Positions 1 to 64,000 of a stretch of 64,000 nucleotides of DNA are shown here, piece after piece; the first letter of the stretch is position 1; each line of letters begins with the position of its first letter. Location: contig NZ_FXUY01000001.1 in the NCBI RefSeq assembly GCF_900182985.1, forward strand, positions 2,108,001 through 2,172,000. Reading direction: 5' to 3'. Source of the DNA: Pseudomonas helmanticensis. Lineage in GTDB: Bacteria > Pseudomonadota > Gammaproteobacteria > Pseudomonadales > Pseudomonadaceae. The notes under the pieces were generated by a model that saw nothing but the letters and a program-made list of their open reading frames with translations, was not told where the DNA came from and ran no database searches. The translations under genes and the position numbers were made by a program.

Positions 1-198
1 TTCCAGCTCGACCTCCAGCAGTTTCGCGCCAGGGTAGCGATCCATGGCTTGTTGCAGCACTTGCTCCAGCGGCAGGATCACGCCCTGCTTGCGCAGATTG
101 AGCGCTTCGTCCGGACCGAGGTCGCGGGCCAGCGCCGCCGAGCAGAAAATCACAAGCGCCAGCGCAGTGCGGCTGGTGGCGCGAACATTAACCTTCAT
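1..198 (-). CDS. PepSY-domain periplasmic protein, 3' end outside window
   Basis: Translating the minus strand from the ATG at 198 gives MKVNVRATSRTALALV..., a signal peptide ending near ALARD, followed by DLGPDEALNLRKQG and a stretch ending in YPGAKLLEVELE that runs off the window edge. This is the N-terminal half of a small PepSY-type protein. It is a close paralogue of the next gene upstream, which shares ARDLGPDEAL-LR and the YPGA/HPGA motif. The two genes overlap by one base (TAATG), so they are cotranscribed and probably translationally coupled. In Pseudomonas such pairs often precede a PhoPQ-like two-component system; that would lie beyond the left edge and cannot be seen. Confidence 0.75.
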   Translation of the reverse strand, partial: MKVNVRATSRTALALVIFCSAALARDLGPDEALNLRKQGVILPLEQVLQQAMDRYPGAKLLEVELE

Positions 199-506
199 TA
201 CGTATCCTGATGATTCTTGAGCACTTGCCCGCTGACCGCGTCCAATTCCAGATCCCATTCCAGCCCCTGCCGATCACGCACTTCGATCTGGTAGATGTAC
301 TTGCCGTACTGCTCTTCCAGCTCGGTGTCGGTGATGGTCGCGCCCGGGTGCCTGGCCAGCGCGGTCGCGTTGAGCTTCTCGAAGGACACGATAGTACCAG
401 CGTCACGCAGACGCAGGGCTTCATCGGGACCCAGATCACGCGCATGGGCGAGGCTGGCGGTGAGGCCGACGATCGAGGCAATGGACAGGGCAGTCAGGGT
501 TTTCAT
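198..506 (-). CDS. PepSY-domain periplasmic protein
   Basis: 102 residues starting MKTLTALSIASIVG, with a cleavable signal peptide ending ALAHA-RD. The mature protein has one PepSY-like unit: HPGATITDTELEE, then YIYQIEVRD and WDLELDAVSGQVL. The closing strand pattern (WDLELDAxTGxVL) is typical of PepSY, a small periplasmic fold thought to inhibit proteases or modulate sensors. An upstream in-frame ATG at 596 exists, but the start at 506 gives a clean signal peptide and the family length. It is first in a two-gene unit with its paralogue and overlaps it by one base. Confidence 0.8.
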   Translation of the reverse strand: MKTLTALSIASIVGLTASLAHARDLGPDEALRLRDAGTIVSFEKLNATALARHPGATITDTELEEQYGKYIYQIEVRDRQGLEWDLELDAVSGQVLKNHQDT

Positions 507-609
507 GGGTGTCTCCGTATTTTTATGTGTTGCATACGGCGGGCACCTTAGCGATTTGAACTTAACTGAAACTGAATTGCCATCATTGCTCAGCACTCCG
601 CACGCCCAA

Positions 610-695
610 TGTAGGAGCTGCCGCAGGCTGCGATCTTTTGATCTTGTCTTTTAAAAACAACATCAAAAGATCGCAGCCTGCGGCAGCTCCTGCAG
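610..695. repeat. REP-like inverted repeat pair
   Basis: Two arms of about 34 bases face each other across a short AT-rich loop. The left arm begins TGTAGGAGCTGCCGCAGGCT and continues GCGATCTTTTGAT; the right arm is its complement with one change at the end (CTCCTGCA). It sits between divergently oriented genes, so it is not needed as a terminator. The same family recurs at 3224, 7251, 28062, 30244 and 56287, and as single arms at 8621, 12327 and 59645. Confidence 0.9.
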
Positions 696-747
696 GATTT
701 TGTAACATGTGCTTATAATTGTTCGCTTGCTAACGATCGAGACCGGT

Positions 748-1827
748 ATGACTGCCATCCACATCAAGTTCCCCGCCCTCACCCTCAAGGCCGGCCCGCG
801 CGCCATGGCGCGGATTCGCGCGCAAGGCTTGCACGCCGCCGACGTCGGCACCCTGCCCGGCGCGGCCGGTGGGCCGAAGGCGTTGGGCATTCAGGGGCTG
901 GACTTGGCGTTGTTCGGTGAGTGGCTGCCGGCCGCACCACGCGAGCGTTCGCTGATCGGTGCGTCGGTCGGCTCCTGGCGTTTTGCGAGTGCCTGTCTGC
1001 CGGATGCCGCTGAAGGGATTCGCCGTCTCGGCCAGCTTTACGCCGAGCAGAATTTCAACAAGGGCGTGACCATGGCCGAGATCAGTCAGAGCTCGCAGCG
1101 CATGCTCAATGAGCTGCTCGACGGCCGCGACGCGAGCATCCTCAGCAACGCCGATTACCGCCTGAACATCATGGTGGTGAAAAGCCAGGGCCGCCTGGCC
1201 GACGACCATCGCGGTCGCCTCGGGCTGGCACTGGGTTCGGTGATCGCCGATAACCTGCGTGGGCGCGCACGGCTGTCGCGGCACTTCGAGCGACTGATCA
1301 TCCACGATCCGCGCCTGGCGCCACCGGTGAATGCGCTGAATGACTTCCCGTCACGCTTCGTCGCCCTGAATGCCGCTAACTTGCGTCAGGCGCTATTGGC
1401 CTCGGGTTCGATCCCGATGGTCATGGAAGGCGTGCGTGATCTGCCGGGCGCCGGTGCCGGCACCTTTCGCGACGGTGGCTTGCTCGATTATCACCTCGAC
1501 CTGCCCTACAGCGGCGACGGCATCGTGCTCTATCCGCACTTCACCGACCGGGTGATTCCCGGTTGGTTCGACAAGACCCTGCCGTGGCGCAAGGCCTCGG
1601 TGCAACGTTTGCAGGACGTGCTGTTGCTCGCGCCCTCGAAGGAATACCTGGCGCGCCTGCCCTACGGCAAACTGCCCGACCGAAATGACTTCAAACGCTT
1701 CATGGGCGATGCGCCGAGCCGGCAGAAATACTGGCACGCGGCGATGGACGAAAGCCGCCGCCTCGGCGACGAGTTCCTTGAACTGACTGCCAATGGTCGC
1801 CTCGCCGAGCGCTTGCTGACCCTTTAG
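748..1827 (+). CDS. Patatin-like phospholipase family protein
   Basis: 359 residues from [16 protein letters not shown]. The lipase nucleophile motif GASVGSW (GxSxG, Ser near residue 72) follows an N-terminal glycine-rich stretch ([11 protein letters not shown]) that would form the oxyanion hole. A DGGLLDYH motif near residue 244 supplies the catalytic Asp of the Ser-Asp dyad. There is no signal peptide or membrane segment, so it is probably cytosolic or peripheral to the membrane. The earlier ATG at 709 lacks a ribosome binding site and adds a non-conserved tail. The substrate is unknown; a role in lipid turnover is inferred from the family. Confidence 0.8.
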
Positions 1828-1912
1828 TCAGCACGGCCAAACACAAGCTGGTAAACTCGCCGCCTGCCCGAATCGCTGCGGCGAACACCATCTGAACAGA
1901 GCCGAAAATACC

Positions 1913-2269
1913 GTGGAAATCTTCAAGGAATTTACTTTCGAATCCGCCCACCGCTTGCCGCACGTCCCGGACGGCCACAAGTGCGGGCGTCTGCACGGTC
2001 ACTCGTTCAAAGTGGCGATTCACCTCAGCGGCGACCTCGATCCGCACACTGGCTGGATCCGTGATTTCTCTGAAATCAAGGCGATCTTCAAGCCGTTGTA
2101 CGAGCGTCTGGACCACAACTACCTGAACGATATTCCTGGCCTGGAAAACCCGACCAGTGAAGTGCTGGCGAAATTCATCTGGAATGAATTGAAGCCACTG
2201 CTGCCGGAACTGAGCGCGATCCGTATTCACGAGACGTGCACCAGCGGCTGCATCTATCGCGGCGAATAA
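1913..2269 (+). CDS. queD: 6-carboxy-5,6,7,8-tetrahydropterin synthase QueD
   Basis: 118 residues with a GTG start. The pterin synthase zinc site is visible: His in FESAHRLPH near residue 13 and the two His of CGRLHGHSF near residues 29 and 31. The Cys of that motif (about residue 25) is the catalytic thiol. LDHNYLND and a C-terminal [10 protein letters not shown] complete the family pattern. QueD converts dihydroneopterin triphosphate to 6-carboxytetrahydropterin, the second step to preQ0 and queuosine in tRNA. It is a single-gene unit ended by a clear terminator; other que genes are not in the window. Confidence 0.93.
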
Positions 2270-2278
2270 CCCGCAAAT

Positions 2279-2317
2279 CCCCCTGTAGGAGCTGCCGAAG
2301 GCTGCTCCTACAGGGGG
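2279..2317. repeat. Short perfect REP-type hairpin
   Basis: CCCCCTGTAGGAGC at 2279-2292 and its exact complement at 2304-2317 enclose TGCCGAAGGCT. It looks like a REP arm pair that has lost the GATCTTTTGAT centre. Confidence 0.75.
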
Positions 2318-2327
2318 ACGGTTCAAG

Positions 2328-2352
2328 AACAGCCTTCACGGCTGTTTTTTTA
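2328..2352 (+). terminator. Rho-independent terminator of queD
   Basis: AACAGCC-TTCAC-GGCTGTT forms a 7 bp stem followed directly by a run of T. It lies 59 bases after the queD stop and before the next gene's ribosome binding site. Confidence 0.85.
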
Positions 2353-2394
2353 CGCCTATGCTTTTTGGCTCCCACCCGCCAAGAGGACAGGCCC

Positions 2395-3207
2395 ATGACG
2401 AACTGGCTGCTGGATCAGGTCTTTGACTTCAACGGGCAACGAGTACGTTACGCCGTGCGCGGCGACGGACCGCCGCTGGTGTTCGTGCATGGCACGCCGT
2501 TTTCGTCGTACGTGTGGCACCGGATCGCCCCGCACTTTTTTGCCACACACCGCGTGCACTATTTTGATTTGCTCGGTTACGGACGCTCCGCGCAACCCGA
2601 CGCCGACGTCTCCCTCGGCGTGCAGAACGTGCTGCTGGCACAACTGCTCGATCACTGGAATCTGGATTGCCCCGACGTCGTCGCCCACGACTTTGGTGGT
2701 GCCACGGCGCTGCGCACGCACCTGCTCAATGGCAAGGATTACCGCAGCCTGACGCTGATCGATCCGGTGGCGCTGACGCCATGGGGCTCGCCGTTCGTGC
2801 AACATGTGCGTCAGCATGAAGCGGCGTTCAGTGGCCTGCCCGATTACATCCAGCGCGCCATTGTGCCGACCTACATTCGCGGGGCGATTCATCGGGAGAT
2901 TCCCGACGACGAACTCGCGCCCTACGTTGAGCCATGGCTGGGCGATCCCGGGCAAGCGGCGTTTTATCGACAGATTGCGCAGATGGATGAGCGCTATACC
3001 CGTGAGGCACAACCGTTGTATCCGAGCATCCGCTGCCCGGTACAGATTCTCTGGGGCGAAGACGATCAGTGGATTCCCATCGAGCGTGGCCGGGCGTTGC
3101 AGCAGATGATCCCGGGATCACAATTCCACCCGATTCCCAACGCCGGCCACCTCGTCCAGGAAGACGCCCCCGAAGCCATCGTCGCAGCCCTGATGCGTTT
3201 CCTCTAA
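2395..3207 (+). CDS. Alpha/beta hydrolase with Asp nucleophile (haloalkane dehalogenase-like)
   Basis: 270 residues. The start is set by AAGAGGA eight bases upstream of MTNWLLDQV. The oxyanion motif HGTPFSSYVW is near residue 37. The nucleophile elbow reads VVAHDFGGA near residue 100, so the nucleophile is Asp rather than Ser, as in haloalkane dehalogenases, fluoroacetate dehalogenases and epoxide hydrolases. The catalytic acid is probably in WGEDDQWIP and the base is His in NAGHLVQED near the C-terminus. This predicts hydrolysis through an ester intermediate on Asp. The real substrate is not evident from the context. It is cytosolic and monocistronic, flanked by repeats on both sides. Confidence 0.8.
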   Translation: MTNWLLDQVFDFNGQRVRYAVRGDGPPLVFVHGTPFSSYVWHRIAPHFFATHRVHYFDLLGYGRSAQPDADVSLGVQNVLLAQLLDHWNLDCPDVVAHDFGGATALRTHLLNGKDYRSLTLIDPVALTPWGSPFVQHVRQHEAAFSGLPDYIQRAIVPTYIRGAIHREIPDDELAPYVEPWLGDPGQAAFYRQIAQMDERYTREAQPLYPSIRCPVQILWGEDDQWIPIERGRALQQMIPGSQFHPIPNAGHLVQEDAPEAIVAALMRFL

Positions 3208-3223
3208 CCCACCACAAATCCCC

Positions 3224-3308
3224 TGTAGGAGCTGCCGAAGGCTGCGATCTTTTGATCTTGCTTCTAAAAAACAAAATCAAAGGATCGCAGCCTTCGGCAG
3301 CTCCTACA
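3224..3308. repeat. REP-like inverted repeat pair
   Basis: TGTAGGAGCTGCCGAAGGCT...GATCTTTTGAT on the left and its near-exact complement ending CTCCTACA on the right, with a loop of about 15 bases. It lies just downstream of the hydrolase stop and could also end transcription. Confidence 0.9.
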
Positions 3309-3447
3309 TTGGGCTTTGGTGTGTTCGGGTGCACCGATTTCGCGCTAATCCACGCGACTCGTCTATACATAACCCGCGCCAACCGGAACATGGCACGACC
3401 ACTGCAACCCTTCTCCGCGTCTTCTCTTTCTCTGCAAGGACCGCCCC

Positions 3448-4719
3448 ATGACGCAGAACGCTCCCGGCAACGATTACCCCCTCAGCGAAGTCCCCATGCA
3501 CGCGCGCAAAGGCCTGGCCTCGACGGCGATGGTGTTACTGGGCTTCACGTTTTTTACCGCGACCATGTTTGCCGGTGGCAAGCTCGGGGTTGCGTTCAGT
3601 TTCGCCGAGATGATCGCGGTGATCATCGTCGGTAATCTGCTGCTGGGACTCTACGCGGCCGGGCTGGGTTACATCGCCTTCAAGAGCGGCCTTAATTCGG
3701 TGTTGATGGGGCGCTTCTGCTTCGGCGAAGTCGGCAGCAAACTCAGCGACCTGATCCTTGGCTTTACCCAAATCGGCTGGTACGCCTGGGGCACCGCTAC
3801 CGCTGCGGTGGTAATCGGCAAATACTTTGATCTCGATGAGGGCACGGTGCTCGGTTTGATGGTGCTGTTCGGCCTGATGTTTTGCGCCACGGCGTATGTC
3901 GGCTATCGCGGACTGGAAATTCTCTCGTACATCGCCGTACCAGCAATGATGTTGCTGCTGATGCTGTCGATGTGGGTGGCGACGGTGAAGGTCGGCGGTT
4001 TCGAAGGATTGCTCAGCGTCGTGCCAAGTGGTTCGCTGGACTGGTCGACGGCGATCACTTTGGTGTTCGGCACTTTCGTCAGCGGCGCGACGCAAGCGAC
4101 CAACTGGACGCGTTTCTCGCGTTCGGCGCGCGTTGCGGTGCTGGCCAGCCTGATCGGGTTTTTCATCGGCAATGGCCTGATGGTGCTGATCGGCGCGTAC
4201 GGTGCCATCGTCTATCAACAACCCGACGTGGTTGAAGTGCTGCTGTTGCAGGGTTTTGCCATGGCCGCGATGGCCATGCTGTTGTTGAACATCTGGAGCA
4301 CTCAGGACAACACCATCTACAACTTCGCCGTCGCCGGTTGCAACCTGCTGCGCACCGGTCGGCGCAAGACCGTGACCTTGGCCGGCGCGGTGATCGGTAC
4401 GCTGCTCGCGTTGCTCGGCATGTACGACATGCTGGTGCCGTACCTGATTCTGCTCGGCACGGTGATTCCGCCGATTGGCGGAGTGATCATGGCGGACTTT
4501 TTCTACCGCTGGCGCGGGCGTTATCCGCGCCTCGCCGACGCACGGCTGCCAGCCTTCAACTGGCCGGGCCTCGGGGCTTACGCGGTCGGCACGGTCGCGG
4601 CGTTCAGCTCGCCATGGGTTGCGCCGCTGGTAGGCATCGCCGCTGCCGCGTTAACGTATGTCATCGTCACCGGCGTGCTCGGCGCTCGCAGCGCGGCCGC
4701 GCCACTACAAGACCTATAA
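3448..4719 (+). CDS. codB: Cytosine permease CodB
   Basis: 423 residues of the NCS1 (nucleobase:cation symporter-1) family with about twelve hydrophobic segments. The N-terminal motif YPLSEVPMHARKG and the first segments FTFFTATMFAGGKLGVAF match cytosine permeases, as do GWYAWGTAT and SGATQATNWTRFSR. Length agrees with E. coli CodB (about 420). It would import cytosine across the inner membrane. The deaminase gene codA begins 15 bases after the stop, so the two form the usual codBA operon. The 139 bases between the repeat and the start hold the promoter; no operator was recognised there. Confidence 0.93.
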   Translation: MTQNAPGNDYPLSEVPMHARKGLASTAMVLLGFTFFTATMFAGGKLGVAFSFAEMIAVIIVGNLLLGLYAAGLGYIAFKSGLNSVLMGRFCFGEVGSKLSDLILGFTQIGWYAWGTATAAVVIGKYFDLDEGTVLGLMVLFGLMFCATAYVGYRGLEILSYIAVPAMMLLLMLSMWVATVKVGGFEGLLSVVPSGSLDWSTAITLVFGTFVSGATQATNWTRFSRSARVAVLASLIGFFIGNGLMVLIGAYGAIVYQQPDVVEVLLLQGFAMAAMAMLLLNIWSTQDNTIYNFAVAGCNLLRTGRRKTVTLAGAVIGTLLALLGMYDMLVPYLILLGTVIPPIGGVIMADFFYRWRGRYPRLADARLPAFNWPGLGAYAVGTVAAFSSPWVAPLVGIAAAALTYVIVTGVLGARSAAAPLQDL

Positions 4720-4734
4720 AAAAGGATTCGCCTG

Positions 4735-5982
4735 ATGCACATCATCAACGCCCGTTTGCGCAACCAGGAAGGTTTGCACGAATTGCACCTTGAAGACGGC
4801 CTGATCCGCAGCATCGCCCGGCAGACCGAAGCGCCCACCCTTGGCCCGGATGATCTCGACGCCGGCGGCAATCTGGTGGTGCCGCCCTTCGTCGAGCCGC
4901 ACATTCACCTCGACGCCACCCTCACCGCCGGCGAACCACGCTGGAACATGAGCGGCACGCTGTTTGAAGGCATCGAATGCTGGGGCGAGCGCAAGGTCAC
5001 CATCACCGAAGAAGACACCAAGACCCGCGCCAAAAAAACCATTCAGACCCTGGCCGCGCACGGCATTCAGCATGTTCGCACTCACGTCGACGTCACTGAC
5101 CCGCAACTCACCGCGCTGAAAGCGATGCTCGAAGTGCGCGAGGAAAGCCGTCACCTCATCGACCTGCAAATCGTCGCGTTCCCGCAGGAAGGCATCGAGT
5201 CGTTCCGCAATGGCCGCGAGTTGATGGAAGAGTCGATCCGCATGGGCGCGGACGTGGTCGGCGGGATTCCGCATTTCGAGTACACCCGCGATCAGGGCGT
5301 CAGTTCGGTGAAGTTTTTGATGGACCTGGCCGAGCGCACCGGTTGCCTGGTCGACGTGCATTGCGACGAGACCGACGACCCGCATTCACGCTTTCTCGAA
5401 GTGCTCGCCGAAGAAGCCCGCAGCCGCGACATGGGCGCCCTCGTCACCGCCAGCCACACCACGGCGATGGGTTCTTACGACAATGCCTACTGCGCCAAAC
5501 TGTTCCGTCTGCTCGGGCATTCGGGGATCAGTTTTGTCTCCTGCCCGACCGAAAGCATTCACCTGCAAGGGCGCTTCGACAACTTCCCGAAACGCCGTGG
5601 TGTGACGCGCGTGAACGAGTTGCTCGAAGCCGGAATGAACGTGTGTTTTGGCCAGGACTCGATCGTCGATCCGTGGTACCCGCTGGGCAACGGCAACATC
5701 CTCCGCGTGCTCGAGGCGGGACTGCACATTTGCCACATGCTCGGTTACCGTAACCTGCAAAGTGCGCTGGATCTGGTCACCGACAACAGCGCCAAGGCCA
5801 TGCATCTGGGCGAACGTTACGGACTGGAATGCGGACGCCCGGCGAACCTGCTGATTCTCTCGGCGGACAGCGATTATGAAGTGATCCGCAGCCAGGGCCT
5901 GCCGTTGTATTCGATTCGCGGCGGCAAGGTGTTGATGAAGCGGCAGATGCCGGTGGTGGAGTTCAGTACCGATCTGAGTTGA
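4735..5982 (+). CDS. codA: Cytosine deaminase CodA
   Basis: 415 residues of the amidohydrolase superfamily. Metal and catalytic motifs appear in order: EPHIHLDAT near residue 60, HVDVTD near 122, DVHCDETDD near 212 (metal His and catalytic Glu), SHTTAMG near 245 and FGQDSIVDPW near 312 (metal Asp). The enzyme deaminates cytosine to uracil for pyrimidine salvage. AAAAAGGA lies at ribosome binding distance before the ATG, and the spacing to codB is 15 bases. The C-terminal strand NLLILSADSDYEVIRSQG is typical of this family. Confidence 0.95.
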   Translation: MHIINARLRNQEGLHELHLEDGLIRSIARQTEAPTLGPDDLDAGGNLVVPPFVEPHIHLDATLTAGEPRWNMSGTLFEGIECWGERKVTITEEDTKTRAKKTIQTLAAHGIQHVRTHVDVTDPQLTALKAMLEVREESRHLIDLQIVAFPQEGIESFRNGRELMEESIRMGADVVGGIPHFEYTRDQGVSSVKFLMDLAERTGCLVDVHCDETDDPHSRFLEVLAEEARSRDMGALVTASHTTAMGSYDNAYCAKLFRLLGHSGISFVSCPTESIHLQGRFDNFPKRRGVTRVNELLEAGMNVCFGQDSIVDPWYPLGNGNILRVLEAGLHICHMLGYRNLQSALDLVTDNSAKAMHLGERYGLECGRPANLLILSADSDYEVIRSQGLPLYSIRGGKVLMKRQMPVVEFSTDLS

Positions 5983-6007
5983 GATTGTCGTCGGGGCTGA
6001 TGGCCTC

Positions 6008-6207
6008 ATCGCTGGCAAGCCAGGCTCCCACAGGTTTTGTGGTGCACATGAACAAAACACATAACCTGTAGGAGTGAGCCTGCTCGCGATAACGGTGTAT
6101 CAGGCAACATTTGAATGAATGGTAGTCCGCAATCGCGAGCAGGCTCACTCCTACAGAGGATTTAGTGTGTCGCACCCAACCCTGTGGGAGCCTGGCTTGC
6201 CAGCGAT
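6008..6207. repeat. Nested double inverted repeat (two REP families)
   Basis: A 27-base outer arm (ATCGCTGGCAAGCCAGGC...) at 6008-6034 is exactly complementary to 6181-6207. Inside it a 25-base inner arm (CTGTAGGAGTGAGCCTGCTC...) at 6066-6090 is exactly complementary to 6132-6156. The element therefore holds two different REP types, one enclosing the other, over 200 bases. It lies between convergent genes. Confidence 0.92.
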
Positions 6208-6220
6208 GGCGGTTTTAAAC

Positions 6221-7201
6221 TCAGCTCATCAACTGCGCCGTACCAAACAATCTGACGCGCACCCGCTCACCGTCGATTTCCTCCAGCAGAATCGGTGCCG
6301 TGCCGCCGGGCATGACCACCTGCACTTCCCCCGCCGCGACCCAACCTACCCGCCATGCCGCACAGGCCACCGCACTGGCGCTGGTGCCGGATGAGGCCGT
6401 CGGCCCTTCGCCGCGTTCGAATACTCGCGCGATGAGTCGTTGTTCGGCATCGCGTACCGCCCATTGCAGGTTGACGCCTGCCGGGCATGGCTGGCCTGCG
6501 CCGGTGGGTACGGCGTAGGCGATGCGGGTCAGGCCTTGATCAAGCGGCGACTCACGCATCTGTTCATTGCTCGGCAAGGCTGACTGGTCGTCGAGCAGCG
6601 TCACGCAATGTGGATTGCCGATACGCACGAATTGGCTGTACGACCAGGCACGATTGAGCTTCGCCAATGGCTGAATACTGCTGACCTCTCGGCCATTGAA
6701 GTCGACACTCTCAACGTTCTGCGCATCCACCGCGCGCGGCCCGAAATCCGCTTGACCGAGGTCCAGCCAAAACCCTTGCACACCGTCGAACTCGGCAGCT
6801 TTCACGGATGTCTGCACCGGCTCGCCCTTATCGTGATGCACGCGCAACAACGCGCCCTCCTGCGGCATCAACCCTTGCTCGCTCAGTGCCTGAGAAAAAA
6901 TCGTCAGGCCGTTGCCGCTGCGCTCGGCCAGCGAACCGTCGGTATTGACGATCAACACATCGAACGGTGGCGAGGCCTGGAACGGGCCGATCAACAGGCC
7001 ATCGCTGCGATGGGATTTGCTCTTCGGTGGACGCTGGCCTTCAGGCCAGTCACAGCAAAGGCTGATCGCCGCCGCGCTCCACGACGACCGCGACGACGCG
7101 CACTCGGCAGCGCTGGCAGGCAAATCAACGCCCGCCAGGCGCAGCGCTTGCGGTGAAACAACACCATAGATATTGCCCCGTGCATCGTAGAACCGCGTCA
7201 T
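6221..7201 (-). CDS. DapF-fold (diaminopimelate epimerase-like) protein lacking both catalytic cysteines
   Basis: 326 residues from MTRFYDARGNIYGVV. The two halves of the diaminopimelate epimerase fold are recognisable, including RIGNPHCVTLLDD in the middle. In true DapF the catalytic bases are Cys in the motifs ERCGNG-like and ACGTGA-like. Here the first reads NTDGSLAERSGNG (AGC codon, Ser) and the second reads GEGPTASSGTSASA (TCC codon, Ser). Both were checked at the nucleotide level. The protein is therefore unlikely to epimerise diaminopimelate by the two-thiol mechanism. It may be a different isomerase of the PhzF/DapF superfamily or a binding protein. It is a monocistronic gene bounded by repeats; no lysine genes adjoin it. 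Confidence 0.78.
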   Translation of the reverse strand: MTRFYDARGNIYGVVSPQALRLAGVDLPASAAECASSRSSWSAAAISLCCDWPEGQRPPKSKSHRSDGLLIGPFQASPPFDVLIVNTDGSLAERSGNGLTIFSQALSEQGLMPQEGALLRVHHDKGEPVQTSVKAAEFDGVQGFWLDLGQADFGPRAVDAQNVESVDFNGREVSSIQPLAKLNRAWSYSQFVRIGNPHCVTLLDDQSALPSNEQMRESPLDQGLTRIAYAVPTGAGQPCPAGVNLQWAVRDAEQRLIARVFERGEGPTASSGTSASAVACAAWRVGWVAAGEVQVVMPGGTAPILLEEIDGERVRVRLFGTAQLMS

Positions 7202-7250
7202 CACCCGCCCTCGTACCCTGTTGTCGAAGCCCCACTTTAAACCGCAATCA

Positions 7251-7347
7251 CCTGTAGGAGCTGTCGAGTGAAACGAGGCTGCGATCTTTTGATCCAGATC
7301 TTCAAAGAAAACATCAAAAGATCGCAGCGTGCCGCAGCTCCTGCAGG
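7251..7347. repeat. REP-like inverted repeat pair, diverged left arm
   Basis: The left arm CCTGTAGGAGCTGTCGAGTG has an insertion relative to the family before GGCTGCGATCTTTTGAT. The right arm ends CAGCTCCTGCAGG. It lies between divergent genes. Confidence 0.85.
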
Positions 7348-7465
7348 TCGTGGTGTGCAACACAGGTTAGGATGTCGGCTGCACGTCCTCGAATAAACGG
7401 CAATCGAACCTCGACGCCGGATCAATGTCCTTCGGGGACGCGATGTTTTTTGCCAAGGATTTGAT

Positions 7466-8617
7466 ATGACCAGCCTCAACCCTCAAGACACCTTCGTCCC
7501 CGGACGCCTGCAACAGATCTCCACGCGCATCGCGTTTTTCATCGCCGGGCTCGGCATCGCTGCGTGGGCGCCACTGGTGCCGTACGCCAAGGCACGGGCC
7601 GGACTGGATGAGGGCACGCTGGGTTTGTTGCTGTTGTGTCTGGGCGTCGGTTCGATTCTGGCGATGCCAATGGCGGGGATTCTCGCCACGCGCTTCGGCT
7701 GTCGGCGAGTGGCCACCGGCGGCACGTTACTGATCTGCGCGGCGCTGCCATTGCTGGCGACGGTGTCGTCGATTCCGGCGCTGGTCGCCACGCTGTTCAT
7801 GTTCGGCGCTGGTTTGGGCACGGTGGACTCGACGGTGAACCTGCAAGCAGTGATCGTCGAACGCGCCAGCGGCAAAAACATGATGTCGGGCTTCCACGGT
7901 CTGTTCAGTCTGGGCGGGATTGTCGGCGCGGCCGGTGTCAGCGCCCTGCTCGGCCTTGGCTTGACGCCATTGGCGGCAATGCTGGTGGTGGTCGTGGTGC
8001 TGATCGCGGCGCTGTTCAAGTGCGTGCCGCACATGTTGCCCTATGGCAGTGAAAGCTCAGGGCCGGCGTTTGCGGTGCCGCATGGCATCGTGCTGTTTAT
8101 CGGCGGCATGTGCTTCATCGTCTTTCTCACCGAAGGCGCAGCGCTGGACTGGAGCGCGGTGTTTCTGGCGCAGGAGCGCGGGATCGACACGGCCTATGCC
8201 GGATTGGGTTATGCCGCGTTTGCCCTGACCATGACGGCGGGACGCTTGATGGGTGACCGCATCGTGCGTAAGTTGGGAGCCACGCGGATCATTTTGTTTG
8301 GCGGCCTGTTGGCGGCGGCGGGATTGTCTCTGGCAACCTTTGCACCGAGCTGGGAAGCGGCACTGGTCGGTTATGCGCTGGTTGGCGCCGGCTGTTCGAA
8401 CATCGTGCCGGTGTTGTATACGGCGGTCGGCAAGCAGACGGTGATGCCGGAAAGCATCGCGGTGCCGGCGATTACCACGTTGGGGTATGCGGGGATTCTC
8501 GCCGGGCCGGCGGTGATCGGGTTTGTCGCGCATGCCAGCAGTTTGAGTTTTGCCTTTGGCTTGATGGCGCTGTTGTTGGTCGCTGTGGCCATTGGCGGCA
8601 AGGTGTTGAAGGTCTGA
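7466..8617 (+). CDS. MFS transporter, YbjJ-like
   Basis: 383 residues with about twelve hydrophobic segments. The first segment is IAFFIAGLGIAAWAPLVP, and the MFS loop 2/3 motif appears as GILATRFGCRR. The GFHGLFSLGGIVGA stretch and AALDWSAVFL in the second half resemble the E. coli YbjJ group of inner membrane carriers. AAGGA lies seven bases before the ATG. The substrate cannot be read from the sequence or the neighbours. It is monocistronic. Confidence 0.78.
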   Translation: MTSLNPQDTFVPGRLQQISTRIAFFIAGLGIAAWAPLVPYAKARAGLDEGTLGLLLLCLGVGSILAMPMAGILATRFGCRRVATGGTLLICAALPLLATVSSIPALVATLFMFGAGLGTVDSTVNLQAVIVERASGKNMMSGFHGLFSLGGIVGAAGVSALLGLGLTPLAAMLVVVVVLIAALFKCVPHMLPYGSESSGPAFAVPHGIVLFIGGMCFIVFLTEGAALDWSAVFLAQERGIDTAYAGLGYAAFALTMTAGRLMGDRIVRKLGATRIILFGGLLAAAGLSLATFAPSWEAALVGYALVGAGCSNIVPVLYTAVGKQTVMPESIAVPAITTLGYAGILAGPAVIGFVAHASSLSFAFGLMALLLVAVAIGGKVLKV

Positions 8618-8620
8618 AGC

Positions 8621-8664
8621 AAAAGATCGTCCGATCGCGGCCCGAGCCTGCGGCAGCTCCTACA
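8621..8664. repeat. Single REP arm
   Basis: AAAAGATCGTCCGATCGCGGCCCGAGCCTGCGGCAGCTCCTACA matches only the right arm of the REP family, with an internal insertion. It directly follows the MFS stop and abuts a different repeat at 8668. Confidence 0.7.
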
Positions 8665-8667
8665 TGA

Positions 8668-8773
8668 GATCGTTCCCACGCTCTGCGTCGGAATGCCTCA
8701 ATGGACGCTCCGCGTCCGCTTTTGGACGCAGAGCGTCCCGGGCTGCATTCCCACGCGGAGCGTGGGAACGATC
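8668..8773. repeat. GATCGTTCCCACGCT inverted repeat element
   Basis: GATCGTTCCCACGCT at 8668-8682 and its exact complement at 8759-8773 bracket further GGACGC/GCGTCC inverted segments. A second copy of this roughly 110 bp element lies at 59530-59640, and there too it is joined to a single REP arm. It lies between the convergent MFS and fecA genes. Confidence 0.88.
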
Positions 8774-8775
8774 AG

Positions 8776-11202
8776 TTAGAAACCGACGCTAGCCTGCACA
8801 AAGAAAGTGCGCGGCGCCCCCACATACATCCCCGAATTGTTATCGCTGGAACGCGTGAAGTACTGCTTGTCGAAGACGTTCTTGACCCCCGCGCCCAACT
8901 TCAGGTTCGACACCTGCGGTCCGAAGTCATAGCCACCGCGCACGTTCCAGGTCACGTAACCGGGAATGTCGCCGTACTGCCCGTCCGCCGAGCCTTCGGT
9001 GATGTAGTTGCCGTTGAAGCTGCCATCGGCATTCACCCCCGTACCCGGCGAACGCTGTTTCGACTGAGCGAAACCGTCGATGTTGTAGGTCCAGCGGTTG
9101 ATGTCGTAACGCAAGCCGACGGTCGCCACCTGACGCGAATAGAACGGCAGGTCACGGCCCTTGAAGCCCGGAATCTCGCCTTCATACGTCGCGCGGGTGT
9201 AAGTGAAACCGGCGTTGGCGGTCAGGCCATCCAGACGCGGATCGAGCGCCGCCATGTCGTAATGCACCGACGCTTCAAGGCCCTGGTGCTTGGTCGCACC
9301 GAGGTTGGTCCAGCCGACGTCGTTGCTGATGTATTGCAGTTCGTCATCGAAGTCGATGTAGAACAGCGTCACTTCACCGCCCCACACGTCATCGTTGTAG
9401 CGTGTGCCGATCTCGTAGGTCTTGGCCTTTTCCGGCTCGAGGCCGTTGGCGGTGTTGTCACCCGAACCGCCCTGACCCAGCTGGAAATACTGCAGGCTGC
9501 CGAACGAGGTTTCGTAGTTGGCAAACAGTTTCCACGCGTCCGACAGGTGATACATCACGCTCAGCGCCGGCAGCGGTTCGTTGCTTTCGATGCTGCGGTT
9601 CTTTTCCGGCACTCGTTTGCCGGCGGTGTCGAGTACGGCGCGATCATGCCAGTCAGTGCTGATGTGTTCAAAGCGCACACCCGGCGTGATGGTCCAGTTG
9701 CCGACGTCGATTTTGTTGTCGATGTAAACCGAGTTGGCCTCGGTGCCACCGGTACGATCCTGGAACACGTGACCGTCAGAAGACTTGGTCACCACCGGCT
9801 CGTTATTGACCAGCGCCAGACGGCTCGATTGCTCGTGCATGGCTTCTTTCAAGTAGCGATAACCGACGCTGACTTCCTGCGTGGTCGGGCCGACATCGAA
9901 CACCCGCGACACCCGTGGTTCGATGCCCAGCGTGTAGTACGAACGCGGATAGGAACTGAGGGTTTTCTGATCGCGCGCAGCGATGGTGCTGCCTCGGAAA
10001 CTGTCGGTGTAGTAGGTCAGAATCTCTGCCTGGGTGCGCTCGTCGATCTGCCGAATCCACTTGAACGACACGTCCTTGCGGCGCCCGCTGAAGTTGTCGT
10101 AGTCGCGCACCGAGTCGTACGGTTTGTTGTCGTACTGCTGCTGCGTCAGGCCGCCGGGCATGTCGGCGCTGGCGTCGTAGTAGTGGAAATTGAGGCTGAA
10201 ATCGTCCTGATCGGTCGGCGCCCAGTGAGTCTTGAGCAGCACGTCGTCGATGTCGTTGCCGTTGTTGCGCTCGCGATAACCGTTGCCGTTGACGCCGGAA
10301 TACAACAGTGCCACGCCCATGCCGTTGTCGGCGGTGCCACCGAGGAACGCGGTATCGATGTGTTTCCAGCCGCCGTATTGCGTGGTTTCCAGCGTGGTGC
10401 CGATTTCACCGGTGGCTTTTTCCGGAATCGCACGGGTGACGAAGTTGATCACGCCACCGACGTTCTGCGGCCCGTAACGCACGGAACCGGCGCCGCGCAC
10501 GACGTCGATGCTGTCGAGGTTGCCCGAGGAAATCGGTGCCATCGACAATTGCGGTTGGCCGTACGGGGCGAATGCGGCAGGTACGCCGTCGATCAACACG
10601 GTGGAGCGTGGCGACAGACGCGAAGTCAGGCCACGCACGCCGACGTTGAGGGAAATATCGCTGCCGCCGGTGCCGTTGGAGTCCTGCACCTGCACGCCCG
10701 GCACACGCTTGAGCACGTCGCTGACGTTCATCGCGCCCTGCTCGACCATCGCCTCGCGGCGAATCACCGTACGCGCGCCAGGGTGGTTCTGCACCACGGC
10801 GGCGTTGGCATCGCCGAGCCAGTTACCGACCACCTTGATGTCGGTCACACCGAGTTCCAGCGGGCCATCGCTGGCGGCGGAGGTCGCTGCGGGTGACAAG
10901 GTTACCGAACCTTCGTTGATCTGATAATCCAAGCCGCTGCCTTGCAGCAACTGGCGCAGCGCCTGCTCCGGCGAGATGTCGCCCTCGACCGCCGGGGCCT
11001 GTTTGCCGGCGACCAGATCAGGACTGAAAAACACTTGCAGCGAGGTTTGCTGGCCCAGTTCGCTCAGGGCTTGGCCCAGCGGCTGGGCGCGGATATGAAT
11101 CGCTTCACCGGCAAACGCCAGCGGCGTCGCAGCATTGACCGCCAGAGCAAGGGCCAGCGGTAACCAAGGGGATTTTTTGTTGTTGGCAGTGGTGTTTTTC
11201 AC
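8776..11202 (-). CDS. fecA: Ferric citrate-type TonB-dependent receptor FecA with signalling domain
   Basis: 808 residues, read from a GTG with AGGAC upstream. A signal peptide (to about residue 31, PLAFA-GEA) is followed by the STN signalling domain, IHIRAQPLGQALSELGQQ to DYQINEGSVTL (about 33-105). A TonB box region TDIKVVGNW follows, then the plug with VLKRVPGVQVQD and DVVRGAGSVRYGPQNVGG. The 22-strand barrel ends in an aromatic residue (FVQASVGF). AAFAPYGQPQLSMAP in the plug matches FecA closely. The STN domain and the adjacent fecI-fecR make this a cell-surface signalling receptor. Citrate as ligand is inferred from the FecA resemblance. Confidence 0.9.
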   Translation of the reverse strand: MKNTTANNKKSPWLPLALALAVNAATPLAFAGEAIHIRAQPLGQALSELGQQTSLQVFFSPDLVAGKQAPAVEGDISPEQALRQLLQGSGLDYQINEGSVTLSPAATSAASDGPLELGVTDIKVVGNWLGDANAAVVQNHPGARTVIRREAMVEQGAMNVSDVLKRVPGVQVQDSNGTGGSDISLNVGVRGLTSRLSPRSTVLIDGVPAAFAPYGQPQLSMAPISSGNLDSIDVVRGAGSVRYGPQNVGGVINFVTRAIPEKATGEIGTTLETTQYGGWKHIDTAFLGGTADNGMGVALLYSGVNGNGYRERNNGNDIDDVLLKTHWAPTDQDDFSLNFHYYDASADMPGGLTQQQYDNKPYDSVRDYDNFSGRRKDVSFKWIRQIDERTQAEILTYYTDSFRGSTIAARDQKTLSSYPRSYYTLGIEPRVSRVFDVGPTTQEVSVGYRYLKEAMHEQSSRLALVNNEPVVTKSSDGHVFQDRTGGTEANSVYIDNKIDVGNWTITPGVRFEHISTDWHDRAVLDTAGKRVPEKNRSIESNEPLPALSVMYHLSDAWKLFANYETSFGSLQYFQLGQGGSGDNTANGLEPEKAKTYEIGTRYNDDVWGGEVTLFYIDFDDELQYISNDVGWTNLGATKHQGLEASVHYDMAALDPRLDGLTANAGFTYTRATYEGEIPGFKGRDLPFYSRQVATVGLRYDINRWTYNIDGFAQSKQRSPGTGVNADGSFNGNYITEGSADGQYGDIPGYVTWNVRGGYDFGPQVSNLKLGAGVKNVFDKQYFTRSSDNNSGMYVGAPRTFFVQASVGF

Positions 11203-11291
11203 GTCGAACGTAGTCCTGTGGATCGCAAGAGTGTGCGGCTGTTAATGCAAACCAGTTGCAGTTGAACAGGAAGACGATGAACTCGAAAAAA

Positions 11292-11319
11292 ACCTGAATT
11301 TTATTTTGAAATTATTTCC
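11292..11319 (-). promoter_or_regulatory. Candidate FecI-type promoter for fecA
   Basis: On the minus strand GGAAAT (11314-11319) and TCAGGT (11292-11297) are separated by 16 bases. The first hexamer equals the -35 of FecI-type sigma promoters and the second is a looser -10. It overlaps the last codons of fecR and lies about 90 bases before the fecA start. Confidence 0.45.
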
Positions 11320-12284
11320 TGACTGCCATCGGCATGCGTGCGAACAGCCACCGGCAGGATGCTCGGCAGGGCTTTGAGCAAGGCTTCGGTGTTGTCGGAT
11401 TTGAACACGCTGGTCAGGCGCAGACTGGCCACTGCGGGGTTGCTGACGGTCAACGGTTTCTCGCGATAACGCGACACTTCGGCCGCCACTTCGCTGAGGC
11501 TGGCGTCGTTGAACACCAGTTTGCCGCTGCGCCACGCGGTCAGCTCTGCCGGGTTGACCGCATAGGCTGCCGCGACATTGCCTTGTGCATCGATAAAGCT
11601 GCCGAGGCCGGCGGTCAGACTGATGAATTGATGGTCCGGGGCATTGCGTGCCTGCACTTTCACCGTGCCCTGCTCCACTGCCACGCGGGTTTGCGTCACG
11701 TCGTCTCGACGTACGTCGAAACGCGTGCCGGTCACGGTGACCTTGCCGTTACCGGTCTCGACCACGAACGGTCGCGACGTGTCGTGTTCGACGCTGAACA
11801 TCGCTTCGCCTTCGCTCAATTCGATCAACCGGCGATCCTTTTCATAGCGCACCTGCAAGCGGCTGCGACTGTTCATATCGATCAGCGAACCGTCCGGCAA
11901 CGCCACATGCCTGCGCTCGCCCAACGCCGTGGTGAACTCGGCGCGGTAACCCGCCGGGTGATTCAAGCCGCTGAACAAGCCAAGCCCGAGCGCTACCGCC
12001 AGCACACTGGCGGCCACGGCATAACGCAGCAACGGCCGCCGTTCGCGGCGACTCGGCGTCTCGACCAGAGCTTTCAGACGTGGCGCCGGCAGCAGATCGG
12101 CAGCCGTCCACAGCCCCAGCAGCAACTGGAATTCGTCACGGTGTTGCGGATGTTCATTCAGCCAGGCGTCAAAGCGCTGCTGCTCATCGGCACCCACGGT
12201 CGGCTCCTGCAAACGCACAAACCAGCGCGCCGCATCATCACGCACCGTTGTTTGCCCGCATGCGCAATCACGAGTATCCATCAT
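11301..12284 (-). CDS. fecR: FecR anti-sigma/sigma regulator
   Basis: 327 residues beginning MMDTRDCACGQ. The N-terminal cytoplasmic part has the FecR pattern AARWFVRLQEP and RFDAWLNEHPQHRDEF. One membrane span, YAVAASVLAVALGLGLF, is near residues 88-104. The periplasmic FecR domain follows (HVALPDGSLIDMNSRSRLQV, GEAMFSVEHDTSRPFVVETG, VTGTRFDVR), then a C-terminal STN-like part. AGGAC sits before the first of two ATGs. It passes the signal from loaded FecA to FecI. Its stop is about 100 bases before fecA. Confidence 0.92.
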   Translation of the reverse strand: MMDTRDCACGQTTVRDDAARWFVRLQEPTVGADEQQRFDAWLNEHPQHRDEFQLLLGLWTAADLLPAPRLKALVETPSRRERRPLLRYAVAASVLAVALGLGLFSGLNHPAGYRAEFTTALGERRHVALPDGSLIDMNSRSRLQVRYEKDRRLIELSEGEAMFSVEHDTSRPFVVETGNGKVTVTGTRFDVRRDDVTQTRVAVEQGTVKVQARNAPDHQFISLTAGLGSFIDAQGNVAAAYAVNPAELTAWRSGKLVFNDASLSEVAAEVSRYREKPLTVSNPAVASLRLTSVFKSDNTEALLKALPSILPVAVRTHADGSQEIISK

Positions 12285-12326
12285 GGAATGTCCTGTCCGG
12301 CCGGGAATATAAACACACACAGCCCC

Positions 12327-12357
12327 CTGTAGGAGCTGCCGAAGGCTGCGATCTTTT
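12327..12357. repeat. Single REP arm between fecI and fecR
   Basis: CTGTAGGAGCTGCCGAAGGCTGCGATCTTTT without a facing arm. It occupies the 88-base gap between fecI and fecR. Confidence 0.8.
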
Positions 12358-12372
12358 CAACGGCACACCCCA

Positions 12373-12864
12373 TCACGATTGCAACCCGTCCAGTCGATCA
12401 CGCAGATGCCGCAGGGTGCGGATCATATACTTTTCGACCATGTTCTTGGACAGTCCCAGGCGTTCGGCGATTTCCGCCTGGGTCAGGCCTTCGATCTTCT
12501 GCCAGACAAAAATCTTCCGGCAATTGACCGGCAGCTCGGACAGCGCGCGCTCGATGGAATCGGCCAGCTGGATCGCATGCATGTAATGCTCCGGGTCGCC
12601 AGACGACGACGCACCGTGATCGATTGCCTCCGACTCCATGGCGCCCCGCCGATCCTCGCGCCGATAACCGTCGACCGCGATGTTGCGCGCGGTCTGATGC
12701 AAATACGCCCGAGGCTGCTGCACCGCCGCCGAATCCGACTCGAGCACCCGCACAAAGGTGTCGTGCGCCAGATCCTCGGCCTGCGCGCGATTGCGCAGGC
12801 GACGAGTCCAGGTGCCGATCAACTCTTCGTAATGCTCGAAAAAGCCGGGTCTGCGGGGACGCAT
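12373..12864 (-). CDS. fecI: ECF sigma factor FecI
   Basis: 163 residues from MRPRRPGFFEHYEELIG. Region 2 is visible as NRAQAEDLAHDTFVRVLE with PRAYLHQTARNIAVDGYRR. Region 4 is LPVNCRKIFVWQKIEGLTQAEIAERLGLSKNMVEKYM, an HTH typical of iron-starvation sigma factors. It is the first gene of fecI-fecR, with fecA downstream. The start is chosen by alignment with the family; the ribosome binding site is poor, and an upstream ATG at 12930 would add 22 residues. Confidence 0.9.
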   Translation of the reverse strand: MRPRRPGFFEHYEELIGTWTRRLRNRAQAEDLAHDTFVRVLESDSAAVQQPRAYLHQTARNIAVDGYRREDRRGAMESEAIDHGASSSGDPEHYMHAIQLADSIERALSELPVNCRKIFVWQKIEGLTQAEIAERLGLSKNMVEKYMIRTLRHLRDRLDGLQS

Positions 12865-12899
12865 GGGAGTATGGGCGGCGTGCTGAGGAAAGGGGCGTG

Positions 12900-12918
12900 A
12901 ATAGTAATGCTTCCTATT
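12900..12918 (-). promoter_or_regulatory. Candidate Fur box upstream of fecI
   Basis: AATAGTAATGCTTCCTATT is a 19-base dyad with 5 bp arms and about 10 of 19 matches to the GATAATGATAATCATTATC consensus. It lies 36 bases before the fecI start in the only promoter region of the operon. Iron repression of fecI is expected from the family. Confidence 0.4.
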
Positions 12919-13005
12919 AAGGCGAAGCAATGGATTCCTCTGCCCGCCGATCTAGCAATGGCCGCCGGTTACCCTTCAGCTGAAAATAACGATTACATTA
13001 CCGCG

Positions 13006-16000
13006 TCAACTGCCTCCCGGATTACGGTCCGCAGATGCCACCTGCATCTGTTCATCAAGAGCGATCATCACTAATCCGTTATGGGTCGCTACAACCATGC
13101 GGGCCATTGCGGTGAAGCAGATTCCCCGAATCGGTGAGTTGATACTGATTTGAAACAGGGCATTCAATTCGCCATCCCAGAATCGGACCACACCGTCCTC
13201 CCCCCCTGATGCTAAAAGTGGCGATGGGCTGGCATCGCAGAATGCCAAGGCCTGAATGCGCCCATTGAGGTGAGTGCCTGATTGGCACGCCAGACGTTCG
13301 CCGCTTGGGTAATGCCACAAGGCAATTCGACCTGAATCAGTACCGGCAGCGATCAACTCACCATCCATGCTTTGCGCCAGAGAAAGCACTGCGGCTATGC
13401 CGCTACCCGGTATGCGCCAAGTATCAAACAGTGAAAGCCTGGGCATTTCAGCGGGTGGAACCGGATGCTGCGCGACCATGATCTGCGAATACTTGCTGGC
13501 GAATACAATTCGCGCGGCATCATCGCCAGCAAGACAAACCAGACTCATGATGGGCTTGTCTTCTTCGCCGTAACTGAGCTGATAATTCCATTTGGCTCCA
13601 AACTCATTGCGAAGAGTATTGATTTCCAGTTTTGAACGCAGACTCCAGATGCGAACGGCGTTCACGTTGGCTTCATTCACCGAAGCCAAAACCATCGGTT
13701 CGTCATCGATCCAGACGACTTGCATCTGGGTCACATCATCGCCTGCCTGAATCACCGCCGAGAGATCTAGTTGACCTCCTGCCGGAACCAGACAGATAAC
13801 CCCCCGAATGGCGACGACCAGCAGCAGTTTTTCCTCATCCACATAACCGGTTATTGCGTGGATTCGTTGATTCGGAATGATTTCACACGTCCAGGTCAGG
13901 TGGCCGCTCATCTCGTCAATCGCCACGACCTCTCCGGCGGCCGTGCCACAGTAAATCGTGTTGGACGCGATGGAGTCCATAAACATGCATTTGATGTGGC
14001 CTGGATAAAATTGGCCTTTCTGCACAGAGCGTGCTGGCGATTGCGCGTCCCTCAAGCTCCACATATTGACTGAGCCCGCGTTGCTACTCAGATAAAAATG
14101 ACTTGTGCCCAAGTTGAAGCTGTCGGTACGGAACTGCTCCGTCCAATAGCCATCGATGCGCGTGACCGATGTCAACGTTGAAGAGATTTCGACAGGATTG
14201 GCTACTTCAACGGTCTGGCTTTCAATTGTTCCGTCTTCAGCCAGCAGATAAAGAATTTTTGAAGCTTGTGAATAACACAGCCAAGCCCCTCGTTTATCAT
14301 CCGGAGCGCAATAGACAGGAATGATTTCTTCAGGCCGGACTTGCCAAATTCGAGGTGGTCGGAAAAAATCGTTGGTTATCGCATACGTAGCACCATCCAC
14401 CATGCGCAGGCGGATAGATGAAATACATTCGCTTTCGATCGTGGCAGGTATTTGCCACAGAAACTCCAGATCAAGCTTCCACATTCTCAGGGTTCTGGCA
14501 CATCGCACACCATCGAAGAAACTATCGCCTGCTGACAGAATTCGAAGACCCTCGGAAGTAAAAACAATCGCCACTGCCAGAATACGGGCGCGTGAAGCAG
14601 CGACTCTGTGATGAATCAGGCCGAGGTCAGTCAAATCCCAGACTCGTAGATCACCTTCCAGCTCAGCTCTGTCATCTAAGCTGGTACGTGCAAGCTTTCG
14701 CTCATGAGCACTCACACACAGAAAACGATCGCCTTCCTGGCATACCGTCAACGCAGTGATGCGACCGTTCTGCTCAGAGAAAGGGACATAAATATCGCGC
14801 TTGGTTCGAAGACTCGTTGTCGCCAGCCAACCCTCCCCCCCACTCGCAACCAATACTTCACCGCTTGGCGTTGCGATAATTGCCAAGTGTGAAATCCAGC
14901 TGCCCACAATGGGCTGCCAAGCCGCCAACTGCCTGCCATTGTCGAGCTGAAAGACTTCAATTAATCCATCCTCGCGCCCGACCAGTGCCACCTGAGTACG
15001 GTCATCCCACTGACCGAGACTCAATGCGGTCACTCGTGAATCTCGCGCAACCAGCACGCTGTTGCCTTCAGGCGAATTCCAAGTCGCCCAGAGTGGCATC
15101 CACCGAGAACGCTCCTCGCCCGGCAAGGGAACTGACTCTTCAATCCCGTTCTGCAGGGATGTCAGTGCGAGGTAGGATCGACGCTCTGCTTCGGGCAACT
15201 CCCGCAAAGCTCCAAAGGCTCGTAAATAGGCCTGAACCATTGGCTGAGCGAGCGACGACTGAGGGTTGAGATAACGGCGCAAGATAGCCGGATCGCTGAC
15301 CACCAGAAATGCCGGTTCGTCGAGGAGCGCCTGTAACATGCCCGCCTTGACTGCGAAGCTTGCGGCATGACGTTTCAGATAAGGGTGAGCACGCAGCCAG
15401 TCATGACGCCCCTCGGAATTTGCAGGTACACAGGCCAGCAATGCTTGCCACAAGTGGCGTGACAGGACCGGGGCCTGGCCATCACTTTCGAGCAGATGCT
15501 CTGCCAACTGCTCATGGTAAAGCCGATAAACCGACCGATCGACCTCCATGGACTCCACAATGAAGGGCGCCGCAAATCTGCAAACGGCAATGATATCCGC
15601 ATCGGTGATCGCCTGACCGCTCAAGGCACTGGCTGCTGAACGCCATAAATCAGCCCACGGTAGGCCTTCACCTTCGGCAAACGCCAAAGCCAGCAAAACC
15701 GCGCGAGCGGTGGCGATATTCAGCCCCTCCTTACCCTCGTCCAAGGGGGCCAGATACTGATTGAATGCGTCAGCCAACTCGGTTGATAGATGATCCATCC
15801 AGCCAGAGCGACTCGTGTCGACCATTTTGCCCATCTTGAACAGCCTGAGTGCGACGGTATGTGCCACCAGAAACACGTTCTTCGCTCGCTGGGCCACAGC
15901 CTCGGCCACCTTTCGAGCGATTTCGGGATGCTTGCGATAGGGCGTAAAGCGTCGTGGTTCTTCGCTGGCTAACAGCCGTCGCTCGACGTACAACACCACC

Positions 16001-17385
16001 TCGCCGGGCTCTGTATGCAGCGAATGTTCGAGATTGACTTCCACAGTATCTGGCCCAAACCCCTCAAAACGCTGTTGCAATGAAGTAGCGTCGGGGCGAG
16101 TTCCCACTAACAGAAAGACATGCTTGAATGCCGCCAATGGCAACAACAGCTGCTGCAAAATAGTCTGGCTGTCGGCTGCTTCATCCAGAGCATCAATGAC
16201 AATCACCGTTTTTCTGCCGCGTTTTTCCAGTGATTCAAGCACCGATGGCAAGTCACGATCCGACAGATCCAGCTTGTCCGCGATCTCGCTCAATACCTCG
16301 CTCAACAGTTTGTGCCGGGCATGTATGGCGATATCGACGATGCCTTCAGGTAGTACGTCAGCAGCGTCCAATGAAGATCCATCAACTGCAATCACCTGAT
16401 CGCGAAAACGCGGCTCAGACTGCGAAACGATGCGCCCCAACAATGCTGATTTGCCTGTTCCCGGGCCACCGGTCACTACCAAAACGCGCCCTAGAGTATC
16501 GACCTGTGCGAGCCATTCTCCTATTTGTCGCAGCGCGCGATGACGGCCGGTGAAATAGCTCCCGCCCCACCCACCTTCGACCCCTCCGGCTTTGGGTAAC
16601 CAATGTTCATCAAACACTCGCTGGCTGGCCAGATCCAGGCCTGGGCCGATATGAGGGCGGTACTGGGGATTGGGGAACAACAGGCAACGACCTTTCAGGT
16701 TTGCACCCGCCAATTGAGCTTCCTGCTTGGGAAAGCGTTCGGCGAGATACTCTCTGATCGCCTCCATCACTTCATCCATGGCCAGGTAGCGCTGCGTAGC
16801 ACCGCCGAACTGACCATCGGGATTAGCCAACGCTTTAGCCAACGCCTTGCTCAAGGCACCCTCATCCGCCTCATCTCGCGATCGCGTGGCCGCGATTACA
16901 TAGGCAGGACTCAATGAGGGCCGCTGTCTGATCAGATCGGCCGCTATTCTGAGAAAATCACCAGCTCCCGTGCCGGCATAACAGACATCAAGGATCAAGA
17001 GAACCTGCGCTGCGCTGGTCTTGATCAGAATCTGTGCCAGATCGACGACTTTTACCGCCAGCCTTGGGTGATCCTCTGCCGCCTGCTGTGACTCACGGGA
17101 CAATAAATAGAGTTGGTTGTCACTTTCACCGTGGCCCGTGTAGTAGAGCACCAGCAAATCGTTTTCAGTGCAGTCTGCACAAGTTTGGAAAATAAGATCC
17201 TGCAGTTCTCGGGGATCCATATCAAGTTCTGCCGGAACGACCTCATAGTGCAATGCACCGAAGGCCGACTTGATTGTTTCAACCTCGTCCGGAACCCGCG
17301 ACAGCGTTGCATGGTTATCGAATTGACTGGTGCCAGTGGCAAGCAAACGACGTCGATAACTGTCAGATAGCAGCTGCGATGGCAT
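13006..17385 (-). CDS. Caspase-like protease fused to NACHT NTPase and WD40 repeats
   Basis: 1459 residues. Residues about 10-240 form a caspase (peptidase C14) domain: the catalytic His is in VLYYTGHGESD (about 85) and the Cys in LLILDVCYAG (about 135). A linker with YFTGRHRAL leads to a NACHT/STAND NTPase with Walker A GGPGTGKSALL (306-316) and Walker B VIVIDALDEA (about 394-403). From about residue 750 to the end there are WD40-like strands, clearest in IAAGTDSGRIALWHYPSGE and LLASGGEDGVVRFWDG. There is no signal peptide, so it acts in the cytosol. Family knowledge says the repeats sense, the NTPase oligomerises and the protease executes. The start at 17385 overlaps the upstream esterase gene by 23 bases. 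Base composition and codon use are visibly less biased than in its neighbours, which suggests transfer. Confidence 0.85.
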   Translation of the reverse strand: MPSQLLSDSYRRRLLATGTSQFDNHATLSRVPDEVETIKSAFGALHYEVVPAELDMDPRELQDLIFQTCADCTENDLLVLYYTGHGESDNQLYLLSRESQQAAEDHPRLAVKVVDLAQILIKTSAAQVLLILDVCYAGTGAGDFLRIAADLIRQRPSLSPAYVIAATRSRDEADEGALSKALAKALANPDGQFGGATQRYLAMDEVMEAIREYLAERFPKQEAQLAGANLKGRCLLFPNPQYRPHIGPGLDLASQRVFDEHWLPKAGGVEGGWGGSYFTGRHRALRQIGEWLAQVDTLGRVLVVTGGPGTGKSALLGRIVSQSEPRFRDQVIAVDGSSLDAADVLPEGIVDIAIHARHKLLSEVLSEIADKLDLSDRDLPSVLESLEKRGRKTVIVIDALDEAADSQTILQQLLLPLAAFKHVFLLVGTRPDATSLQQRFEGFGPDTVEVNLEHSLHTEPGEVVLYVERRLLASEEPRRFTPYRKHPEIARKVAEAVAQRAKNVFLVAHTVALRLFKMGKMVDTSRSGWMDHLSTELADAFNQYLAPLDEGKEGLNIATARAVLLALAFAEGEGLPWADLWRSAASALSGQAITDADIIAVCRFAAPFIVESMEVDRSVYRLYHEQLAEHLLESDGQAPVLSRHLWQALLACVPANSEGRHDWLRAHPYLKRHAASFAVKAGMLQALLDEPAFLVVSDPAILRRYLNPQSSLAQPMVQAYLRAFGALRELPEAERRSYLALTSLQNGIEESVPLPGEERSRWMPLWATWNSPEGNSVLVARDSRVTALSLGQWDDRTQVALVGREDGLIEVFQLDNGRQLAAWQPIVGSWISHLAIIATPSGEVLVASGGEGWLATTSLRTKRDIYVPFSEQNGRITALTVCQEGDRFLCVSAHERKLARTSLDDRAELEGDLRVWDLTDLGLIHHRVAASRARILAVAIVFTSEGLRILSAGDSFFDGVRCARTLRMWKLDLEFLWQIPATIESECISSIRLRMVDGATYAITNDFFRPPRIWQVRPEEIIPVYCAPDDKRGAWLCYSQASKILYLLAEDGTIESQTVEVANPVEISSTLTSVTRIDGYWTEQFRTDSFNLGTSHFYLSSNAGSVNMWSLRDAQSPARSVQKGQFYPGHIKCMFMDSIASNTIYCGTAAGEVVAIDEMSGHLTWTCEIIPNQRIHAITGYVDEEKLLLVVAIRGVICLVPAGGQLDLSAVIQAGDDVTQMQVVWIDDEPMVLASVNEANVNAVRIWSLRSKLEINTLRNEFGAKWNYQLSYGEEDKPIMSLVCLAGDDAARIVFASKYSQIMVAQHPVPPAEMPRLSLFDTWRIPGSGIAAVLSLAQSMDGELIAAGTDSGRIALWHYPSGERLACQSGTHLNGRIQALAFCDASPSPLLASGGEDGVVRFWDGELNALFQISINSPIRGICFTAMARMVVATHNGLVMIALDEQMQVASADRNPGGS

Positions 17386-18199
17386 CTCCCACCTCCCGGG
17401 TCGTGAGGTAGCGGCTCGCATCGTGGACTTTCATACCATTGGCGACGCTCACATCGACAATTCGCGGCATGAACAAGGGCTCAAGTTTTTTCGTCAAGGC
17501 CACTACATCACCGCTGTCTGAAATATTGGTCCAGTGCTGTACGTTGCCTGGCCATGCACCAAGCTCACGTTGCGGTGCGGGTTGCAGGGCATCGAAAATC
17601 AGATTACGGATGCCCAGTGGCGAACCCAATGTAATCAAGTGCTGGACGGGCCACTGAGGGTTTGCGCATAAAGCCTCGTAGGCAACCACTGAGCCCAAAG
17701 AATGGGCAACAATCACCCGCGTATCGTCATTCATCCACTTTTCAATGCTGTCACGAGCGGCCTGACGGATTGAATCTTCATGGAAGTATCGATAGACCTG
17801 CTTCAAATCACTGATCATCATTTTCTCCAGCTGACCGGAAAAAAATTTTGATCGTGTCAACGCATTGAGACCGCGCTGGACGAACGTCACCAGACCCGCT
17901 TTGGTAGTCTCGTCAGGTGCGCGAACAGCGGGATCAATTCTAGCCGCCTCCTCCCACCATGCCTTGAGCAGTTGCGCCTCCCAGGCATCGACATCCTTGG
18001 CGCCGTAGGGCGGTACCGCACCTTTACCCTTTGGCCGAAACAAGTCCCCGTAGAAGGCACATTTGAAGGTCACCTCGTCAGGCAACTCTCGTCCGGCACG
18101 CGCGAGACCATCCTTGATCGCCGGAAGCCACTGCTCACCCAATGAATGTTCACCACTGAACTGATGCCCGATGCCGTGCACACCAATGATCGTTGCCAT
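17363..18199 (-). CDS. Alpha/beta hydrolase (esterase/lipase fold) paired with caspase-NACHT gene
   Basis: 278 residues with a strong ribosome binding site (AAGGGG, seven bases before ATG). The first strand and oxyanion loop are TIIGVHGIGHQFSG. The nucleophile elbow is VIVAHSLGSVVAYEAL (HSLGS, Ser near residue 170). SGDVVALTKKLEP and a late KVHDASRYL supply plausible Asp and His. The fold and HSLGS motif indicate a serine esterase or lipase. No signal peptide is seen. It is the first gene of a two-gene unit, and its 3' end overlaps the caspase-NACHT gene, so the two proteins are probably made together. A membrane-lipid or ester target during abortive infection is inference. Confidence 0.75.
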   Translation of the reverse strand: MATIIGVHGIGHQFSGEHSLGEQWLPAIKDGLARAGRELPDEVTFKCAFYGDLFRPKGKGAVPPYGAKDVDAWEAQLLKAWWEEAARIDPAVRAPDETTKAGLVTFVQRGLNALTRSKFFSGQLEKMMISDLKQVYRYFHEDSIRQAARDSIEKWMNDDTRVIVAHSLGSVVAYEALCANPQWPVQHLITLGSPLGIRNLIFDALQPAPQRELGAWPGNVQHWTNISDSGDVVALTKKLEPLFMPRIVDVSVANGMKVHDASRYLTTREVGDAIAAAI

Positions 18200-18320
18200 T
18201 GTTCACCCCTTATTTTTTGACGCTCGGCACTCAGAGTCCTGAAGCCATCCATGGAAACCCGAAGCGCGACTAGTGGCCATTGGGCATTAACGACATCTTA
18301 CTGACTTTACTCGCGCCCGG

Positions 18321-18569
18321 TCATTTACGCAGGCCTTCGCGGCTTTGATATTTTCCTCGTCCTACTGGCCGCAGTTCATCAACCCCATCACTGCCCCCTC
18401 GCCCTGGATCAGATCCCACACGTGAAGAACGTGCCGAATTTGGCAGTTTATGGTCACTGATCTGTTCGACCAATGCATGATCGTTGCGCACAATCGTCAG
18501 CGCCAGATCTACAGTTTCACAACCTCTGCCAGCATCGCGGCAATCGATTGATTCAAGAGCGGTGAGGTA
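18321..18569 (-). other. Unassigned open frame in a 573-base gap, possible gene remnant
   Basis: Between the esterase start (18199) and the secreted adhesin stop (18773) no gene can be supported. On the minus strand 83 codons are open from 18569 to a TGA at 18321. They contain protein-like text (DLALTIVRNDHALVEQISDHK, then LRPVGRGKYQSREGLRK) but no ATG and no ribosome binding site. In another frame a 62-codon ORF ends in NQSIAAMLAEVVKL at 18509. Two coding-like pieces in different frames suggest a decayed gene downstream of the adhesin, though chance is not excluded. Confidence 0.2.
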
Positions 18570-18674
18570 TTAGCGGTGGCGCGTTGCGCTGCGCCTATCA
18601 ATCGGAGTGTTACGAGGAGCCACGGGAAATAACACCCCTTGCCGTTTTGCAGCGAGCACAAAAAAAACAGGAAC

Positions 18675-18756
18675 AAGCCTGCTCGCAAAAGCGCCACATC
18701 AGTCAGGCATTTCGCTGACTGAACTGACGCCTTCGCGAGCAGGCTCGCTCTTACAG
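18675..18756. repeat. REP-like inverted repeat (AAGCCTGCTCGC type)
   Basis: AAGCCTGCTCGCAAAAGCGCC faces GACGCCTTCGCGAGCAGGCT across a smaller AGTCAG/CTGACT hairpin. The outer arms are the GAGCCTGCTCGCGA family also seen at 6066 and 33685. It lies just downstream of the adhesin stop and may end its transcription. Confidence 0.8.
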
Positions 18757-18772
18757 GGTTTTGCGCTGGGGA

Positions 18773-21700
18773 TCAGCCTTTTTCGTCGATGCCCGCTTGC
18801 AGGGTCTGGCTGTCCAGATGACCGCTGAGGGTAACTGGACCGATTTTCAGATTGCCGTTCTCAGGGGAGACCTTCGATGCGTTTTCCTCGGTTTTGTGCG
18901 GCAGGTCGAGGCCGGCTTTGACGCCGTAGTCACGGTTGTTCAGGTCGCTGCTGCTGACCTTCGAAGCGCCGAGATCGACCTTTGCTTCTGACGAGGTGAT
19001 CCGCGCGCCGGTCAATTGCGTGGCGCCGCCGACGGCAAGGTTTACCCCTTGGCTGGCGCTGATGCCGGAAGCCTGCGCAACGCTGTCCTTGTGTGCGTAT
19101 TCGCCCTGCGCTTTCAGCGTCGGTTTGTAGTCGGTACCGGCAAGTTTTCCTTTGTCATCGGCTGGGGTTTTCTTCGCGGTCAGGCCCAGATCGACATCGA
19201 CCTTGGCCTGGGTTTGCGAGTCCTGACGGCTCTCGACGGTGAGATCACCGGCGACCTTGCCGCTGACATGGTTCGCGTCGATGCGCGCGCCCGCCAGTTG
19301 TGCGTCACCCGCACTGTTCAACAGCACCGTGTCAGCCTTGATCTGGCTGTTCTGCTGCGAGGTGCCTTGCTGATAATCGACAGCGACCTGGGCCCCGGCA
19401 TTGAAACCGTGATCGCTGCTGGCCTTTTCGTCAGCAGCGGTGGGCGTGCTTTTGCTCAGGTTGCCGCCGGCGTTCAGCGCGACGTTCCAGTTGTTGCGGT
19501 TATCGGTGGACTGCGCCGACTCCTGCACGTAGCCGCCCTTCTGCGCGTCGATGCTGACGTTTGGCGCACTGACTTGCGTGCCTTGCAGATGCACCGAATC
19601 GCCGCTCAAGGCGATAGCGCCCTGGGCGTTGAGCTGGCCGCCCGTCAGGGTTTGCGCGTTCTCGTTGACTCGACCGATGTTGAAGTTGGCGCTCAGGTTA
19701 GCGCCCTGATCACTGCTCTTCTCGCTGCTGGTTTTGCTACCACCGCCCTTCAGGCCACCGCCGAGATTACTGCCGGTGGCGGTGTGGGTGTCGCTGGCCG
19801 CTTGCAGATCGAGTTTGCCGTCGGCGTGTAAATCGATGGCGCCAGTGCTGTCGATTTTCGTGCCTTGCTGGGTCTGATTGCCGCCGCTGCTCAACTGCAC
19901 GCCGTTGCCGCTGAAACTTGCCACGTGCGCTTGAGTGTCAGTGGTTTGCTTGCCGGTGTGATCGAGTTGGAACCCGGCGCCGAGGTCAACGTTGGTGCCG
20001 TCGGTGCCCGGCAAGGTGCCGACCGTCAGCGAGCCATTGCCGCGCAGGCTGCTGTCGCTGCTGTCGCTGCTGTGCTGACGATCAGTGGCCTGATTCAGCG
20101 CCAGATCACCGCCGGTGTGGATGTTCACGCCACCCTTACCGCCGTCGAAACGGTTGCCGGCGAATTGCGCATCGCCCGCAGTGTTGATGTTTACGCCCTG
20201 GCTGCCGGCATAACCGCCGACCACCGCAGTGGAACTGTCTTTGCTGGAGGTGCGGCTGCCACCCGCGCCGCTGCCGGCGACATTCACGTCTTCACCGGTC
20301 TTGGTGTAGACGCGCACATCGACCTTGGCATCCACGGCGTTATCGGTGCTGCTGTGAGTGTTGCTGGCAGCATCGGCGACCAGTCTGTCGGCGCTGATGT
20401 TCACTGTGCCGGCGCTGGCGTTGTACTCGCTGCCTTGGTCATGCAATGTGCCGGCGACTTTTACCGCGACGTTGCCGCCATCAAAACGGCTGACCACGGC
20501 GTTGCTGGTCTGCTCGGTTTTAGTCGCGCTGCCATGACCGACCGCGACGTCGATACCGACATTCGGCTGACCGAGATTGCTCAGCGCATCCTTGTCCGGA
20601 ACCTTGCCGTTCAAGACCTCCTTGACGACACCGGCAATCGGTCGGGCGATGTCTTTGTACTCGACGTTGGCGCCGATGTCCGCCGACCAGTTGCTCTCGG
20701 CGTGCGTGCTGCTGTCGCTGTTGCTGGCCGCGCGGTTGTCGACTTCGTTGGCGACAACCTGCAGACCGTTGCCAGCCTCCAGTTGCGCGCCTTCGGTGGC
20801 GAGTTTGTCGGCTTTGATGTGCAGACCACCGCTGCTCTGCACTTGAGTGGTTTGCGCCGTGGTTTTGCTGGTCGAGTCTTGCACGCTGCTGTGGGCGAAA
20901 TCGACGCCGCTGCCCGCGCGATCGAGACCGCCGGTGTAGTAGAAACCGCCGCCGGTGCTGGAGGTGTCAGAGCTGGTTTGGTGGCTGTCCTGTTCGGCCA
21001 GCAACGAAACGTTCTTGCCGCTCAACGTGGTGTCACCCGCCGTGGATTTCACCTGCGTGCCTTTGAGCGTGACGTCACCGCCCGCCTTCACCTGCACGCT
21101 GCCGCCGCTGAGGCTGGAGCCTTGCTGGGTGACGTCGTTGCTGGTCACGGTTTGCTGTTTGTCTTCGTAGTGAACGCCGGCACGATACTGCTCTGGCGTC
21201 TGCTCTTTGGCGTAGGCATCGAAACCACGGGTGTCAGTGGTCGCGCTGCTGTCGTGAGTGTTCTGCGCGGAATGCACGTTGACATCCCCCGCCGCGTCGG
21301 CCGTCAGCGCACCGCCCGCCTTGACCGTCGAGCCTGCCACTTCGAGGTCTTTGGCGCTCTTGAGCTTGAGGTTGCTGTCGGACACCAGTTCGCTGCGCAG
21401 CGTGGTGCTGTCCTTGCTGTTCTGCCGCGACTCGTCTTTGCTGATGCCAAAGAACTTGCTGTCTTTGTCGTGGTTGTTGCTGTGCGTGGTGTCCTGTACG
21501 CCATCGATCACCAGCGAACCCTTGTCGCTGATCACACTGGCGTCGCTGCCGCCGCGCACTTGACTGCCGCTGATGCGCACCTCGTCAGCCTTGACGATCA
21601 GCTTGCCGGCGGCGTTGACCTTGCTGCCCTGATGCTGGGTCTGGCCCTTGTCGGCATCGCCGGTCTTGCCGAAGAAACCACCGCCGACGAGGTCACCGGA

Positions 21701-23248
21701 ATAACGATTGTCGCTGCTGCGATTGGTCCGCGCGGCCGTGGTGATTTCCACTTGTTTACCGGCGAGTTGCAGGTCGCCGGTGCTGGTCATTTCAGCGCCT
21801 TCGGAGCGCAACAACGCGGCGGTTTGCAGGGCGATATTGCCGGCCTTCAACTGACTGGTGACGCTGCGCTGCTCTTCGCTGCTGTTGTTCCAGTCAGCTT
21901 TCCACAGATGCTTGCGATGGTTGCCCTGATCGGTCTGGGTATGGCTTTCGGTGGCAGCGCTCAGGCGCAGATCGCCGCCGCTTTGCACGCTGAGATTTTT
22001 TGCAGCTTCGACTTTGGCGGCTTTCAGTTCGGTGTCTTTGCCGGACGACAATTTGGCGTCGCGACTGGCAACGATCTGGCTGCCATGCTGGCGGGTTTCG
22101 CTATCGGTCTGGGTGCGGTCGTAGGTTTCCCAAGTGATGCCGATGGTGCTGTTGTTCCAGTTTTCGCGCTTTTCCTGAAGCTTGCGGCTTTCAACGGTGG
22201 TCAGGGTCAGGTTGCGTTTGGCCTCGGCAATCACGTCGCGGCCGCTGACATCGGTGGCGGCCAGGGTCAGGTCTTTGCCGCTGTGCAGGCCGACATCGCC
22301 CTGGCTGCTGCGGATGCCGGCGCGGGTGACGTCGAGGCTGTTGGCCACCGCTGCACCGCTGACCGTGAGGTCGCCGGCGGAGCGAATCTGCACGCCATCG
22401 CGCCCGGTGACCTGCACCGCACCCACGCGCACGCCGGCACCTTCAGCGGTGCTGACGATGTTGATACGTCCGGCCTGCATGGCACCAAACAGGCTGGCGT
22501 CGATGCGACCGTCGGCGGTATTGCCCGCCGGGTCCACGGTTTTCACCTGGCCACTGGCGTAATCGACCTGATTGCGCCCGACCGTGAGGTTCAGTTGATC
22601 GCGAGCGCTGATTGCACCTTGGCTGTCGATACGCGGGGCGATCAGGTTGATCGAGCCCTCCGCATTACGCAGGCCACCGCTTTGGATCCGCAACTGGCCG
22701 CTGGCGTCACGGGTACTCAGGGCTTGCAGTTTGCCGTCGGTCAATTCCGGACGACCGACCACCAGATTGGCGTTCGGCGTGTTGATGAAACTGCCGCCAT
22801 TCACCGAAATGCCGTTGGGGTTGGCAAGCACGTAATCGGCGGCACGGCCGAAGATTTCCTGCGCGCCATTGATCGCCGACGGGTTGCGGCTGATCACTTC
22901 GTTGAGGATCACGCGCGCGGCCTGGCCTTGCAGTTGCGGGTTGGCCGCCAATTGTCCGGCGAGCTGCGATTGTCCGGCCTGCAAGGCATTGTTCAGCACC
23001 AGCCCCTGACGGTCGACGTTGTAGTCGAGGAACTGGTTGTGCGACAGGCCCGAACCATTCGGCGCGACGATGTTGACGATGGGCACACCGCCCTGGGTTT
23101 GCAATTGCGCGGTGCCGCCGGGCCCCGGGGCAACCACGACACCGCCGGCCATCGCGTTCGGCAGGTGCACGGCGAGGAACAGGCTGGCAATCGCCCAGCG
23201 CAATTTGCCCCGAGGGGAAAGATGAAATGCAAAGGTGTGTGCTGGCAT
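18773..23248 (-). CDS. Two-partner secretion adhesin TpsA (filamentous haemagglutinin family)
   Basis: 1491 residues from MPAHTFAFHLSPRGKLRW, with GGAG eight bases upstream. An extended signal peptide ends at AMAGG. The TPS secretion domain (about 40-300) has LSHNQFLDYNVDRQGLVLNN and VLANPNGISVNGGSF, the two hallmark motifs. The rest is a long beta-helix of degenerate Ser/Asp/Gly-rich repeats (AGGDVTLKGTQVKS, SGGNQTQQGTKIDS and similar). No VENN motif, toxin-like C-terminus or immunity gene is seen, so it looks like an adhesin rather than a CdiA toxin. Its exporter lies 115 bases upstream in the same orientation. Confidence 0.88.
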   Translation of the reverse strand: MPAHTFAFHLSPRGKLRWAIASLFLAVHLPNAMAGGVVVAPGPGGTAQLQTQGGVPIVNIVAPNGSGLSHNQFLDYNVDRQGLVLNNALQAGQSQLAGQLAANPQLQGQAARVILNEVISRNPSAINGAQEIFGRAADYVLANPNGISVNGGSFINTPNANLVVGRPELTDGKLQALSTRDASGQLRIQSGGLRNAEGSINLIAPRIDSQGAISARDQLNLTVGRNQVDYASGQVKTVDPAGNTADGRIDASLFGAMQAGRINIVSTAEGAGVRVGAVQVTGRDGVQIRSAGDLTVSGAAVANSLDVTRAGIRSSQGDVGLHSGKDLTLAATDVSGRDVIAEAKRNLTLTTVESRKLQEKRENWNNSTIGITWETYDRTQTDSETRQHGSQIVASRDAKLSSGKDTELKAAKVEAAKNLSVQSGGDLRLSAATESHTQTDQGNHRKHLWKADWNNSSEEQRSVTSQLKAGNIALQTAALLRSEGAEMTSTGDLQLAGKQVEITTAARTNRSSDNRYSGDLVGGGFFGKTGDADKGQTQHQGSKVNAAGKLIVKADEVRISGSQVRGGSDASVISDKGSLVIDGVQDTTHSNNHDKDSKFFGISKDESRQNSKDSTTLRSELVSDSNLKLKSAKDLEVAGSTVKAGGALTADAAGDVNVHSAQNTHDSSATTDTRGFDAYAKEQTPEQYRAGVHYEDKQQTVTSNDVTQQGSSLSGGSVQVKAGGDVTLKGTQVKSTAGDTTLSGKNVSLLAEQDSHQTSSDTSSTGGGFYYTGGLDRAGSGVDFAHSSVQDSTSKTTAQTTQVQSSGGLHIKADKLATEGAQLEAGNGLQVVANEVDNRAASNSDSSTHAESNWSADIGANVEYKDIARPIAGVVKEVLNGKVPDKDALSNLGQPNVGIDVAVGHGSATKTEQTSNAVVSRFDGGNVAVKVAGTLHDQGSEYNASAGTVNISADRLVADAASNTHSSTDNAVDAKVDVRVYTKTGEDVNVAGSGAGGSRTSSKDSSTAVVGGYAGSQGVNINTAGDAQFAGNRFDGGKGGVNIHTGGDLALNQATDRQHSSDSSDSSLRGNGSLTVGTLPGTDGTNVDLGAGFQLDHTGKQTTDTQAHVASFSGNGVQLSSGGNQTQQGTKIDSTGAIDLHADGKLDLQAASDTHTATGSNLGGGLKGGGSKTSSEKSSDQGANLSANFNIGRVNENAQTLTGGQLNAQGAIALSGDSVHLQGTQVSAPNVSIDAQKGGYVQESAQSTDNRNNWNVALNAGGNLSKSTPTAADEKASSDHGFNAGAQVAVDYQQGTSQQNSQIKADTVLLNSAGDAQLAGARIDANHVSGKVAGDLTVESRQDSQTQAKVDVDLGLTAKKTPADDKGKLAGTDYKPTLKAQGEYAHKDSVAQASGISASQGVNLAVGGATQLTGARITSSEAKVDLGASKVSSSDLNNRDYGVKAGLDLPHKTEENASKVSPENGNLKIGPVTLSGHLDSQTLQAGIDEKG

Positions 23249-23363
23249 AAAAACGTCTCCATGTGAGTACGGCATCACGTCGCGCGTTTTAATCTTGGCC
23301 GTGGCTGACGCGCTCAGATCCGACGGCTGTTTTTGTTCACTGCGTTATCGATTCAGGTCGCGG

Positions 23364-25091
23364 TCATATCTGCACCCCGACACGCATCAGCCAGGTTTGC
23401 GGCTCGTGCTGCAGACCGTCGGGGGTGTTGAGGGCGCGCTGGTAATCGACGTCCACTTGCAGGTTTTTCCAGCCCAGATTCAGACCGACGCTGGCGCCAC
23501 TGAGGCGTTGCCCTTGGGCGCCGTGATCGGCTTTGATCCAGCCGTTGTCGAGGCCGATTCGCGGGGTAATCTGCACCGGCCATTCACTGCGCAGCGGCAG
23601 GCGCAGGGTATTGCGCCAGACCGCACCGCTGGCGCCCGACGCACTGCTGACGCGATAACCGCGCACGGCCGAATCGTCGGTGCCGAGCAACTGTTCGATG
23701 GCCGGCAACGGGTCCGGGCTGTACTGCACGTTGAGCTGGCTCTGCCACTGCCACGCCTGCGCGCCGAACTGACCATTGCGCCATTGGCTGAGGCCGGCGC
23801 GGTACTTGCGAAACTGTGCCTTGGGCAAGTTGTTGATCTGATGTTGCGAATCGTCGTCGGCACCGAACCAGCGCAAACCCTGGGCGTAGTTGATGTCGAG
23901 GTTCCACACGGCGCGGTCGAGCCAGAACAGATTGAGCCCGGCCTCGGCCACGGTCAGCGTCGGGCTCTGAATACCCAACCGGACATTTTCCAGGTAGCTG
24001 TCGACGTCCTTGTGCGCCAATTGCAGGTTGGCGCTGAGCTGGCGACTTTGGTCGCGCCATAACACCCGGTCGGCGCGCAGGCTGACCTGATCGGTGATGC
24101 CGCGGCTGTGAAAGGTCACGCTGGGCAACTTGAACGGCGCGCGATATTCGGCATGGCTGGCGAACGCGCTGTAGGTCCAGTAACCGTAAGGAATTGCGTA
24201 ATAGAGGCTGGCGTTGCGGCTGTAGCGGTCGCCCTGATTGAGCGTGTCGCTGGCGCTGAGGCTCAACAAATCATTCAGTTCCAGCGGGCTGTCGAGGCTC
24301 AGGCTGACGCTGTCGCGATCGCGCCCGGTGCTGGCGCTGCCGAGGTTGTCGATACCGGCGTTCAAGGCCCAGCGCGATGGCGCGGCGCTGCGTGTGCGCA
24401 GAATGATTCGCGAGGCACCAGGCTGGCTGCCGGGGGCGATGTCGGCGGTGAGGTCGACCGAGCGCAGGCGATTCAGTTGATCGAGTCCTTGCTCCAGATC
24501 GCGCAGGTTCAGTGGTTCGCCGAGCATGTTCGGGAACGCGCCGCCGAGAGACACCGGCAGGCTCTGATCGGCCAGTTCGATCGACTCGATGTAGCCTTCA
24601 TCAACCCGAATATCCAGCGACTGCCCCGCCGCCGGAGCGCTGAGGAGGTACGGACGACTGGCGATGTAGCCCTTTTCGACGTAGATCGCGGTGATGGTCG
24701 CGAGCAAATGATTGATCTGCCCGACGCCCATACACGGCGCCAGCAACGGCTTGATGCGGGCGTTGAGTTTGTCGTTGTCGATCAACGTGACGCCACTGAT
24801 GCGCGTGCCGCTCAACGGCCAGCAACGTTCATCAGGGGTAACGGTTGGCGCGACCGCTGGGGGCGCTGGCGCCGGCCCGAACGCGCCACGCTCCAGCTGA
24901 CGCTTGCGTTGTTCCAGTTGCAGTTGTTGCAGATCGCGCTGTTGCTGTTGTTGCTGGCGCAACACTTCCTGGCCCGGCGCGACAGGTTCGGCAGCTTCAA
25001 TCGAGGAGGCACAGACACTCAACACAAAGGCCGACAACAGCGGGCAACGCGTGGAACGACGACGAAAAACAGCGCAAAACGAAAACGGCAC
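23364..25091 (-). CDS. Two-partner secretion transporter TpsB (ShlB/FhaC family)
   Basis: 575 residues read from a GTG at 25091, where AAGGA is spaced six bases upstream; an in-frame TTG at 25106 would add five residues. A signal peptide ends about SIEAAEP. A Gln-rich linker (RQQQQQQRDLQQLQLEQRKRQ) precedes two POTRA domains: ISGVTLIDNDKLNARIKPLL then IRVDEGYIESIEL. A 16-strand Omp85-type barrel follows, with VRGYRVSSASG marking the conserved VRG(F/Y) loop. It exports the adjacent TpsA through the outer membrane. Order exporter-then-adhesin on one strand indicates an operon. Confidence 0.92.
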   Translation of the reverse strand: MPFSFCAVFRRRSTRCPLLSAFVLSVCASSIEAAEPVAPGQEVLRQQQQQQRDLQQLQLEQRKRQLERGAFGPAPAPPAVAPTVTPDERCWPLSGTRISGVTLIDNDKLNARIKPLLAPCMGVGQINHLLATITAIYVEKGYIASRPYLLSAPAAGQSLDIRVDEGYIESIELADQSLPVSLGGAFPNMLGEPLNLRDLEQGLDQLNRLRSVDLTADIAPGSQPGASRIILRTRSAAPSRWALNAGIDNLGSASTGRDRDSVSLSLDSPLELNDLLSLSASDTLNQGDRYSRNASLYYAIPYGYWTYSAFASHAEYRAPFKLPSVTFHSRGITDQVSLRADRVLWRDQSRQLSANLQLAHKDVDSYLENVRLGIQSPTLTVAEAGLNLFWLDRAVWNLDINYAQGLRWFGADDDSQHQINNLPKAQFRKYRAGLSQWRNGQFGAQAWQWQSQLNVQYSPDPLPAIEQLLGTDDSAVRGYRVSSASGASGAVWRNTLRLPLRSEWPVQITPRIGLDNGWIKADHGAQGQRLSGASVGLNLGWKNLQVDVDYQRALNTPDGLQHEPQTWLMRVGVQI

Positions 25092-25167
25092 GCAACATCC
25101 TTGCAATCAACTGGCGTAATGCCACCCCATCAATAGCCGTGATAGTCGGAGGGCTCCTACACAAAAG

Positions 25168-25181
25168 CAAGACGCTTCCTA
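25168..25181 (-). promoter_or_regulatory. Weak TAGGA-N4-TCYNA box between tpsB and emrA-type genes
   Basis: On the minus strand TAGGAAGCGTCTTG matches the box found in the Roc block with one mismatch in the ten defined positions. It lies 76 bases before the TpsB start, in the opposite orientation to the other copies relative to that gene. Confidence 0.25.
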
Positions 25182-25282
25182 CAGCGCTTACATTTCTTAA
25201 ACAAATGCTCGCGCTGTTTTTAAACGCATGAATCTGACGATCGGCGACAAAAATGCATTGCTACAAAATATTACTCACGTCA

Positions 25283-25298
25283 TATTACGTCCGTAATA
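25283..25298. promoter_or_regulatory. Perfect dyad operator candidate before emrAB-type operon
   Basis: TATTACG-TC-CGTAATA is an exact 16-base palindrome 27 bases before the membrane-fusion gene start. A related half (ATATTAC) lies about 15 bases upstream. This is the position and form of a MarR/TetR-type operator, but no regulator gene adjoins. Confidence 0.55.
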
Positions 25299-25325
25299 AC
25301 GATCAGCTTTCACAGGTATTACGCC

Positions 25326-26444
25326 ATGACCAGCATGCCCACCCTCGAAGCCGACCTCGCGGTTGCGATCAAGCCCCGGCCGCCTCTGCTTAAACGTCTG
25401 CTGATTCCCGGTGCGGGTTTGCTCGCGCTGATCTTCGCCGCCGTATACGCCGTGCATTGGTGGGGTGCCGGGCGCTTTCTCGAAGAAACCGACGATGCCT
25501 ATATCGGAGGCGACGTAACGGTAATCGGCCCGAAAGTCGCCGGTTACATCGATGAAGTGCTGGTCAGCGACAACCAGCACGTCAAGGCCGGCGATGTGCT
25601 GATACGCCTCGATGCCCGCGACTATCGCGCCAACCTCGCCAAGACTGAAGGCGCCGTCGCCGCCGAAGTAGCGCTGCTGGCCAACCTCGACGCCACCGAA
25701 CAACTGCAGCAAGCAGTGATCGGCCAGACCCGCGCCGGCATTGATGCCGCCGGTGCAGAAACTGCGCGTTCGCGCGATGACAACGCGCGCTACAAACGCC
25801 TGGTGACCACCAACGCGGTGTCGGTGGAAAGCGCGCAACGCGCCGACGCCACCTTCAAGACCGCGCAAGCCCTGAGCGCCCGCGCCCAGGCCGAACTGCT
25901 CGCCGCGCAACGCCAACTCGCCGTCATCGACACCCAGAAACAGCAGGCCCGCGCCGCCCTCCAACAAGCCCGCGCCGAACGCGATCTGGCGCAGTTGAAC
26001 CTCGGCTATACCGAATTGCGTGCACCGGTCGACGGGGTGATCGGCAATCGCCGCGCGCGGGTGGGCGCCTACGCGCAGGCCGGTTCGCAGCAACTGTCAG
26101 TAGTCCCGGCCAGCGGCTTGTGGGTCGATGCCAATTTCAAGGAAGACCAACTGGCGCGGATGAAGCCCGGACAACGCGTGAGCATCCGCGCCGACGTGCT
26201 GTCGGGGCAGGAATTCCACGGTCGCCTCGACAGCCTCGCGCCTGCCACCGGTTCGCAATTCAGTGTGCTGCCGCCGGAAAATGCCACCGGCAACTTCACC
26301 AAAATCGTCCAGCGTGTACCGGTGCGGATCCTCCTTGATCCGGCTGACGGCGTCCTCGGGCATTTGCGTCCGGGCCTGTCGGTCACCGCTGAAGTCGATA
26401 CCCGCGCCCAGCCGGAAACCAGCGCCGTGGCCGTTGCGCCATGA
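25326..26444 (+). CDS. emrA: HlyD/EmrA-family membrane fusion protein of multidrug pump
   Basis: 372 residues. One N-terminal membrane span, LLIPGAGLLALIFAAVYAVHW (about 26-46), anchors it in the inner membrane. The lipoyl-like half motif TDDAYIGGDVTVIGPKVAGYI is typical of EmrA. A coiled-coil of about 100 residues with Ala/Gln-rich heptads (TAQALSARAQAELLAAQRQLA) follows, then LGYTELRAPVDGVIGNR, the second lipoyl half. LWVDANFKEDQLARMKPGQ is a family signature. It bridges the EmrB-type pump to an outer membrane channel, which is not encoded here. The stop overlaps the next gene's start by four bases (ATGA). Confidence 0.9.
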   Translation: MTSMPTLEADLAVAIKPRPPLLKRLLIPGAGLLALIFAAVYAVHWWGAGRFLEETDDAYIGGDVTVIGPKVAGYIDEVLVSDNQHVKAGDVLIRLDARDYRANLAKTEGAVAAEVALLANLDATEQLQQAVIGQTRAGIDAAGAETARSRDDNARYKRLVTTNAVSVESAQRADATFKTAQALSARAQAELLAAQRQLAVIDTQKQQARAALQQARAERDLAQLNLGYTELRAPVDGVIGNRRARVGAYAQAGSQQLSVVPASGLWVDANFKEDQLARMKPGQRVSIRADVLSGQEFHGRLDSLAPATGSQFSVLPPENATGNFTKIVQRVPVRILLDPADGVLGHLRPGLSVTAEVDTRAQPETSAVAVAP

Positions 26445-28036
26445 GCACCGCCAGCCTAACCGCCCCGGCGCAACCGTTCAACGCGGCGGACATGGCGACC
26501 GCGACCAAAGTGTTCGCCTTCGCAACCATGTGCATCGGCATGTTCATCGCGTTGCTGGACATCCAGATCGTCTCGGCCTCGTTGCGCGATATCGGCGGCG
26601 GACTGTCTGCCGGCACCGACGAAACCGCGTGGGTGCAGACCAGTTACCTGATTGCCGAAATCATCGTGATCCCCTTGTCGGGCTGGCTGTCGCGGGTGTT
26701 CTCGACGCGCTGGCTGTTCTGCGCCTCGGCGGTCGGTTTCACCCTCGCCAGCCTGCTCTGCGGCATCGCCTGGAACATCCAGAGCATGATCGCCTTCCGC
26801 GCGCTGCAAGGTTTTCTCGGCGGTTCGATGATTCCGCTGGTGTTCACCACGGCGTTCTTTTTCTTCACCGGCAAACAACGCGTGATCGCGGCGGCGACCA
26901 TCGGCGCGGTCGCGTCCCTAGCGCCGACCATGGGCCCGGTGATCGGCGGCTGGATCACCGATATTTCCTCGTGGCACTGGCTGTTCTACATCAACCTGGT
27001 GCCGGGGATTTTCGTCGCCGTGGCGGTGCCGATGCTGGTGAAGATCGACCAGCCGGAACTGTCGCTGCTCAAGGGCGCGGACTATCTGAGCATGGTGTTT
27101 CTCGCGCTGTTTCTCGGCTGCCTGGAATACACCCTTGAAGAAGGCCCGCGCTGGAACTGGTTCAGCGACCAGACCATTCTCACCACTGCGTGGATCAGTG
27201 GCCTGGCCGGATTGGCGTTTATTGGCCGGACCTTGCACGTGGCCAATCCGATCGTTGATCTGTGCGCGCTAAAGGATCGCAACTTCGCCCTCGGCTGCTT
27301 CTTCTCGTTCGTCACCGGCATTGGGTTGTTCGCGACGATTTACTTGACGCCGTTGTTTCTCGGGCGGGTGCGTGGCTACAGCGCACTGGACATTGGTCTG
27401 GCGGTTTTCTCCACCGGCGTGTTCCAGATCATGGCGATTCCGCTGTACGCCTTTCTCGCCAATCGCGTGGATTTGCGCTGGATCATGATGGTCGGTCTGG
27501 GTCTGTTTGCCGTGTCGATGTGGGAGTTCAGCCCGATCACCCATGATTGGGGCGCGGGACAATTGATGCTGCCGCAGGCGTTGCGCGGGATTGCCCAGCA
27601 ACTAGCGGTGCCGCCGGCGGTGACATTGACCTTGGGCGGGTTGGCACCGGCGCGGCTCAAGCATGCCTCGGGGCTGTTCAACCTGATGCGCAATCTCGGT
27701 GGGGCGATCGGTATTGCGGCGTGCGCGACCATTCTCAATGACCGCACCAACCTGCACTTCACCCGGTTGGCCGAACATTTGAACAGTAGCAATGAGGCGC
27801 TGAATCAATGGCTGGCGCAGGTCGGTGGCAACCTCGCGGCGCTGGGCCAGAGCGGTGACGTCGGTGTCACCGCGAGCCTTCACCAGTTATGGCTGCTGAC
27901 CTACCGCGAGGCGCAAACGCAGACCTACGGCGACACCTTCCTGATGATCATGGTGTGCTTCGTCATCGCCACGGCGATGGTGCCCTTGATGCGCAAGGTA
28001 CAACCACCGGCCGCGCCGAGTGCCGACGCCCACTGA
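26441..28036 (+). CDS. emrB: DHA2-family multidrug efflux MFS transporter (EmrB type)
   Basis: 531 residues with about fourteen hydrophobic segments, as in the drug:H+ antiporter-2 family. MFIALLDIQIVSASLRDIGGGL holds the conserved Asp of segment 1, and GLSAGTDETAWVQTSYLIAEII is typical of EmrB. Motif C appears as GPVIGGWI (about 164-171). A periplasmic loop near the C-terminus (TRLAEHLNSSNEALNQWL) is a family feature. It overlaps the fusion-protein gene by ATGA. Substrates are not predictable; hydrophobic toxicants are usual for the family. Confidence 0.9.
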   Translation: MSTASLTAPAQPFNAADMATATKVFAFATMCIGMFIALLDIQIVSASLRDIGGGLSAGTDETAWVQTSYLIAEIIVIPLSGWLSRVFSTRWLFCASAVGFTLASLLCGIAWNIQSMIAFRALQGFLGGSMIPLVFTTAFFFFTGKQRVIAAATIGAVASLAPTMGPVIGGWITDISSWHWLFYINLVPGIFVAVAVPMLVKIDQPELSLLKGADYLSMVFLALFLGCLEYTLEEGPRWNWFSDQTILTTAWISGLAGLAFIGRTLHVANPIVDLCALKDRNFALGCFFSFVTGIGLFATIYLTPLFLGRVRGYSALDIGLAVFSTGVFQIMAIPLYAFLANRVDLRWIMMVGLGLFAVSMWEFSPITHDWGAGQLMLPQALRGIAQQLAVPPAVTLTLGGLAPARLKHASGLFNLMRNLGGAIGIAACATILNDRTNLHFTRLAEHLNSSNEALNQWLAQVGGNLAALGQSGDVGVTASLHQLWLLTYREAQTQTYGDTFLMIMVCFVIATAMVPLMRKVQPPAAPSADAH

Positions 28037-28061
28037 TCCCGATCCCGACATCACCACATTC

Positions 28062-28154
28062 CCCCTGTAGGAGCTGCCGCAGGCTGCGATCTTTTGATCT
28101 TGCCTTTTAAACACAAAATCAACAGATCGCAGCCTGCGGCAGCTCCTACAGGGG
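28062..28154. repeat. REP-like inverted repeat pair
   Basis: CCCCTGTAGGAGCTGCCGCA... and its complement ending CTACAGGGG, with a 20-base loop. It lies between the convergent EmrB-type and AhpD-like genes. Confidence 0.9.
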
Positions 28155-28166
28155 TGAGTGTTTGCT

Positions 28167-28607
28167 TTAGGCCTGTGGGGTTTTGCGGAAGCCTACGGCC
28201 AGGCGGTTCCAGCTGTTGATGGTGCTGATCGCGACGGTCAGGTCGACCATTTCTTTTGGTGAGAACTGCGCGGCGACCACTTCGTAATCTTCATCCGGGG
28301 CGTGGGTCAGGCTCAGTTGCGTCAGCGACTCGGTCCACAGCAGCGCGGCGCGTTCGCGGTCGCTGAAGAACGGCGCTTCACGCCATGCGGTGACCGCGAA
28401 CAGACGGCGTGGCGTTTCACCGCCCTTGATCGCGTCGGCCGTGTGCATGTCGATGCAGAATGCGCAGCCGTTGATCTGCGAAGCGCGCAACTTGACCAGT
28501 TCGACCAGGGTCTTTTCCAGTGGCAGTTTCGACACTGCAGTTTCCAGAGCGATCATCGCTTTCAGGGCATCCGGGGAAGCGGTGTAGAAATCGGTACGAG
28601 CTTTCAT
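28167..28607 (-). CDS. AhpD-like carboxymuconolactone decarboxylase family protein
   Basis: 146 residues from MKARTDFYTASPDALKAM. The alkylhydroperoxidase D core is present: ELVKLRASQINGCAFCIDMHTADAIKGGE, with the redox pair CAFC near residues 50-53 and the His four residues on. This supports a peroxidase or thiol-redox role rather than a decarboxylase role. It is cytosolic. An upstream ATG at 28871 would add 88 residues with no family resemblance and is rejected. It is probably monocistronic. Confidence 0.88.
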   Translation of the reverse strand: MKARTDFYTASPDALKAMIALETAVSKLPLEKTLVELVKLRASQINGCAFCIDMHTADAIKGGETPRRLFAVTAWREAPFFSDRERAALLWTESLTQLSLTHAPDEDYEVVAAQFSPKEMVDLTVAISTINSWNRLAVGFRKTPQA

Positions 28608-28726
28608 GGCAGTATTCCGGGGGGCTGTGAATGTGGGATCTAAAGTAGTCCTGCAACGCCGCCGGACAAATAGCCAATCTCCCGGAAGACGAGTAGACCA
28701 GCCGTTTGTCCGCTTCCCGCAAGCAT

Positions 28727-30169
28727 TCAGACCTGATTGCGCAGCCATTGCAAAAAGCCCTTCTTGGCCACCACCGCCGGCACGTCCGCCGTCAGGGCCT
28801 GGGCCTTGTGCAAGCGGTAATCGAGCAAGGCCTTCATCGCATCGTTGATGTCGTGACGCGCATCCAGACACGGTTTGAGGTAGGTCTTTTCGATGCGGTA
28901 CAACGCACAGAAGGTTTTCGCGGCAAACGTCGCCGGCACCGACGAGTCGGAAAGAATGCCCGCTTCACCGATGACCTCGCCAGGCCCCATACGCCCGGAT
29001 TCGAACGGCGCACCGTGACGAATCAAGGTCACCGATACCACGCCGGATTCGATGATGAACAAATGATCGCTGACCTCGCCCGCCTCGAGAATCGTCTCGC
29101 CGGCGCGAAAGGTTTTCAGCGTCATGTTCTGGCTGAAGGTGTCTTTCTCTTCCTGCCGCAACGTCGAGAAAATCGGCGAACTGTCGAGCAGCGCGCGCGG
29201 CCGCGACAGGTTGGTGGGGGCAACGCTTTCATCGCTCGACAGCAGATTGAACCCGGACGCCTGCAAGTGCCGGTAAGCCAGGTCGAACAGCTGATTGCGC
29301 ACCACGCGTTTTTCGCCCATCGAGGCGACAAAGCCGCTGATCTCGTATTCCGCACCGCCGCTGTCGGAGCTTTTCAGCGCCACACTCGGCGCCGGCGTGT
29401 CGAGCAATTGCCGGCACCCCTGCATCGCCCGCTCCAGCGCATCGATCACCGAATTGGGCCGGGCGTGCGGGCTGACCTGCACGCTGACCGAGACGCCGAA
29501 CATATTGCTCGGCCGACTGAAGTTGATGATCTTGGCCTTGGCCGCCAGCGAGTTGGGAATCACCGCCATGCTGCCCTGGCTGGTTTGCAGACGCGTGGCG
29601 CGCCAGTCGATGTCGGTGACCCGGCCTTCGGTGCCGTCGATGGAAATCCAGTCATCCAGTTGATAGGGCTTGGTGGTGTTGAGGACGATCCCGGAAAACA
29701 CGTCGCTCAAGGTGCTCTGCAAGGCCAGACCAACGATGATCGCCAGCGCGCCGGACGTCGCCAGCACCCCTTTGACCGGCAGGTCGAGCACATAGGCCAG
29801 TGCAGCAATGATCGCGATGAGGAAAATTACCGCGCCGAGCAAATCCTGCAGCAGCCGTCCGGTGTGGCCGACCCGTTGCATCATCACCGCACCGATCAAT
29901 ACCGTCAGGGTGCGCGCGCCGAACAGCCACCAGCCAATCTGCAACCCGGTCGCCGCCAGGTGCAACGGCACGTTGTCGGCCCACGGTGCCGGCTCCATCG
30001 GGTTGAGGCCTTCGTTGAACAACAGGATGCTGAACAGGCTGAAAATCAGCACACGCACCAGCAGTTTCCACTCGCTGCCACGGGAACTGATCAGGCGCCA
30101 CAGCCCCAGATCGAGGAGGATCAGGATCAACGCGCAAAACAACGGATGTTCAGTCAGCAGAGACAGCAT
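28727..30169 (-). CDS. MscS-type channel with C-terminal cyclic nucleotide-binding domain
   Basis: 480 residues from MLSLLTEHPLFCALILILL, with GGAG seven bases upstream. Four or five hydrophobic segments fill the first 170 residues. The MscS pore and beta domain follow: ILVATSGALAIIVGLALQSTLSDVFSGIV, then DWISIDGTEGRVTDIDWRATRL. Residues about 340-460 form a cNMP-binding domain: RAGETILEAGEVSDHLFIIESGVVSV, then MGPGEVIGEAGILSD. This is the layout of bacterial cyclic-nucleotide-gated (bCNG) channels of the MscS superfamily. Ligand gating, perhaps by cAMP, is inferred from the family. Confidence 0.88.
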   Translation of the reverse strand: MLSLLTEHPLFCALILILLDLGLWRLISSRGSEWKLLVRVLIFSLFSILLFNEGLNPMEPAPWADNVPLHLAATGLQIGWWLFGARTLTVLIGAVMMQRVGHTGRLLQDLLGAVIFLIAIIAALAYVLDLPVKGVLATSGALAIIVGLALQSTLSDVFSGIVLNTTKPYQLDDWISIDGTEGRVTDIDWRATRLQTSQGSMAVIPNSLAAKAKIINFSRPSNMFGVSVSVQVSPHARPNSVIDALERAMQGCRQLLDTPAPSVALKSSDSGGAEYEISGFVASMGEKRVVRNQLFDLAYRHLQASGFNLLSSDESVAPTNLSRPRALLDSSPIFSTLRQEEKDTFSQNMTLKTFRAGETILEAGEVSDHLFIIESGVVSVTLIRHGAPFESGRMGPGEVIGEAGILSDSSVPATFAAKTFCALYRIEKTYLKPCLDARHDINDAMKALLDYRLHKAQALTADVPAVVAKKGFLQWLRNQV

Positions 30170-30243
30170 CAAACAACTCCGACAGGGGCCAATCGCGAGA
30201 AGATCGCACAGATTGGAACAGTGTAGGAGCAAATCACCACACC

Positions 30244-30328
30244 CCCTGTAGGAGCTGCCGCAGGCTGCGATCTTTTGATCTTTAAAAACAACATCAAAAG
30301 ATCGCAGCCTGCGGCAGCTCCTACAGGG
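30244..30328. repeat. REP-like inverted repeat pair
   Basis: CCCTGTAGGAGCTGCCGCAGG... and its complement ending CTACAGGG, with a short loop. It lies 7 bases after the stop of the isochorismatase-like gene on the minus strand. Confidence 0.9.
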
Positions 30329-30334
30329 AATTGG

Positions 30335-30961
30335 TTATTTGTCGTTGGTCAGGCTGTTGTAGCTGGTGAACAGGTTGCGGTAATCCGGGATGTGGTTGGA
30401 GAACAGCGTGCCCAGGCCTTCGATGTCGTTGCGCCAGTCGCGGTGCAACTCGCACGCCAGGCCGAACCAGGTCATCAGTTGCGCGCCAGCGCTGGACATA
30501 CGATTCCACGCCGATTCGCGAGTCAATTCGTTGAACGTGCCCGAGGCATCGGTAACCACGAACACATCAAAGCCTTCCTCCAGCGCCGACAGCGCCGGGA
30601 ACGCCACGCAGACTTCGGTGACCACGCCGGCGATGATCAACTGCTTCTTGCCGGTGGCCTTGATCGCCTTGACGAAATCTTCGTTGTCCCAGGCGTTGAT
30701 CTGCCCCGGGCGAGCGATGTACGGCGCATCCGGGAAGAGTCCCTTGAGCTCCGGCACCAGCGGGCCATTGGGGCCGGTTTCAAAACTGGTGGTAAGGATG
30801 GTCGGCAGCTTGAAGTACTTGGCCAGGTCGGCCAGCGCCAGCACGTTGTTCTTGAATTTGTCCGGGTCAATATCGCGCACCAGCGACAGCAGGCCGGCCT
30901 GGTGATCGACCAGCAGAACGGCAGCGTTGTTCTTGTCCAGACGTTTGTATTGAGTGGTCAT
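30335..30961 (-). CDS. Isochorismatase-family cysteine hydrolase (YcaC-like)
   Basis: 208 residues. Catalytic triad positions are visible: Asp in AVLLVDHQAGL (about residue 19), a Lys in KATGKKQLIIAG (about 107-112) and Cys in GVVTEVCVAFPAL (about 118). TSFETGPNGPLVPEL and IARPGQINAWDNEDF are characteristic of the YcaC group rather than true isochorismatases. The substrate of this group is not established. It is the downstream member of a tandem pair, 57 bases after its paralogue, and both are read towards the left. Confidence 0.87.
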   Translation of the reverse strand: MTTQYKRLDKNNAAVLLVDHQAGLLSLVRDIDPDKFKNNVLALADLAKYFKLPTILTTSFETGPNGPLVPELKGLFPDAPYIARPGQINAWDNEDFVKAIKATGKKQLIIAGVVTEVCVAFPALSALEEGFDVFVVTDASGTFNELTRESAWNRMSSAGAQLMTWFGLACELHRDWRNDIEGLGTLFSNHIPDYRNLFTSYNSLTNDK

Positions 30962-31018
30962 TGCAGTAATCCTCGCGGGTGATAGAGGCCGACCGGTGAT
31001 CGGCCCCAGGAGACTCGA

Positions 31019-31702
31019 TCAGCGCTGCGAATCCAGCACTTCGTGTTCGTTCGCGACTTGCTGGGCTTTGAGGTAGCTCTCGATCAGCAATTGATAATGC
31101 GGCATGGCCTGGGCGTAGACGGCCGCCCACTGTTCGGCATCGGGACGGTTCCACGAGCCTTGCAGCTCGGAAAGCGTAGCCATGATGTCGATCGGCACCA
31201 CCCCGGCCTGGGCCAAACGGGCAACTGTCAGATCAGTGGCCAGTTTCGAGTGATTACCGGACGCATCGACCACGGCGAACACCTTGTAGCCTTCATGCAC
31301 CGCAGCGATGGACGGGAACGCCAGGCAGACGCTGGTCAACGTGCCGGCAATGACCAGGGTTTTCTTGCCAGTGGCTTTGACCGCTGCATGAAACTCCGGG
31401 TTGTCCCAGGCATTGATTTCGCCTTTGCGCGCCACGTATTGCGCATGCGGCGCGGCTTGGTGAATCTCCGGGATCAACGGCCCGTTCGGCCCTTGTGGCA
31501 CGGAGGCGGTGGTGATCACCGGCATCTTCAGCAGCGTCGCCGCTTTGGCCAGTGCGATGGCATTGGCGCGCAGTTGTGGCACGTCCATGTCCTTGACGAT
31601 CTGGAACAGACCGCTCTGGTGGTCGATCAGCAGCATCGCTGCGTCGCTGGCATCGATGGTCGGTTTCTGGCCGTCGAAGTTCGCTGCATTGACAGTGTTC
31701 AT
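31019..31702 (-). CDS. Isochorismatase-family cysteine hydrolase (YcaC-like), paralogue
   Basis: 227 residues from [17 protein letters not shown], with AGAGGAAA before the start. It has the same catalytic layout as its neighbour: [13 protein letters not shown] (Asp), [12 protein letters not shown] (Lys) and [13 protein letters not shown] (Cys). [16 protein letters not shown] and [15 protein letters not shown] repeat the neighbour's motifs with clear divergence, so the duplication is old. The C-terminus ([18 protein letters not shown]) is longer. The pair, a pirin and a divergent LysR gene lie together. Confidence 0.87.
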
Positions 31703-31788
31703 GTGCGTTTCCTCTTTTCTATAGGCAACAGCCATCCCTGGCCTGCGAACCGGCCTACGCGTCCTGTGTAGAGCGGAGTGGTTGTGCG

Positions 31789-32655
31789 TTAAGCGTGCAT
31801 CTGGCCGAAGCGGCCGGACTGGAAGTCGGCGAAGGCCTGGTGGATTTCCTGCTCGCTGTTCATCACGAACGGGCCGTGACCGACGATCGGCTCATCGATT
31901 GGCTCGCCGCTGAGCAGCAACACCACGGCATCCTGGCTGGCTTCGAGGGTCAGTTGCTTGCCGTCACGTTCGAACAGCGCCAACTGCCCTTCGCGTACCG
32001 ACTCCAGACCGTTGACCTGCACCGAGCCTTTCAACACCACCAGCGCGGTATTGCGCCCTTCGTGCAGATCCAGCGTCAGCAACTTGCCGGCGTTGAGGCG
32101 CAGGTCCCACACGTCAATCGGGGTGAAAGTGCGCGACGGCCCGGTGTGGCCATCGAACTCACCGGCGATCAGGCGCAGGCTGCCGGCGTTGTCCTTGAGC
32201 GCGATGCTCGGGATGTCGCTGTCGAGGATGGTCTGGTAGCCCGGCGCGGCCATTTTGTCCTTGGCCGGCAGGTTGACCCACAACTGGACCATTTCCAGTT
32301 TGCCGCCGGTTCTGGCGAAGTTCTCCGAGTGAAACTCCTCATGGAGGATCCCCGAAGCGGCGGTCATCCACTGCACGTCGCCCGGACCGATGGTGCCGCC
32401 ACTGCCGGTCGAGTCGCGGTGCTGCACTTCGCCTTCATAAACAATAGTCACGGTTTCGAAACCGCGGTGTGGATGCTGACCAACGCCACGCCGTTCGGTG
32501 GTCGGGGTGAAATCGGCAGGGCCGGCGTGATCGAGCAGCAGGAACGGGCTGATGTGTTTGCCGAGGTTGTCGTAGGAAAACAGCGTGCGAACCGGGAAAC
32601 CATCGCCGACCCAATGGCCGCGCGGGCTGGTATAGATACCGATGATATTTTTCAT
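31789..32655 (-). CDS. Pirin-family bicupin protein
   Basis: 288 residues from [19 protein letters not shown], with GGAGA seven bases upstream. The N-terminal cupin carries the pirin metal site: [23 protein letters not shown] (two His and Glu context) and [12 protein letters not shown]. The C-terminal cupin is [16 protein letters not shown]. Family members bind Fe(II), and some have quercetin 2,3-dioxygenase activity. It is cytosolic. It is the first gene of a leftward group with the two YcaC-like hydrolases and lies divergent from a LysR regulator, which probably controls the group. Confidence 0.9.
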
Positions 32656-32686
32656 GGTGGTCTCCAATGGGGGTGAGTGATGCGAT

Positions 32687-32703
32687 GGATTAAGCTTAAA
32701 TCC
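32687..32703. promoter_or_regulatory. Candidate LysR-type operator between pirin and LysR genes
   Basis: GGATT-N7-AATCC forms a 17-base imperfect dyad (with TTAAGCTTAA inside) in the 105-base divergent region. This is where a LysR regulator normally binds to control both directions. Confidence 0.4.
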
Positions 32704-32760
32704 GTAGCCATTAATGCACTAGACTGCAAAAACCAGCCTTAGCGTTCTATATGGAGAACG

Positions 32761-33669
32761 ATGGTGGAAGACCTCAACACCCTCTACTACTTCACCCAAG
32801 TGGTCGAACATCATGGCTTCGCCGCCGCCGGGCGCGCGCTCGACATGCCCAAATCGAAACTCAGCCGGCGTATTTCCGAGCTGGAAGAGCGCCTCGGCGT
32901 GCGCCTGCTGCATCGCACCAGCCGCCATTGTTCGCTGACTGAAATCGGCCAGGCGTATTACCAGCGCTGCCTGGCCATGCGCATCGAAGCCGAGAGTGCC
33001 GCCGAGCTGATCGAACGCAATCGCTCCGAGCCGCAAGGGCTGGTGCGCCTGAGTTGCCCGACGGCGCTGCTCAACTCGTGGGTCGGGCCGATGCTCACCC
33101 GCTATTTGCTCAAGTATCCGCTGGTGGAACTGTTTATCGAGAGCACCAACCGTCGCGTCGACCTGCTGCACGAAGGTTTCGACATTGCTCTGCGGGTACG
33201 TTTTCCGCCATTGGAAAACACCGACATGGTCATGAAGGTGCTCGGTAACAGCATGCAATCGGTGGTCGGCAGCCCGCAGTTTGTCGAACGCCTGTCGTCA
33301 CCGCCCTCGCCTGCTGACCTCAATGGTTTACCAAGCCTGCATTGGGGCGCGGCGCAGCGTGAGTATCAGTGGGAGTTGTTGGGGCCGAACGACAACACCG
33401 CGCTGATCCGCCATACGCCGCGAATGGTCACCGATGATTTGATCGCCTTGCGTCAGGCGGTGATTGCCGGGGTGGGTGTGGCGCATTTGCCAAGTGTCGT
33501 TGTGCGTGACGACATTGCCGCCGGGCGGGTGGTGGAGTTGATTCCGGGGTGGGCACCGAAATGTGGGGTGGTGCATGCGATCTTTCCGTCGCGGCGCGGG
33601 TTGTTGCCGTCAGTGCGCACGTTGATTGATTTTCTCGGCGAGGAGTTTGCCCACAGCGACATTGCCTGA
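32761..33669 (+). CDS. LysR-family transcriptional regulator
   Basis: 302 residues. The N-terminal winged HTH is VEDLNTLYYFTQVVEHHGFAAAGRALDMPKSKLSRRISELEERLGVRLLHRTSR in outline (residues 2-58). The effector domain follows with SCPTALLNSWVGPML and DIALRVRFPP. The CrgA/PP-type subfamily features (ALRVRF, IAGVGVAHLPS) are present. It is divergent from the pirin gene with 105 bases between starts, so the pirin and hydrolase group is the likely target. Confidence 0.9.
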   Translation: MVEDLNTLYYFTQVVEHHGFAAAGRALDMPKSKLSRRISELEERLGVRLLHRTSRHCSLTEIGQAYYQRCLAMRIEAESAAELIERNRSEPQGLVRLSCPTALLNSWVGPMLTRYLLKYPLVELFIESTNRRVDLLHEGFDIALRVRFPPLENTDMVMKVLGNSMQSVVGSPQFVERLSSPPSPADLNGLPSLHWGAAQREYQWELLGPNDNTALIRHTPRMVTDDLIALRQAVIAGVGVAHLPSVVVRDDIAAGRVVELIPGWAPKCGVVHAIFPSRRGLLPSVRTLIDFLGEEFAHSDIA

Positions 33670-33684
33670 ATCGGCGGTGCGCCC

Positions 33685-33758
33685 ATCGCGAGCAGGCTCA
33701 CTCTTACAAGGGACTTTGAGCGCCACAGATCTTCTGTAGGAGTGAGCCTGCTCGCGAT
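33685..33758. repeat. REP-like inverted repeat (GAGCCTGCTCGCGAT type)
   Basis: ATCGCGAGCAGGCTCACTCT at 33685 faces CTGTAGGAGTGAGCCTGCTC...GAT ending at 33758. It is the same family as the inner repeat at 6066-6156. Confidence 0.88.
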
Positions 33759-33895
33759 GAGGCCAGTCCAGACAACACAGAATCCAGGATTGATTCATGA
33801 CTTCTGCTCAACACTGCTTTGCCCCACCAGCGGTTTTTCTCACGGATGCAGACGCGGATACTCGACCCCATTCCCACTGCAACCCTGGAGTTCTC

Positions 33896-34699
33896 ATGTC
33901 TGTTCCCGCTTTCGGCCTCGGCACGTTCCGCCTGCAAGGCCAGGTCGTCATCGACTCGGTCAGCACCGCCCTTGAACTCGGCTACCGGGTCATCGACACC
34001 GCGCAAATCTACGAAAACGAAGCCGACGTCGGCCAGGCGATTGCCGCCAGCGGCGTCCCGCGCGAAGAGTTGTTCATCACCAGCAAGATCTGGATCGCCA
34101 ACTTCGCCAAGGACCGCCTGATCGACAGCCTCAAGGAAAGCCTGCAAAAGCTGCAAACCGACTACCTTGACCTGACGCTGATTCACTGGCCATCGCCGGA
34201 AGATCAGGTGCCCGTCGCAGAATTCATGGGCGCGCTGCTGGAGGCCAAGCGCATGGGCCTGACCCGGCAGATCGGCGTTTCCAACTTCACCATCGACCTG
34301 ATGAAACAAGCAATCGCCGCGGTCGGCGCAGAGCACATTGCGACCAACCAGATCGAACTGCACCCGTACCTGCAAAACCGCAAAGTCGTCGAGTTCGCCG
34401 AAAGCCAGGGCATCCACATCACCTCGTACATGACCCTCGCGTACGGTGAAGTGTTGCAGGATCCGCTGATCCGGCAGATCGCCGAACGCCTGCACGCCAC
34501 CGCGGCGCAAGTGACGTTGGCGTGGGCCATGCAATCGGGTTACGCGGTGATTCCGTCGTCGACCAAACGCGCCAACCTGCAAAGCAACCTCGGCGCCAGC
34601 GCGCTGACCTTGAGCGACGCGGACATGGCGCTGATTGCCTCGCTGGATCGCGGCCATCGCCTGACCAGCCCGAAAGGCATTGCGCCGGCCTGGGACTGA
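33896..34699 (+). CDS. dkgB: 2,5-didehydrogluconate reductase DkgB (aldo-keto reductase)
   Basis: 267 residues from [18 protein letters not shown], the same length as E. coli DkgB and similar throughout. The AKR tetrad is present: Asp and Tyr in [21 protein letters not shown], Lys in [11 protein letters not shown], and His in [24 protein letters not shown] is the NADPH-binding loop. It reduces 2,5-diketo-D-gluconate or reactive aldehydes such as methylglyoxal. GGAG precedes the chosen ATG; an ATG at 33797 adds a non-conserved tail. Its stop abuts the stop of the convergent hybrid kinase with no gap. Confidence 0.93.
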
Positions 34700-37600
34700 T
34701 CAGCCCTGCAGCCGCTGCGCGAGGCTGTCCATGGCATCGCGCACGGCGTTGGTCGCCGTGGCGACTGGCTCTGTTTCAGTCTCTCGACAGGCTTGTTCAA
34801 GTTTCGCGCAGGCCGACACCAACCGAGCTGCGCCGACCATTTGCGCACCACCCTTGATGTGGTGCGCAAGGTCGCACAACCCTGCGCGATCCTGTATCGG
34901 ACGCAGACTTTCCAGACGCTGCAGATCATGCAGCAGACTGCTCAAGACTTCTTCGCGCAAACGCTGGATCAGCGCGTGATCGTTACCGGTCATGTGTTCC
35001 AGGGTGCTCAGATCGATCTCTTTCAGCGGCTCTGCTGCGCTCGGTTCAACCTCACCGGGACAATCGCCTGCGCCATTCAAAGCCAGATCCAGATCATCCA
35101 GACGAATCGGTTTGAACAGGCAGTCGTCCATACCGGCCTGTAGGCAACGGCGTTTTTCCTCGACCTGTGCATTGGCGGTAAACCCGATGATCAGACAGGG
35201 TCTACGGCCAGTTGCCGACTCTTCTTCACGGATGGCCTGCGCGAGTTCATAACCGTTACGCCGGGGCATATTGCAGTCGCTGATGACCACATCGAACGGC
35301 TGCGCGCGCCAGCATTCCAGGCCTTGATCACCGTCCTCGGTGTCGACCGTACGGTGGCCGAGTTCGCTCAGTTGCCAGCACAACAGCAAGCGGTTCACCG
35401 GATGATCGTCGACCACCAGCACGTGCAGCGAACGCCTCGGAGTGTCTAGCGTTGGCGCCACTTCAGCATCCGGCACACGCGCCGTCAGCATCGGCAACTG
35501 CAAGCTGACTTCAACCCGCGTGCCCTCGCCCGGCACGCTGTCGAGCCGCAAAGTGCCGGCCATCATTTCGCACAGACTGCGGCTGATCACCAGACCCAAC
35601 CCGGAACCGCTGCGCACCGCTTGCGAAGAGTTGCCGACCTGAACAAACGGGCTGAACAAGCGTTGCCTGTCCTGCTCGCTGATACCGATACCGCTGTCTT
35701 CGATGACGACGCGCACCGTCAATTGCTCGGGGGCCATTGCGGACACCTGCAAACGCAGACTGATTTCGCCCTCTTCAGTGAACTTGATCGCGTTGTTCAA
35801 CAGATTCGACAGCACCTGTTTGAAACGGGTCGGATCGATCAACACATCGACGTCGCTGTGCGCATCCAGGTCAAGGTGCCAGAGCAAGCGTTTCTGCCGC
35901 GCCAGCCCTTCGAATACCCGGCACACCGAGGCCACCAGCTCGCGCAGATTGGCCCGTTCGGGGTTAATGGACAGGTGCCCCGACTCGATGCGCGCAATAT
36001 CGAGAATGTCGCCGATCAACGCCAGCAATTGCTGACCGGCACCGGATGCAACCTGGATCGCCAGACGGTCGGTGATGCCCTCGTCGGCGCGCTTCAAAGC
36101 CAGTTCGAGCATGCCGATCAGGGCATTCATCGGCGTGCGGATTTCATGGCTCATGGTGGCGAGAAAGGTCGTCTTGGCCCGGTTGGCGTCGTCGGCGGCC
36201 TCCTTGGCTTCCTGCAATTGCCCCAACCATCGCTGGCGTTGACGAATCTGCCAGCGCTGGAAGGCGATCCAGCCGAGCGCAAACAGCAGCAGACCGGCAG
36301 CGACAGCGAAGCCCTGAATGATTGCGCGCCGATGGCGTAACCAATAACTGTCGTCCGCCACCACGTCATGGCTCCAGCGCTCGATCAGGTCGTCCATTTC
36401 CTGCGGGGCGATGCTCAACAACGCTTTGTTCAGAATGGAATGCAGCGCCGGTGCCTGCGGCGCCGTGGCCAAGGCGATACGTGCCGGTTGATCGCCCACC
36501 GTGCCGAGAATGCGCAAACGTGCAGGGTAGTAGCGATCGATCAGATAACGCGCGACCACCAAGGAACTCACCGTCGCATCGACCTGGCCCTTGTCGATCA
36601 ACGCCATGCCCTCGGCCGGGCTCTTGACCTCGACCAGGCGCAACTGCGGCACGCGCTCCAGCAGATAAGCACGCAATGGATGACCACGGTAAATCGCCAG
36701 GCGCTTGCCCGCGAGATCGTCGAGACGGCGTGGGCTCTGCGCGCTCGTCGCACTGATCAGCACGAATGGATTGTTCAGGTAAGCCCGGGTGAAGCGCAGT
36801 TCCAGCTCGCGCTCGCTGCTCGGCGTCACCACCGGCAAGACATCGAGTTCGCCAGCCTTGAGTTGCTCGATCTGCCGATCCAGCGAGCCACCGCGCACAA
36901 TCTCGAAGTTGAGGCCACTGCGCTGGGCGATCAGGCTCAGCAGTTGCGCAGAAAGCCCGCGAAAACGATTGTCCGCATCAAAGAATGTCAGCGGCGCAAA
37001 ATCTTCGACGGCACCGACCCGTATGACCGGATGCGCGGTCAGCCAACGCTGCTCACTGGCGCTCAGACGGATCCGCGCTTGCGCGGTCATTTCGGCGCGA
37101 CCGGCACTCCAGCGTTGTTCGATGAGCTGGCGCCGCTCCAGCGGAATCGCCAGCAGTGCCTTGTCGACCAGGCGCTTGAGAGGGGCATCGCTGCGCAGCA
37201 AGGCAAAACCGAACGGGCTGGCATCAAGCCCCGACGGGCCGGCCAGTTGCAGGTCGTTGCGGTAATTGGTGTTGATCAGATAATTGGCGCTGATGAGGTC
37301 GCCGAGGTAGACGTCATCCGCGCCGAACGCCACTGCGCCCAAGGCATCCATGGCCGAGGCGTAGCGTTGCACGCTGGCCTCGGGATAGAACGCCTGCACG
37401 CTCGATGCCGGTAAGTAGTCCTCGACCATGGCGATGCGCTTGCCAGCCAGATCTGCCGGCAGCGACTCATCGAGCCGGATCACCAGCATCGGCTGGTCTT
37501 CAGCATAGCCACGCGACAGAATCACTTCGGGATCGGCAGTCTCGAAACTGTTCGAGGTACCCAGCAGGTCGATCTCGCCGCGCTTGAGCGCAGCCATCAC

Positions 37601-37918
37601 CGCGTCCCGACGCGCGTAGCGCTGCACTTCGATGCGCAGACCGAGCAATTGCGCGAGCAGATCGGCGTAATCGGCGGTCAGGCCTTCAAGGTCCAGTTGA
37701 TTGCGGGTGATTTCGAACGGCGGGTAATCCGGTCCGGAAATGCCGATGCGCAACAGCGGATGCTGGCGCAACCACTGCCGATCCTGATCATCCAGGCGCA
37801 GCTGGACATGCTCCAGGCGGGTGCGCGTCAGCACTTCCAGCACCTGCGGTGTTTCGCTGGCCAGACAAGGCATCGCCAGCAACAGCCACACGGTCAAACT
37901 CCAGCGCCGGACATTCAT
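34700..37918 (-). CDS. RocS/BvgS-type hybrid sensor kinase without PAS domain
   Basis: 1072 residues. After a signal peptide (to about 21) come two periplasmic SBP_bac_3 (Venus flytrap) domains: [15 protein letters not shown] onward (about 56-285) and [16 protein letters not shown] onward (about 300-525). One membrane span, [21 protein letters not shown], follows. The kinase core has His[18 protein letters not shown] and HATPase [11 protein letters not shown] receiver carries the phospho-Asp in [14 protein letters not shown]. The C-terminal HPt has [11 protein letters not shown]. No PAS domain lies between the span and HisKA, unlike the second kinase in the window. It follows its response regulator by 10 bases. 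Architecture and context match P. aeruginosa RocS proteins, which control Cup fimbriae. Confidence 0.88.
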
Positions 37919-37928
37919 GCGCGATCTC

Positions 37929-38555
37929 TCAGATCAAGTGATTACGTTTGGCAAAATCGCGCAGGTGCACCGCCGAACTCACACCCAGTTTTTTCATCAG
38001 GCGGGTTTTATAGGTACTGACGGTCTTGTGGCTCAGGTTCATGTTTATGGCAATTGCCTTGTTCGACGCGCCTTGGCCCAATTGCACGAAGATGCTCAAC
38101 TCACGGTCGGACAATTGATCGATCATCTGTTTTTCAGTGGTCAGCAACGGCGTCAGCGTGCCGGTGCTGTCGGCCAATGCCGAAAAATAGGTGTAGCCCG
38201 ACATCACCGCCTGAATGGCTTTGTGCAATTGCTGCAAGTGATTGGTTTTGGTGACGAACGCCGTAGCCCCGGCGCGCAGGCAGCGTTCCTGATAGAACAG
38301 CGGATCATGCGAGGTGAACACCAGTATCCGGCAATCAAGCGCATTGGCGCGGATCCGGGCCAACACGTCCAGCCCGTCGAGGGCCGGCAGACGCAGATCG
38401 AGTATCACCAGCTTTGGCGCATGCTCACGGATCAGCGGCACCACCTCGTTGCCATTCGACGCCTCGTGGATCTCCTTGAAGCCTTCGCTTTGCAGCACGA
38501 TTCTGACGGCGGCGCGCACCACCGGATGATCATCGACGATCAACGCTGACTTCAT
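37929..38555 (-). CDS. RocA-like (NarL/BvgA family) response regulator
   Basis: 208 residues from [17 protein letters not shown], with GGGAGAGG before the start. The receiver has the DD pair in LIVDDHP, the phospho-Asp in [13 protein letters not shown] (about 54), Thr in ILVFTSHDP and Lys in AFVTKTNHL. The C-terminal LuxR-type HTH is [43 protein letters not shown]. It ends with FAKRNHLI, as does its paralogue at 48261. It is upstream of and cotranscribed with its hybrid kinase. Confidence 0.92.
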
Positions 38556-38658
38556 GACCTCTCCCGCTGCAATAGCATGACGATGGCGCCGCATGGCCGC
38601 GCGCTGCGCACAGATAAGCTGCGCAGTGACTGTTGCATGGGAATGGGGGTGAATCTAG

Positions 38659-38674
38659 CTGTCAGATCTGACAG
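38659..38674. promoter_or_regulatory. Perfect palindrome upstream of first RocA-like gene
   Basis: CTGTCAGATCTGACAG is an exact 16-base palindrome 103 bases before the regulator start. It occupies the place where the TAGGA box sits before neighbouring genes, but its sequence is different. Confidence 0.45.
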
Positions 38675-38697
38675 TTGCGACTGGCAAAATTCTATGC

Positions 38698-39132
38698 TTA
38701 AGCTTGACGTTGCAGGCTTGGCGTTCGATCCCACCGGCGTGGAGCGAGGTCCTTGGGCACATCGACAAGGGCCATCAGATGTTTGATTGCTGGGGCCTGC
38801 GGCAATGTCGCGTGACTGATCTGCACGTTGTCCTGAGCAAAACCGGGCGTCGTCTGCACAGGCGCCGATGGCTCGTTGTAGATCAAGGCATGACGCACCT
38901 GCGGGTTGTCGAGGAAAAACCCCAGCAGGTCCAGCGAACCGGCCGCCAGCTCGGCGTTGATCACCACCACATCGAACGGTTCACAACCATAATCGACCAG
39001 CGTCAGCAACTCGGCGAGGGTTTGCACCGGCGCTACACGGTAGTAGTCGAGGCCATTGAACAGTCGCTCGATTTTCATCCGGTGAAAATGCTGCGGGTCG
39101 GCGATGAGGATGCGCAGGGCTTTATTGATCAT
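38698..39132 (-). CDS. Degenerate receiver-domain protein (Asp to Asn at phosphosite)
   Basis: 144 residues from MINKALRILIADPQHFHRM. The fold follows a CheY-like receiver: strand 1 LRILIADPQ, then PFDVVVINAELAAGS where the phospho-acceptor Asp is expected. That residue is Asn (VVVINAEL). The conserved Lys is also missing near HATLPQAP. It is therefore a pseudo-receiver that should not be phosphorylated in the usual way. There is no output domain. It is a paralogue of 40436-40825 and sits beside a REC-EAL gene. A TAGGA box lies 67 bases upstream of the start. A role as a decoy or partner for the Roc regulators is inference. Confidence 0.7.
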   Translation of the reverse strand: MINKALRILIADPQHFHRMKIERLFNGLDYYRVAPVQTLAELLTLVDYGCEPFDVVVINAELAAGSLDLLGFFLDNPQVRHALIYNEPSAPVQTTPGFAQDNVQISHATLPQAPAIKHLMALVDVPKDLAPRRWDRTPSLQRQA

Positions 39133-39199
39133 GGTCGATCTCCCGGTAGGATGGGTTTCTGGGTGAGGCAAGATTACGCAAGCCGTGTGAAGGGATCTG

Positions 39200-39213
39200 T
39201 AGGATCTTTCCGA
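39200..39213 (+). promoter_or_regulatory. TAGGA-N4-TCYNA box (RcsB-like), before pseudo-receiver 1
   Basis: TAGGATCTTTCCGA is a full match to TNRGA-N4-TCYNA, preceded by TG as in the other copies. It lies 67 bases before the ATG at 39132 and 9 bases before the stop of the REC-EAL gene on the same strand. Confidence 0.55.
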
Positions 39214-39222
39214 AAGAAAAGG

Positions 39223-40443
39223 TCATTCATCCGCGGTTTTCCGAGCGTTGCGCTGTTGCAGCCAGTCGAGCAAATCCGCCCCGGACATTGGTCGCGCGTA
39301 CCAGTAGCCCTGCCCTTGCGTGCAGCCCAGCGCCAACAGTTCGCGGCGCTGGGCGTCGGTCTCGATGCCCTCAATCACCACGCTCATACCGAGGGTTTCG
39401 CCCAGCGCCAGCGTGCTGCTGATCGCGGCCCGGCAGCGCGGTTCATGTTCGAGGTTGCGAATGAAGTCAGCGTCGAGCTTGATTTCGTTGAACGGCAATT
39501 GGCACAGGCGCTGTAACGAGGAAAACCCGGCGCCGAAGTCGTCGATCGACAAGCGGCAACCCATCATGCGCAGACGTACCAAGGTTTCGAGGCTGGTGGC
39601 CGGCGCTTCGAGCAGGCCGCTTTCGGTCAGTTCGAACGTCAGGCTCGCACCCGAAGTGGCATGTCGCGCCAACAGGCTGCGCAGTCTCAAAGTCAGCTCA
39701 CCGCTGGCCAGTTGCACCGCTTGCAGGTTGAACGCCATGTTCAAGGCAAAGCCCTGCTCACGGGCACTGCGCTGCACGGCCAAGGCCTGATCCAACTGCG
39801 CAAACAGTAACGGGTCGAGCAAACCGCAACGCTCCAGCACCGGCATGAACAGCGCCGGGGAAATAATCCCCTGCGTCGGGTGCAGCCAGCGGCACAGCAC
39901 CTCAACGCCACACACCTCACCGGTGTGCAAATTGAATTTGGGTTGATACCAGGCGTGCAACTGCTGTGCAGCCAGCGCCTGACGCACTGCCGCTTCGCTG
40001 GCCAGCGTGATCACTGCGGCGGGTGCCTGCGGCAGTGCCGGGCGGTGGACGAACTTGTCGAGCAGCTCCGCCAGTACTTGCCCATGCAGCGGCTTGCCGA
40101 CATCCCCGAGCAGTTCCAGCCCGAGCAACGCGACCATCTGATGCACGGCCCGCCGCAAGTCCGCCGACAGCGAACTGCTGATGATCACCGACTTGACCTG
40201 CCCCGTGGCACCGACCCGCTGGAGAAACTCCAGGCCGTCCATCCCTTCCATTTGCAAATCGCACAAGGCCACGTCGACCGTGCCTAGGGTTTGCAGCAAT
40301 GCCAATGCCTGGGCGCCGTCACTCGCCTCGAAGACTTCCTCGCAACCGAGGGTGCGCAGCATGTTGACCGCCACCGAGCGCTGGAAGGCATGGTCTTCCA
40401 GTACCAGCACGCGCAACGGCAGTGCGGGAGATCGTCTAAACAT
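39223..40443 (-). CDS. REC-EAL response regulator, RocR-like c-di-GMP phosphodiesterase
   Basis: 406 residues from MFRRSPALPLRVLVLEDHAF. The receiver has LEDHAFQR and the phospho-Asp in VDVALCDLQMEGMDG. The EAL domain (about 145-400) reads GVEVLCRWLHP (EVL variant of EAL), FELTESGLLE, SIDDFGAGFSSLQRL, EIKLDADFI, VVIEGIETD and QGYWYARPM. All the catalytic acids, the Lys and the Gln needed for c-di-GMP hydrolysis are present, so activity is expected. Layout equals RocR of P. aeruginosa, which antagonises RocS signalling. It overlaps the upstream pseudo-receiver gene by 8 bases. Confidence 0.88.
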   Translation of the reverse strand: MFRRSPALPLRVLVLEDHAFQRSVAVNMLRTLGCEEVFEASDGAQALALLQTLGTVDVALCDLQMEGMDGLEFLQRVGATGQVKSVIISSSLSADLRRAVHQMVALLGLELLGDVGKPLHGQVLAELLDKFVHRPALPQAPAAVITLASEAAVRQALAAQQLHAWYQPKFNLHTGEVCGVEVLCRWLHPTQGIISPALFMPVLERCGLLDPLLFAQLDQALAVQRSAREQGFALNMAFNLQAVQLASGELTLRLRSLLARHATSGASLTFELTESGLLEAPATSLETLVRLRMMGCRLSIDDFGAGFSSLQRLCQLPFNEIKLDADFIRNLEHEPRCRAAISSTLALGETLGMSVVIEGIETDAQRRELLALGCTQGQGYWYARPMSGADLLDWLQQRNARKTADE

Positions 40444-40825
40444 CGAGTTGCTCCAGCAGAGGGCCAAGGGTTTGCCGATCCGGCGTACGGATCAGGCTCA
40501 AATGACGGCGCGCAGTGGTATAGATCGGCTCGGCCCAGGCCTGGCCTCGGCGCGCGTCATAAATCACGCCGTGACGAATCTGCGCACAGCTCTGAAAAAA
40601 CCGCACCGGATCGATGCCGGCGGCGGCCATCAGTTCACCGTTGATCAGCATCAGGTCAAAGTGCTCGAACGGCTCGTGCGAGTACTGGGTCACGCCCAGT
40701 AGTTCACGAAACGAACGCACCGGCGTCAGCGCGCAGTAACCCAGTTCATTCAGGGATTTGCCGATTCTGGACTGCAGCGTGGGCAGTTCTTCGGCAATCA
40801 GGATTCGCCAGCATTTGTAGGTCAT
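40436..40825 (-). CDS. Degenerate receiver-domain protein 2 (Asp to Asn at phosphosite)
   Basis: 129 residues, MTYKCWRILIAEELPTLQS. It parallels the protein at 38698: strand 1 WRILIAEE, then HFDLMLINGELMAAAG where Asn replaces the phospho-Asp, and HGVIYDARRG. The Lys-Pro pair is also absent. The two are diverged paralogues keeping the same substitution, which argues for a conserved function rather than decay. It overlaps the REC-EAL gene by 8 bases and is therefore coupled to it. A TAGGA box lies 89 bases upstream. Confidence 0.7.
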   Translation of the reverse strand: MTYKCWRILIAEELPTLQSRIGKSLNELGYCALTPVRSFRELLGVTQYSHEPFEHFDLMLINGELMAAAGIDPVRFFQSCAQIRHGVIYDARRGQAWAEPIYTTARRHLSLIRTPDRQTLGPLLEQLDV

Positions 40826-40914
40826 TGAATTCGGCAGTCATAGGAAAATTTACTGCTCCTAGCGCGTCGTAGCGAGAGCAGCTCCACACTAAGCAAAAGT
40901 CCACGACAGACATG

Positions 40915-40928
40915 TAGGACAAATCTGA
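40915..40928 (+). promoter_or_regulatory. TAGGA-N4-TCYNA box (RcsB-like), before pseudo-receiver 2 / REC-EAL unit
   Basis: TAGGACAAATCTGA is a full match, preceded by TG. It lies 89 bases before the ATG at 40825 in the 176-base gap to the autotransporter stop. Confidence 0.55.
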
Positions 40929-41001
40929 AAGTTCGACTGAATGCTCTGAAAAACTCACAAGAAAAAAGCCATGCCGGAAGGACCGACAGGGCTTGCGCGA
41001 C

Positions 41002-43146
41002 TTACCAGAGATAGCGATACCCCAGGCTCACACCAAACGGTTGCTCGATGCCGTTGCCTTTGGCGTATTCGGCATCCAAGGAGATTTTGCTCTTCTCGCT
41101 GACCTGCAATACACCGCCGAAACCGAGTTCGACGCGATTACCCGGCAGCTCGGCATCGAACTTGTTGCCATTGACGCGGACCTTGCTGCTGCCCTTGTGC
41201 TCGGTCACGTACGACGCTTTGACATACGGCTGGGCCTTCATGCCATTGCTCAATTCCAGGCTGCGCCCGAACAGCGAACCGACGCGGCTCTGCAACGAGT
41301 CCAGATCATCGGATTTGACCCGCAGGCCGTTGCTGGCGGTATAACTCGCGCCTTGGGAGCGGGTTGCCGTCAGTTCCACTTGTGGCTCGACGAACCAGCC
41401 CTCTTTCAGATCGATGCGCTTGCCGATTTCGATGTCGGCCCCGATACCATTGGTGCTGTAGGAACCTTTCACGGCCTGACCGAGATTGGTCGGGGTCTTG
41501 ATCTCGTTGTCAAAACGGCTGTACTTCAACACGCTGTCGACGTACATGCCGTTGTCGCTCAGCCAAGTGGCATAGAGGCCAAACATGCGGCTTTCGATAT
41601 TGCCGGTAGCGCCCTCACCAAAATCCAGATCCGAACGCGCGGTGCCAAGCATGCCGCCGACGTAGACCTTGCCGCTGTCCACCGCGAACGCCTTGTCGGC
41701 ACCGATTTCCAGGCCGGTGACATCTTGCGAGTAGGCACGACTGGAGTGTTCGCTGATATCGAATCGCTTGCCGATGGCGCGAGTCCAAACGCCGCCGTCA
41801 TCCTTGCCCATGCGCAGTTCGCCAAGACGCTTGACCAGCGCGTTCATCTGCGCGCTCCACAGACTCGCGCCAGCGGTATGGGCGGCGATGGCCGCGTTGG
41901 CGCCCTTGGACAAATGCTCAGGTGACGGGTCGATTGGCCGTGGTGACGCAACCGGGTCCACCGGATTGACCGGGGTCACCGGATCAACCGGCGTCACCGG
42001 GTCGACAGGCGTTACCGGATCCACCGGAGCGTTCCCCGCGCTGGCCAATACCCAGTCATCACCCTGCTGCTGCAAGGTGTAACGGAATGCCCCGGCATCA
42101 ACGTGCCCGCCGTAGAGGCCGAATTTCGCATTGCCACCATTGGTGTCGACCAGCAGCAAGCGGCCGTCCGACGACATCGGCTCATGCCCAGAATCGCCGA
42201 CGATCAGCGTGTGATCGCCGCTGGCCTGGCCAACGCCCTGCACCACCAGCACATCATTCTGCTGACTGGCGATGTCGCTGTTCATCAACACACTCCCGCT
42301 GCCGGACAGAGCACCGACCGTGAAGGTCTTGAAAGTGCCATCGCTGCTCGGGGCGAAGGCCAGGCGACCACCGTTGAGAGTCAGCGAGTCAACGGTCTTC
42401 ACCGCATTTTCCATCACGTTGACCGTGCCGCCCGTTTCGGCGACCAACCCGTTAGCCTGAGCGTCGGCATACAGATTGACCTGCCCGCCATTGCTGACCG
42501 TGCTGTTGTTGGCCGTGCCGCGGCCATAGACGTTTTGCACACCACCGTCGATGAGCGTGTCCGTGGCGATCGCGCCACCGAAGGTGGTGGTGGTCAAACG
42601 CTGCTCACCGCCACTGAGAATCCGACTGCCCTGGGATGTGCCCAGATCCGTGAGGATCTGCACCCCACCCTCGTTGACCAGGGTATCCACCGCCGTTGCG
42701 GTTAGCTGAACAGTCTGTACCCCGCCCTGATTGATCACCGTACGGTTGGCGAAGCTGTTGGCGGTCTGTACGGTTTGCGAACCGCCATTGAGAACGGTGT
42801 CGTTGGCAATGCCGGAGGTCGAGACCAACTGCGACCCCGTGGCGCCCACCACCGTGCGGTTGGAAACGCCGCTCTGCACCCGTTGACTGCCGAGTACCGT
42901 CGCGTCATTCGACACGCCATCGCGGAACACCGCCTGGGTGCCCGTCAACTCAATCAAGGTGTTGTTGGCGGTGCCGTTATCGCCAACGTTCTGCTGGCCA
43001 CCGGTAACGGTTTCGCCATCGACCACAGCGCCATTGTTGACGGTTGCAGTGAAAGCTTGCGCATGCACCGGCATCAACATGACGATGGCCAGAGCCAAGG
43101 GTGACAGGGTCAGTGCAGGACAGGTTTTTGCCGGGACAATCTTCAT
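41002..43146 (-). CDS. Autotransporter adhesin (AIDA/pertactin type)
   Basis: 714 residues. A signal peptide ends at HAQAF. The passenger (about 32-380) is built of short repeats with GG-xx-V/T-V pattern (GVSNRTVVGATGSQLV, GIANDTVLNGGSQTV), as in AIDA-I and pertactin-like beta helices. A Pro-rich linker of PVDPVT units (about 395-420) is followed by the barrel domain from about residue 440: GVWTRAIGKRF, LEIGADKAF, LYATWLSDNGMYVDSV, and the terminal aromatic YRYLW. It is placed between the two Roc-like gene groups. A TAGGA box embedded in the upstream terminator lies 77 bases before the start. Confidence 0.9.
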   Translation of the reverse strand: MKIVPAKTCPALTLSPLALAIVMLMPVHAQAFTATVNNGAVVDGETVTGGQQNVGDNGTANNTLIELTGTQAVFRDGVSNDATVLGSQRVQSGVSNRTVVGATGSQLVSTSGIANDTVLNGGSQTVQTANSFANRTVINQGGVQTVQLTATAVDTLVNEGGVQILTDLGTSQGSRILSGGEQRLTTTTFGGAIATDTLIDGGVQNVYGRGTANNSTVSNGGQVNLYADAQANGLVAETGGTVNVMENAVKTVDSLTLNGGRLAFAPSSDGTFKTFTVGALSGSGSVLMNSDIASQQNDVLVVQGVGQASGDHTLIVGDSGHEPMSSDGRLLLVDTNGGNAKFGLYGGHVDAGAFRYTLQQQGDDWVLASAGNAPVDPVTPVDPVTPVDPVTPVNPVDPVASPRPIDPSPEHLSKGANAAIAAHTAGASLWSAQMNALVKRLGELRMGKDDGGVWTRAIGKRFDISEHSSRAYSQDVTGLEIGADKAFAVDSGKVYVGGMLGTARSDLDFGEGATGNIESRMFGLYATWLSDNGMYVDSVLKYSRFDNEIKTPTNLGQAVKGSYSTNGIGADIEIGKRIDLKEGWFVEPQVELTATRSQGASYTASNGLRVKSDDLDSLQSRVGSLFGRSLELSNGMKAQPYVKASYVTEHKGSSKVRVNGNKFDAELPGNRVELGFGGVLQVSEKSKISLDAEYAKGNGIEQPFGVSLGYRYLW
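41940..42030. repeat. Coding tandem repeat of the Pro-Val-Asp-Pro-Val-Thr linker
   Basis: Degenerate 18-base units (ACCGGATCCACCGG-like) encode the PVDPVT repeats between passenger and barrel of the autotransporter. Third codon positions vary, so the protein repeat rather than the DNA is kept. Confidence 0.7.
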
Positions 43147-43192
43147 GCTTCGTACCTCAGTGATGAGGTAGCGAATTTAGAGATCAGGGGAG

Positions 43193-43240
43193 AAAAAAAG
43201 AGCAGGAAATTTCCCTTTGTTTGTAGGAAATTTCCTGCTC
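43193..43240 (-). terminator. Strong Rho-independent terminator of the OmpA-like operon
   Basis: On the minus strand GAGCAGGAAATTTCC pairs exactly with GGAAATTTCCTGCTC across an 11-base loop and is followed by seven T. The 15 bp stem is itself made of two GGAAATTTCC palindromes spaced 21 bases apart. Confidence 0.85.
43224..43237 (+). promoter_or_regulatory. TAGGA-N4-TCYNA box (RcsB-like), before autotransporter
   Basis: TAGGAAATTTCCTG matches at nine of ten defined positions, preceded by TG. It is 77 bases before the ATG but also forms one side of the terminator stem, so the match may be structural. Confidence 0.35.
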
Positions 43241-43298
43241 TCGTCACACTTGAATAGCCGTTCGCCCATTGCAGGCGAGCGACTGGCAGCCCTCGAAA

Positions 43299-44072
43299 TC
43301 AGTTACGGGCGTTCACGGCTGCGGCGCCGTTCGACACAATCACTTCGACCCGACGGTTCTGCTGCCGACCGGCTGCATTACCGTTATCGGCAACCGCATA
43401 CTCCTCGCCGTAACCCTGGGTCAGGATGCGCTGGGGATCGACACCCAGTTTCGTCAGCGCCCGGGCTACCGAAGCGGCACGACGCTCGGACAGTCGCTGG
43501 TTGGTCCCTTCGCTGCCGACATCGTCGGTGAAGCCTTCGACCCGCACCTTGCGCTCCGGGTTGTCGTTGAGGAAGTCGGCCAACTGCTGAAACTGCCGTT
43601 GACTGCCGTATTTGAGGTCAGCCTTGCCGGTGTCGAACAACACATCACCAAAGGTCACGACTTGGCCACGATCGGTCTGTTTTGCCTTCATCGCTTGCAG
43701 CGCTTTCAACTGCTGGGTGCGCACATCAAGTTGCACCTGCGTGCGCTCGGCATCGATTTTCTTCAGCCCGGCTTCCGCTTGACGGCCGGCAATGGTTTGT
43801 TCGGCCAAGGCGATTTTCTGGCTGGCCAGATACGCCAGTTGGTCGATCTGCGGTGCCTTGCGATCCTTTTGCGAGACCTGATCGGCCGCGTTCAACGCCG
43901 TGAACGCAGATTTGGTTTCAATGGTCGCCAGCGTGCTGGCTTCAGGCTTGCTTTGCAGTGCGCTGAATTGCGCGCGCGCTTCCACCAGTTGCGGATTTTC
44001 CGGCGGTGTGGCGCAGCCGGCGAGCATGACCGCGAACAATGTAGCGACAGGCAACAGTTTGAAGTTTGGCAT
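43299..44072 (-). CDS. DUF4398/OmpA-family outer membrane lipoprotein
   Basis: 257 residues from MPNFKLLPVATLFAVMLAGCATPP, with a lipobox LAGC (Cys about 20). The N-terminal half is an alpha-helical DUF4398-like region (LVEARAQFSALQSKPEAS... LASQKIALAEQTIAGRQAEAGL). The C-terminal OmpA domain has FGDVLFDTGKADL, VRVEGFTDDVGSEGTNQRLSERRA and GYGEEYAVADNGNAAGRQQNRRVEV, so it should bind peptidoglycan. It follows a second DUF4398 lipoprotein by 10 bases in one operon ended by the terminator at 43193. Confidence 0.88.
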   Translation of the reverse strand: MPNFKLLPVATLFAVMLAGCATPPENPQLVEARAQFSALQSKPEASTLATIETKSAFTALNAADQVSQKDRKAPQIDQLAYLASQKIALAEQTIAGRQAEAGLKKIDAERTQVQLDVRTQQLKALQAMKAKQTDRGQVVTFGDVLFDTGKADLKYGSQRQFQQLADFLNDNPERKVRVEGFTDDVGSEGTNQRLSERRAASVARALTKLGVDPQRILTQGYGEEYAVADNGNAAGRQQNRRVEVIVSNGAAAVNARN

Positions 44073-44082
44073 GGGCGTGTCC

Positions 44083-44496
44083 TTATTGAGCGCTGGCTGG
44101 CGGGTTGAAACCGGTGACCGGGTCTTGCAGCATTTCCTGCTTGAGCACCTGAATACCGCTACGGGCATCGGTCAGTTGCTTCTGCCATTTCACCGCGCGC
44201 GATTTACGTTCGGCGAGGTTGGCATCGGCTTCGATCTGCTCGGCCAGCAACTTGGCCCGAGGGTACTGTTTCTCGCCCAGGGCGCGTTCCATCTGGAACA
44301 TCTTGTCCTGCGCAGACTTCATTTCCAGCGGGGCATATTGCGTCGCCTCTGCCGAGACCGCACGGTTGACCGCATCCTTGGCCAGCGTGATCTGCTGCTC
44401 AGGAATCGGCGCACTGGCACAGGCGCTCAAGGCGGCCGCGATGGCCAGTCCACTGACGGCCAGGCGTACACGGGAAGACATACGGGGAAGGGTCAT
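44083..44496 (-). CDS. DUF4398-domain lipoprotein
   Basis: 137 residues with GGAG six bases before the ATG. Signal sequence and lipobox read LAIAAALSACASAP (Cys about 25). The mature protein is a helical DUF4398 domain: EQQITLAKDAVNRAVSAEATQYAPLEMKSAQDKMFQMERAL and REKQ-like follow-on. The function of this family is not established; it is often paired with an OmpA protein, as here. It is the promoter-proximal gene, and a TAGGA box lies 86 bases upstream, which ties it to the Roc block. Confidence 0.85.
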   Translation of the reverse strand: MTLPRMSSRVRLAVSGLAIAAALSACASAPIPEQQITLAKDAVNRAVSAEATQYAPLEMKSAQDKMFQMERALGEKQYPRAKLLAEQIEADANLAERKSRAVKWQKQLTDARSGIQVLKQEMLQDPVTGFNPPASAQ

Positions 44497-44582
44497 CAAC
44501 AGCTCCAGACGTTAACTAGTGAAGTGGGCTCGGCTTCTCACCGAGACCACTGCACGTTAGCGACAGAGGTAAATGACGAATG

Positions 44583-44596
44583 TAGGAAAATTCGCA
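44583..44596 (+). promoter_or_regulatory. TAGGA-N4-TCYNA box (RcsB-like), before DUF4398 operon
   Basis: TAGGAAAATTCGCA matches at nine of ten defined positions, preceded by TG. It lies 86 bases before the ATG at 44496 and 28 bases before the stop of the second hybrid kinase. Confidence 0.5.
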
Positions 44597-44624
44597 AGAG
44601 TGGACTGAAAGCGCAAATAATCGG

Positions 44625-47600
44625 TTACGCCAGATGCGCGTCCAGTTGCCCGGACAAATGCTCCATCGCCTGCTGAAGGATGTCTACCGCTTCAGTCAAC
44701 ACGAGGGTGTCGAGCCCTGCACTGGCAAGTTCCAGCGCCTCGCAGGCCTGAATCAGCGATTGCGCCTTGATGATCCGCGCACCGCCCTTGACCCGGTGCG
44801 CGAGGTCGGCGAGACCCGGCATGTCGTGCTGAGTGAACAGGCGCATCAGTTTGGCCATGTCCTGGGCATTGCTGGTGGCCAGATCGCTCAACAGACTTTT
44901 GATCGAGTCTTTGTCGCCGCGCGTCAATTGTTCGAGGCTGGTCAGATCGATATCCTCGGCCGCACGCTCGGCGAGCGGCTCCGTTGCACTTGCACGTGCC
45001 TGCGGAACGATGGCAACCAGGCGCAAATTCAGATCCTTGAGGCTGATCGGTTTGAACAGACAATCGTCCATGCCGGCCTCGGCGCAGCGATCCTTTTCCT
45101 CGGCAAGCGCATTGGCCGTGAAGCCGAGCACCAGACTTCGCGGCAGGCCTCGCGCGGCTTCTTCATCACGGATCGCCCGGGCCAGTTCATAGCCGTTCAT
45201 GATCGGCATGTTGCAGTCGGTGATGACCACGTCAAACACCTGATTGCGCCATGCGCGCAAACCGTGGGCGCCATCCTCAGCGTCCGTTACCCGATGGCCC
45301 AGATAGTTCAACTGCTGGGCCAGCAACAAACGGTTGGCCGGGTAGTCGTCGATCACCAGAATATTCAGGCTGTGCTGGCTGCGCACCGGCTCGATTTCCT
45401 CGACCGGCAGGGCAACGAGCGGCTCGAGGGTTGGCAGACTCAGGCGCACTTCAATTTGCGTGCCCTGCCCCAACTCACTGGACAACGTCAGGCTGCCGCC
45501 CATCATTTCGCACAACGTGCGACTGATCACCAGCCCCAGGCCCGAACCACTGCGAGCCGACTGGCCATGGTTGCCCGCCTGGGAGAACGGACTGAACAAC
45601 TGCGCCTGATCATCAAGGGAGATCCCGCGACCGCTGTCCTTGACCCGCAGACACAGGCTCAGGCGCTCGTCGTTTGCAGCGTCGACCTGGACGCTCAAAT
45701 GAACCTGCCCGGCATCCGTGAACTTGATCGCGTTGCTCAGCAGGTTCGACAGCACTTGCTTGAAGCGCAGCGGATCGATCAGCACATCGACATTACTCAG
45801 GGCATCCAGATCGAGTTGCAGACGCAACTGTTTCTGCCGTGCCAGACCTTCGAAGATGCGCGCCACCGACTCGACCAGTTCACGCAGGTTGGCGCGCTGC
45901 GGCGCCAGCGTCAGGCGCCCGGATTCGATCCGGGCAATGTCGAGAATGTCGCCGATCAGATCGAGCAAACCACGCGCGGCACCCGAGGCCACCTCGATGG
46001 CGAAACGATCCGTCATGCCCTGATCGGCCTTTTTCAGTGCCAGTTCGAGCATGCCGATAATGGCGTTCATCGGCGTCCGGATTTCGTGGCTCATGGACGC
46101 CAGGAACGTGGTCTTGGCCCGATTGGCATCATCGGCGATGTCTTTGGCGATTTGCAGTTCCTGCACCAGGTGCTGGCGTTCGCTGACATCGATCCAGCCA
46201 GCGATCATGCCGGCGACTGTACCGTCGCTGTCGCGGTACGGCAGCATCCAGTGGTAGATCGTCAGCGCGCGACCGTCCGCCAGATTAAGGCTGCGGTCCT
46301 GGATGCTCGGCAAGCCGTCAGCCATCACTTGCAGGTAATCATCGTGGAAGGTCTGCGCCTGCTGTCGGTCGCTGAGCACGCCGTCCGTCACCCGCTGGCC
46401 TATCACCGCTTCGCGTTCGGTGCCAAACACTTGCAGGTAACCGCTGTTGCACGTCACCAGCCGGCCTTGACGGTCGCGGACATAAATCGGGTGCGGCGTA
46501 CCGTCGATCAGCACACGCATGAATTCCATCTGATCGTTCAGCGCGACTTCCGCCTGCCGTCGCTTGCGCATCAGCAGACGCAGATAGGCGATCCAGCCCA
46601 GCGCCACCACCAACAGCACGCCGGCAATCACGAAGCCCTGAATGATCATGCCGCGATTGCGCAGCCAGTAACTGTCGTCGACCACCACTTCACTGCGCCA
46701 ACGGTTGGTCAGCTCGTCCATTTCTTCCGGGCTGATGCTCAGCAAGGCCTTGTCGAGGATCGAATACAACTCCAGCGCCCCGCGATTGGTCGCCAGCGCG
46801 ATACGCGCAGGCTGAGTGCCGACGGTACTGGAAACCTGCAAGCTGTCGCGGTACTGACGCGAGATCATGTAGCGGGCGCTGATCAGCGAGTTGATTGCGC
46901 CGTCGACCTTGCCCAGCGCCACCATGTCCATGGCATCGATAGCGTTTTGCGCAGGTATCAGCTGCACATTGGGATACTGCTCGACGAGGTATTCGCGCAG
47001 GACATTGCCGGTAATCAGCGCCAGGCGCTTACCGGCCATCTGATCCAGGGTTTTCGGTTCGCCGTCAAGGCGGGTGACCAGGACGAACGGATTGATCAGG
47101 TATGGACGGGTGAAACGCAGCTCTCCCTCACGCTCAGTGCTGGGGGTAAACGCCGCCAGCATATCGGCTTTGCCACTGCTCACCTGCTTGATCAGATCGC
47201 CGACCGAATCCACGCGCTGCAGATCGAACTGCAAACCGGTGCGCAGACTGATCTTGGCCAGTACATCGGCACTGATGCCACGGAACTTGCCGGCCTCGTC
47301 GACAAACGTCAGTGGCAGGAAATTCTCGTTGATCGCCACTTTGATGCGCGGATGCTTATCCAGCCAACGCTGTTCCCTGACGCTGAAATGCAATACATGC
47401 TGCCCGGGAATGGCGACGCCACCCACACTCCAGCGACGACGAATGCTCATGCGCTCGTCAATCGGAATAACCTTCAGCGCAGCATCGAGCACGCGCAACA
47501 ATTGGCTGTTGTCGCGCGTCACGGCGAAGCTGAAGGGTTGCGTTTCCATGCGCGAAAAATCGCTGAGCTGGACGTTGTTGAGGTAGTTCTTCTTGATCAG

Positions 47601-48260
47601 GTAATTGGAGCTGAGCAGGTCACCCAGATACACGTCCGCCTGACCGAACGCGACCGCGCCGATGGCCGTCAGCGTCGACGGATACAGTTGCACGTTGGCG
47701 CGGGGGTAAAACGCCTTGACCGTTTCCGGCGGCAGATAATGATAGAGCATCGCCACCCGCTTGCCCGCCAGGTCCTCCGGCAGGTTATGGCTCTCGTCGA
47801 TGCGGGTCACCAGGGTCGGATTGTCGTCGGCATAAGGCGAGGAGACTGCCAGTTCGCGATCCGCCGCCTCAAAACCGTTGGCGGTGCCGATCATATCGAT
47901 CTCGCCGCTTTTCAACGCGGTCAACAGGTCGCCGCGCGAGGCATAACGCCGAACCTCGATATTGACGTGCAGCAATTGCCCGATCAACCGGGCGTAATCG
48001 GCCGTCATGCCCTCGTAATCGTTGCCGTTGCCAGTGATTGCAAAGGGTGCGTAATCGGGGCTGCTGTCGCCGAGCAGCAGCGTGCCTTTGCGACGCAGCC
48101 AGCTCCAGTCGGGTTCATCCAGCGAGGTGGCGTATTCCGTCACATCCGAACGACCGAGCAACTGCAACGTATCCGGTGGCGGGCCAGCCATCACCTGCAG
48201 TCCGGCCAAAGAGCCGAACAGCAGCAGGCCGGCCAGGCACTTTCTGACGAAAATAATCAT
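44625..48260 (-). CDS. RocS1/BvgS-type hybrid sensor kinase with PAS domain
   Basis: 1211 residues. Signal peptide to about 26, then two SBP_bac_3 domains (GTLLLGDSSPDYAPFAI onward, and IKVAINENFLPLTFVDE onward). The span is IIQGFVIAGVLLVVALGWIAYL. A PAS domain (MEFMRVLIDGTPHPIYVRD to DGTVAGMIAGWIDVSE) precedes His[18 protein letters not shown]. HATPase has [10 protein letters not shown], the receiver has DVVITDCNMPIMNG, and HPt has LAHRVKGGARI. It resembles the kinase at 34700 over most of its length except for the added PAS. The ATG follows the TGA of the upstream regulator directly (TGAATG), so translation is coupled. Confidence 0.9.
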   Translation of the reverse strand: MIIFVRKCLAGLLLFGSLAGLQVMAGPPPDTLQLLGRSDVTEYATSLDEPDWSWLRRKGTLLLGDSSPDYAPFAITGNGNDYEGMTADYARLIGQLLHVNIEVRRYASRGDLLTALKSGEIDMIGTANGFEAADRELAVSSPYADDNPTLVTRIDESHNLPEDLAGKRVAMLYHYLPPETVKAFYPRANVQLYPSTLTAIGAVAFGQADVYLGDLLSSNYLIKKNYLNNVQLSDFSRMETQPFSFAVTRDNSQLLRVLDAALKVIPIDERMSIRRRWSVGGVAIPGQHVLHFSVREQRWLDKHPRIKVAINENFLPLTFVDEAGKFRGISADVLAKISLRTGLQFDLQRVDSVGDLIKQVSSGKADMLAAFTPSTEREGELRFTRPYLINPFVLVTRLDGEPKTLDQMAGKRLALITGNVLREYLVEQYPNVQLIPAQNAIDAMDMVALGKVDGAINSLISARYMISRQYRDSLQVSSTVGTQPARIALATNRGALELYSILDKALLSISPEEMDELTNRWRSEVVVDDSYWLRNRGMIIQGFVIAGVLLVVALGWIAYLRLLMRKRRQAEVALNDQMEFMRVLIDGTPHPIYVRDRQGRLVTCNSGYLQVFGTEREAVIGQRVTDGVLSDRQQAQTFHDDYLQVMADGLPSIQDRSLNLADGRALTIYHWMLPYRDSDGTVAGMIAGWIDVSERQHLVQELQIAKDIADDANRAKTTFLASMSHEIRTPMNAIIGMLELALKKADQGMTDRFAIEVASGAARGLLDLIGDILDIARIESGRLTLAPQRANLRELVESVARIFEGLARQKQLRLQLDLDALSNVDVLIDPLRFKQVLSNLLSNAIKFTDAGQVHLSVQVDAANDERLSLCLRVKDSGRGISLDDQAQLFSPFSQAGNHGQSARSGSGLGLVISRTLCEMMGGSLTLSSELGQGTQIEVRLSLPTLEPLVALPVEEIEPVRSQHSLNILVIDDYPANRLLLAQQLNYLGHRVTDAEDGAHGLRAWRNQVFDVVITDCNMPIMNGYELARAIRDEEAARGLPRSLVLGFTANALAEEKDRCAEAGMDDCLFKPISLKDLNLRLVAIVPQARASATEPLAERAAEDIDLTSLEQLTRGDKDSIKSLLSDLATSNAQDMAKLMRLFTQHDMPGLADLAHRVKGGARIIKAQSLIQACEALELASAGLDTLVLTEAVDILQQAMEHLSGQLDAHLA

Positions 48261-48887
48261 TCAGAGCAGGTTGTTGCGCTTGGCAAAATCAGCGAGGTAC
48301 ACCACCGACTTGACGTTGAGTTTTTCGATCAGACGCGTCTTGTAGGTGCTGACGGTTTTGTTGCTCAACAGCATGGCTTCGCCGATTTCCTTGTTGCTCA
48401 AACCTTTGGCCAGTTGCTGCAGGATGGTCAACTCGCGGTCAGACAGACTCTGGATCAGTTCCAGGTCCGTGGCCTGGGCATCACTGCGGCGCACCGAACT
48501 GCTGGCCAGGTTGGGGAAGAAGGTATAGCCGTCCATCACCACTTTGATCGCCTTGACCAGTTCGTCCAGATCATTGGTTTTGGAAATGTACCCCGCCGCG
48601 CCGGATTTCATGCAGCGCATGGAATAGAACTGCGCCGACTGCGACGTCAGCACAAGGATCTTGCAATGCAGGTTCAGTGCACTGATTCGCGAAATCACCT
48701 CCAGGCCGTCAAGCTTGGGCATCGCAATATCCAGAATGATCAGGTCCGGCTTGTGCTCGCGGGCCAGTTGCACGGCATCGGCCCCGTTGTCCGCCTCCGC
48801 CACCACGTCGAAGTGCTCTTGTTTCAACAGCATTTTAACCGCAGAACGTATGAACGGATGATCGTCCACGATGATCGCTTTAAGCAT
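48261..48887 (-). CDS. RocA1-like (NarL/BvgA family) response regulator
   Basis: 208 residues from MLKAIIVDDHPFIRSAV, with AGGGG before the ATG. The receiver has phospho-Asp in LIILDIAMPKLDG (about 54), Thr/Ser in ILVLTSQSA and Lys in GYISKTNDL. The LuxR HTH is [39 protein letters not shown]. The C-terminus FAKRNNLL matches the paralogue at 37929. NarL-type HTHs of the BvgA/RcsB kind bind short dyads, and a TAGGA-N4-TCYNA box lies 113 bases before its own start. That suggests autoregulation. Confidence 0.92.
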   Translation of the reverse strand: MLKAIIVDDHPFIRSAVKMLLKQEHFDVVAEADNGADAVQLAREHKPDLIILDIAMPKLDGLEVISRISALNLHCKILVLTSQSAQFYSMRCMKSGAAGYISKTNDLDELVKAIKVVMDGYTFFPNLASSSVRRSDAQATDLELIQSLSDRELTILQQLAKGLSNKEIGEAMLLSNKTVSTYKTRLIEKLNVKSVVYLADFAKRNNLL

Positions 48888-49000
48888 AAAAACCCCTGTA
48901 GGACACACGTCGATGCACGACATCGGCAACGCCACGAACAACGATGAGACAACGGTCCAGACAATGCGCATGTCGAAAATACACGAGCATCACTGGAGTG

Positions 49001-49014
49001 TAGGAAGTTTCTTG
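49001..49014 (+). promoter_or_regulatory. TAGGA-N4-TCYNA box (RcsB-like), before second RocA-like/RocS-like operon
   Basis: TAGGAAGTTTCTTG matches at nine of ten defined positions, preceded by TG. It lies 113 bases before the regulator start. Confidence 0.45.
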
Positions 49015-49041
49015 AAAATCACTGCACAAAATCGGCAATGA

Positions 49042-50229
49042 TCAGCGCGAGTCCGCCGGTTGTTCCAGCCACTTCAGCAGATCGTGCCCATTCATGGGGC
49101 GAGCCAGGTAATAGCCCTGGCCGATCTCGCATTCCAGCGCCAGCAAGCGTTCGAGTACCTTGGGACCGCTGACGCCCTCGATGACCAGATCCATGCCCAA
49201 CGAACGGGCCAGCACCCGCGTGCTGGCGACCATTGCGCGGTTGCGCTGGCGATCGAGGTGTTGAACAAACCGGCCATCGAGCTTGATCTGGGTGAACGGT
49301 AATTGGCAGAGCAACTTGAGCGAGGAAAACCCCACACCAAAATCGTCGACCGCCAAGCCACAACCCAATAGACGCAAACGCAGCAAATTTTCCTGAGTGC
49401 CGGTGGGACAATCGAGCAAACCGTTCTCCGCCACTTCGAACATCAATACCGAACCTTTGAAGCCATGACGTTCCAGTGCCTGCTTGATGTGCTCCACCAA
49501 TGCATTGTCATTGAGTTGCGAGGCATGCAGGTTGAAGGACAGTTCGAGGATGACGCCCCGGTGCCGCAGGATCCCCAGCAGGTTCAGGCCTTGCTCGAGC
49601 AAATGCTTGAACATCTGGTCGGTCAGGTCATAGGCCAATACCGCGGCGAGAAAGTCGCAAGGCAATAATGTGCCCCGCGCCGGATGTTCCCAGCGCGCCA
49701 GGGCCTCGACGCCGCTGACCCTGCCACTGTGCAGTTGAAACTGCGGCTGAAACCAGGCGCGGAATTCGCCCAGCGCCAGCCCGCGACGGACCTCGTCTTC
49801 GCTGGGCAGCTCCTTGTTCACCGGCATCATTTTCGGCACGGAACGGGCACGACTGTAGCGTTGCAACAATCGACTCAAGTCACGCAACTGGATCGGCCGG
49901 CTCAACACACCGAGCAACTGCAAACCGGCCAGAGAGGCCATCTGCCCCAGGGTGCGACTCATCTCCGGGGCCAACTCGCTGCACAGCATGACCGCGCGCA
50001 CCATGCCGCTGTGACTGGCCAGACGCAGGAACTCCAGACAATCGATGCCGCGATCCGTCAAATCACACATCACGATATCGACCCCACCCTGCAGGTGGAT
50101 CTGCACCATGGCCTGTTCGGCATCCGCTGCCTGCAACACGTCATGCACACACAGTTGGTGCAGCATTCTGACCAGCACGTTGCGGGCAAAATCATGATTT
50201 TCCAGCACCAGAATTCGTGGGGAGGCCAT
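49042..50229 (-). CDS. REC-EAL response regulator, RocR-like, with altered EGVE motif
   Basis: 395 residues from MASPRILVLENHDFARN. The receiver keeps the phospho-Asp (VDIVMCDLTDRGID). The EAL domain reads GVEALARWEHP, FEVAENGLL, VDDFGVGFSSLKLL, QIKLDGRFV, LVIEGVSGP and QGYYLARPM. Most catalytic residues are kept, but the second Glu of the EGVE/EGIE motif is Ser (EGVSG); the paralogue at 39223 has EGIETD. Hydrolytic activity may therefore be reduced. It is placed between a RocA-like gene and the fimbrial operon, with a TAGGA box 86 bases upstream. Confidence 0.86.
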   Translation of the reverse strand: MASPRILVLENHDFARNVLVRMLHQLCVHDVLQAADAEQAMVQIHLQGGVDIVMCDLTDRGIDCLEFLRLASHSGMVRAVMLCSELAPEMSRTLGQMASLAGLQLLGVLSRPIQLRDLSRLLQRYSRARSVPKMMPVNKELPSEDEVRRGLALGEFRAWFQPQFQLHSGRVSGVEALARWEHPARGTLLPCDFLAAVLAYDLTDQMFKHLLEQGLNLLGILRHRGVILELSFNLHASQLNDNALVEHIKQALERHGFKGSVLMFEVAENGLLDCPTGTQENLLRLRLLGCGLAVDDFGVGFSSLKLLCQLPFTQIKLDGRFVQHLDRQRNRAMVASTRVLARSLGMDLVIEGVSGPKVLERLLALECEIGQGYYLARPMNGHDLLKWLEQPADSR

Positions 50230-50315
50230 CGTTCTTTCATCACTCAATCGACCCGGGGAACGGGATAGTCGCCTGCGAAGGCAAAAAAGAACGAAGGACT
50301 AATCCTGCGTCCGTG

Positions 50316-50329
50316 TAGGAATTTTCCCA
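50316..50329 (+). promoter_or_regulatory. TAGGA-N4-TCYNA box (RcsB-like), before second REC-EAL gene
   Basis: TAGGAATTTTCCCA is a full match, preceded by TG. It lies 86 bases before the ATG at 50229 and 13 bases after the adhesin stop. Confidence 0.55.
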
Positions 50330-50342
50330 AGGAGTGCCCGCC

Positions 50343-51365
50343 TCAGTAATAAATGATCTGCACCACCATGATCGCTTCGAACGGTCCGACCTCGGGATCA
50401 CCCAGTGCGACCAACGAGGCGCTGAACGGCACATCGATATGGCTGACGTCCGCCGGGAAATTCGCCAAAGGGAAAGGTTCGTTGACCTGCACCAGGTTGT
50501 TGCGGGCATCGCGCACCTGGATCCCGAACTGGCTGCCCGCCGTCGGCAGAATGTTGTAAAGGCCCTGCTGGTTGGCGGTGACAAACGTCGCACCGATGTT
50601 GATTGCACTGCTGCACTTCTTTTCCAGCGCAAGACTGAAGGGTCGGCTCGGATTGGGCGGCGAGAACCCGGTGGTGGTTTTCTGAATCACGCCAAAATCG
50701 ACGATCCCCGGCTCAGGTGTCACTGTGACATCGACGGTGCACGCCGTGCCGACGATGTTCTGCAATCCGGAAAGTTGAAAACGAAAGTTGCCGAACGGAT
50801 TGCCCGGCCCGCCATTCAAGCCATAGAGGCCGTCGAACTGAAAAACGTCGTAGGTGTCTTGCGAAGGCCGCTGCAACGGCAACAGCCCACGCTTGCGGAT
50901 CACCACCTGAAACGCAATGCTTGGCGTCACCCGCGAGCAAGCAAGCATGTCGGCGGCGCTGGTTGCGTCCGGGCAACCACGGGAAATGAAGCCGCTGTTC
51001 ACGCCTTGGGTCGGGTTGGAACTCCAGTCGCCGTCCCAGGCCGTCACGCCGCGATAGACCAGGCCGAATTCGATGCCCCACGGCGTGGCGTTGAGACCGG
51101 CCGGGTTGCCGTAGAAATAGATCGGATCGTCTTCTTTATAGTGGATATCGAAGAGTTTCCAGCAGTTGGCCGGCACCACGTGGGTTTTCGAGCGCCAGAT
51201 GATCGTGCCGTCCGGTACAGTGTCCGGCACCGACACCGGGCCGATGTATTCGCTCAGACTGCTGCTCCCGTCCAGCGCTTTACAGACCATCGCCGAAGCG
51301 AATTGGGAAACCATCATCAGCAGCGCCGCCACCATCAGCCGGGTCAGCGCCGTGCGCAGCCTCAC
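50343..51365 (-). CDS. Fimbrial tip adhesin of chaperone-usher pilus
   Basis: 340 residues with a GTG start overlapping the chaperone stop (GTGA). A signal peptide ends QFASA. The N-terminal two-thirds (CKALDGSSSLSEYIG... WGIEFGLVYRGVTAWDGDW) looks like a receptor-binding domain. The C-terminal part is a pilin domain: ACTVDVTVTPEPGIVDFGVI, EKKCSSAINIGATF, and the closing donor-strand-type VVQIIYY. Two-domain size and last place in the operon fit a tip adhesin. Confidence 0.82.
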   Translation of the reverse strand: MRLRTALTRLMVAALLMMVSQFASAMVCKALDGSSSLSEYIGPVSVPDTVPDGTIIWRSKTHVVPANCWKLFDIHYKEDDPIYFYGNPAGLNATPWGIEFGLVYRGVTAWDGDWSSNPTQGVNSGFISRGCPDATSAADMLACSRVTPSIAFQVVIRKRGLLPLQRPSQDTYDVFQFDGLYGLNGGPGNPFGNFRFQLSGLQNIVGTACTVDVTVTPEPGIVDFGVIQKTTTGFSPPNPSRPFSLALEKKCSSAINIGATFVTANQQGLYNILPTAGSQFGIQVRDARNNLVQVNEPFPLANFPADVSHIDVPFSASLVALGDPEVGPFEAIMVVQIIYY

Positions 51366-52096
51366 GGTTTCACACCCTTGCAGACGTTCGCCACGCAGTT
51401 GAACAGCGTGTCGGACTGGCCACCGAAGTCATTCATGTTCGACACCCGCAAGGTGTTGAACGAGGTGTTGCTGAGGGCAAACCGCGCGTTGCCGCGTGGC
51501 GCGATCATCACCGTGTCGATCGGCATGCTGGTTTTTTCCGGACCGGCGAGCAGACCCACCACGGTGATGTGAAACGGCGTCGGGTTATCGACAATCAGCT
51601 GTTTCGCCGCCGAGTCGATTTTCAGCTTCAGGCCCAAGGCAAGGTCTTCGCCGCGTTCGCGCTTCACCGCCGCCGGGCGGTAGAACAACTTGATCTTCGA
51701 CTGCAAGGCAATCTGCATCGAGTTGACCGCCTGGCTCTTCGGTGGAATCTCGCGAATGTTCAGATAGAACACCGATTCACGATCCGCCGGCAACGCCAGC
51801 TCGGGCAATTTCACAATGCGCAGCACGCTGCTTTCGTTCGGCTCGATACGCTGCAACGGCGGCAGGACCATGAACGGTGACGTGACCTTCTGACCGCTCT
51901 CGTTCTCGATCCACGATTGCACAATGAACGGCAACTGCGGGTTCTTGTTGCTGACCGTAACACTCACGGACGGCGCACTTTCTTCGAACACCAGACGGGT
52001 GCGATCCGGCACGACGGCGGCGCTGGCCAGCAGCGGCAGACAAAGGCCGACGGCCAGCCACAGACGATGAGCGGTTAACACAGTAAAACGAGACAT
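51362..52096 (-). CDS. Periplasmic fimbrial chaperone (PapD/FimC family)
   Basis: 244 residues from MSRFTVLTAHRLWLAVG, with GGAG six bases upstream. A signal peptide ends LASAA. PapD-like features are VVPDRTRLVFEESAPSVSVTVSNKN, the alternating hydrophobic G1 strand SVLRIVKLPELALPADRESVFYLNIREIPP, and NPTPFHITVVGL in domain 2. A pair of Cys near the C-terminus (LFNCVANVCKG) is typical. It folds and caps subunits for the usher. Confidence 0.93.
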   Translation of the reverse strand: MSRFTVLTAHRLWLAVGLCLPLLASAAVVPDRTRLVFEESAPSVSVTVSNKNPQLPFIVQSWIENESGQKVTSPFMVLPPLQRIEPNESSVLRIVKLPELALPADRESVFYLNIREIPPKSQAVNSMQIALQSKIKLFYRPAAVKRERGEDLALGLKLKIDSAAKQLIVDNPTPFHITVVGLLAGPEKTSMPIDTVMIAPRGNARFALSNTSFNTLRVSNMNDFGGQSDTLFNCVANVCKGVKP

Positions 52097-52125
52097 GGTG
52101 ACTCCGAATTCATTGGAAGACGCGG

Positions 52126-54570
52126 TTACAGACACTGAGCAGGCTTGGCGACGTTGGTCACCACGTCTTCCTCAGGGAGTTTGGCCAGGCTGCATTGGCC
52201 GGCGTCATCCCAACGCGCTACCAGTTCAGCCCCTGCCTTGATGCCCAACAGATAAGTGACGCCCGCCTCGCCGACGATGCCCACTTCCTTATTGGTGTTC
52301 TTGTCTTGCACCGATGCGCCGAACGGCACCGGTTTACCGTCGGCACGGGTCAACACGACAAACGCGTTATGGCCCTGACCGGTGGAGAAATTGACGTAGC
52401 CGATGGCGCCCTCGGTCAGCGCCAGACGCTGGATCGGGTTGGAGACTTCGGTGTTGAGCGGCAGCTTTTCGACGTTGACCCGCGCCTCGTACGCCTGAAA
52501 CGACGGCAAGCCGTCCATCACCGCGTAGCCTTCGCCGTTGGTGCGGGTTTGGCCGGTGAAAGCCACGTCCGGCACGCCGTCGGTGGACACTAATAAGCGC
52601 GTATCACCGTTGGTGCCGTTGCCATGAGCCGACACGCCATAACGGGTGGCGACCAAGGAACTGTCGAGTTCGCCGGTCAGCGAGCGATAAGTGCTGCCAT
52701 CGGTGGAGGCCGACGCATTGGCGCGGTAACTCGATGCGCGTTTGCCGACATAGGCGTTGACGTAGCGGTTGTCGCCGACGCCGCCATACAGCTGATAATT
52801 CACGCCTTCGCCGTCATCATGGCTGTAACCGACACTGGCTGACGAATTGCCGTTACCCGAGCGCTGCAAGTTGCTCGACAGCATCGAGTTGCCGCCCAGA
52901 GGCACGGTCACGCCGAGATATATCTGCGAGTCGTTCTGCCGACTGTTCTGGGTCTGGTAGGCCGAGACGTTGACGTTGATGTTCTTGACGTTGCCGAGGG
53001 AAAAACTGCGCGCCACGGTCAACCCGAAACGATCGGCGGCGGGCGCATCCCAATAGGTCGAGTGGTCGTAAGAGAAGCTCGTCGACAACCAGGAAAAATG
53101 CTTGGCCACGGTCACCGAATAACGCTGTTTTCCCGAGTTCAGCGCATAGGAATCGGCATCGCCGACAAACTGCGAAAAGTTGGTGAAGGTCTTGTCGGAA
53201 AAGCGATAGCCCAAAAAACGCAGGTCGGTGCCGATGGCATCGAAACGCTTGGAATAGTTGATCCGGTAGGAGTTGCCGACCACGGTTTCGCCGCTCCAGC
53301 GCAGCTTGGCCCGGGAGTTTGTGACATCCCCCGACACCGCGCCGAAGACGCCGAGATCCTTACCGATACCGATCGCGTTGGACTGGTAACCCGCAGCGCC
53401 GAGCATGCCGCCGTACACCGTCCAGTCTTTCGCCAGACCGTAGGCCGCCTCCGTCGCCACGAATTCTGGCTCAGTGCCGCCATTGCCGGTCAGGCGCGGC
53501 TGACCGGCGGACACCTTGTAGCGCAACTCACCTTCACGGGACAGAAACGGCACGGCGGCGGTGGCCACGGTGAACGTCTGCTCGGTGCCGTCCTCTTCGC
53601 GCACGGTCACGTCCAGAGTGCCTTGCACGCTGCTGTTGAGATCCTGAATGCTGAATGCGCCCGGCGTCACCGTGGTCGAGTACAACACGCGGCCCTGTTG
53701 GGACACGGTGACGGTCGCGTTGGTGCGCGCAACGCCACTGATCAACGGCGCATACCCGCGCAGGTTCGGCGGCAACATGCGGTCATCGCTGCTCAGGGTC
53801 GCACCGCGCAGGGCGAAGGTGTCGAACACGTCGGAGTTCAGATAATCCTCGCCTACCGACAGCTTCGAACGAATCGATGGCAACGCCCGATAGGCGTACA
53901 AACGGTTCAACTGGAACGCTTCGCCGTGGGAATCATGGCTCTGGCTACCGGACTCCTGGCGCGCCTGATAATCGGCGCGAATACGCCAGGCATCGAGGTT
54001 GATCCCCGCTGTGCCGTAGCTCTGTAATGAACGCGAATCGCCGGACGGCGTATTGGTTTCACGGCTGTTGGCGATCACTCGGTAGTCGAGCAATGCGCCG
54101 TTGAGCCCGTCGCTCCAGGCGGCGGGCGGAATGTAGTTGGGGTCGTCATATTCGAAGGTGGCCTGCGGCAGACTGATCGACAGGCGCCCAAGGTTTTTCA
54201 TGTACTTGATCGACGCATTTTCAATGCCGCGCAGATCCACGCATTGACCGTCAGCCAGACGCGGCAGGTTTTCCAGCAAAGCAGGCTTGAGACCAAAGGT
54301 CGCCACCAGGTCTGCGGGCAGACAGGCGTAACTTTCATCCGCTTTATCACCGGCCTTGAACTCGATCGAGCGCGAGCCGAAGTAACGCTGGTTAACGGTA
54401 ATGTCCAGCAAGTAACGGCCAGGCACAGTGTATTGGGCATGGGCAAACTGTCCGAGACTGATATCGTCATTTTTATCGATATTCAGGAACTCCGAATTAA
54501 ACTCCACGGCGTTTGAATAACGCGCACAGGAGATCAACACGCAAGACACGAAAAGTTTTCGGCCGTACAC
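52126..54570 (-). CDS. Outer membrane fimbrial usher (FimD/PapC family)
   Basis: 814 residues with a GTG start. A signal peptide ends near RYSNAVEFN. The N-terminal domain has FNSEFLNIDKNDDISLGQFAH and the barrel starts near LLDYRVIANS. The plug contains LPPNLRGYAPLISGVARTNATVTVSQQGRVLY. The C-terminal domain has GASVQDKNTNKEVGIVGEAG and LYLLG-like strands. It assembles and secretes the pilus. It lies after the terminator at 54607 and 29 bases before the chaperone. Confidence 0.94.
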   Translation of the reverse strand: MYGRKLFVSCVLISCARYSNAVEFNSEFLNIDKNDDISLGQFAHAQYTVPGRYLLDITVNQRYFGSRSIEFKAGDKADESYACLPADLVATFGLKPALLENLPRLADGQCVDLRGIENASIKYMKNLGRLSISLPQATFEYDDPNYIPPAAWSDGLNGALLDYRVIANSRETNTPSGDSRSLQSYGTAGINLDAWRIRADYQARQESGSQSHDSHGEAFQLNRLYAYRALPSIRSKLSVGEDYLNSDVFDTFALRGATLSSDDRMLPPNLRGYAPLISGVARTNATVTVSQQGRVLYSTTVTPGAFSIQDLNSSVQGTLDVTVREEDGTEQTFTVATAAVPFLSREGELRYKVSAGQPRLTGNGGTEPEFVATEAAYGLAKDWTVYGGMLGAAGYQSNAIGIGKDLGVFGAVSGDVTNSRAKLRWSGETVVGNSYRINYSKRFDAIGTDLRFLGYRFSDKTFTNFSQFVGDADSYALNSGKQRYSVTVAKHFSWLSTSFSYDHSTYWDAPAADRFGLTVARSFSLGNVKNINVNVSAYQTQNSRQNDSQIYLGVTVPLGGNSMLSSNLQRSGNGNSSASVGYSHDDGEGVNYQLYGGVGDNRYVNAYVGKRASSYRANASASTDGSTYRSLTGELDSSLVATRYGVSAHGNGTNGDTRLLVSTDGVPDVAFTGQTRTNGEGYAVMDGLPSFQAYEARVNVEKLPLNTEVSNPIQRLALTEGAIGYVNFSTGQGHNAFVVLTRADGKPVPFGASVQDKNTNKEVGIVGEAGVTYLLGIKAGAELVARWDDAGQCSLAKLPEEDVVTNVAKPAQCL

Positions 54571-54606
54571 GGTAAATAGCCTTTATCAGAACTTTGACGA
54601 AAAAGA

Positions 54607-54630
54607 AAAAAGGGGCTTTCACCCCTTTTT
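54607..54630 (-). terminator. Attenuating terminator between major pilin and usher
   Basis: On the minus strand AAAAAGGGG-TGAAAG-CCCCTTTTT is a 9 bp stem ending in a T run. It would let most transcripts stop after the pilin, giving more subunit than usher. Confidence 0.85.
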
Positions 54631-54654
54631 CTTACAACTTGCGATACTGCGGTA

Positions 54655-55188
54655 TCAGTTGTAGGCCACGGTGAAGTTGGCAACGCTGTCTGCTTCACCG
54701 GTGGTGACGGTCGCAGCGGTGGCTTCGTACATGGCGGCGAAGGTCACGGTGTTGTTGCCGTTTTGCAGCACAACCGGAGCGACCTGCTCGGTGCCGTTGT
54801 CGAGCATTTCGCCGGCGCTGGCCTGCAGACGGATGCCGACGTTCTGCGCCAGACCGGTGGTGGCGAACAGGCCCGGAACCGCTGGATCCTGCACACCGCT
54901 GAAGGTGAAGCGCGCGTTCTTCTGGGTGGTGGTGTCGCAGTCGGTCAGGATGATGTCGAACTTGACCGGGGTCGAACGGCTGCCGACGGCGGTGAATTGA
55001 TTCGATGGCACCTGACCCAGGGAAACGGTCTGGTCCAGAGAGCTGGCGTCGATACCGCAGGCGCCGGATACGATTTCACCAATGAAACGCACGGTGCCAG
55101 GGTTGCCGGAAGCTGGCGTCGCAGCGTTGGCGAAAGAAGCAAGACCCATGACAACGGTAGCGGCGGTAACAGCGACGATCTTTTTCAT
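54655..55188 (-). CDS. Major fimbrial subunit (type 1 pilin family)
   Basis: 177 residues. A signal peptide ends SFANA-ATP. The mature pilin has TVRFIGEIVSGACGIDASSLDQTVSLG, with Cys paired to the Cys in DIILTDCDT, and a C-terminal beta-zipper SVANFTVAYN. AAGAGAT lies before the ATG. It is first in the operon pilin, usher, chaperone, adhesin. Expression may use the TAGGA box at 55474. Confidence 0.93.
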   Translation of the reverse strand: MKKIVAVTAATVVMGLASFANAATPASGNPGTVRFIGEIVSGACGIDASSLDQTVSLGQVPSNQFTAVGSRSTPVKFDIILTDCDTTTQKNARFTFSGVQDPAVPGLFATTGLAQNVGIRLQASAGEMLDNGTEQVAPVVLQNGNNTVTFAAMYEATAATVTTGEADSVANFTVAYN

Positions 55189-55473
55189 GTTTTACATCTC
55201 TTGGGATAGTTATTTATTCGGCCCAGCGGCCTGGCTTTCCCAATCACTCATCAACGGCAACAGGTTTATTCGCAACAGCGAACAAACTTCCTCACGAACT
55301 CTGCAACCGATGGTCCCCCCCATATATCCGGCCTTTCCTTGCCGAACTTTCCAGGTATCCGTTGCACAGCCGTAAATCCGTAACAAGTCATCAGAACGCC
55401 GGGCATCTCTGCTCCGGAACAAATAGTGATCGAGACCCAAGGCTGAAAATGTAAGTTCTTTCTTGCCGCCTTG
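55189..55473 (-). other. Long leader region of the fimbrial operon
   Basis: The 313 bases between mgtC and the pilin hold no supported gene. An open frame of 71 codons (55266-55481, MSYKAARKNLHFQ...) overlaps the box, lacks a ribosome binding site and resembles nothing I know. If transcription starts near the TAGGA box, the pilin has an untranslated leader of about 250 bases. Confidence 0.4.
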
Positions 55474-55487
55474 TAGGACAATTCTCA
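55474..55487 (+). promoter_or_regulatory. TAGGA-N4-TCYNA box (RcsB-like), before fimbrial operon
   Basis: TAGGACAATTCTCA is a full match, preceded by TG, in the same orientation as the others. It lies 285 bases before the pilin start. Confidence 0.5.
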
Positions 55488-55501
55488 GCAACCGAGAAAT
55501 A

Positions 55502-56218
55502 TCATTCCGTGGTACTCGGACTCCAGAACGCCTGCACCACCAATGCCGACGTCGAGATCCGCGCCACCAGTGCGTCGAGTTCATCGCCATCGACCGAGGT
55601 GGTCGCCAGCGTGGCTTCAATCTCGATTTCATCGGCGCCGAAGGCATGCACGTCGACATCGCTGGCCGGGTAGTTGCTGCGTTCCAGTTCCGCTTCGAGC
55701 AGGGCAAACACAGCGGTTTGCTGTGAGCGACGGGCGATGACGTAGACGATGTTGGTGACTTCCGCCGAGACCACGTCCAGTGGCTGACGGTTGATGTTGT
55801 TGACGATCGGCCGCAGCAAGGTATTGGCAGCGAGGATGAACAGCGTGCCGAGCACGGCTTCTGCGAGCAGGTCGGCACCGGCACAGGCGCCGACCGCCGC
55901 CGAAGTCCACAGGGTCGCGGCGGTGTTGAGGCCGCGCACGTTGCCCTCTTCGCGCATGATCACCCCGGCACCGAGAAAGCCTATCCCGGAGACCACGTAG
56001 GCAACCACGCGCACTGCGCCTTCGGCACCGGCGAGACGGTTGGCCATGTCGACGAAAATCGCCGCGCCGACGGCGACCAGTACGTTGGTGCGCAGGCCGG
56101 CGGTTCGTTGCCGGTACTGGCGCTCAAAACCGATCAGGCCGCCGAGAATGAAGGCGGCGCTGAGGCTGACGAGGGTGTCGAGCAGCGAATCGAGGTTGAG
56201 GTTGTTGATGGCTTGCAT
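55502..56218 (-). CDS. mgtC: MgtC/SapB family membrane protein
   Basis: 238 residues from MQAINNLNLDSLLDTLV, with AAGGAG six bases upstream. Hydrophobic segments include LGGLIGFERQYRQRTAGLRTNVLVAVGAA, the MgtC hallmark (conserved Arg/Thr/Asn), then VVSGIGFLGAGVIMREEGNVRGLNTAATLW. The C-terminal soluble part (TNIVYVIARRSQQTAVFALLEAELE) is an ACT-like domain. MgtC proteins limit the F1Fo ATP synthase under Mg2+ starvation. It follows mgtA on the same strand, separated by a REP element. Confidence 0.9.
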   Translation of the reverse strand: MQAINNLNLDSLLDTLVSLSAAFILGGLIGFERQYRQRTAGLRTNVLVAVGAAIFVDMANRLAGAEGAVRVVAYVVSGIGFLGAGVIMREEGNVRGLNTAATLWTSAAVGACAGADLLAEAVLGTLFILAANTLLRPIVNNINRQPLDVVSAEVTNIVYVIARRSQQTAVFALLEAELERSNYPASDVDVHAFGADEIEIEATLATTSVDGDELDALVARISTSALVVQAFWSPSTTE

Positions 56219-56286
56219 CGTCATCTCCTTGAATACACACAAACCCTTCGTCGGGCCTGCTTGAAATTCACTTGAAACACCCATCT

Positions 56287-56373
56287 CTGTAGGAGCTGCC
56301 GCAGGCTGCGATCTTTTGCTGTTGCCTTTTAAAAACAACATCAACAGATCGCAGCCTTCGGCAGCTCCTACAG
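56287..56373. repeat. REP-like inverted repeat pair between mgtA and mgtC
   Basis: CTGTAGGAGCTGCCGCAGGCTGCGATCTTTTG and its near complement ending CTCCTACAG. It lies within the 163-base gap of the mgtA-mgtC pair, where it may stabilise the upstream message. Confidence 0.9.
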
Positions 56374-56381
56374 GGGCAGCA

Positions 56382-59081
56382 TTACTGCCAGCCGAAGCGG
56401 CGGATGTAGAAGCCTTTCACCGCCTGGGTCAGCGCCATGTACGCCAGCAGGATCACCGGCAGGAACACGAAGTACAGCGACGGCAGTGCCTGCAGTTTGA
56501 AGTAGTGCGCCAGCGGCCCCATCGGCAGGAAGATCCCCACCGCCATGATGATTCCGGTCATCACCAGCAGCGGCATGGCTGCGCGGCTTTGCAGGAACGG
56601 AATCTTCGGCGTGCGGATCATGTGCACGATCAGCGTCTGGGTCAGCAACCCGACCACGAACCAGCCGGACTGAAACAGCGTCTGGTGATCCGGGGTGTTG
56701 GCATCGAATACGTACCACATCAAGGCGAACGTGGTGATGTCGAAGATCGAACTGATCGGGCCGAAGAACAGCATGAAGCGCCCGACGTCACCCGGCTGCC
56801 AGCGTTGCGGTTTTTTCAGCATTTCCTCATCAACGTTATCGAACGGAATCGCAATCTGCGAAATGTCGTAGAGCAGGTTTTGCACAAGCAAGTGCATCGG
56901 CAGCATTGGCAGGAACGGAATGAACGCACTGGCGACCAATACCGAGAAGACGTTGCCGAAGTTGGAACTGGCGGTCATCTTGATGTACTTGAGCATGTTG
57001 GCGAAGGTGCGCCGCCCTTCGAGCACGCCCTCCTCCAGCACCATCAGGCTCTTTTCCAGGAGGATGATGTCGGCCGCTTCCTTGGCGATGTCCACCGCGC
57101 TGTCCACGGAAATACCAATGTCGGCGGTGCGCAGCGCTGGCGCGTCGTTGATGCCGTCGCCCATGAACCCGACCACGTGGCCGTTGCCTTTAAGGATGCG
57201 CACGATGCGCTCCTTGTGCGACGGTGTCAGTTTGGCGAAGACGTTGGTGGTCTCTACGGCCACGGCCAGTTCGGCATCGCTCATGCGTTCAACGTCATTG
57301 CCCAGCAGCAGGCCTTGTTGCGCGAGGCCGACTTCGCGGCAGATCTTCGCCGTCACCAGCTCGTTGTCGCCGGTCAGCACTTTTACCGCCACGCCATGTT
57401 CGGCCAAGGCTTTGAGCGCTGGTGCGGTGCTTTCCTTCGGTGGATCGAGAAACGCCACGTAGCCGATCAGCGTCAGTTCATTTTCATCAGCCAGACTGTA
57501 GATTTCCCGACCTTCAGGCATCGAGCGTGCGGCCACGGCCACTACGCGTAAGCCTTCAGCGTTGAATGCTGCGGTGACCTGACGAATCCGGGTCAGCAAT
57601 TCATCGCTCAAGGCTTCATCGACCTCGCCATGACGCACGCGGCTGCACACCGCCAAGACTTCTTCTACCGCACCTTTGCAGATCAACTGATGTGGCTGGC
57701 CACGCCCTTCGACCACCACCGACATGCGCCGACGATTGAAGTCGAACGGGATCTCGTCGACCTTGCGAAACGCCGTGCCGACTTTCAGTTCGCGGTGGAT
57801 TTCCACGTGTTCCAGCACCGCGACATCTAGCAGGTTTTTCAGGCCGGTCTGGTAGTAGCTGTTGAGATAGGCCATTTCCAACACGTCATCGGAATCGGCG
57901 CCCCAGACGTCGACATTACGCGCGAGGAAGATCTTGTCCTGGGTCAGCGTGCCGGTCTTGTCGGTGCACAGCACATCCATGGCACCGAAGTTCTGGATCG
58001 CATCGAGACGTTTGACGATGACTTTTTTGCGCGACAGGAACACCGCGCCTTTGGCCAGCGTCGAGGTGACGATCATCGGCAGCATTTCCGGGGTCAGGCC
58101 GACGGCAATCGACAGCGCGAACAGCAGTGCTTCCGTCCAGTCGCCCTTGGTGAAACCGTTGATGAACAACACCAGCGGCGCCATGACGAACATGAAGCGG
58201 ATCAACAGCCAGCTGACTTTGTTGACACCTTGCTGGAACGACGTCACCCCGCGATCAGTAGCGCCAACGCGCTGGGCCAGCGCACCGAAATAAGTGCTGT
58301 TGCCGGTGGTGAGAATCACCGCCACCGCCGTGCCAGACACCACGTTGGTACCCATGAACAGGATGTTGTCCAGCTCCAGCGGGTTGCGCGTGTCGCGATC
58401 AGCCTGACGCGGAAACTTCTCGACCGGCATTGATTCACCGGTCATTGCGGCTTGGCTGACGAACAGATCCTTGGCGCTGAGTACCCGGCAATCGGCAGGA
58501 ATCATGTCGCCGGCCGAGAGCACGATCAGATCGCCCGGCACCAATTGCTTGATCGGCAATTCGCTGCGTGGCGCGTCTCGGCGCAGCACCGTCGCGGTGT
58601 TGCTGACCATGGCTTTCAGCGCGTCAGCGGCCTGGTTGGATTTGCTTTCCTGCCAGAAGCGCAGCAGCGTCGACAGCACCACCATGGAGAAAATCACCAC
58701 AGCGGCCTTGAGGTCTTCGGTCAGCCACGAGATCACCGCCAACAGGGTCAGCAGCAGGTTGAACGGGTTTTTGTAGCAGTGCCACAGGTGAATCCACCAT
58801 GGCAGCGGCTGCTCGTGTTCGACTTCGTTGAGGCCGTATTGCGCACGCAGCGCATCGACTTCGAAATCGGTCAGGCCATCGGAATGCGTGCCCAATGACG
58901 ACAGCAGCACGCCGCTGTCGCAATGCGCGGCATCGACCAGGGTGTTGGCCAGCGTGGGCGGGACTTCACGGCTGACCGTGGTGTCGTTGATCGATTCCAG
59001 CAGCGCCAGGCGACGGAAGTGTCGGGCGATGTGGCGGGTCCGCAGAAAACCTGCGAAGAATTCCTTGAGCGTAAGTTTCAT
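56382..59081 (-). CDS. mgtA: Mg2+-importing P-type ATPase MgtA
   Basis: 899 residues from MKLTLKEFFAGFLRTRHI. Actuator motif AMTGESMPVEKF, phosphorylation motif DVLCTDKTGTLTQDKI (Asp about 380), KVLTGDNELVTAKI and hinge FMGDGINDAPALRTADIG are all present, as is VGLTPEMLPMIVTS in membrane segment 4. Length and motifs fit P3B-type Mg2+ importers (MgtA/MgtB). Its soluble N-terminus is typical. The message probably has a long leader (see 59242 and 59510). mgtC follows in the same direction. Confidence 0.94.
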   Translation of the reverse strand: MKLTLKEFFAGFLRTRHIARHFRRLALLESINDTTVSREVPPTLANTLVDAAHCDSGVLLSSLGTHSDGLTDFEVDALRAQYGLNEVEHEQPLPWWIHLWHCYKNPFNLLLTLLAVISWLTEDLKAAVVIFSMVVLSTLLRFWQESKSNQAADALKAMVSNTATVLRRDAPRSELPIKQLVPGDLIVLSAGDMIPADCRVLSAKDLFVSQAAMTGESMPVEKFPRQADRDTRNPLELDNILFMGTNVVSGTAVAVILTTGNSTYFGALAQRVGATDRGVTSFQQGVNKVSWLLIRFMFVMAPLVLFINGFTKGDWTEALLFALSIAVGLTPEMLPMIVTSTLAKGAVFLSRKKVIVKRLDAIQNFGAMDVLCTDKTGTLTQDKIFLARNVDVWGADSDDVLEMAYLNSYYQTGLKNLLDVAVLEHVEIHRELKVGTAFRKVDEIPFDFNRRRMSVVVEGRGQPHQLICKGAVEEVLAVCSRVRHGEVDEALSDELLTRIRQVTAAFNAEGLRVVAVAARSMPEGREIYSLADENELTLIGYVAFLDPPKESTAPALKALAEHGVAVKVLTGDNELVTAKICREVGLAQQGLLLGNDVERMSDAELAVAVETTNVFAKLTPSHKERIVRILKGNGHVVGFMGDGINDAPALRTADIGISVDSAVDIAKEAADIILLEKSLMVLEEGVLEGRRTFANMLKYIKMTASSNFGNVFSVLVASAFIPFLPMLPMHLLVQNLLYDISQIAIPFDNVDEEMLKKPQRWQPGDVGRFMLFFGPISSIFDITTFALMWYVFDANTPDHQTLFQSGWFVVGLLTQTLIVHMIRTPKIPFLQSRAAMPLLVMTGIIMAVGIFLPMGPLAHYFKLQALPSLYFVFLPVILLAYMALTQAVKGFYIRRFGWQ

Positions 59082-59241
59082 GGCTGTTGCCCCTATGGTC
59101 AGCCGGGAAACCGTCAAGCAGGTACGGCCGCGCCTCTGCCGCCGGAAAAACCGGCACGGCAAGGCCTGGCGCGCCGGTCAGAAAAGACAGGCGTGTCGAT
59201 AGGGCTGCGATCACGACTGTGCAGTCGAAATCACGCTCTGT

Positions 59242-59289
59242 TCAGCGTCGATGAGAAGGAACGTCCAGACATGGCCCAGGACGGGGCAT
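59242..59289 (-). CDS. Possible proline-rich leader peptide in the mgtA 5' region
   Basis: ATG at 59289 opens a 15-codon frame, MPRPGPCLDVPSHRR, in the 5' region of mgtA, 160 bases before the mgtA start. It holds four Pro codons, three of them alternating near the start, then paired Arg. Salmonella MgtL is a Pro- and Arg-rich peptide of similar size in the same place. No good ribosome binding site is visible, so this is a suggestion only. Confidence 0.25.
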   Translation of the reverse strand: MPRPGPCLDVPSHRR

Positions 59290-59509
59290 GCACGGGATGC
59301 CGCTGCTCGCTTTTACGGCGAGACAACGACAGAGAAAGTCTGCGCGTTATCTTGCCGAGAATCTGCCGGTTACCGAGACCGGCCGACAACTGTCACTCGA
59401 ACAAGTACCCACTGTGGGTCTCCGCTATTGATGAAAACGCGCGAAGCTTACGCCCCGATGTCTGGAGAGTAAACCCGCAACAGGCAGTGTGTCGGGGAAT
59501 GTGGCGGGT

Positions 59510-59527
59510 GTTCAGGAAGGGTTCAGG
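59510..59527 (+). promoter_or_regulatory. PhoP-box-like direct repeat upstream of mgtA
   Basis: GTTCAGG at 59510 and GTTCAGG at 59521 are repeated with an 11-base period, the form of a PhoP box. They lie 429 bases before the mgtA start. The rest of the 599-base gap (59082-59680) holds several small hairpins (for example GCCGGT/ACCGGC near 59385) but no supported gene except the possible peptide at 59242. Confidence 0.4.
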
Positions 59528-59529
59528 AT

Positions 59530-59640
59530 GATCGTTCCCACGCGCAGCAAAGGAATGCAGCCTGGGACGCTCCGCGCCCTATCGAAGGCCGAACGCGGAG
59601 CGTCCGTTGAGGCATTCCCACGCAGAGCGTGGGAACGATC
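59530..59640. repeat. GATCGTTCCCACGC inverted repeat element, second copy
   Basis: GATCGTTCCCACGC faces GCGTGGGAACGATC, with inner GGACGCTCCGCG / GCGGAGCGTCC arms. Same element as 8668-8773 and, as there, adjacent to a single REP arm. It lies downstream of pvdA. Confidence 0.88.
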
Positions 59641-59644
59641 TCGA

Positions 59645-59674
59645 TGTAGGAGCTGCCGAAGGCTGCGATCTTTT
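59645..59674. repeat. Single REP arm downstream of pvdA
   Basis: TGTAGGAGCTGCCGAAGGCTGCGATCTTTT without a partner, 7 bases after the pvdA stop on the minus strand. Confidence 0.8.
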
Positions 59675-59680
59675 CGCCTT

Positions 59681-61015
59681 TTAGCTGGCAGTCGCCAACA
59701 ACAGATCCGCCATCGACCGATGCCCACGGTTCTTGCCGTGTTCATACAACGAACCGGCAATCTCGTCCGCGCGGATCGGCAACACCGACAGCAGCGTGTC
59801 GCTCAGACCATGGCTGGCCTGGCAGAAGCCCTGCATGTAGATGCCGGCCTTGCAGCGCTCGTCGGTGATCAGTTTGTAGTTGCGATCCACTTCGAAGTCG
59901 CCGAGGTATTCTTCCAGCGGCGCCAGCAGTTTGCGGTGCATCTGGCGCTCGTAACCGGTAGCCAATACCACCGCATCGTAGTTGCGCACGGTGACTTCGC
60001 CAGTGGCGTTATTGCGCACGGCCAGTTCGATACCGTTTTCGGTCGCGGTCGCGCTTTGAACGGTGGTCAGGGTGCGGAACGCGTGACGGGCAACACCCGA
60101 GACTTTCTGGCGATAGAAGATCCCGTAGATGCGCTCGATCAGGTCGATGTCGACCACCGAGTAGTTGGTGTTGTGGTACTCGTTGACCAGACGCTCACGC
60201 TCGGCGCTGTTCTGCTGGAACACCAGGTCGGTGAACTCCGGCGAGAACACTTCGTTGACAAACGGGCTGTCGTCCGCAGGCTTGAGTGCCGAGCCGCGCA
60301 GGATCATGTCGACCTGCACCGACGGGAACGAATCGTTGAGGTCAATGAACGCTTCCGCCGCGCTCTGCCCACCACCGATGATCGCAATGCTCATCGGCTG
60401 ATTGTTGACGCATGGCTGCTTGGCCATTTGCGACAAGTATTGCGAGTGGTGGAACACCCGGGTGTCACCCTTCAGCGCCTTGAACGCCTCCGGAATACGC
60501 GGCGTGCCGCCGGCGCTGACCACCACCGAACGGGTCGTGCGCACATGTTGCAGGCCGTCGCTGCCACGGGAAATAACGCGCAGCGCTTCAACCTGATGGT
60601 TGTGCAGCACCGGTTCGATGGTCAGCACTTCTTCGCCGTAACGGCTCTGCTCGGTGAACTGCCCGGCGACCCAGCGCAGGTAGTCGTTGTACTCCATGCG
60701 GCACGGGTAGAAGGTGCCGAGGTTGATGAAGTCGACCAGACGGCCGTGGTATTTCAGATAGTTGACGAACGAATACGGGCTGGTCGGATTGCGCAGGGTC
60801 ACCAGATCCTTGAGGAAGGAAATCTGCAACTCGCTTTGCGTCGACAGGGTGTTGCCGTGCCAGCTGTAGTCAGCCTGCTTGTCGAGGAACAGTACATCCA
60901 GCTCGCCATGGGTCGGGCCGCGCTCTTGCAGAGCGATGGCCAGCGCCAGGTTCGAAGGGCCGAAACCGACGCCGATCAGGTCGTGAACGATGGGCGATGC
61001 AATTGCCTGAGTCAT
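59681..61015 (-). CDS. pvdA: L-ornithine N5-monooxygenase PvdA
   Basis: 444 residues from MTQAIASPIVHDLIGVGFGPSNLALAI, which holds the FAD motif GxGPxN. The NADPH motif is IAIIGGGQSAAEAF (about 213-225) and the C-terminal ATGYERQ motif is present. SELQISFLKDLVTLRNPTSPYSFVNYL is typical of ornithine hydroxylases. It hydroxylates ornithine for the pyoverdine peptide. A perfect PvdS promoter lies 100 bases upstream, so expression is iron-regulated. GAGGACA precedes the ATG. Length agrees with P. aeruginosa PvdA (443). Confidence 0.95.
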   Translation of the reverse strand: MTQAIASPIVHDLIGVGFGPSNLALAIALQERGPTHGELDVLFLDKQADYSWHGNTLSTQSELQISFLKDLVTLRNPTSPYSFVNYLKYHGRLVDFINLGTFYPCRMEYNDYLRWVAGQFTEQSRYGEEVLTIEPVLHNHQVEALRVISRGSDGLQHVRTTRSVVVSAGGTPRIPEAFKALKGDTRVFHHSQYLSQMAKQPCVNNQPMSIAIIGGGQSAAEAFIDLNDSFPSVQVDMILRGSALKPADDSPFVNEVFSPEFTDLVFQQNSAERERLVNEYHNTNYSVVDIDLIERIYGIFYRQKVSGVARHAFRTLTTVQSATATENGIELAVRNNATGEVTVRNYDAVVLATGYERQMHRKLLAPLEEYLGDFEVDRNYKLITDERCKAGIYMQGFCQASHGLSDTLLSVLPIRADEIAGSLYEHGKNRGHRSMADLLLATAS

Positions 61016-61114
61016 TTCCAGTGTCCTCTGGATGAACCCCTCAACAAGGGGCAAGGAGAGCCTAAGTGACCTGACCGGCCTTGAGCAGGACAGCAGGTCG
61101 TCTGTTGAGTAGGA

Positions 61115-61138
61115 ACGAGGAAAGTGAAATAAAATTTA
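61115..61138 (-). promoter_or_regulatory. PvdS (iron starvation) promoter of pvdA
   Basis: On the minus strand TAAAT (61134-61138) and CGT (61115-61117) are separated by exactly 16 bases, the consensus of PvdS-dependent promoters. It lies just beyond the stop of the upstream sigma gene. Confidence 0.88.
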
Positions 61139-61149
61139 ACGGCGACGGC

Positions 61150-61632
61150 TCAATGGGCATCCCATTGTTTGATGCGCAGGCGGCAGTGCTTCATCGCGTT
61201 GACGATGTGTTTTTCCACCAGCGCCTTGGAGATACCAAGGTGTTCGGCGATCTCCAGATGCGACAAACCTTCGATTTTGCGCAGCAAAAAACTTTCACGA
61301 CAGGCTGCAGACAATTCGGCCAATGCCCGCTGGAGCATCTCCAGGCGCTGGCCATGATCGAGGGTATTGTGCGGTGACGGGGTGAAATAGCGTTCTTCGC
61401 TGTCGAGCACTTCCAGCGATTCGACCTGACGCAGGGCATTGCGCCGATGATCGTCGATCACCAGATTGAGTGCCGTGCGATAAAGAAAGGCCCGGGGCTG
61501 CTCGATCGGCGTGTCGCTGGAACGTTCCAGCACACGCAAATAGGCGTCATGCACCACATCTTCGGCAATCTGGCGATTGCCGAGTTTGGCGTTAAGGAAA
61601 CACACCAACTCGCGATAGTAGTTTTCCAACAT
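61150..61632 (-). CDS. fpvI: FpvI-type ECF sigma factor
   Basis: 160 residues from MLENYYRELVCFLNAKLG. Region 2 reads NRQIAEDVVHDAYLRVLE and PRAFLYRTALNLVIDDHRR. Region 4 reads LSAACRESFLLRKIEGLSHLEIAEHLGISKALVEKHI. Size and sequence resemble FpvI, the sigma factor that directs ferripyoverdine receptor synthesis, and the pyoverdine context agrees. Its partners fpvR and fpvA are not in the window. A Fur-like box lies about 100 bases upstream. It could be another iron-starvation sigma of the same group. Confidence 0.8.
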   Translation of the reverse strand: MLENYYRELVCFLNAKLGNRQIAEDVVHDAYLRVLERSSDTPIEQPRAFLYRTALNLVIDDHRRNALRQVESLEVLDSEERYFTPSPHNTLDHGQRLEMLQRALAELSAACRESFLLRKIEGLSHLEIAEHLGISKALVEKHIVNAMKHCRLRIKQWDAH

Positions 61633-61735
61633 GACTCCCGGCCGCAAGACTGCTGCGGTTTATGTCCTTTTTAACCCGATCCGCGATGGCGATTTGGGCA
61701 GTAGCACGATAGTGGCAACTTGAGGCGCGTAATTT

Positions 61736-61749
61736 ATAGTAATTCTCAT
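61736..61749 (-). promoter_or_regulatory. Candidate Fur box before fpvI-type gene
   Basis: On the minus strand ATGAGAATTACTAT matches 11 of 14 positions of the Fur consensus core ATGATAATCATTAT. It is in the 324-base divergent region between the sigma gene and the exporter. Confidence 0.55.
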
Positions 61750-61824
61750 ATAGATTTAAAGTGGCGTTTGTCTTTGCCCGATAAATAATGCCGCTCTATA
61801 CCTGTAACATCCTGTGTCTCCGCT

Positions 61825-61848
61825 TAAATTCCCCGCGACTTTCATCGT
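61825..61848 (+). promoter_or_regulatory. PvdS (iron starvation) promoter of pvdRT-type exporter
   Basis: TAAAT (61825-61829) and CGT (61846-61848) are separated by exactly 16 bases. It lies 108 bases before the exporter start. Confidence 0.85.
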
Positions 61849-61956
61849 TTACAGGACAGCTCCCCGTGTCTGTCGCTTGCCGCGACAGCGTTCAGCCGCC
61901 CCTTTTTTTGCGTGCCACTTGAACGACGGGCCGAATTCCACTGGCCGGAACCCTGC

Positions 61957-63132
61957 ATGAAACGTCCCCGCCCCGCCCGACGCGCGCTGCTCGTAGCCCT
62001 TTGTCTGATTCCTGTTGTTGCCTACGCCGCCTGGCAGATCATGCCGCCGGGCCGGGACAAATTCACCACCGTGCAAGTCAGTCGCGGCGACATCGAAAGC
62101 AGCGTGACCGCGCTGGGCACCCTGCAACCACGGCGTTACGTGGATGTCGGCGCGCAGGCGTCGGGGCAGATCCAGAAGATCCATGTGGAAGTCGGCGACG
62201 TGGTCAAGGAAGGCCAACTGTTGGTGGAAATCGATCCGTCGACGCAGAAAGCCAAGCTCGACGCCGGGCAGTTTTCCATCGAGAACCTCAAGGCCCAGCT
62301 GCAAGAGCAACGCGCGCAGCACGAGCTGGCGCAGCAGAAATATCAACGCCAGCAGAACCTGGCAGCCGGCGGCGCGACCCGCGAAGAAGACGTGCAGACC
62401 GCCCGCGCCGAACTGAAAGCCACCCAGGCGCGCATCGACATGTTCCAGGCGCAGATCCGCCAGGCCCAGGCCAGCCTGCGCAGCGATCAGGCCGAACTCG
62501 GTTACACCCGAATCTACGCGCCGATGTCCGGCACCGTGGTCAACATCGACGCCCGTGAAGGCCAGACCCTCAACGCCCAGCAGCAGACCCCGCTGATCCT
62601 GCGCATCGCCAAACTGTCGCCCATGACCGTCTGGGCGGAAGTGTCCGAAGCCGACATCGGCCACGTCAAACCCGGCATGAACGCCTACTTCACCACCCTC
62701 AGCGGCGGCAGTCGGCGCTGGGCCAGCACCGTGCGGCAGATCCTTCCGGTGCCACCGAAACCGCTGGACCAGACCAGCCAGGGCGGTGGCAGCCCGAACA
62801 GTACGAGCAAGAGCGGCAGCGGCCGCGTGGTCCTCTACACAGTCCTGCTCGACGTCGAAAACAGCGACAACGCGCTGATGGCCGAAATGACCACCCAGGT
62901 ATTTTTTGTCGCTGGCAACGCCAAGGACGTACTCACCGCACCGGTCGCCGCACTGCACAACGAAGGTCAGGTGGCCGGTAACCAAACCGCGCGGGTCGTG
63001 GCGAAGAACGGCGACATCGAGCATCGTCAGGTGCGCACCGGTCTCAGCGACCGCTTGCAGGTGCAGATTCTCGACGGCTTGAAGGAAGGCGATCACCTGT
63101 TGATCGGTCCGGCAGAGGGAAGCGGAGGCTAA
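61957..63132 (+). CDS. pvdR: PvdR-type (MacA-like) periplasmic adaptor of pyoverdine export pump
   Basis: 391 residues from MKRPRPARRALLVALCL, with one N-terminal span. Lipoyl half VDVGAQASGQIQKIHVEVGDVVKEGQLLVEID, an Ala/Gln-rich coiled coil (about 100-190) and LGYTRIYAPMSGTVVNIDAREGQT follow, then MacA-like TVWAEVSEADIGHVKPGM. A Gly/Ser-rich loop (QGGGSPNSTSKSGSG) is inserted near 285. The MacB-like gene begins directly after the stop. With a PvdS promoter and pvdA nearby this is the PvdRT-OpmQ system, which recycles pyoverdine out of the periplasm. Confidence 0.88.
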   Translation: MKRPRPARRALLVALCLIPVVAYAAWQIMPPGRDKFTTVQVSRGDIESSVTALGTLQPRRYVDVGAQASGQIQKIHVEVGDVVKEGQLLVEIDPSTQKAKLDAGQFSIENLKAQLQEQRAQHELAQQKYQRQQNLAAGGATREEDVQTARAELKATQARIDMFQAQIRQAQASLRSDQAELGYTRIYAPMSGTVVNIDAREGQTLNAQQQTPLILRIAKLSPMTVWAEVSEADIGHVKPGMNAYFTTLSGGSRRWASTVRQILPVPPKPLDQTSQGGGSPNSTSKSGSGRVVLYTVLLDVENSDNALMAEMTTQVFFVAGNAKDVLTAPVAALHNEGQVAGNQTARVVAKNGDIEHRQVRTGLSDRLQVQILDGLKEGDHLLIGPAEGSGG

Positions 63133-64000
63133 ATGCAAACGCCGCTGATCGACCTCAAAGACATCCGCAAATCCTACGGCGGACAGGACACCCCCAAAGT
63201 TGACGTGTTGCGCGGCATCGACCTGTCGATCCACGCCGGGGAATTCGTCGCAATCGTCGGCGCCTCCGGTTCCGGCAAGTCGACGCTGATGAACATCCTC
63301 GGCTGCCTCGACCGACCGACCTCGGGCGAATACCTGTTTGCCGGCGAAAACGTTGCGCACCTGAGCAGCGACGAACTGGCCTGGCTGCGCCGCGAAGCCT
63401 TTGGCTTTGTTTTCCAGGGCTATCACCTGATTCCGTCCAGCTCGGCCCAGGAAAACGTCGAGATGCCGGCGATCTATGCCGGCACTCCGGCGGCGGCGCG
63501 TCATGCTCAAGCGGCCGCGCTGTTGCAACGCCTCGGTCTGGGCGAGCGCACCGGCAACCGACCGCACCAGTTGTCCGGCGGTCAGCAGCAGCGGGTGTCG
63601 ATCGCCCGGGCGCTGATGAACGGCGGGCACATTATTCTGGCCGACGAACCGACCGGCGCCCTCGACAGCCACAGCGGCAAAGAGGTCATGACCCTGCTCG
63701 ATGAGCTGGCGAGCCAGGGCCACGTGGTCATTCTCATCACCCACGACCGCGAAGTCGCCGCCCGCGCCAAGCGCATCATCGAAATTCGCGACGGGCTGAT
63801 CATCAGCGACAGCGCCCGCGACAATCCCGACGCGCAGACCTCGGCCAACCCCGGCGCCTTGCAGGCGGTCGATCTGCGCAAACGCCTCAGCGAAGGCGCC
63901 GAAGCCACGGGCGCCTGGAAAGGCGAACTGGTCGACGCCGTGCAAGCCGCGTGGCGGGTGATGTGGATCAACCGTTTCCGTACCGCGCTGACGTTGCTCG
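63133..64000 (+). CDS. pvdT: PvdT-type (MacB-like) ABC transporter, 3' end outside window
   Basis: The ATG at 63133 follows the TAA of the adaptor gene directly. The first 289 residues are seen: ABC domain with Walker [11 protein letters not shown] (about 41-50), Q-loop [12 protein letters not shown], signature [16 protein letters not shown], Walker [13 protein letters not shown] and the H-loop LITHDREV. It then runs into the start of the membrane domain ([17 protein letters not shown]) at the window edge. MacB-family ABC3 transporters fuse both parts. Function as the pump partner of PvdR is inferred from order and the shared PvdS promoter. Confidence 0.88.

Follow-up and report, generated by a model that had tools for sequence, protein, structure and literature searches.

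We identify a box that is repeated before seven transcription units of a Roc/fimbriae block in Pseudomonas helmanticensis, within a window of 64,000 nucleotides (the whole stretch of DNA that was analysed). We propose that this box is very probably an operator of the RocA group of EvgA/BvgA-like NarL-family regulators. On sequence comparison, RocA is predicted to bind it and to drive genes for fimbriae, an adhesin, receiver-like proteins, and phosphodiesterases, with tandem use of the box like that of BvgA.

The Roc/fimbriae block and its seven boxes

The block combines hybrid kinases, RocA regulators, and receiver-EAL proteins adjoining a chaperone-usher operon, the combination by which a Roc system is recognized. 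Its genes are as follows.

34700..37918, minus strand: RocS1, EvgS-type hybrid kinase (NCBIfam)
37929..38555, minus strand: RocA1, NarL-family response regulator, EvgA-like (Pfam/NCBIfam, HTH comparison)
38698..39132, minus strand: psR1, receiver-like protein (alignment, structure model)
39223..40443, minus strand: EAL1, receiver-EAL protein, RocR-like (Pfam)
40436..40825, minus strand: psR2, second receiver-like protein, of the psR1 family (Pfam search, alignment)
41002..43146, minus strand: AIDA/pertactin-type autotransporter (Pfam/NCBIfam)
43299..44072, minus strand: DUF4398-OmpA protein (Pfam)
44083..44496, minus strand: DUF4398 protein (Pfam)
44625..48260, minus strand: RocS2, EvgS-type hybrid kinase (NCBIfam)
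48261..48887, minus strand: RocA2, NarL-family response regulator, EvgA-like (Pfam/NCBIfam, closest solved structure)
49042..50229, minus strand: EAL2, receiver-EAL protein (Pfam)
50343..55188, minus strand: chaperone-usher fimbrial operon, with pilin (54655-55188), usher (52126-54570), and, named from sequence and position, chaperone (51362-52135) and adhesin-like gene (50343-51365)

The adhesin-like product has no Pfam match, and psR1 has none in Pfam or NCBIfam. By eye, the psR1 alignment places Asn59 at the expected acceptor position, and receivers make up most of the PDB matches listed for its structure model (mean pLDDT 79).

Read on the gene strand, all seven sites are GA-N4-TCCTACA. 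The distances below run from the first base of TAGGA, on the opposite strand, to the assigned start codon.

39198..39213, minus strand: predicted RocA box before psR1, with RocA1 and RocS1 further on, TCGGAAAGATCCTACA; 68 bases; no second box
40913..40928, minus strand: predicted RocA box before psR2-EAL1, TCAGATTTGTCCTACA; 90 bases; no second box at 21-23 bp
43222..43237, minus strand: predicted RocA box before the autotransporter, CAGGAAATTTCCTACA; 78 bases; also in loci L031, L121, and L123
44581..44596, minus strand: predicted RocA box before the DUF4398-OmpA operon, TGCGAATTTTCCTACA; 87 bases; no second box; also in L031 and L121
48999..49014, minus strand: predicted RocA box before RocA2-RocS2, CAAGAAACTTCCTACA; 114 bases; no second box
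50314..50329, minus strand: predicted RocA box before the second REC-EAL gene, TGGGAAAATTCCTACA; 87 bases
55472..55487, minus strand: predicted RocA box before the fimbrial operon, TGAGAATTGTCCTACA; 286 bases to the pilin

A sequence-only reading of this DNA had described the sites on the plus strand as TAGGA-N4-TCYNA, a form of the RcsB/RcsAB core that it gave as TNRGA-N4-TCYNA. All seven are present as claimed, four exactly (39200, 40915, 50316, 55474) and three with one mismatch (43224, 44583, 49001). The pattern captured the core of the box and omitted the second box as well as TCCTACA, the part that varies least; the distances of 67-113 bases given for six sites measure 68-114, with the pilin site at 286.

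Chance testing with the loose pattern was weak, and later tests were made on other loci. With at most one mismatch, TAGGA-N4-TCYNA has 16 matches in the whole window against 6.87 ± 2.96 expected, a moderate enrichment reached by 1 of 100 shuffles; an extra exact match lies at 25146-25159 on the minus strand. The genome holds 106 copies of GA-N4-TCCTACA (26 of the reversed control) and 34 of GA(A/T)NNN-TCCTACA (5 of the reversed control). Seven of these 34 fall inside the 16-kb block, where ~0.08 (0.085) would be expected (Poisson P ~6e-12); loci elsewhere are the real test, because this pattern was refined after the seven sites had been viewed. All 27 sites outside the block were inspected: 15 lie in open frames of at least 90 codons, four are accompanied by a second box scoring 9/14 or higher, and many are probably chance occurrences.

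Conservation and co-occurrence with RocA-like genes

We assembled 41 rocA2-type loci, comprising the best 12 of 80 matches (L031-L042) and 29 stretches spanning 30 further matches, and removed the duplicates L122 and L126 before counting, leaving 39 non-redundant loci; the other 68 of the 80 matches form the paralogue group. The 39 loci and the window block together hold 87 boxes, seven of them the window's own, with 75 oriented along rocA2 and 12 opposite. Letter-permuted patterns (1000) gave a mean of 4.1 and a maximum of 37. Recognized homologues of window genes lie downstream of 74 of the 87 boxes, and none of the 87 is inside a coding region matched by window proteins.

The boxes thus recur before orthologous genes, as the sequence-only reading would require. 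Locus L031 has them before the pilin, EAL2, RocA2, DUF4398, autotransporter, and psR1 genes; before psR2 there is no exact box in L031 and one in L125. Homologues of psR1 in other loci also have boxes upstream, as do close pilin homologues in L031, L040, L121, and L131 and unrelated fimbrial operons, with fimbrial genes only ~30-38% identical. Upstream regions of REC-EAL genes in relatives match at 14/16 or better in 22 of 25 cases. At rocA loci of lower similarity (57-60%), a box lies within 300 bp upstream of rocA, on either strand, in 42 of 68, against a best of 9 and a mean of 0.13 for 2000 permuted patterns. No exact box was found in 9 of the 39 orthologue loci. Autoregulation, which had been suggested for the regulators, is plausible in part of the loci: in only 15 of 39 is the best match upstream of rocA2 equalled by no more than one shuffle in 100. 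In genus g12, the box stands between rocR and rocA in all eight rocS-rocR-rocA (roc1-like) loci and is absent from the eight other rocA loci examined; in genus g9 it occurs in two of four rocA loci.

Across 298 Pseudomonas genomes, which are not phylogenetically independent, GGAANNTTCCTACA has a mean density of 0.379 per Mb where a RocA-like regulator is present (252 genomes, 590 boxes) and of 0.028 per Mb in the complementary 46 (6 boxes). In the 4.5-5.5 Mb size class, one or more boxes are found in 35 of 42 genomes with a RocA-like gene versus 4 of 30 without. A palindrome control of the same letters, GAGANNTCTCTACA, gives 10 matches (9 with, 1 without) and no contrast per Mb. Composition may account for part of the contrast, though the same-letter control shows none, because the reversed pattern, too, is less frequent without a RocA-like gene (1, or 0.005 per Mb, versus 52, or 0.033 per Mb). 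The regulon had been called local; this is not supported, since boxes occur elsewhere in the genome, at fimbrial genes (C1:877k) and at two rocA paralogues (C2), and across the genus. In 20 genomes, with expected values taken from rounded genome sizes, 39 of 55 boxes are more than 4 kb from any rocA-like or usher gene on the same contig, a count that omits the G053 box, the second G189 box, and rocA and usher genes on other contigs.

Regulators and known operators

Pfam and NCBIfam bear out the assignment of the local regulators to the NarL family. EvgA is both the best NCBIfam model and the closest solved structure for the RocA-type regulators; RocA1 (160.4 bits) and RocA2 (183.0 bits) score below the 251-bit cut-off of the EvgA model, NF007419. 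The HTH of RocA2 is 60-63% identical to those of other RocA paralogues, 48% to EvgA, and 29% to E. coli RcsB (26% overall), and an RcsB model is absent among the best 25 NCBIfam matches. An EvgA-type operator was considered and rejected. The half-site TTC(C/T)TACA does precede yfdX, frc, ydeP, and safA in E. coli K-12, but the EvgA sites there (regions L118, L119) read TTCYTACA-N2-TGTARGAA, with the half-sites in the opposite arrangement.

The box consensus, T(A/G)GGAAATTTCCTACA, is a near-palindrome. Over the 87 sites it reads TRGGAAATTTCCTACA and agrees at 13 of 14 bases with TAAGAAATTTCCTA, the primary BvgA site at the Pfha promoter, where the available text of PMC7250471 places dimers 22 bp apart, with a strong distal site and a weaker proximal site adjoining the -35. 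Judged by its bases and spacing, the closest operator to the box is that of BvgA, not that of RcsB. Both regulators also have an antagonistic partner, BvgA/BvgR and RocA1/RocR being paired in the accessible part of PMC9331949. The box differs in having CA added after TCCTA, and in number, with one or two boxes versus three at Pfha and six at Pptx. BvgR is an EAL protein, and the EAL proteins of the block differ from it in carrying a receiver domain. Pertactin-type and fimbrial genes are BvgA targets in Bordetella; autotransporter and fimbrial targets are likewise predicted in the Roc block. This likeness is drawn from DNA site and geometry, and binding by RocA here is predicted.

DAP-seq of P. 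aeruginosa RocA1-3 gave motifs highly similar among the three regulators, with roc1, cupB, cupC, and lepBA as shared targets (PMC12051241, whose text gives no motif letters). The Roc system of P. aeruginosa shares RocS-type kinases, RocA regulators, receiver-EAL proteins, and chaperone-usher targets with the block, and its roc1 locus is itself a RocA target (PMC12051241, same text). It differs in that two full systems lie side by side here, and in that the boxed targets here include the autotransporter, the DUF4398-OmpA operon, and the receiver-like genes.

The sequence-only reading had called the box RcsB-like, and a different, RcsB-like regulator, rather than RocA, might bind it as an RcsB/RcsAB-type operator. 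We consider this unlikely. The GA-N4-TC core and its spacing stand, and cupD1 of P. aeruginosa PA14 offers a parallel: a GAA at positions -78 to -76, selected for its likeness to the RcsAB box, is crucial if the promoter is to function in a strain expressing RcsB (PMC3842833, text seen in part). This GAA-dependent site precedes a fimbrial operon, and the parallels extend to predicted sites before response-regulator genes and PA1468, which was modelled as a receiver, psR1 and psR2 being likewise receiver-like (PMC3842833, same text). However, the RcsB/PvrR-CupD system is island-borne, its sites were compared with the RcsAB box, and the available portion of that article has no 22-bp tandem. Within the HTH, KTVSTYK is common to the RocA paralogues and EvgA, its counterpart in E. 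coli RcsB being KTISSQK; the BvgA site fits better with the same 22-bp spacing (PMC7250471, text seen in part), and box number tracks RocA-like genes. RcsB was rejected as the closest relative on the HTH comparison and the BvgA site match. Among the open-access articles listed for the box letters and for RocA with BvgA or EvgA (including PMC3083521 and PMC9331949), the accessible text contained no description of a 22-bp tandem in Pseudomonas; RocA is not treated in the available parts of PMC8041468 and PMC13086498, and that of PMC7253368 gives no motif letters.

Promoter geometry and the proposed circuit

Three of the seven window boxes are followed by a further box and a predicted -10.

43203..43216, minus strand: second box, autotransporter, 21 bp nearer the gene, AGGGAAATTTCCTG; 12/14 of consensus
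43174..43179, minus strand: predicted -10, autotransporter promoter, TAAATT at +55, derived from the -10 rule
50294..50307, minus strand: second box, EAL2 (REC-EAL), 22 bp nearer the gene, CAGGATTAGTCCTT; 10/14
50265..50270, minus strand: predicted -10, second REC-EAL promoter, GACTAT at +56
55452..55465, minus strand: weak second box, pilin, 22 bp nearer the gene, CAAGAAAGAACTTA; 8/14, under the counting threshold of 9
55423..55428, minus strand: predicted -10, fimbrial promoter, CACTAT at +56

Counting second boxes of at least 9/14 at 21-23 bp, two window sites have a clear one, the pilin site a weak one (8), and four none. The autotransporter -10 is one base nearer because its box spacing is 21. 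The same BvgA-type spacing is seen in 27 of 55 non-redundant sites, where a weaker copy lies 21-23 bp nearer the gene (other offsets: mean 1.2, maximum 7). At +56 the -10 bases A2 and T6 occur jointly in 47% of the 55 sites and 66% of the 35 tandem sites. With 34 clusters, the observed geometry score was reached by none of 2000 shuffles; single-linkage clustering had joined unlike promoters (one group of 21), and the offset was unchanged in the non-redundant set. Two groups not used in rule-finding behave similarly: loci of other genera give a best offset of 22 with A2/T6 at 57, and rocA paralogues, in which the strong box is reversed, give an offset of 22 in the direction of the gene. Of the eight non-redundant sites from genera g12 and g9, only two carry a second box scoring 9/14 or better at 21-23 bp, and the L176-L204 set shows weak peaks at both +22 and -22 and lacks a -10 at 56.

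The autotransporter box pair forms a stem followed by a T run, and the 43224 copy could be merely the intrinsic terminator of the DUF4398-OmpA operon, as the inverted repeat of ~15 bp preceding the T run in this genome would suggest. As the sequence-only reading had cautioned, the copy does lie in a stem, which is built from a pair of boxes spaced by 21 bp. A pair with this spacing also stands upstream of the autotransporter in L031, L121, and L123, where the flanks differ, which makes a terminator alone quite improbable; the copy may be both terminator and operator. Still less probable is a core promoter element, such as one for an alternative sigma factor, in place of an activator site. The constant distance to a -10-like hexamer would fit such an element, but the 56 bp between box start and -10 exceed what a -35 would allow, rocA paralogues are preceded by a reversed strong box, and the box co-occurs with RocA-like genes. 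An origin as remnants of REP-type palindromic repeats beginning TGTAGGA, a concern raised by the sequence-only reading, can be dismissed as having negligible probability: 51 of the genome's 106 GA-N4-TCCTACA sites have the form GACNGCTCCTACA, which we take to be REP-type, and positions 56288 and 56364, next to the block, carry TGTAGGAGC motifs, but none of the seven sites or the 87 boxes has the GACNGCTCCTACA form, and a tight spacing relative to the start codon, the second box, and the -10 is not a REP feature.

Returning to RocA as the predicted regulator, we observe the box, its conservation, its co-occurrence with RocA-like genes, its spacing, and the -10 geometry, and from these we infer a circuit of binding, phosphorylation, activation, and feedback. 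A RocA dimer would occupy the strong distal box, and at many promoters a second dimer would be recruited to the weaker proximal box, 22 bp away and beside the -35; the -10 would keep a constant distance, as with BvgA. RocS kinases would phosphorylate RocA, which could then activate the fimbriae, the autotransporter, the DUF4398-OmpA operon, the receiver-like proteins, and sometimes rocA itself. RocA would also activate the REC-EAL phosphodiesterases, which may in turn damp the response.

We regard as evenly balanced the broader proposal that all Pseudomonas RocA paralogues use a single operator rule of the BvgA type, in which a strong distal box is paired with a weak one 22 bp closer to the gene and the -10 follows at a set distance. 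Under this proposal, the rule would let unrelated adhesin cassettes plug into one Roc network, and receiver-like proteins without the phospho-acceptor Asp would be conserved members of the regulon. Our analysis derives a testable promoter rule from what had been a set of similar-looking sites, and this rule could predict Roc-controlled fimbriae, adhesins, and phosphodiesterases in other Pseudomonas genomes. It indicates psR1 and psR2 as members of the circuit, and it places the long-studied operator geometry of Bordetella in a different lineage.

A probable operator box recurring through the Roc/fimbriae block

We confirm the seven boxes that the sequence-only reading placed upstream of transcription units in the 16-kb Roc/fimbriae block, four as exact and three as one-mismatch sites, with a common gene-strand reading of GA-N4-TCCTACA.

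Boxes of the block (position, minus strand), their probable targets, and the score out of 14 of a weaker second copy nearer the gene
39200, minus: psR1 (38698-39132, receiver-like protein); second copy not found
40915, minus: psR2-EAL1 (psR2 40436-40825, same family as psR1); not found
43224, minus: autotransporter; 12/14
44583, minus: DUF4398-OmpA; not found
49001, minus: RocA2-RocS2; not found
50316, minus: EAL2, the second receiver-EAL (REC-EAL) gene; 10/14
55474, minus: fimbrial operon (pilin); 8/14

For the loose pattern TAGGA-N4-TCYNA the window as a whole shows only slight enrichment (16 matches, 6.87 expected). The 6.53-Mb genome contains 34 copies of the form GA(A/T)N3-TCCTACA and 5 of its reversed control; the block accounts for seven of the 34, every one on the gene strand. 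The set had been read as a local regulon of RcsB-like boxes; the boxes are not local, and RocA/BvgA-type operator is a better name for them. The REP-type form GACNGCTCCTACA makes up about half (51/106) of genomic GA-N4-TCCTACA matches and none of the seven window sites; we reject a REP identity for the box.

Both NarL-family regulators, RocA1 and RocA2, have a receiver-GerE make-up. Their top NCBIfam model is EvgA, scoring under its cut-off, and that of the block's kinases is EvgS, far under its cut-off; EvgA is also the best solved relative of RocA2. The segment KTVSTYK in the helix-turn-helix is common to all four RocA paralogues of the genome. Two genes of the block encode receiver-EAL proteins, the autotransporter combines AIDA and pertactin domains, and a DUF4398 gene adjoins the DUF4398-OmpA gene.

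Neither psR1 nor psR2 matches a Pfam or NCBIfam family, and both align with one another and with proteins from other loci. The modelled psR1 fold (mean pLDDT 79) resembles receiver domains: its best Foldseek E-value is 8e-4, the sole match below 0.001, and receivers, RocR included, make up most of the 50 listed matches. Position 59 of the family alignment is a nearly invariant Asn, which by eye occupies the expected acceptor Asp position. Both belong to one receiver-like family that has Asn where the phospho-acceptor would be expected, and genes of this family often carry a box in relatives.

Conservation of the box and its link to RocA-like genes

To collect loci, we scanned for relatives of RocA2 and searched 298 genomes of the genus; a RocA2 orthologue at E<=1e-86 is present in 29 of these, the window's own genome among them. 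Of 41 loci taken, 39 remained once two duplicates were removed. Together with the block these hold 87 boxes, seven of them the window's own, vs a mean of 4.1 and a maximum of 37 for 1,000 permuted patterns. A recognised gene follows 74 of the 87; 13 are without assignment.

Boxes (of 87) by downstream gene
RocA2: 15
EAL2: 13
psR1: 11
Divergent fimbrial chaperone operons: 10
Pilin: 10
EAL1: 6
Autotransporter: 4
DUF4398: 3
psR2: 2

The exact box is missing in 9/39 orthologue loci. Upstream of the REC-EAL gene, 22/25 loci have a match of at least 14/16, and for rocA2 upstream regions the best match is equalled by at most 1 in 100 shuffles in 15/39 loci. Less similar rocA loci carry the box in 42/68 cases. 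Elsewhere in the bacterial family, genus g12 has it between rocR and rocA in all eight rocS-rocR-rocA loci and in 0/8 of its other rocA loci fetched; genus g9 has it in 2/4 loci.

The box also tracks RocA-like genes (E<=1e-50). Across the 298 genomes GGAANNTTCCTACA occurs 596 times and its reversed control 53 times. These divide into 590 in the 252 genomes that have a RocA-like gene (0.379 per Mb; at least one in 210 genomes) and 6 in the 46 that lack one (0.028 per Mb), spread over 6 genomes. Among 4.5-5.5 Mb genomes, 35/42 with a RocA-like gene have at least one box vs 4/30 without (Fisher P 2e-9, kinship of genomes ignored). Genomes without RocA are also poorer in the reversed control (1 vs 52; 0.005 vs 0.033 per Mb), which hints at a composition effect in this contrast. 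The same-letter palindrome GAGANNTCTCTACA has only 10 matches, 9 with and 1 without a RocA-like gene (groups counted by hand), and so gives no per-Mb contrast. Of 55 boxes in 20 genomes, 16 have a rocA-like or usher gene no more than 4 kb away, where 0.5 would be expected, and 39 have neither that close. The two highest counts of GGAANNTTCCTACA among the 298 genomes are 15 (G023) and 9 (G077).

Tandem spacing and the -10 hexamer

Aligning boxes on GA reveals the weaker second copy, 22 bp nearer the gene. At 21-23 bp, 27 of 55 non-redundant sites have a copy of at least 9/14; other offsets average 1.2, with at most 7. A -10-like hexamer begins at +56 from the box start, with A2 and T6 jointly in 47% of the 55 sites and 66% of 35 tandem sites. 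Held-out sites comprised other genera, rocA paralogues and loci L176-L204. In other genera the best offset is again 22 and A2/T6 stand at 57 in 62% of 8 sites; a second copy of at least 9/14 is present in only 2/8. The rocA paralogues (28 non-redundant sites) have the strong box in reverse orientation, with the weaker copy once more on the gene side at 22 bp. For L176-L204 the peaks, at +22 and -22, are no more than weak, and the -10 at 56 is absent.

Separate fimbrial genes of the window's own genome (L151) carry two 14/14 boxes: C1:877322 has a second copy of 11/14 at offset 21 and GATAAT at +55, and C1:878654, inside a 120-codon open frame, has 8/14 at offset 22 and GATAAT at +56. Elsewhere in this genome, a box without a second copy (L003, C1:74333) lies 74 bp upstream of a gene which we take, by its sequence, to encode an MlaA/VacJ-like protein. 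Reversed boxes (L112 and L113, C2 near 1144900 and 420400) lie upstream of two rocA paralogues, one next to a putative endonuclease III-like gene and the other to a putative dGTPase-like gene. An intergenic box at C2:1194577 (L225) has a weak second copy (8/14) and no obvious target nearby.

The stem at 43224 is the box pair of the autotransporter. This pair, at 43202-43237 in the gap separating the OmpA-DUF4398 operon from the autotransporter, doubles as an inverted repeat with a T run after it, and a combined operator and terminator is possible.

Known operators and a proposed mechanism

P. aeruginosa already provides an operator of this kind; what is new, as far as we have read the literature, are the tandem spacing rule and the additional targets. 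In PMC7250471, the primary BvgA site at Pfha is TAAGAAATTTCCTA and BvgA dimers sit at 22-bp intervals, the last abutting the -35; sequence and layout are those of the Pseudomonas box. E. coli EvgA sites share its half-site the opposite way round. RcsB sites share its core spacing, but the protein is distant from RocA. According to PMC12051241, P. aeruginosa RocA1, RocA2 and RocA3 have highly similar DAP-seq motifs and common targets including roc1, cupB, cupC and lepBA, with overlap in vitro and mostly single-regulator dependence in vivo. PMC3842833 describes a GAA-dependent site at cupD1 and predicted sites upstream of PA0034, PA3714 and the receiver-like PA1468, a parallel to psR1 and psR2.

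We propose that RocA would bind the box, that phosphorylation would govern this binding, and that binding would activate the downstream genes. The REC-EAL proteins may then exert feedback, via c-di-GMP or by competition for the kinase.
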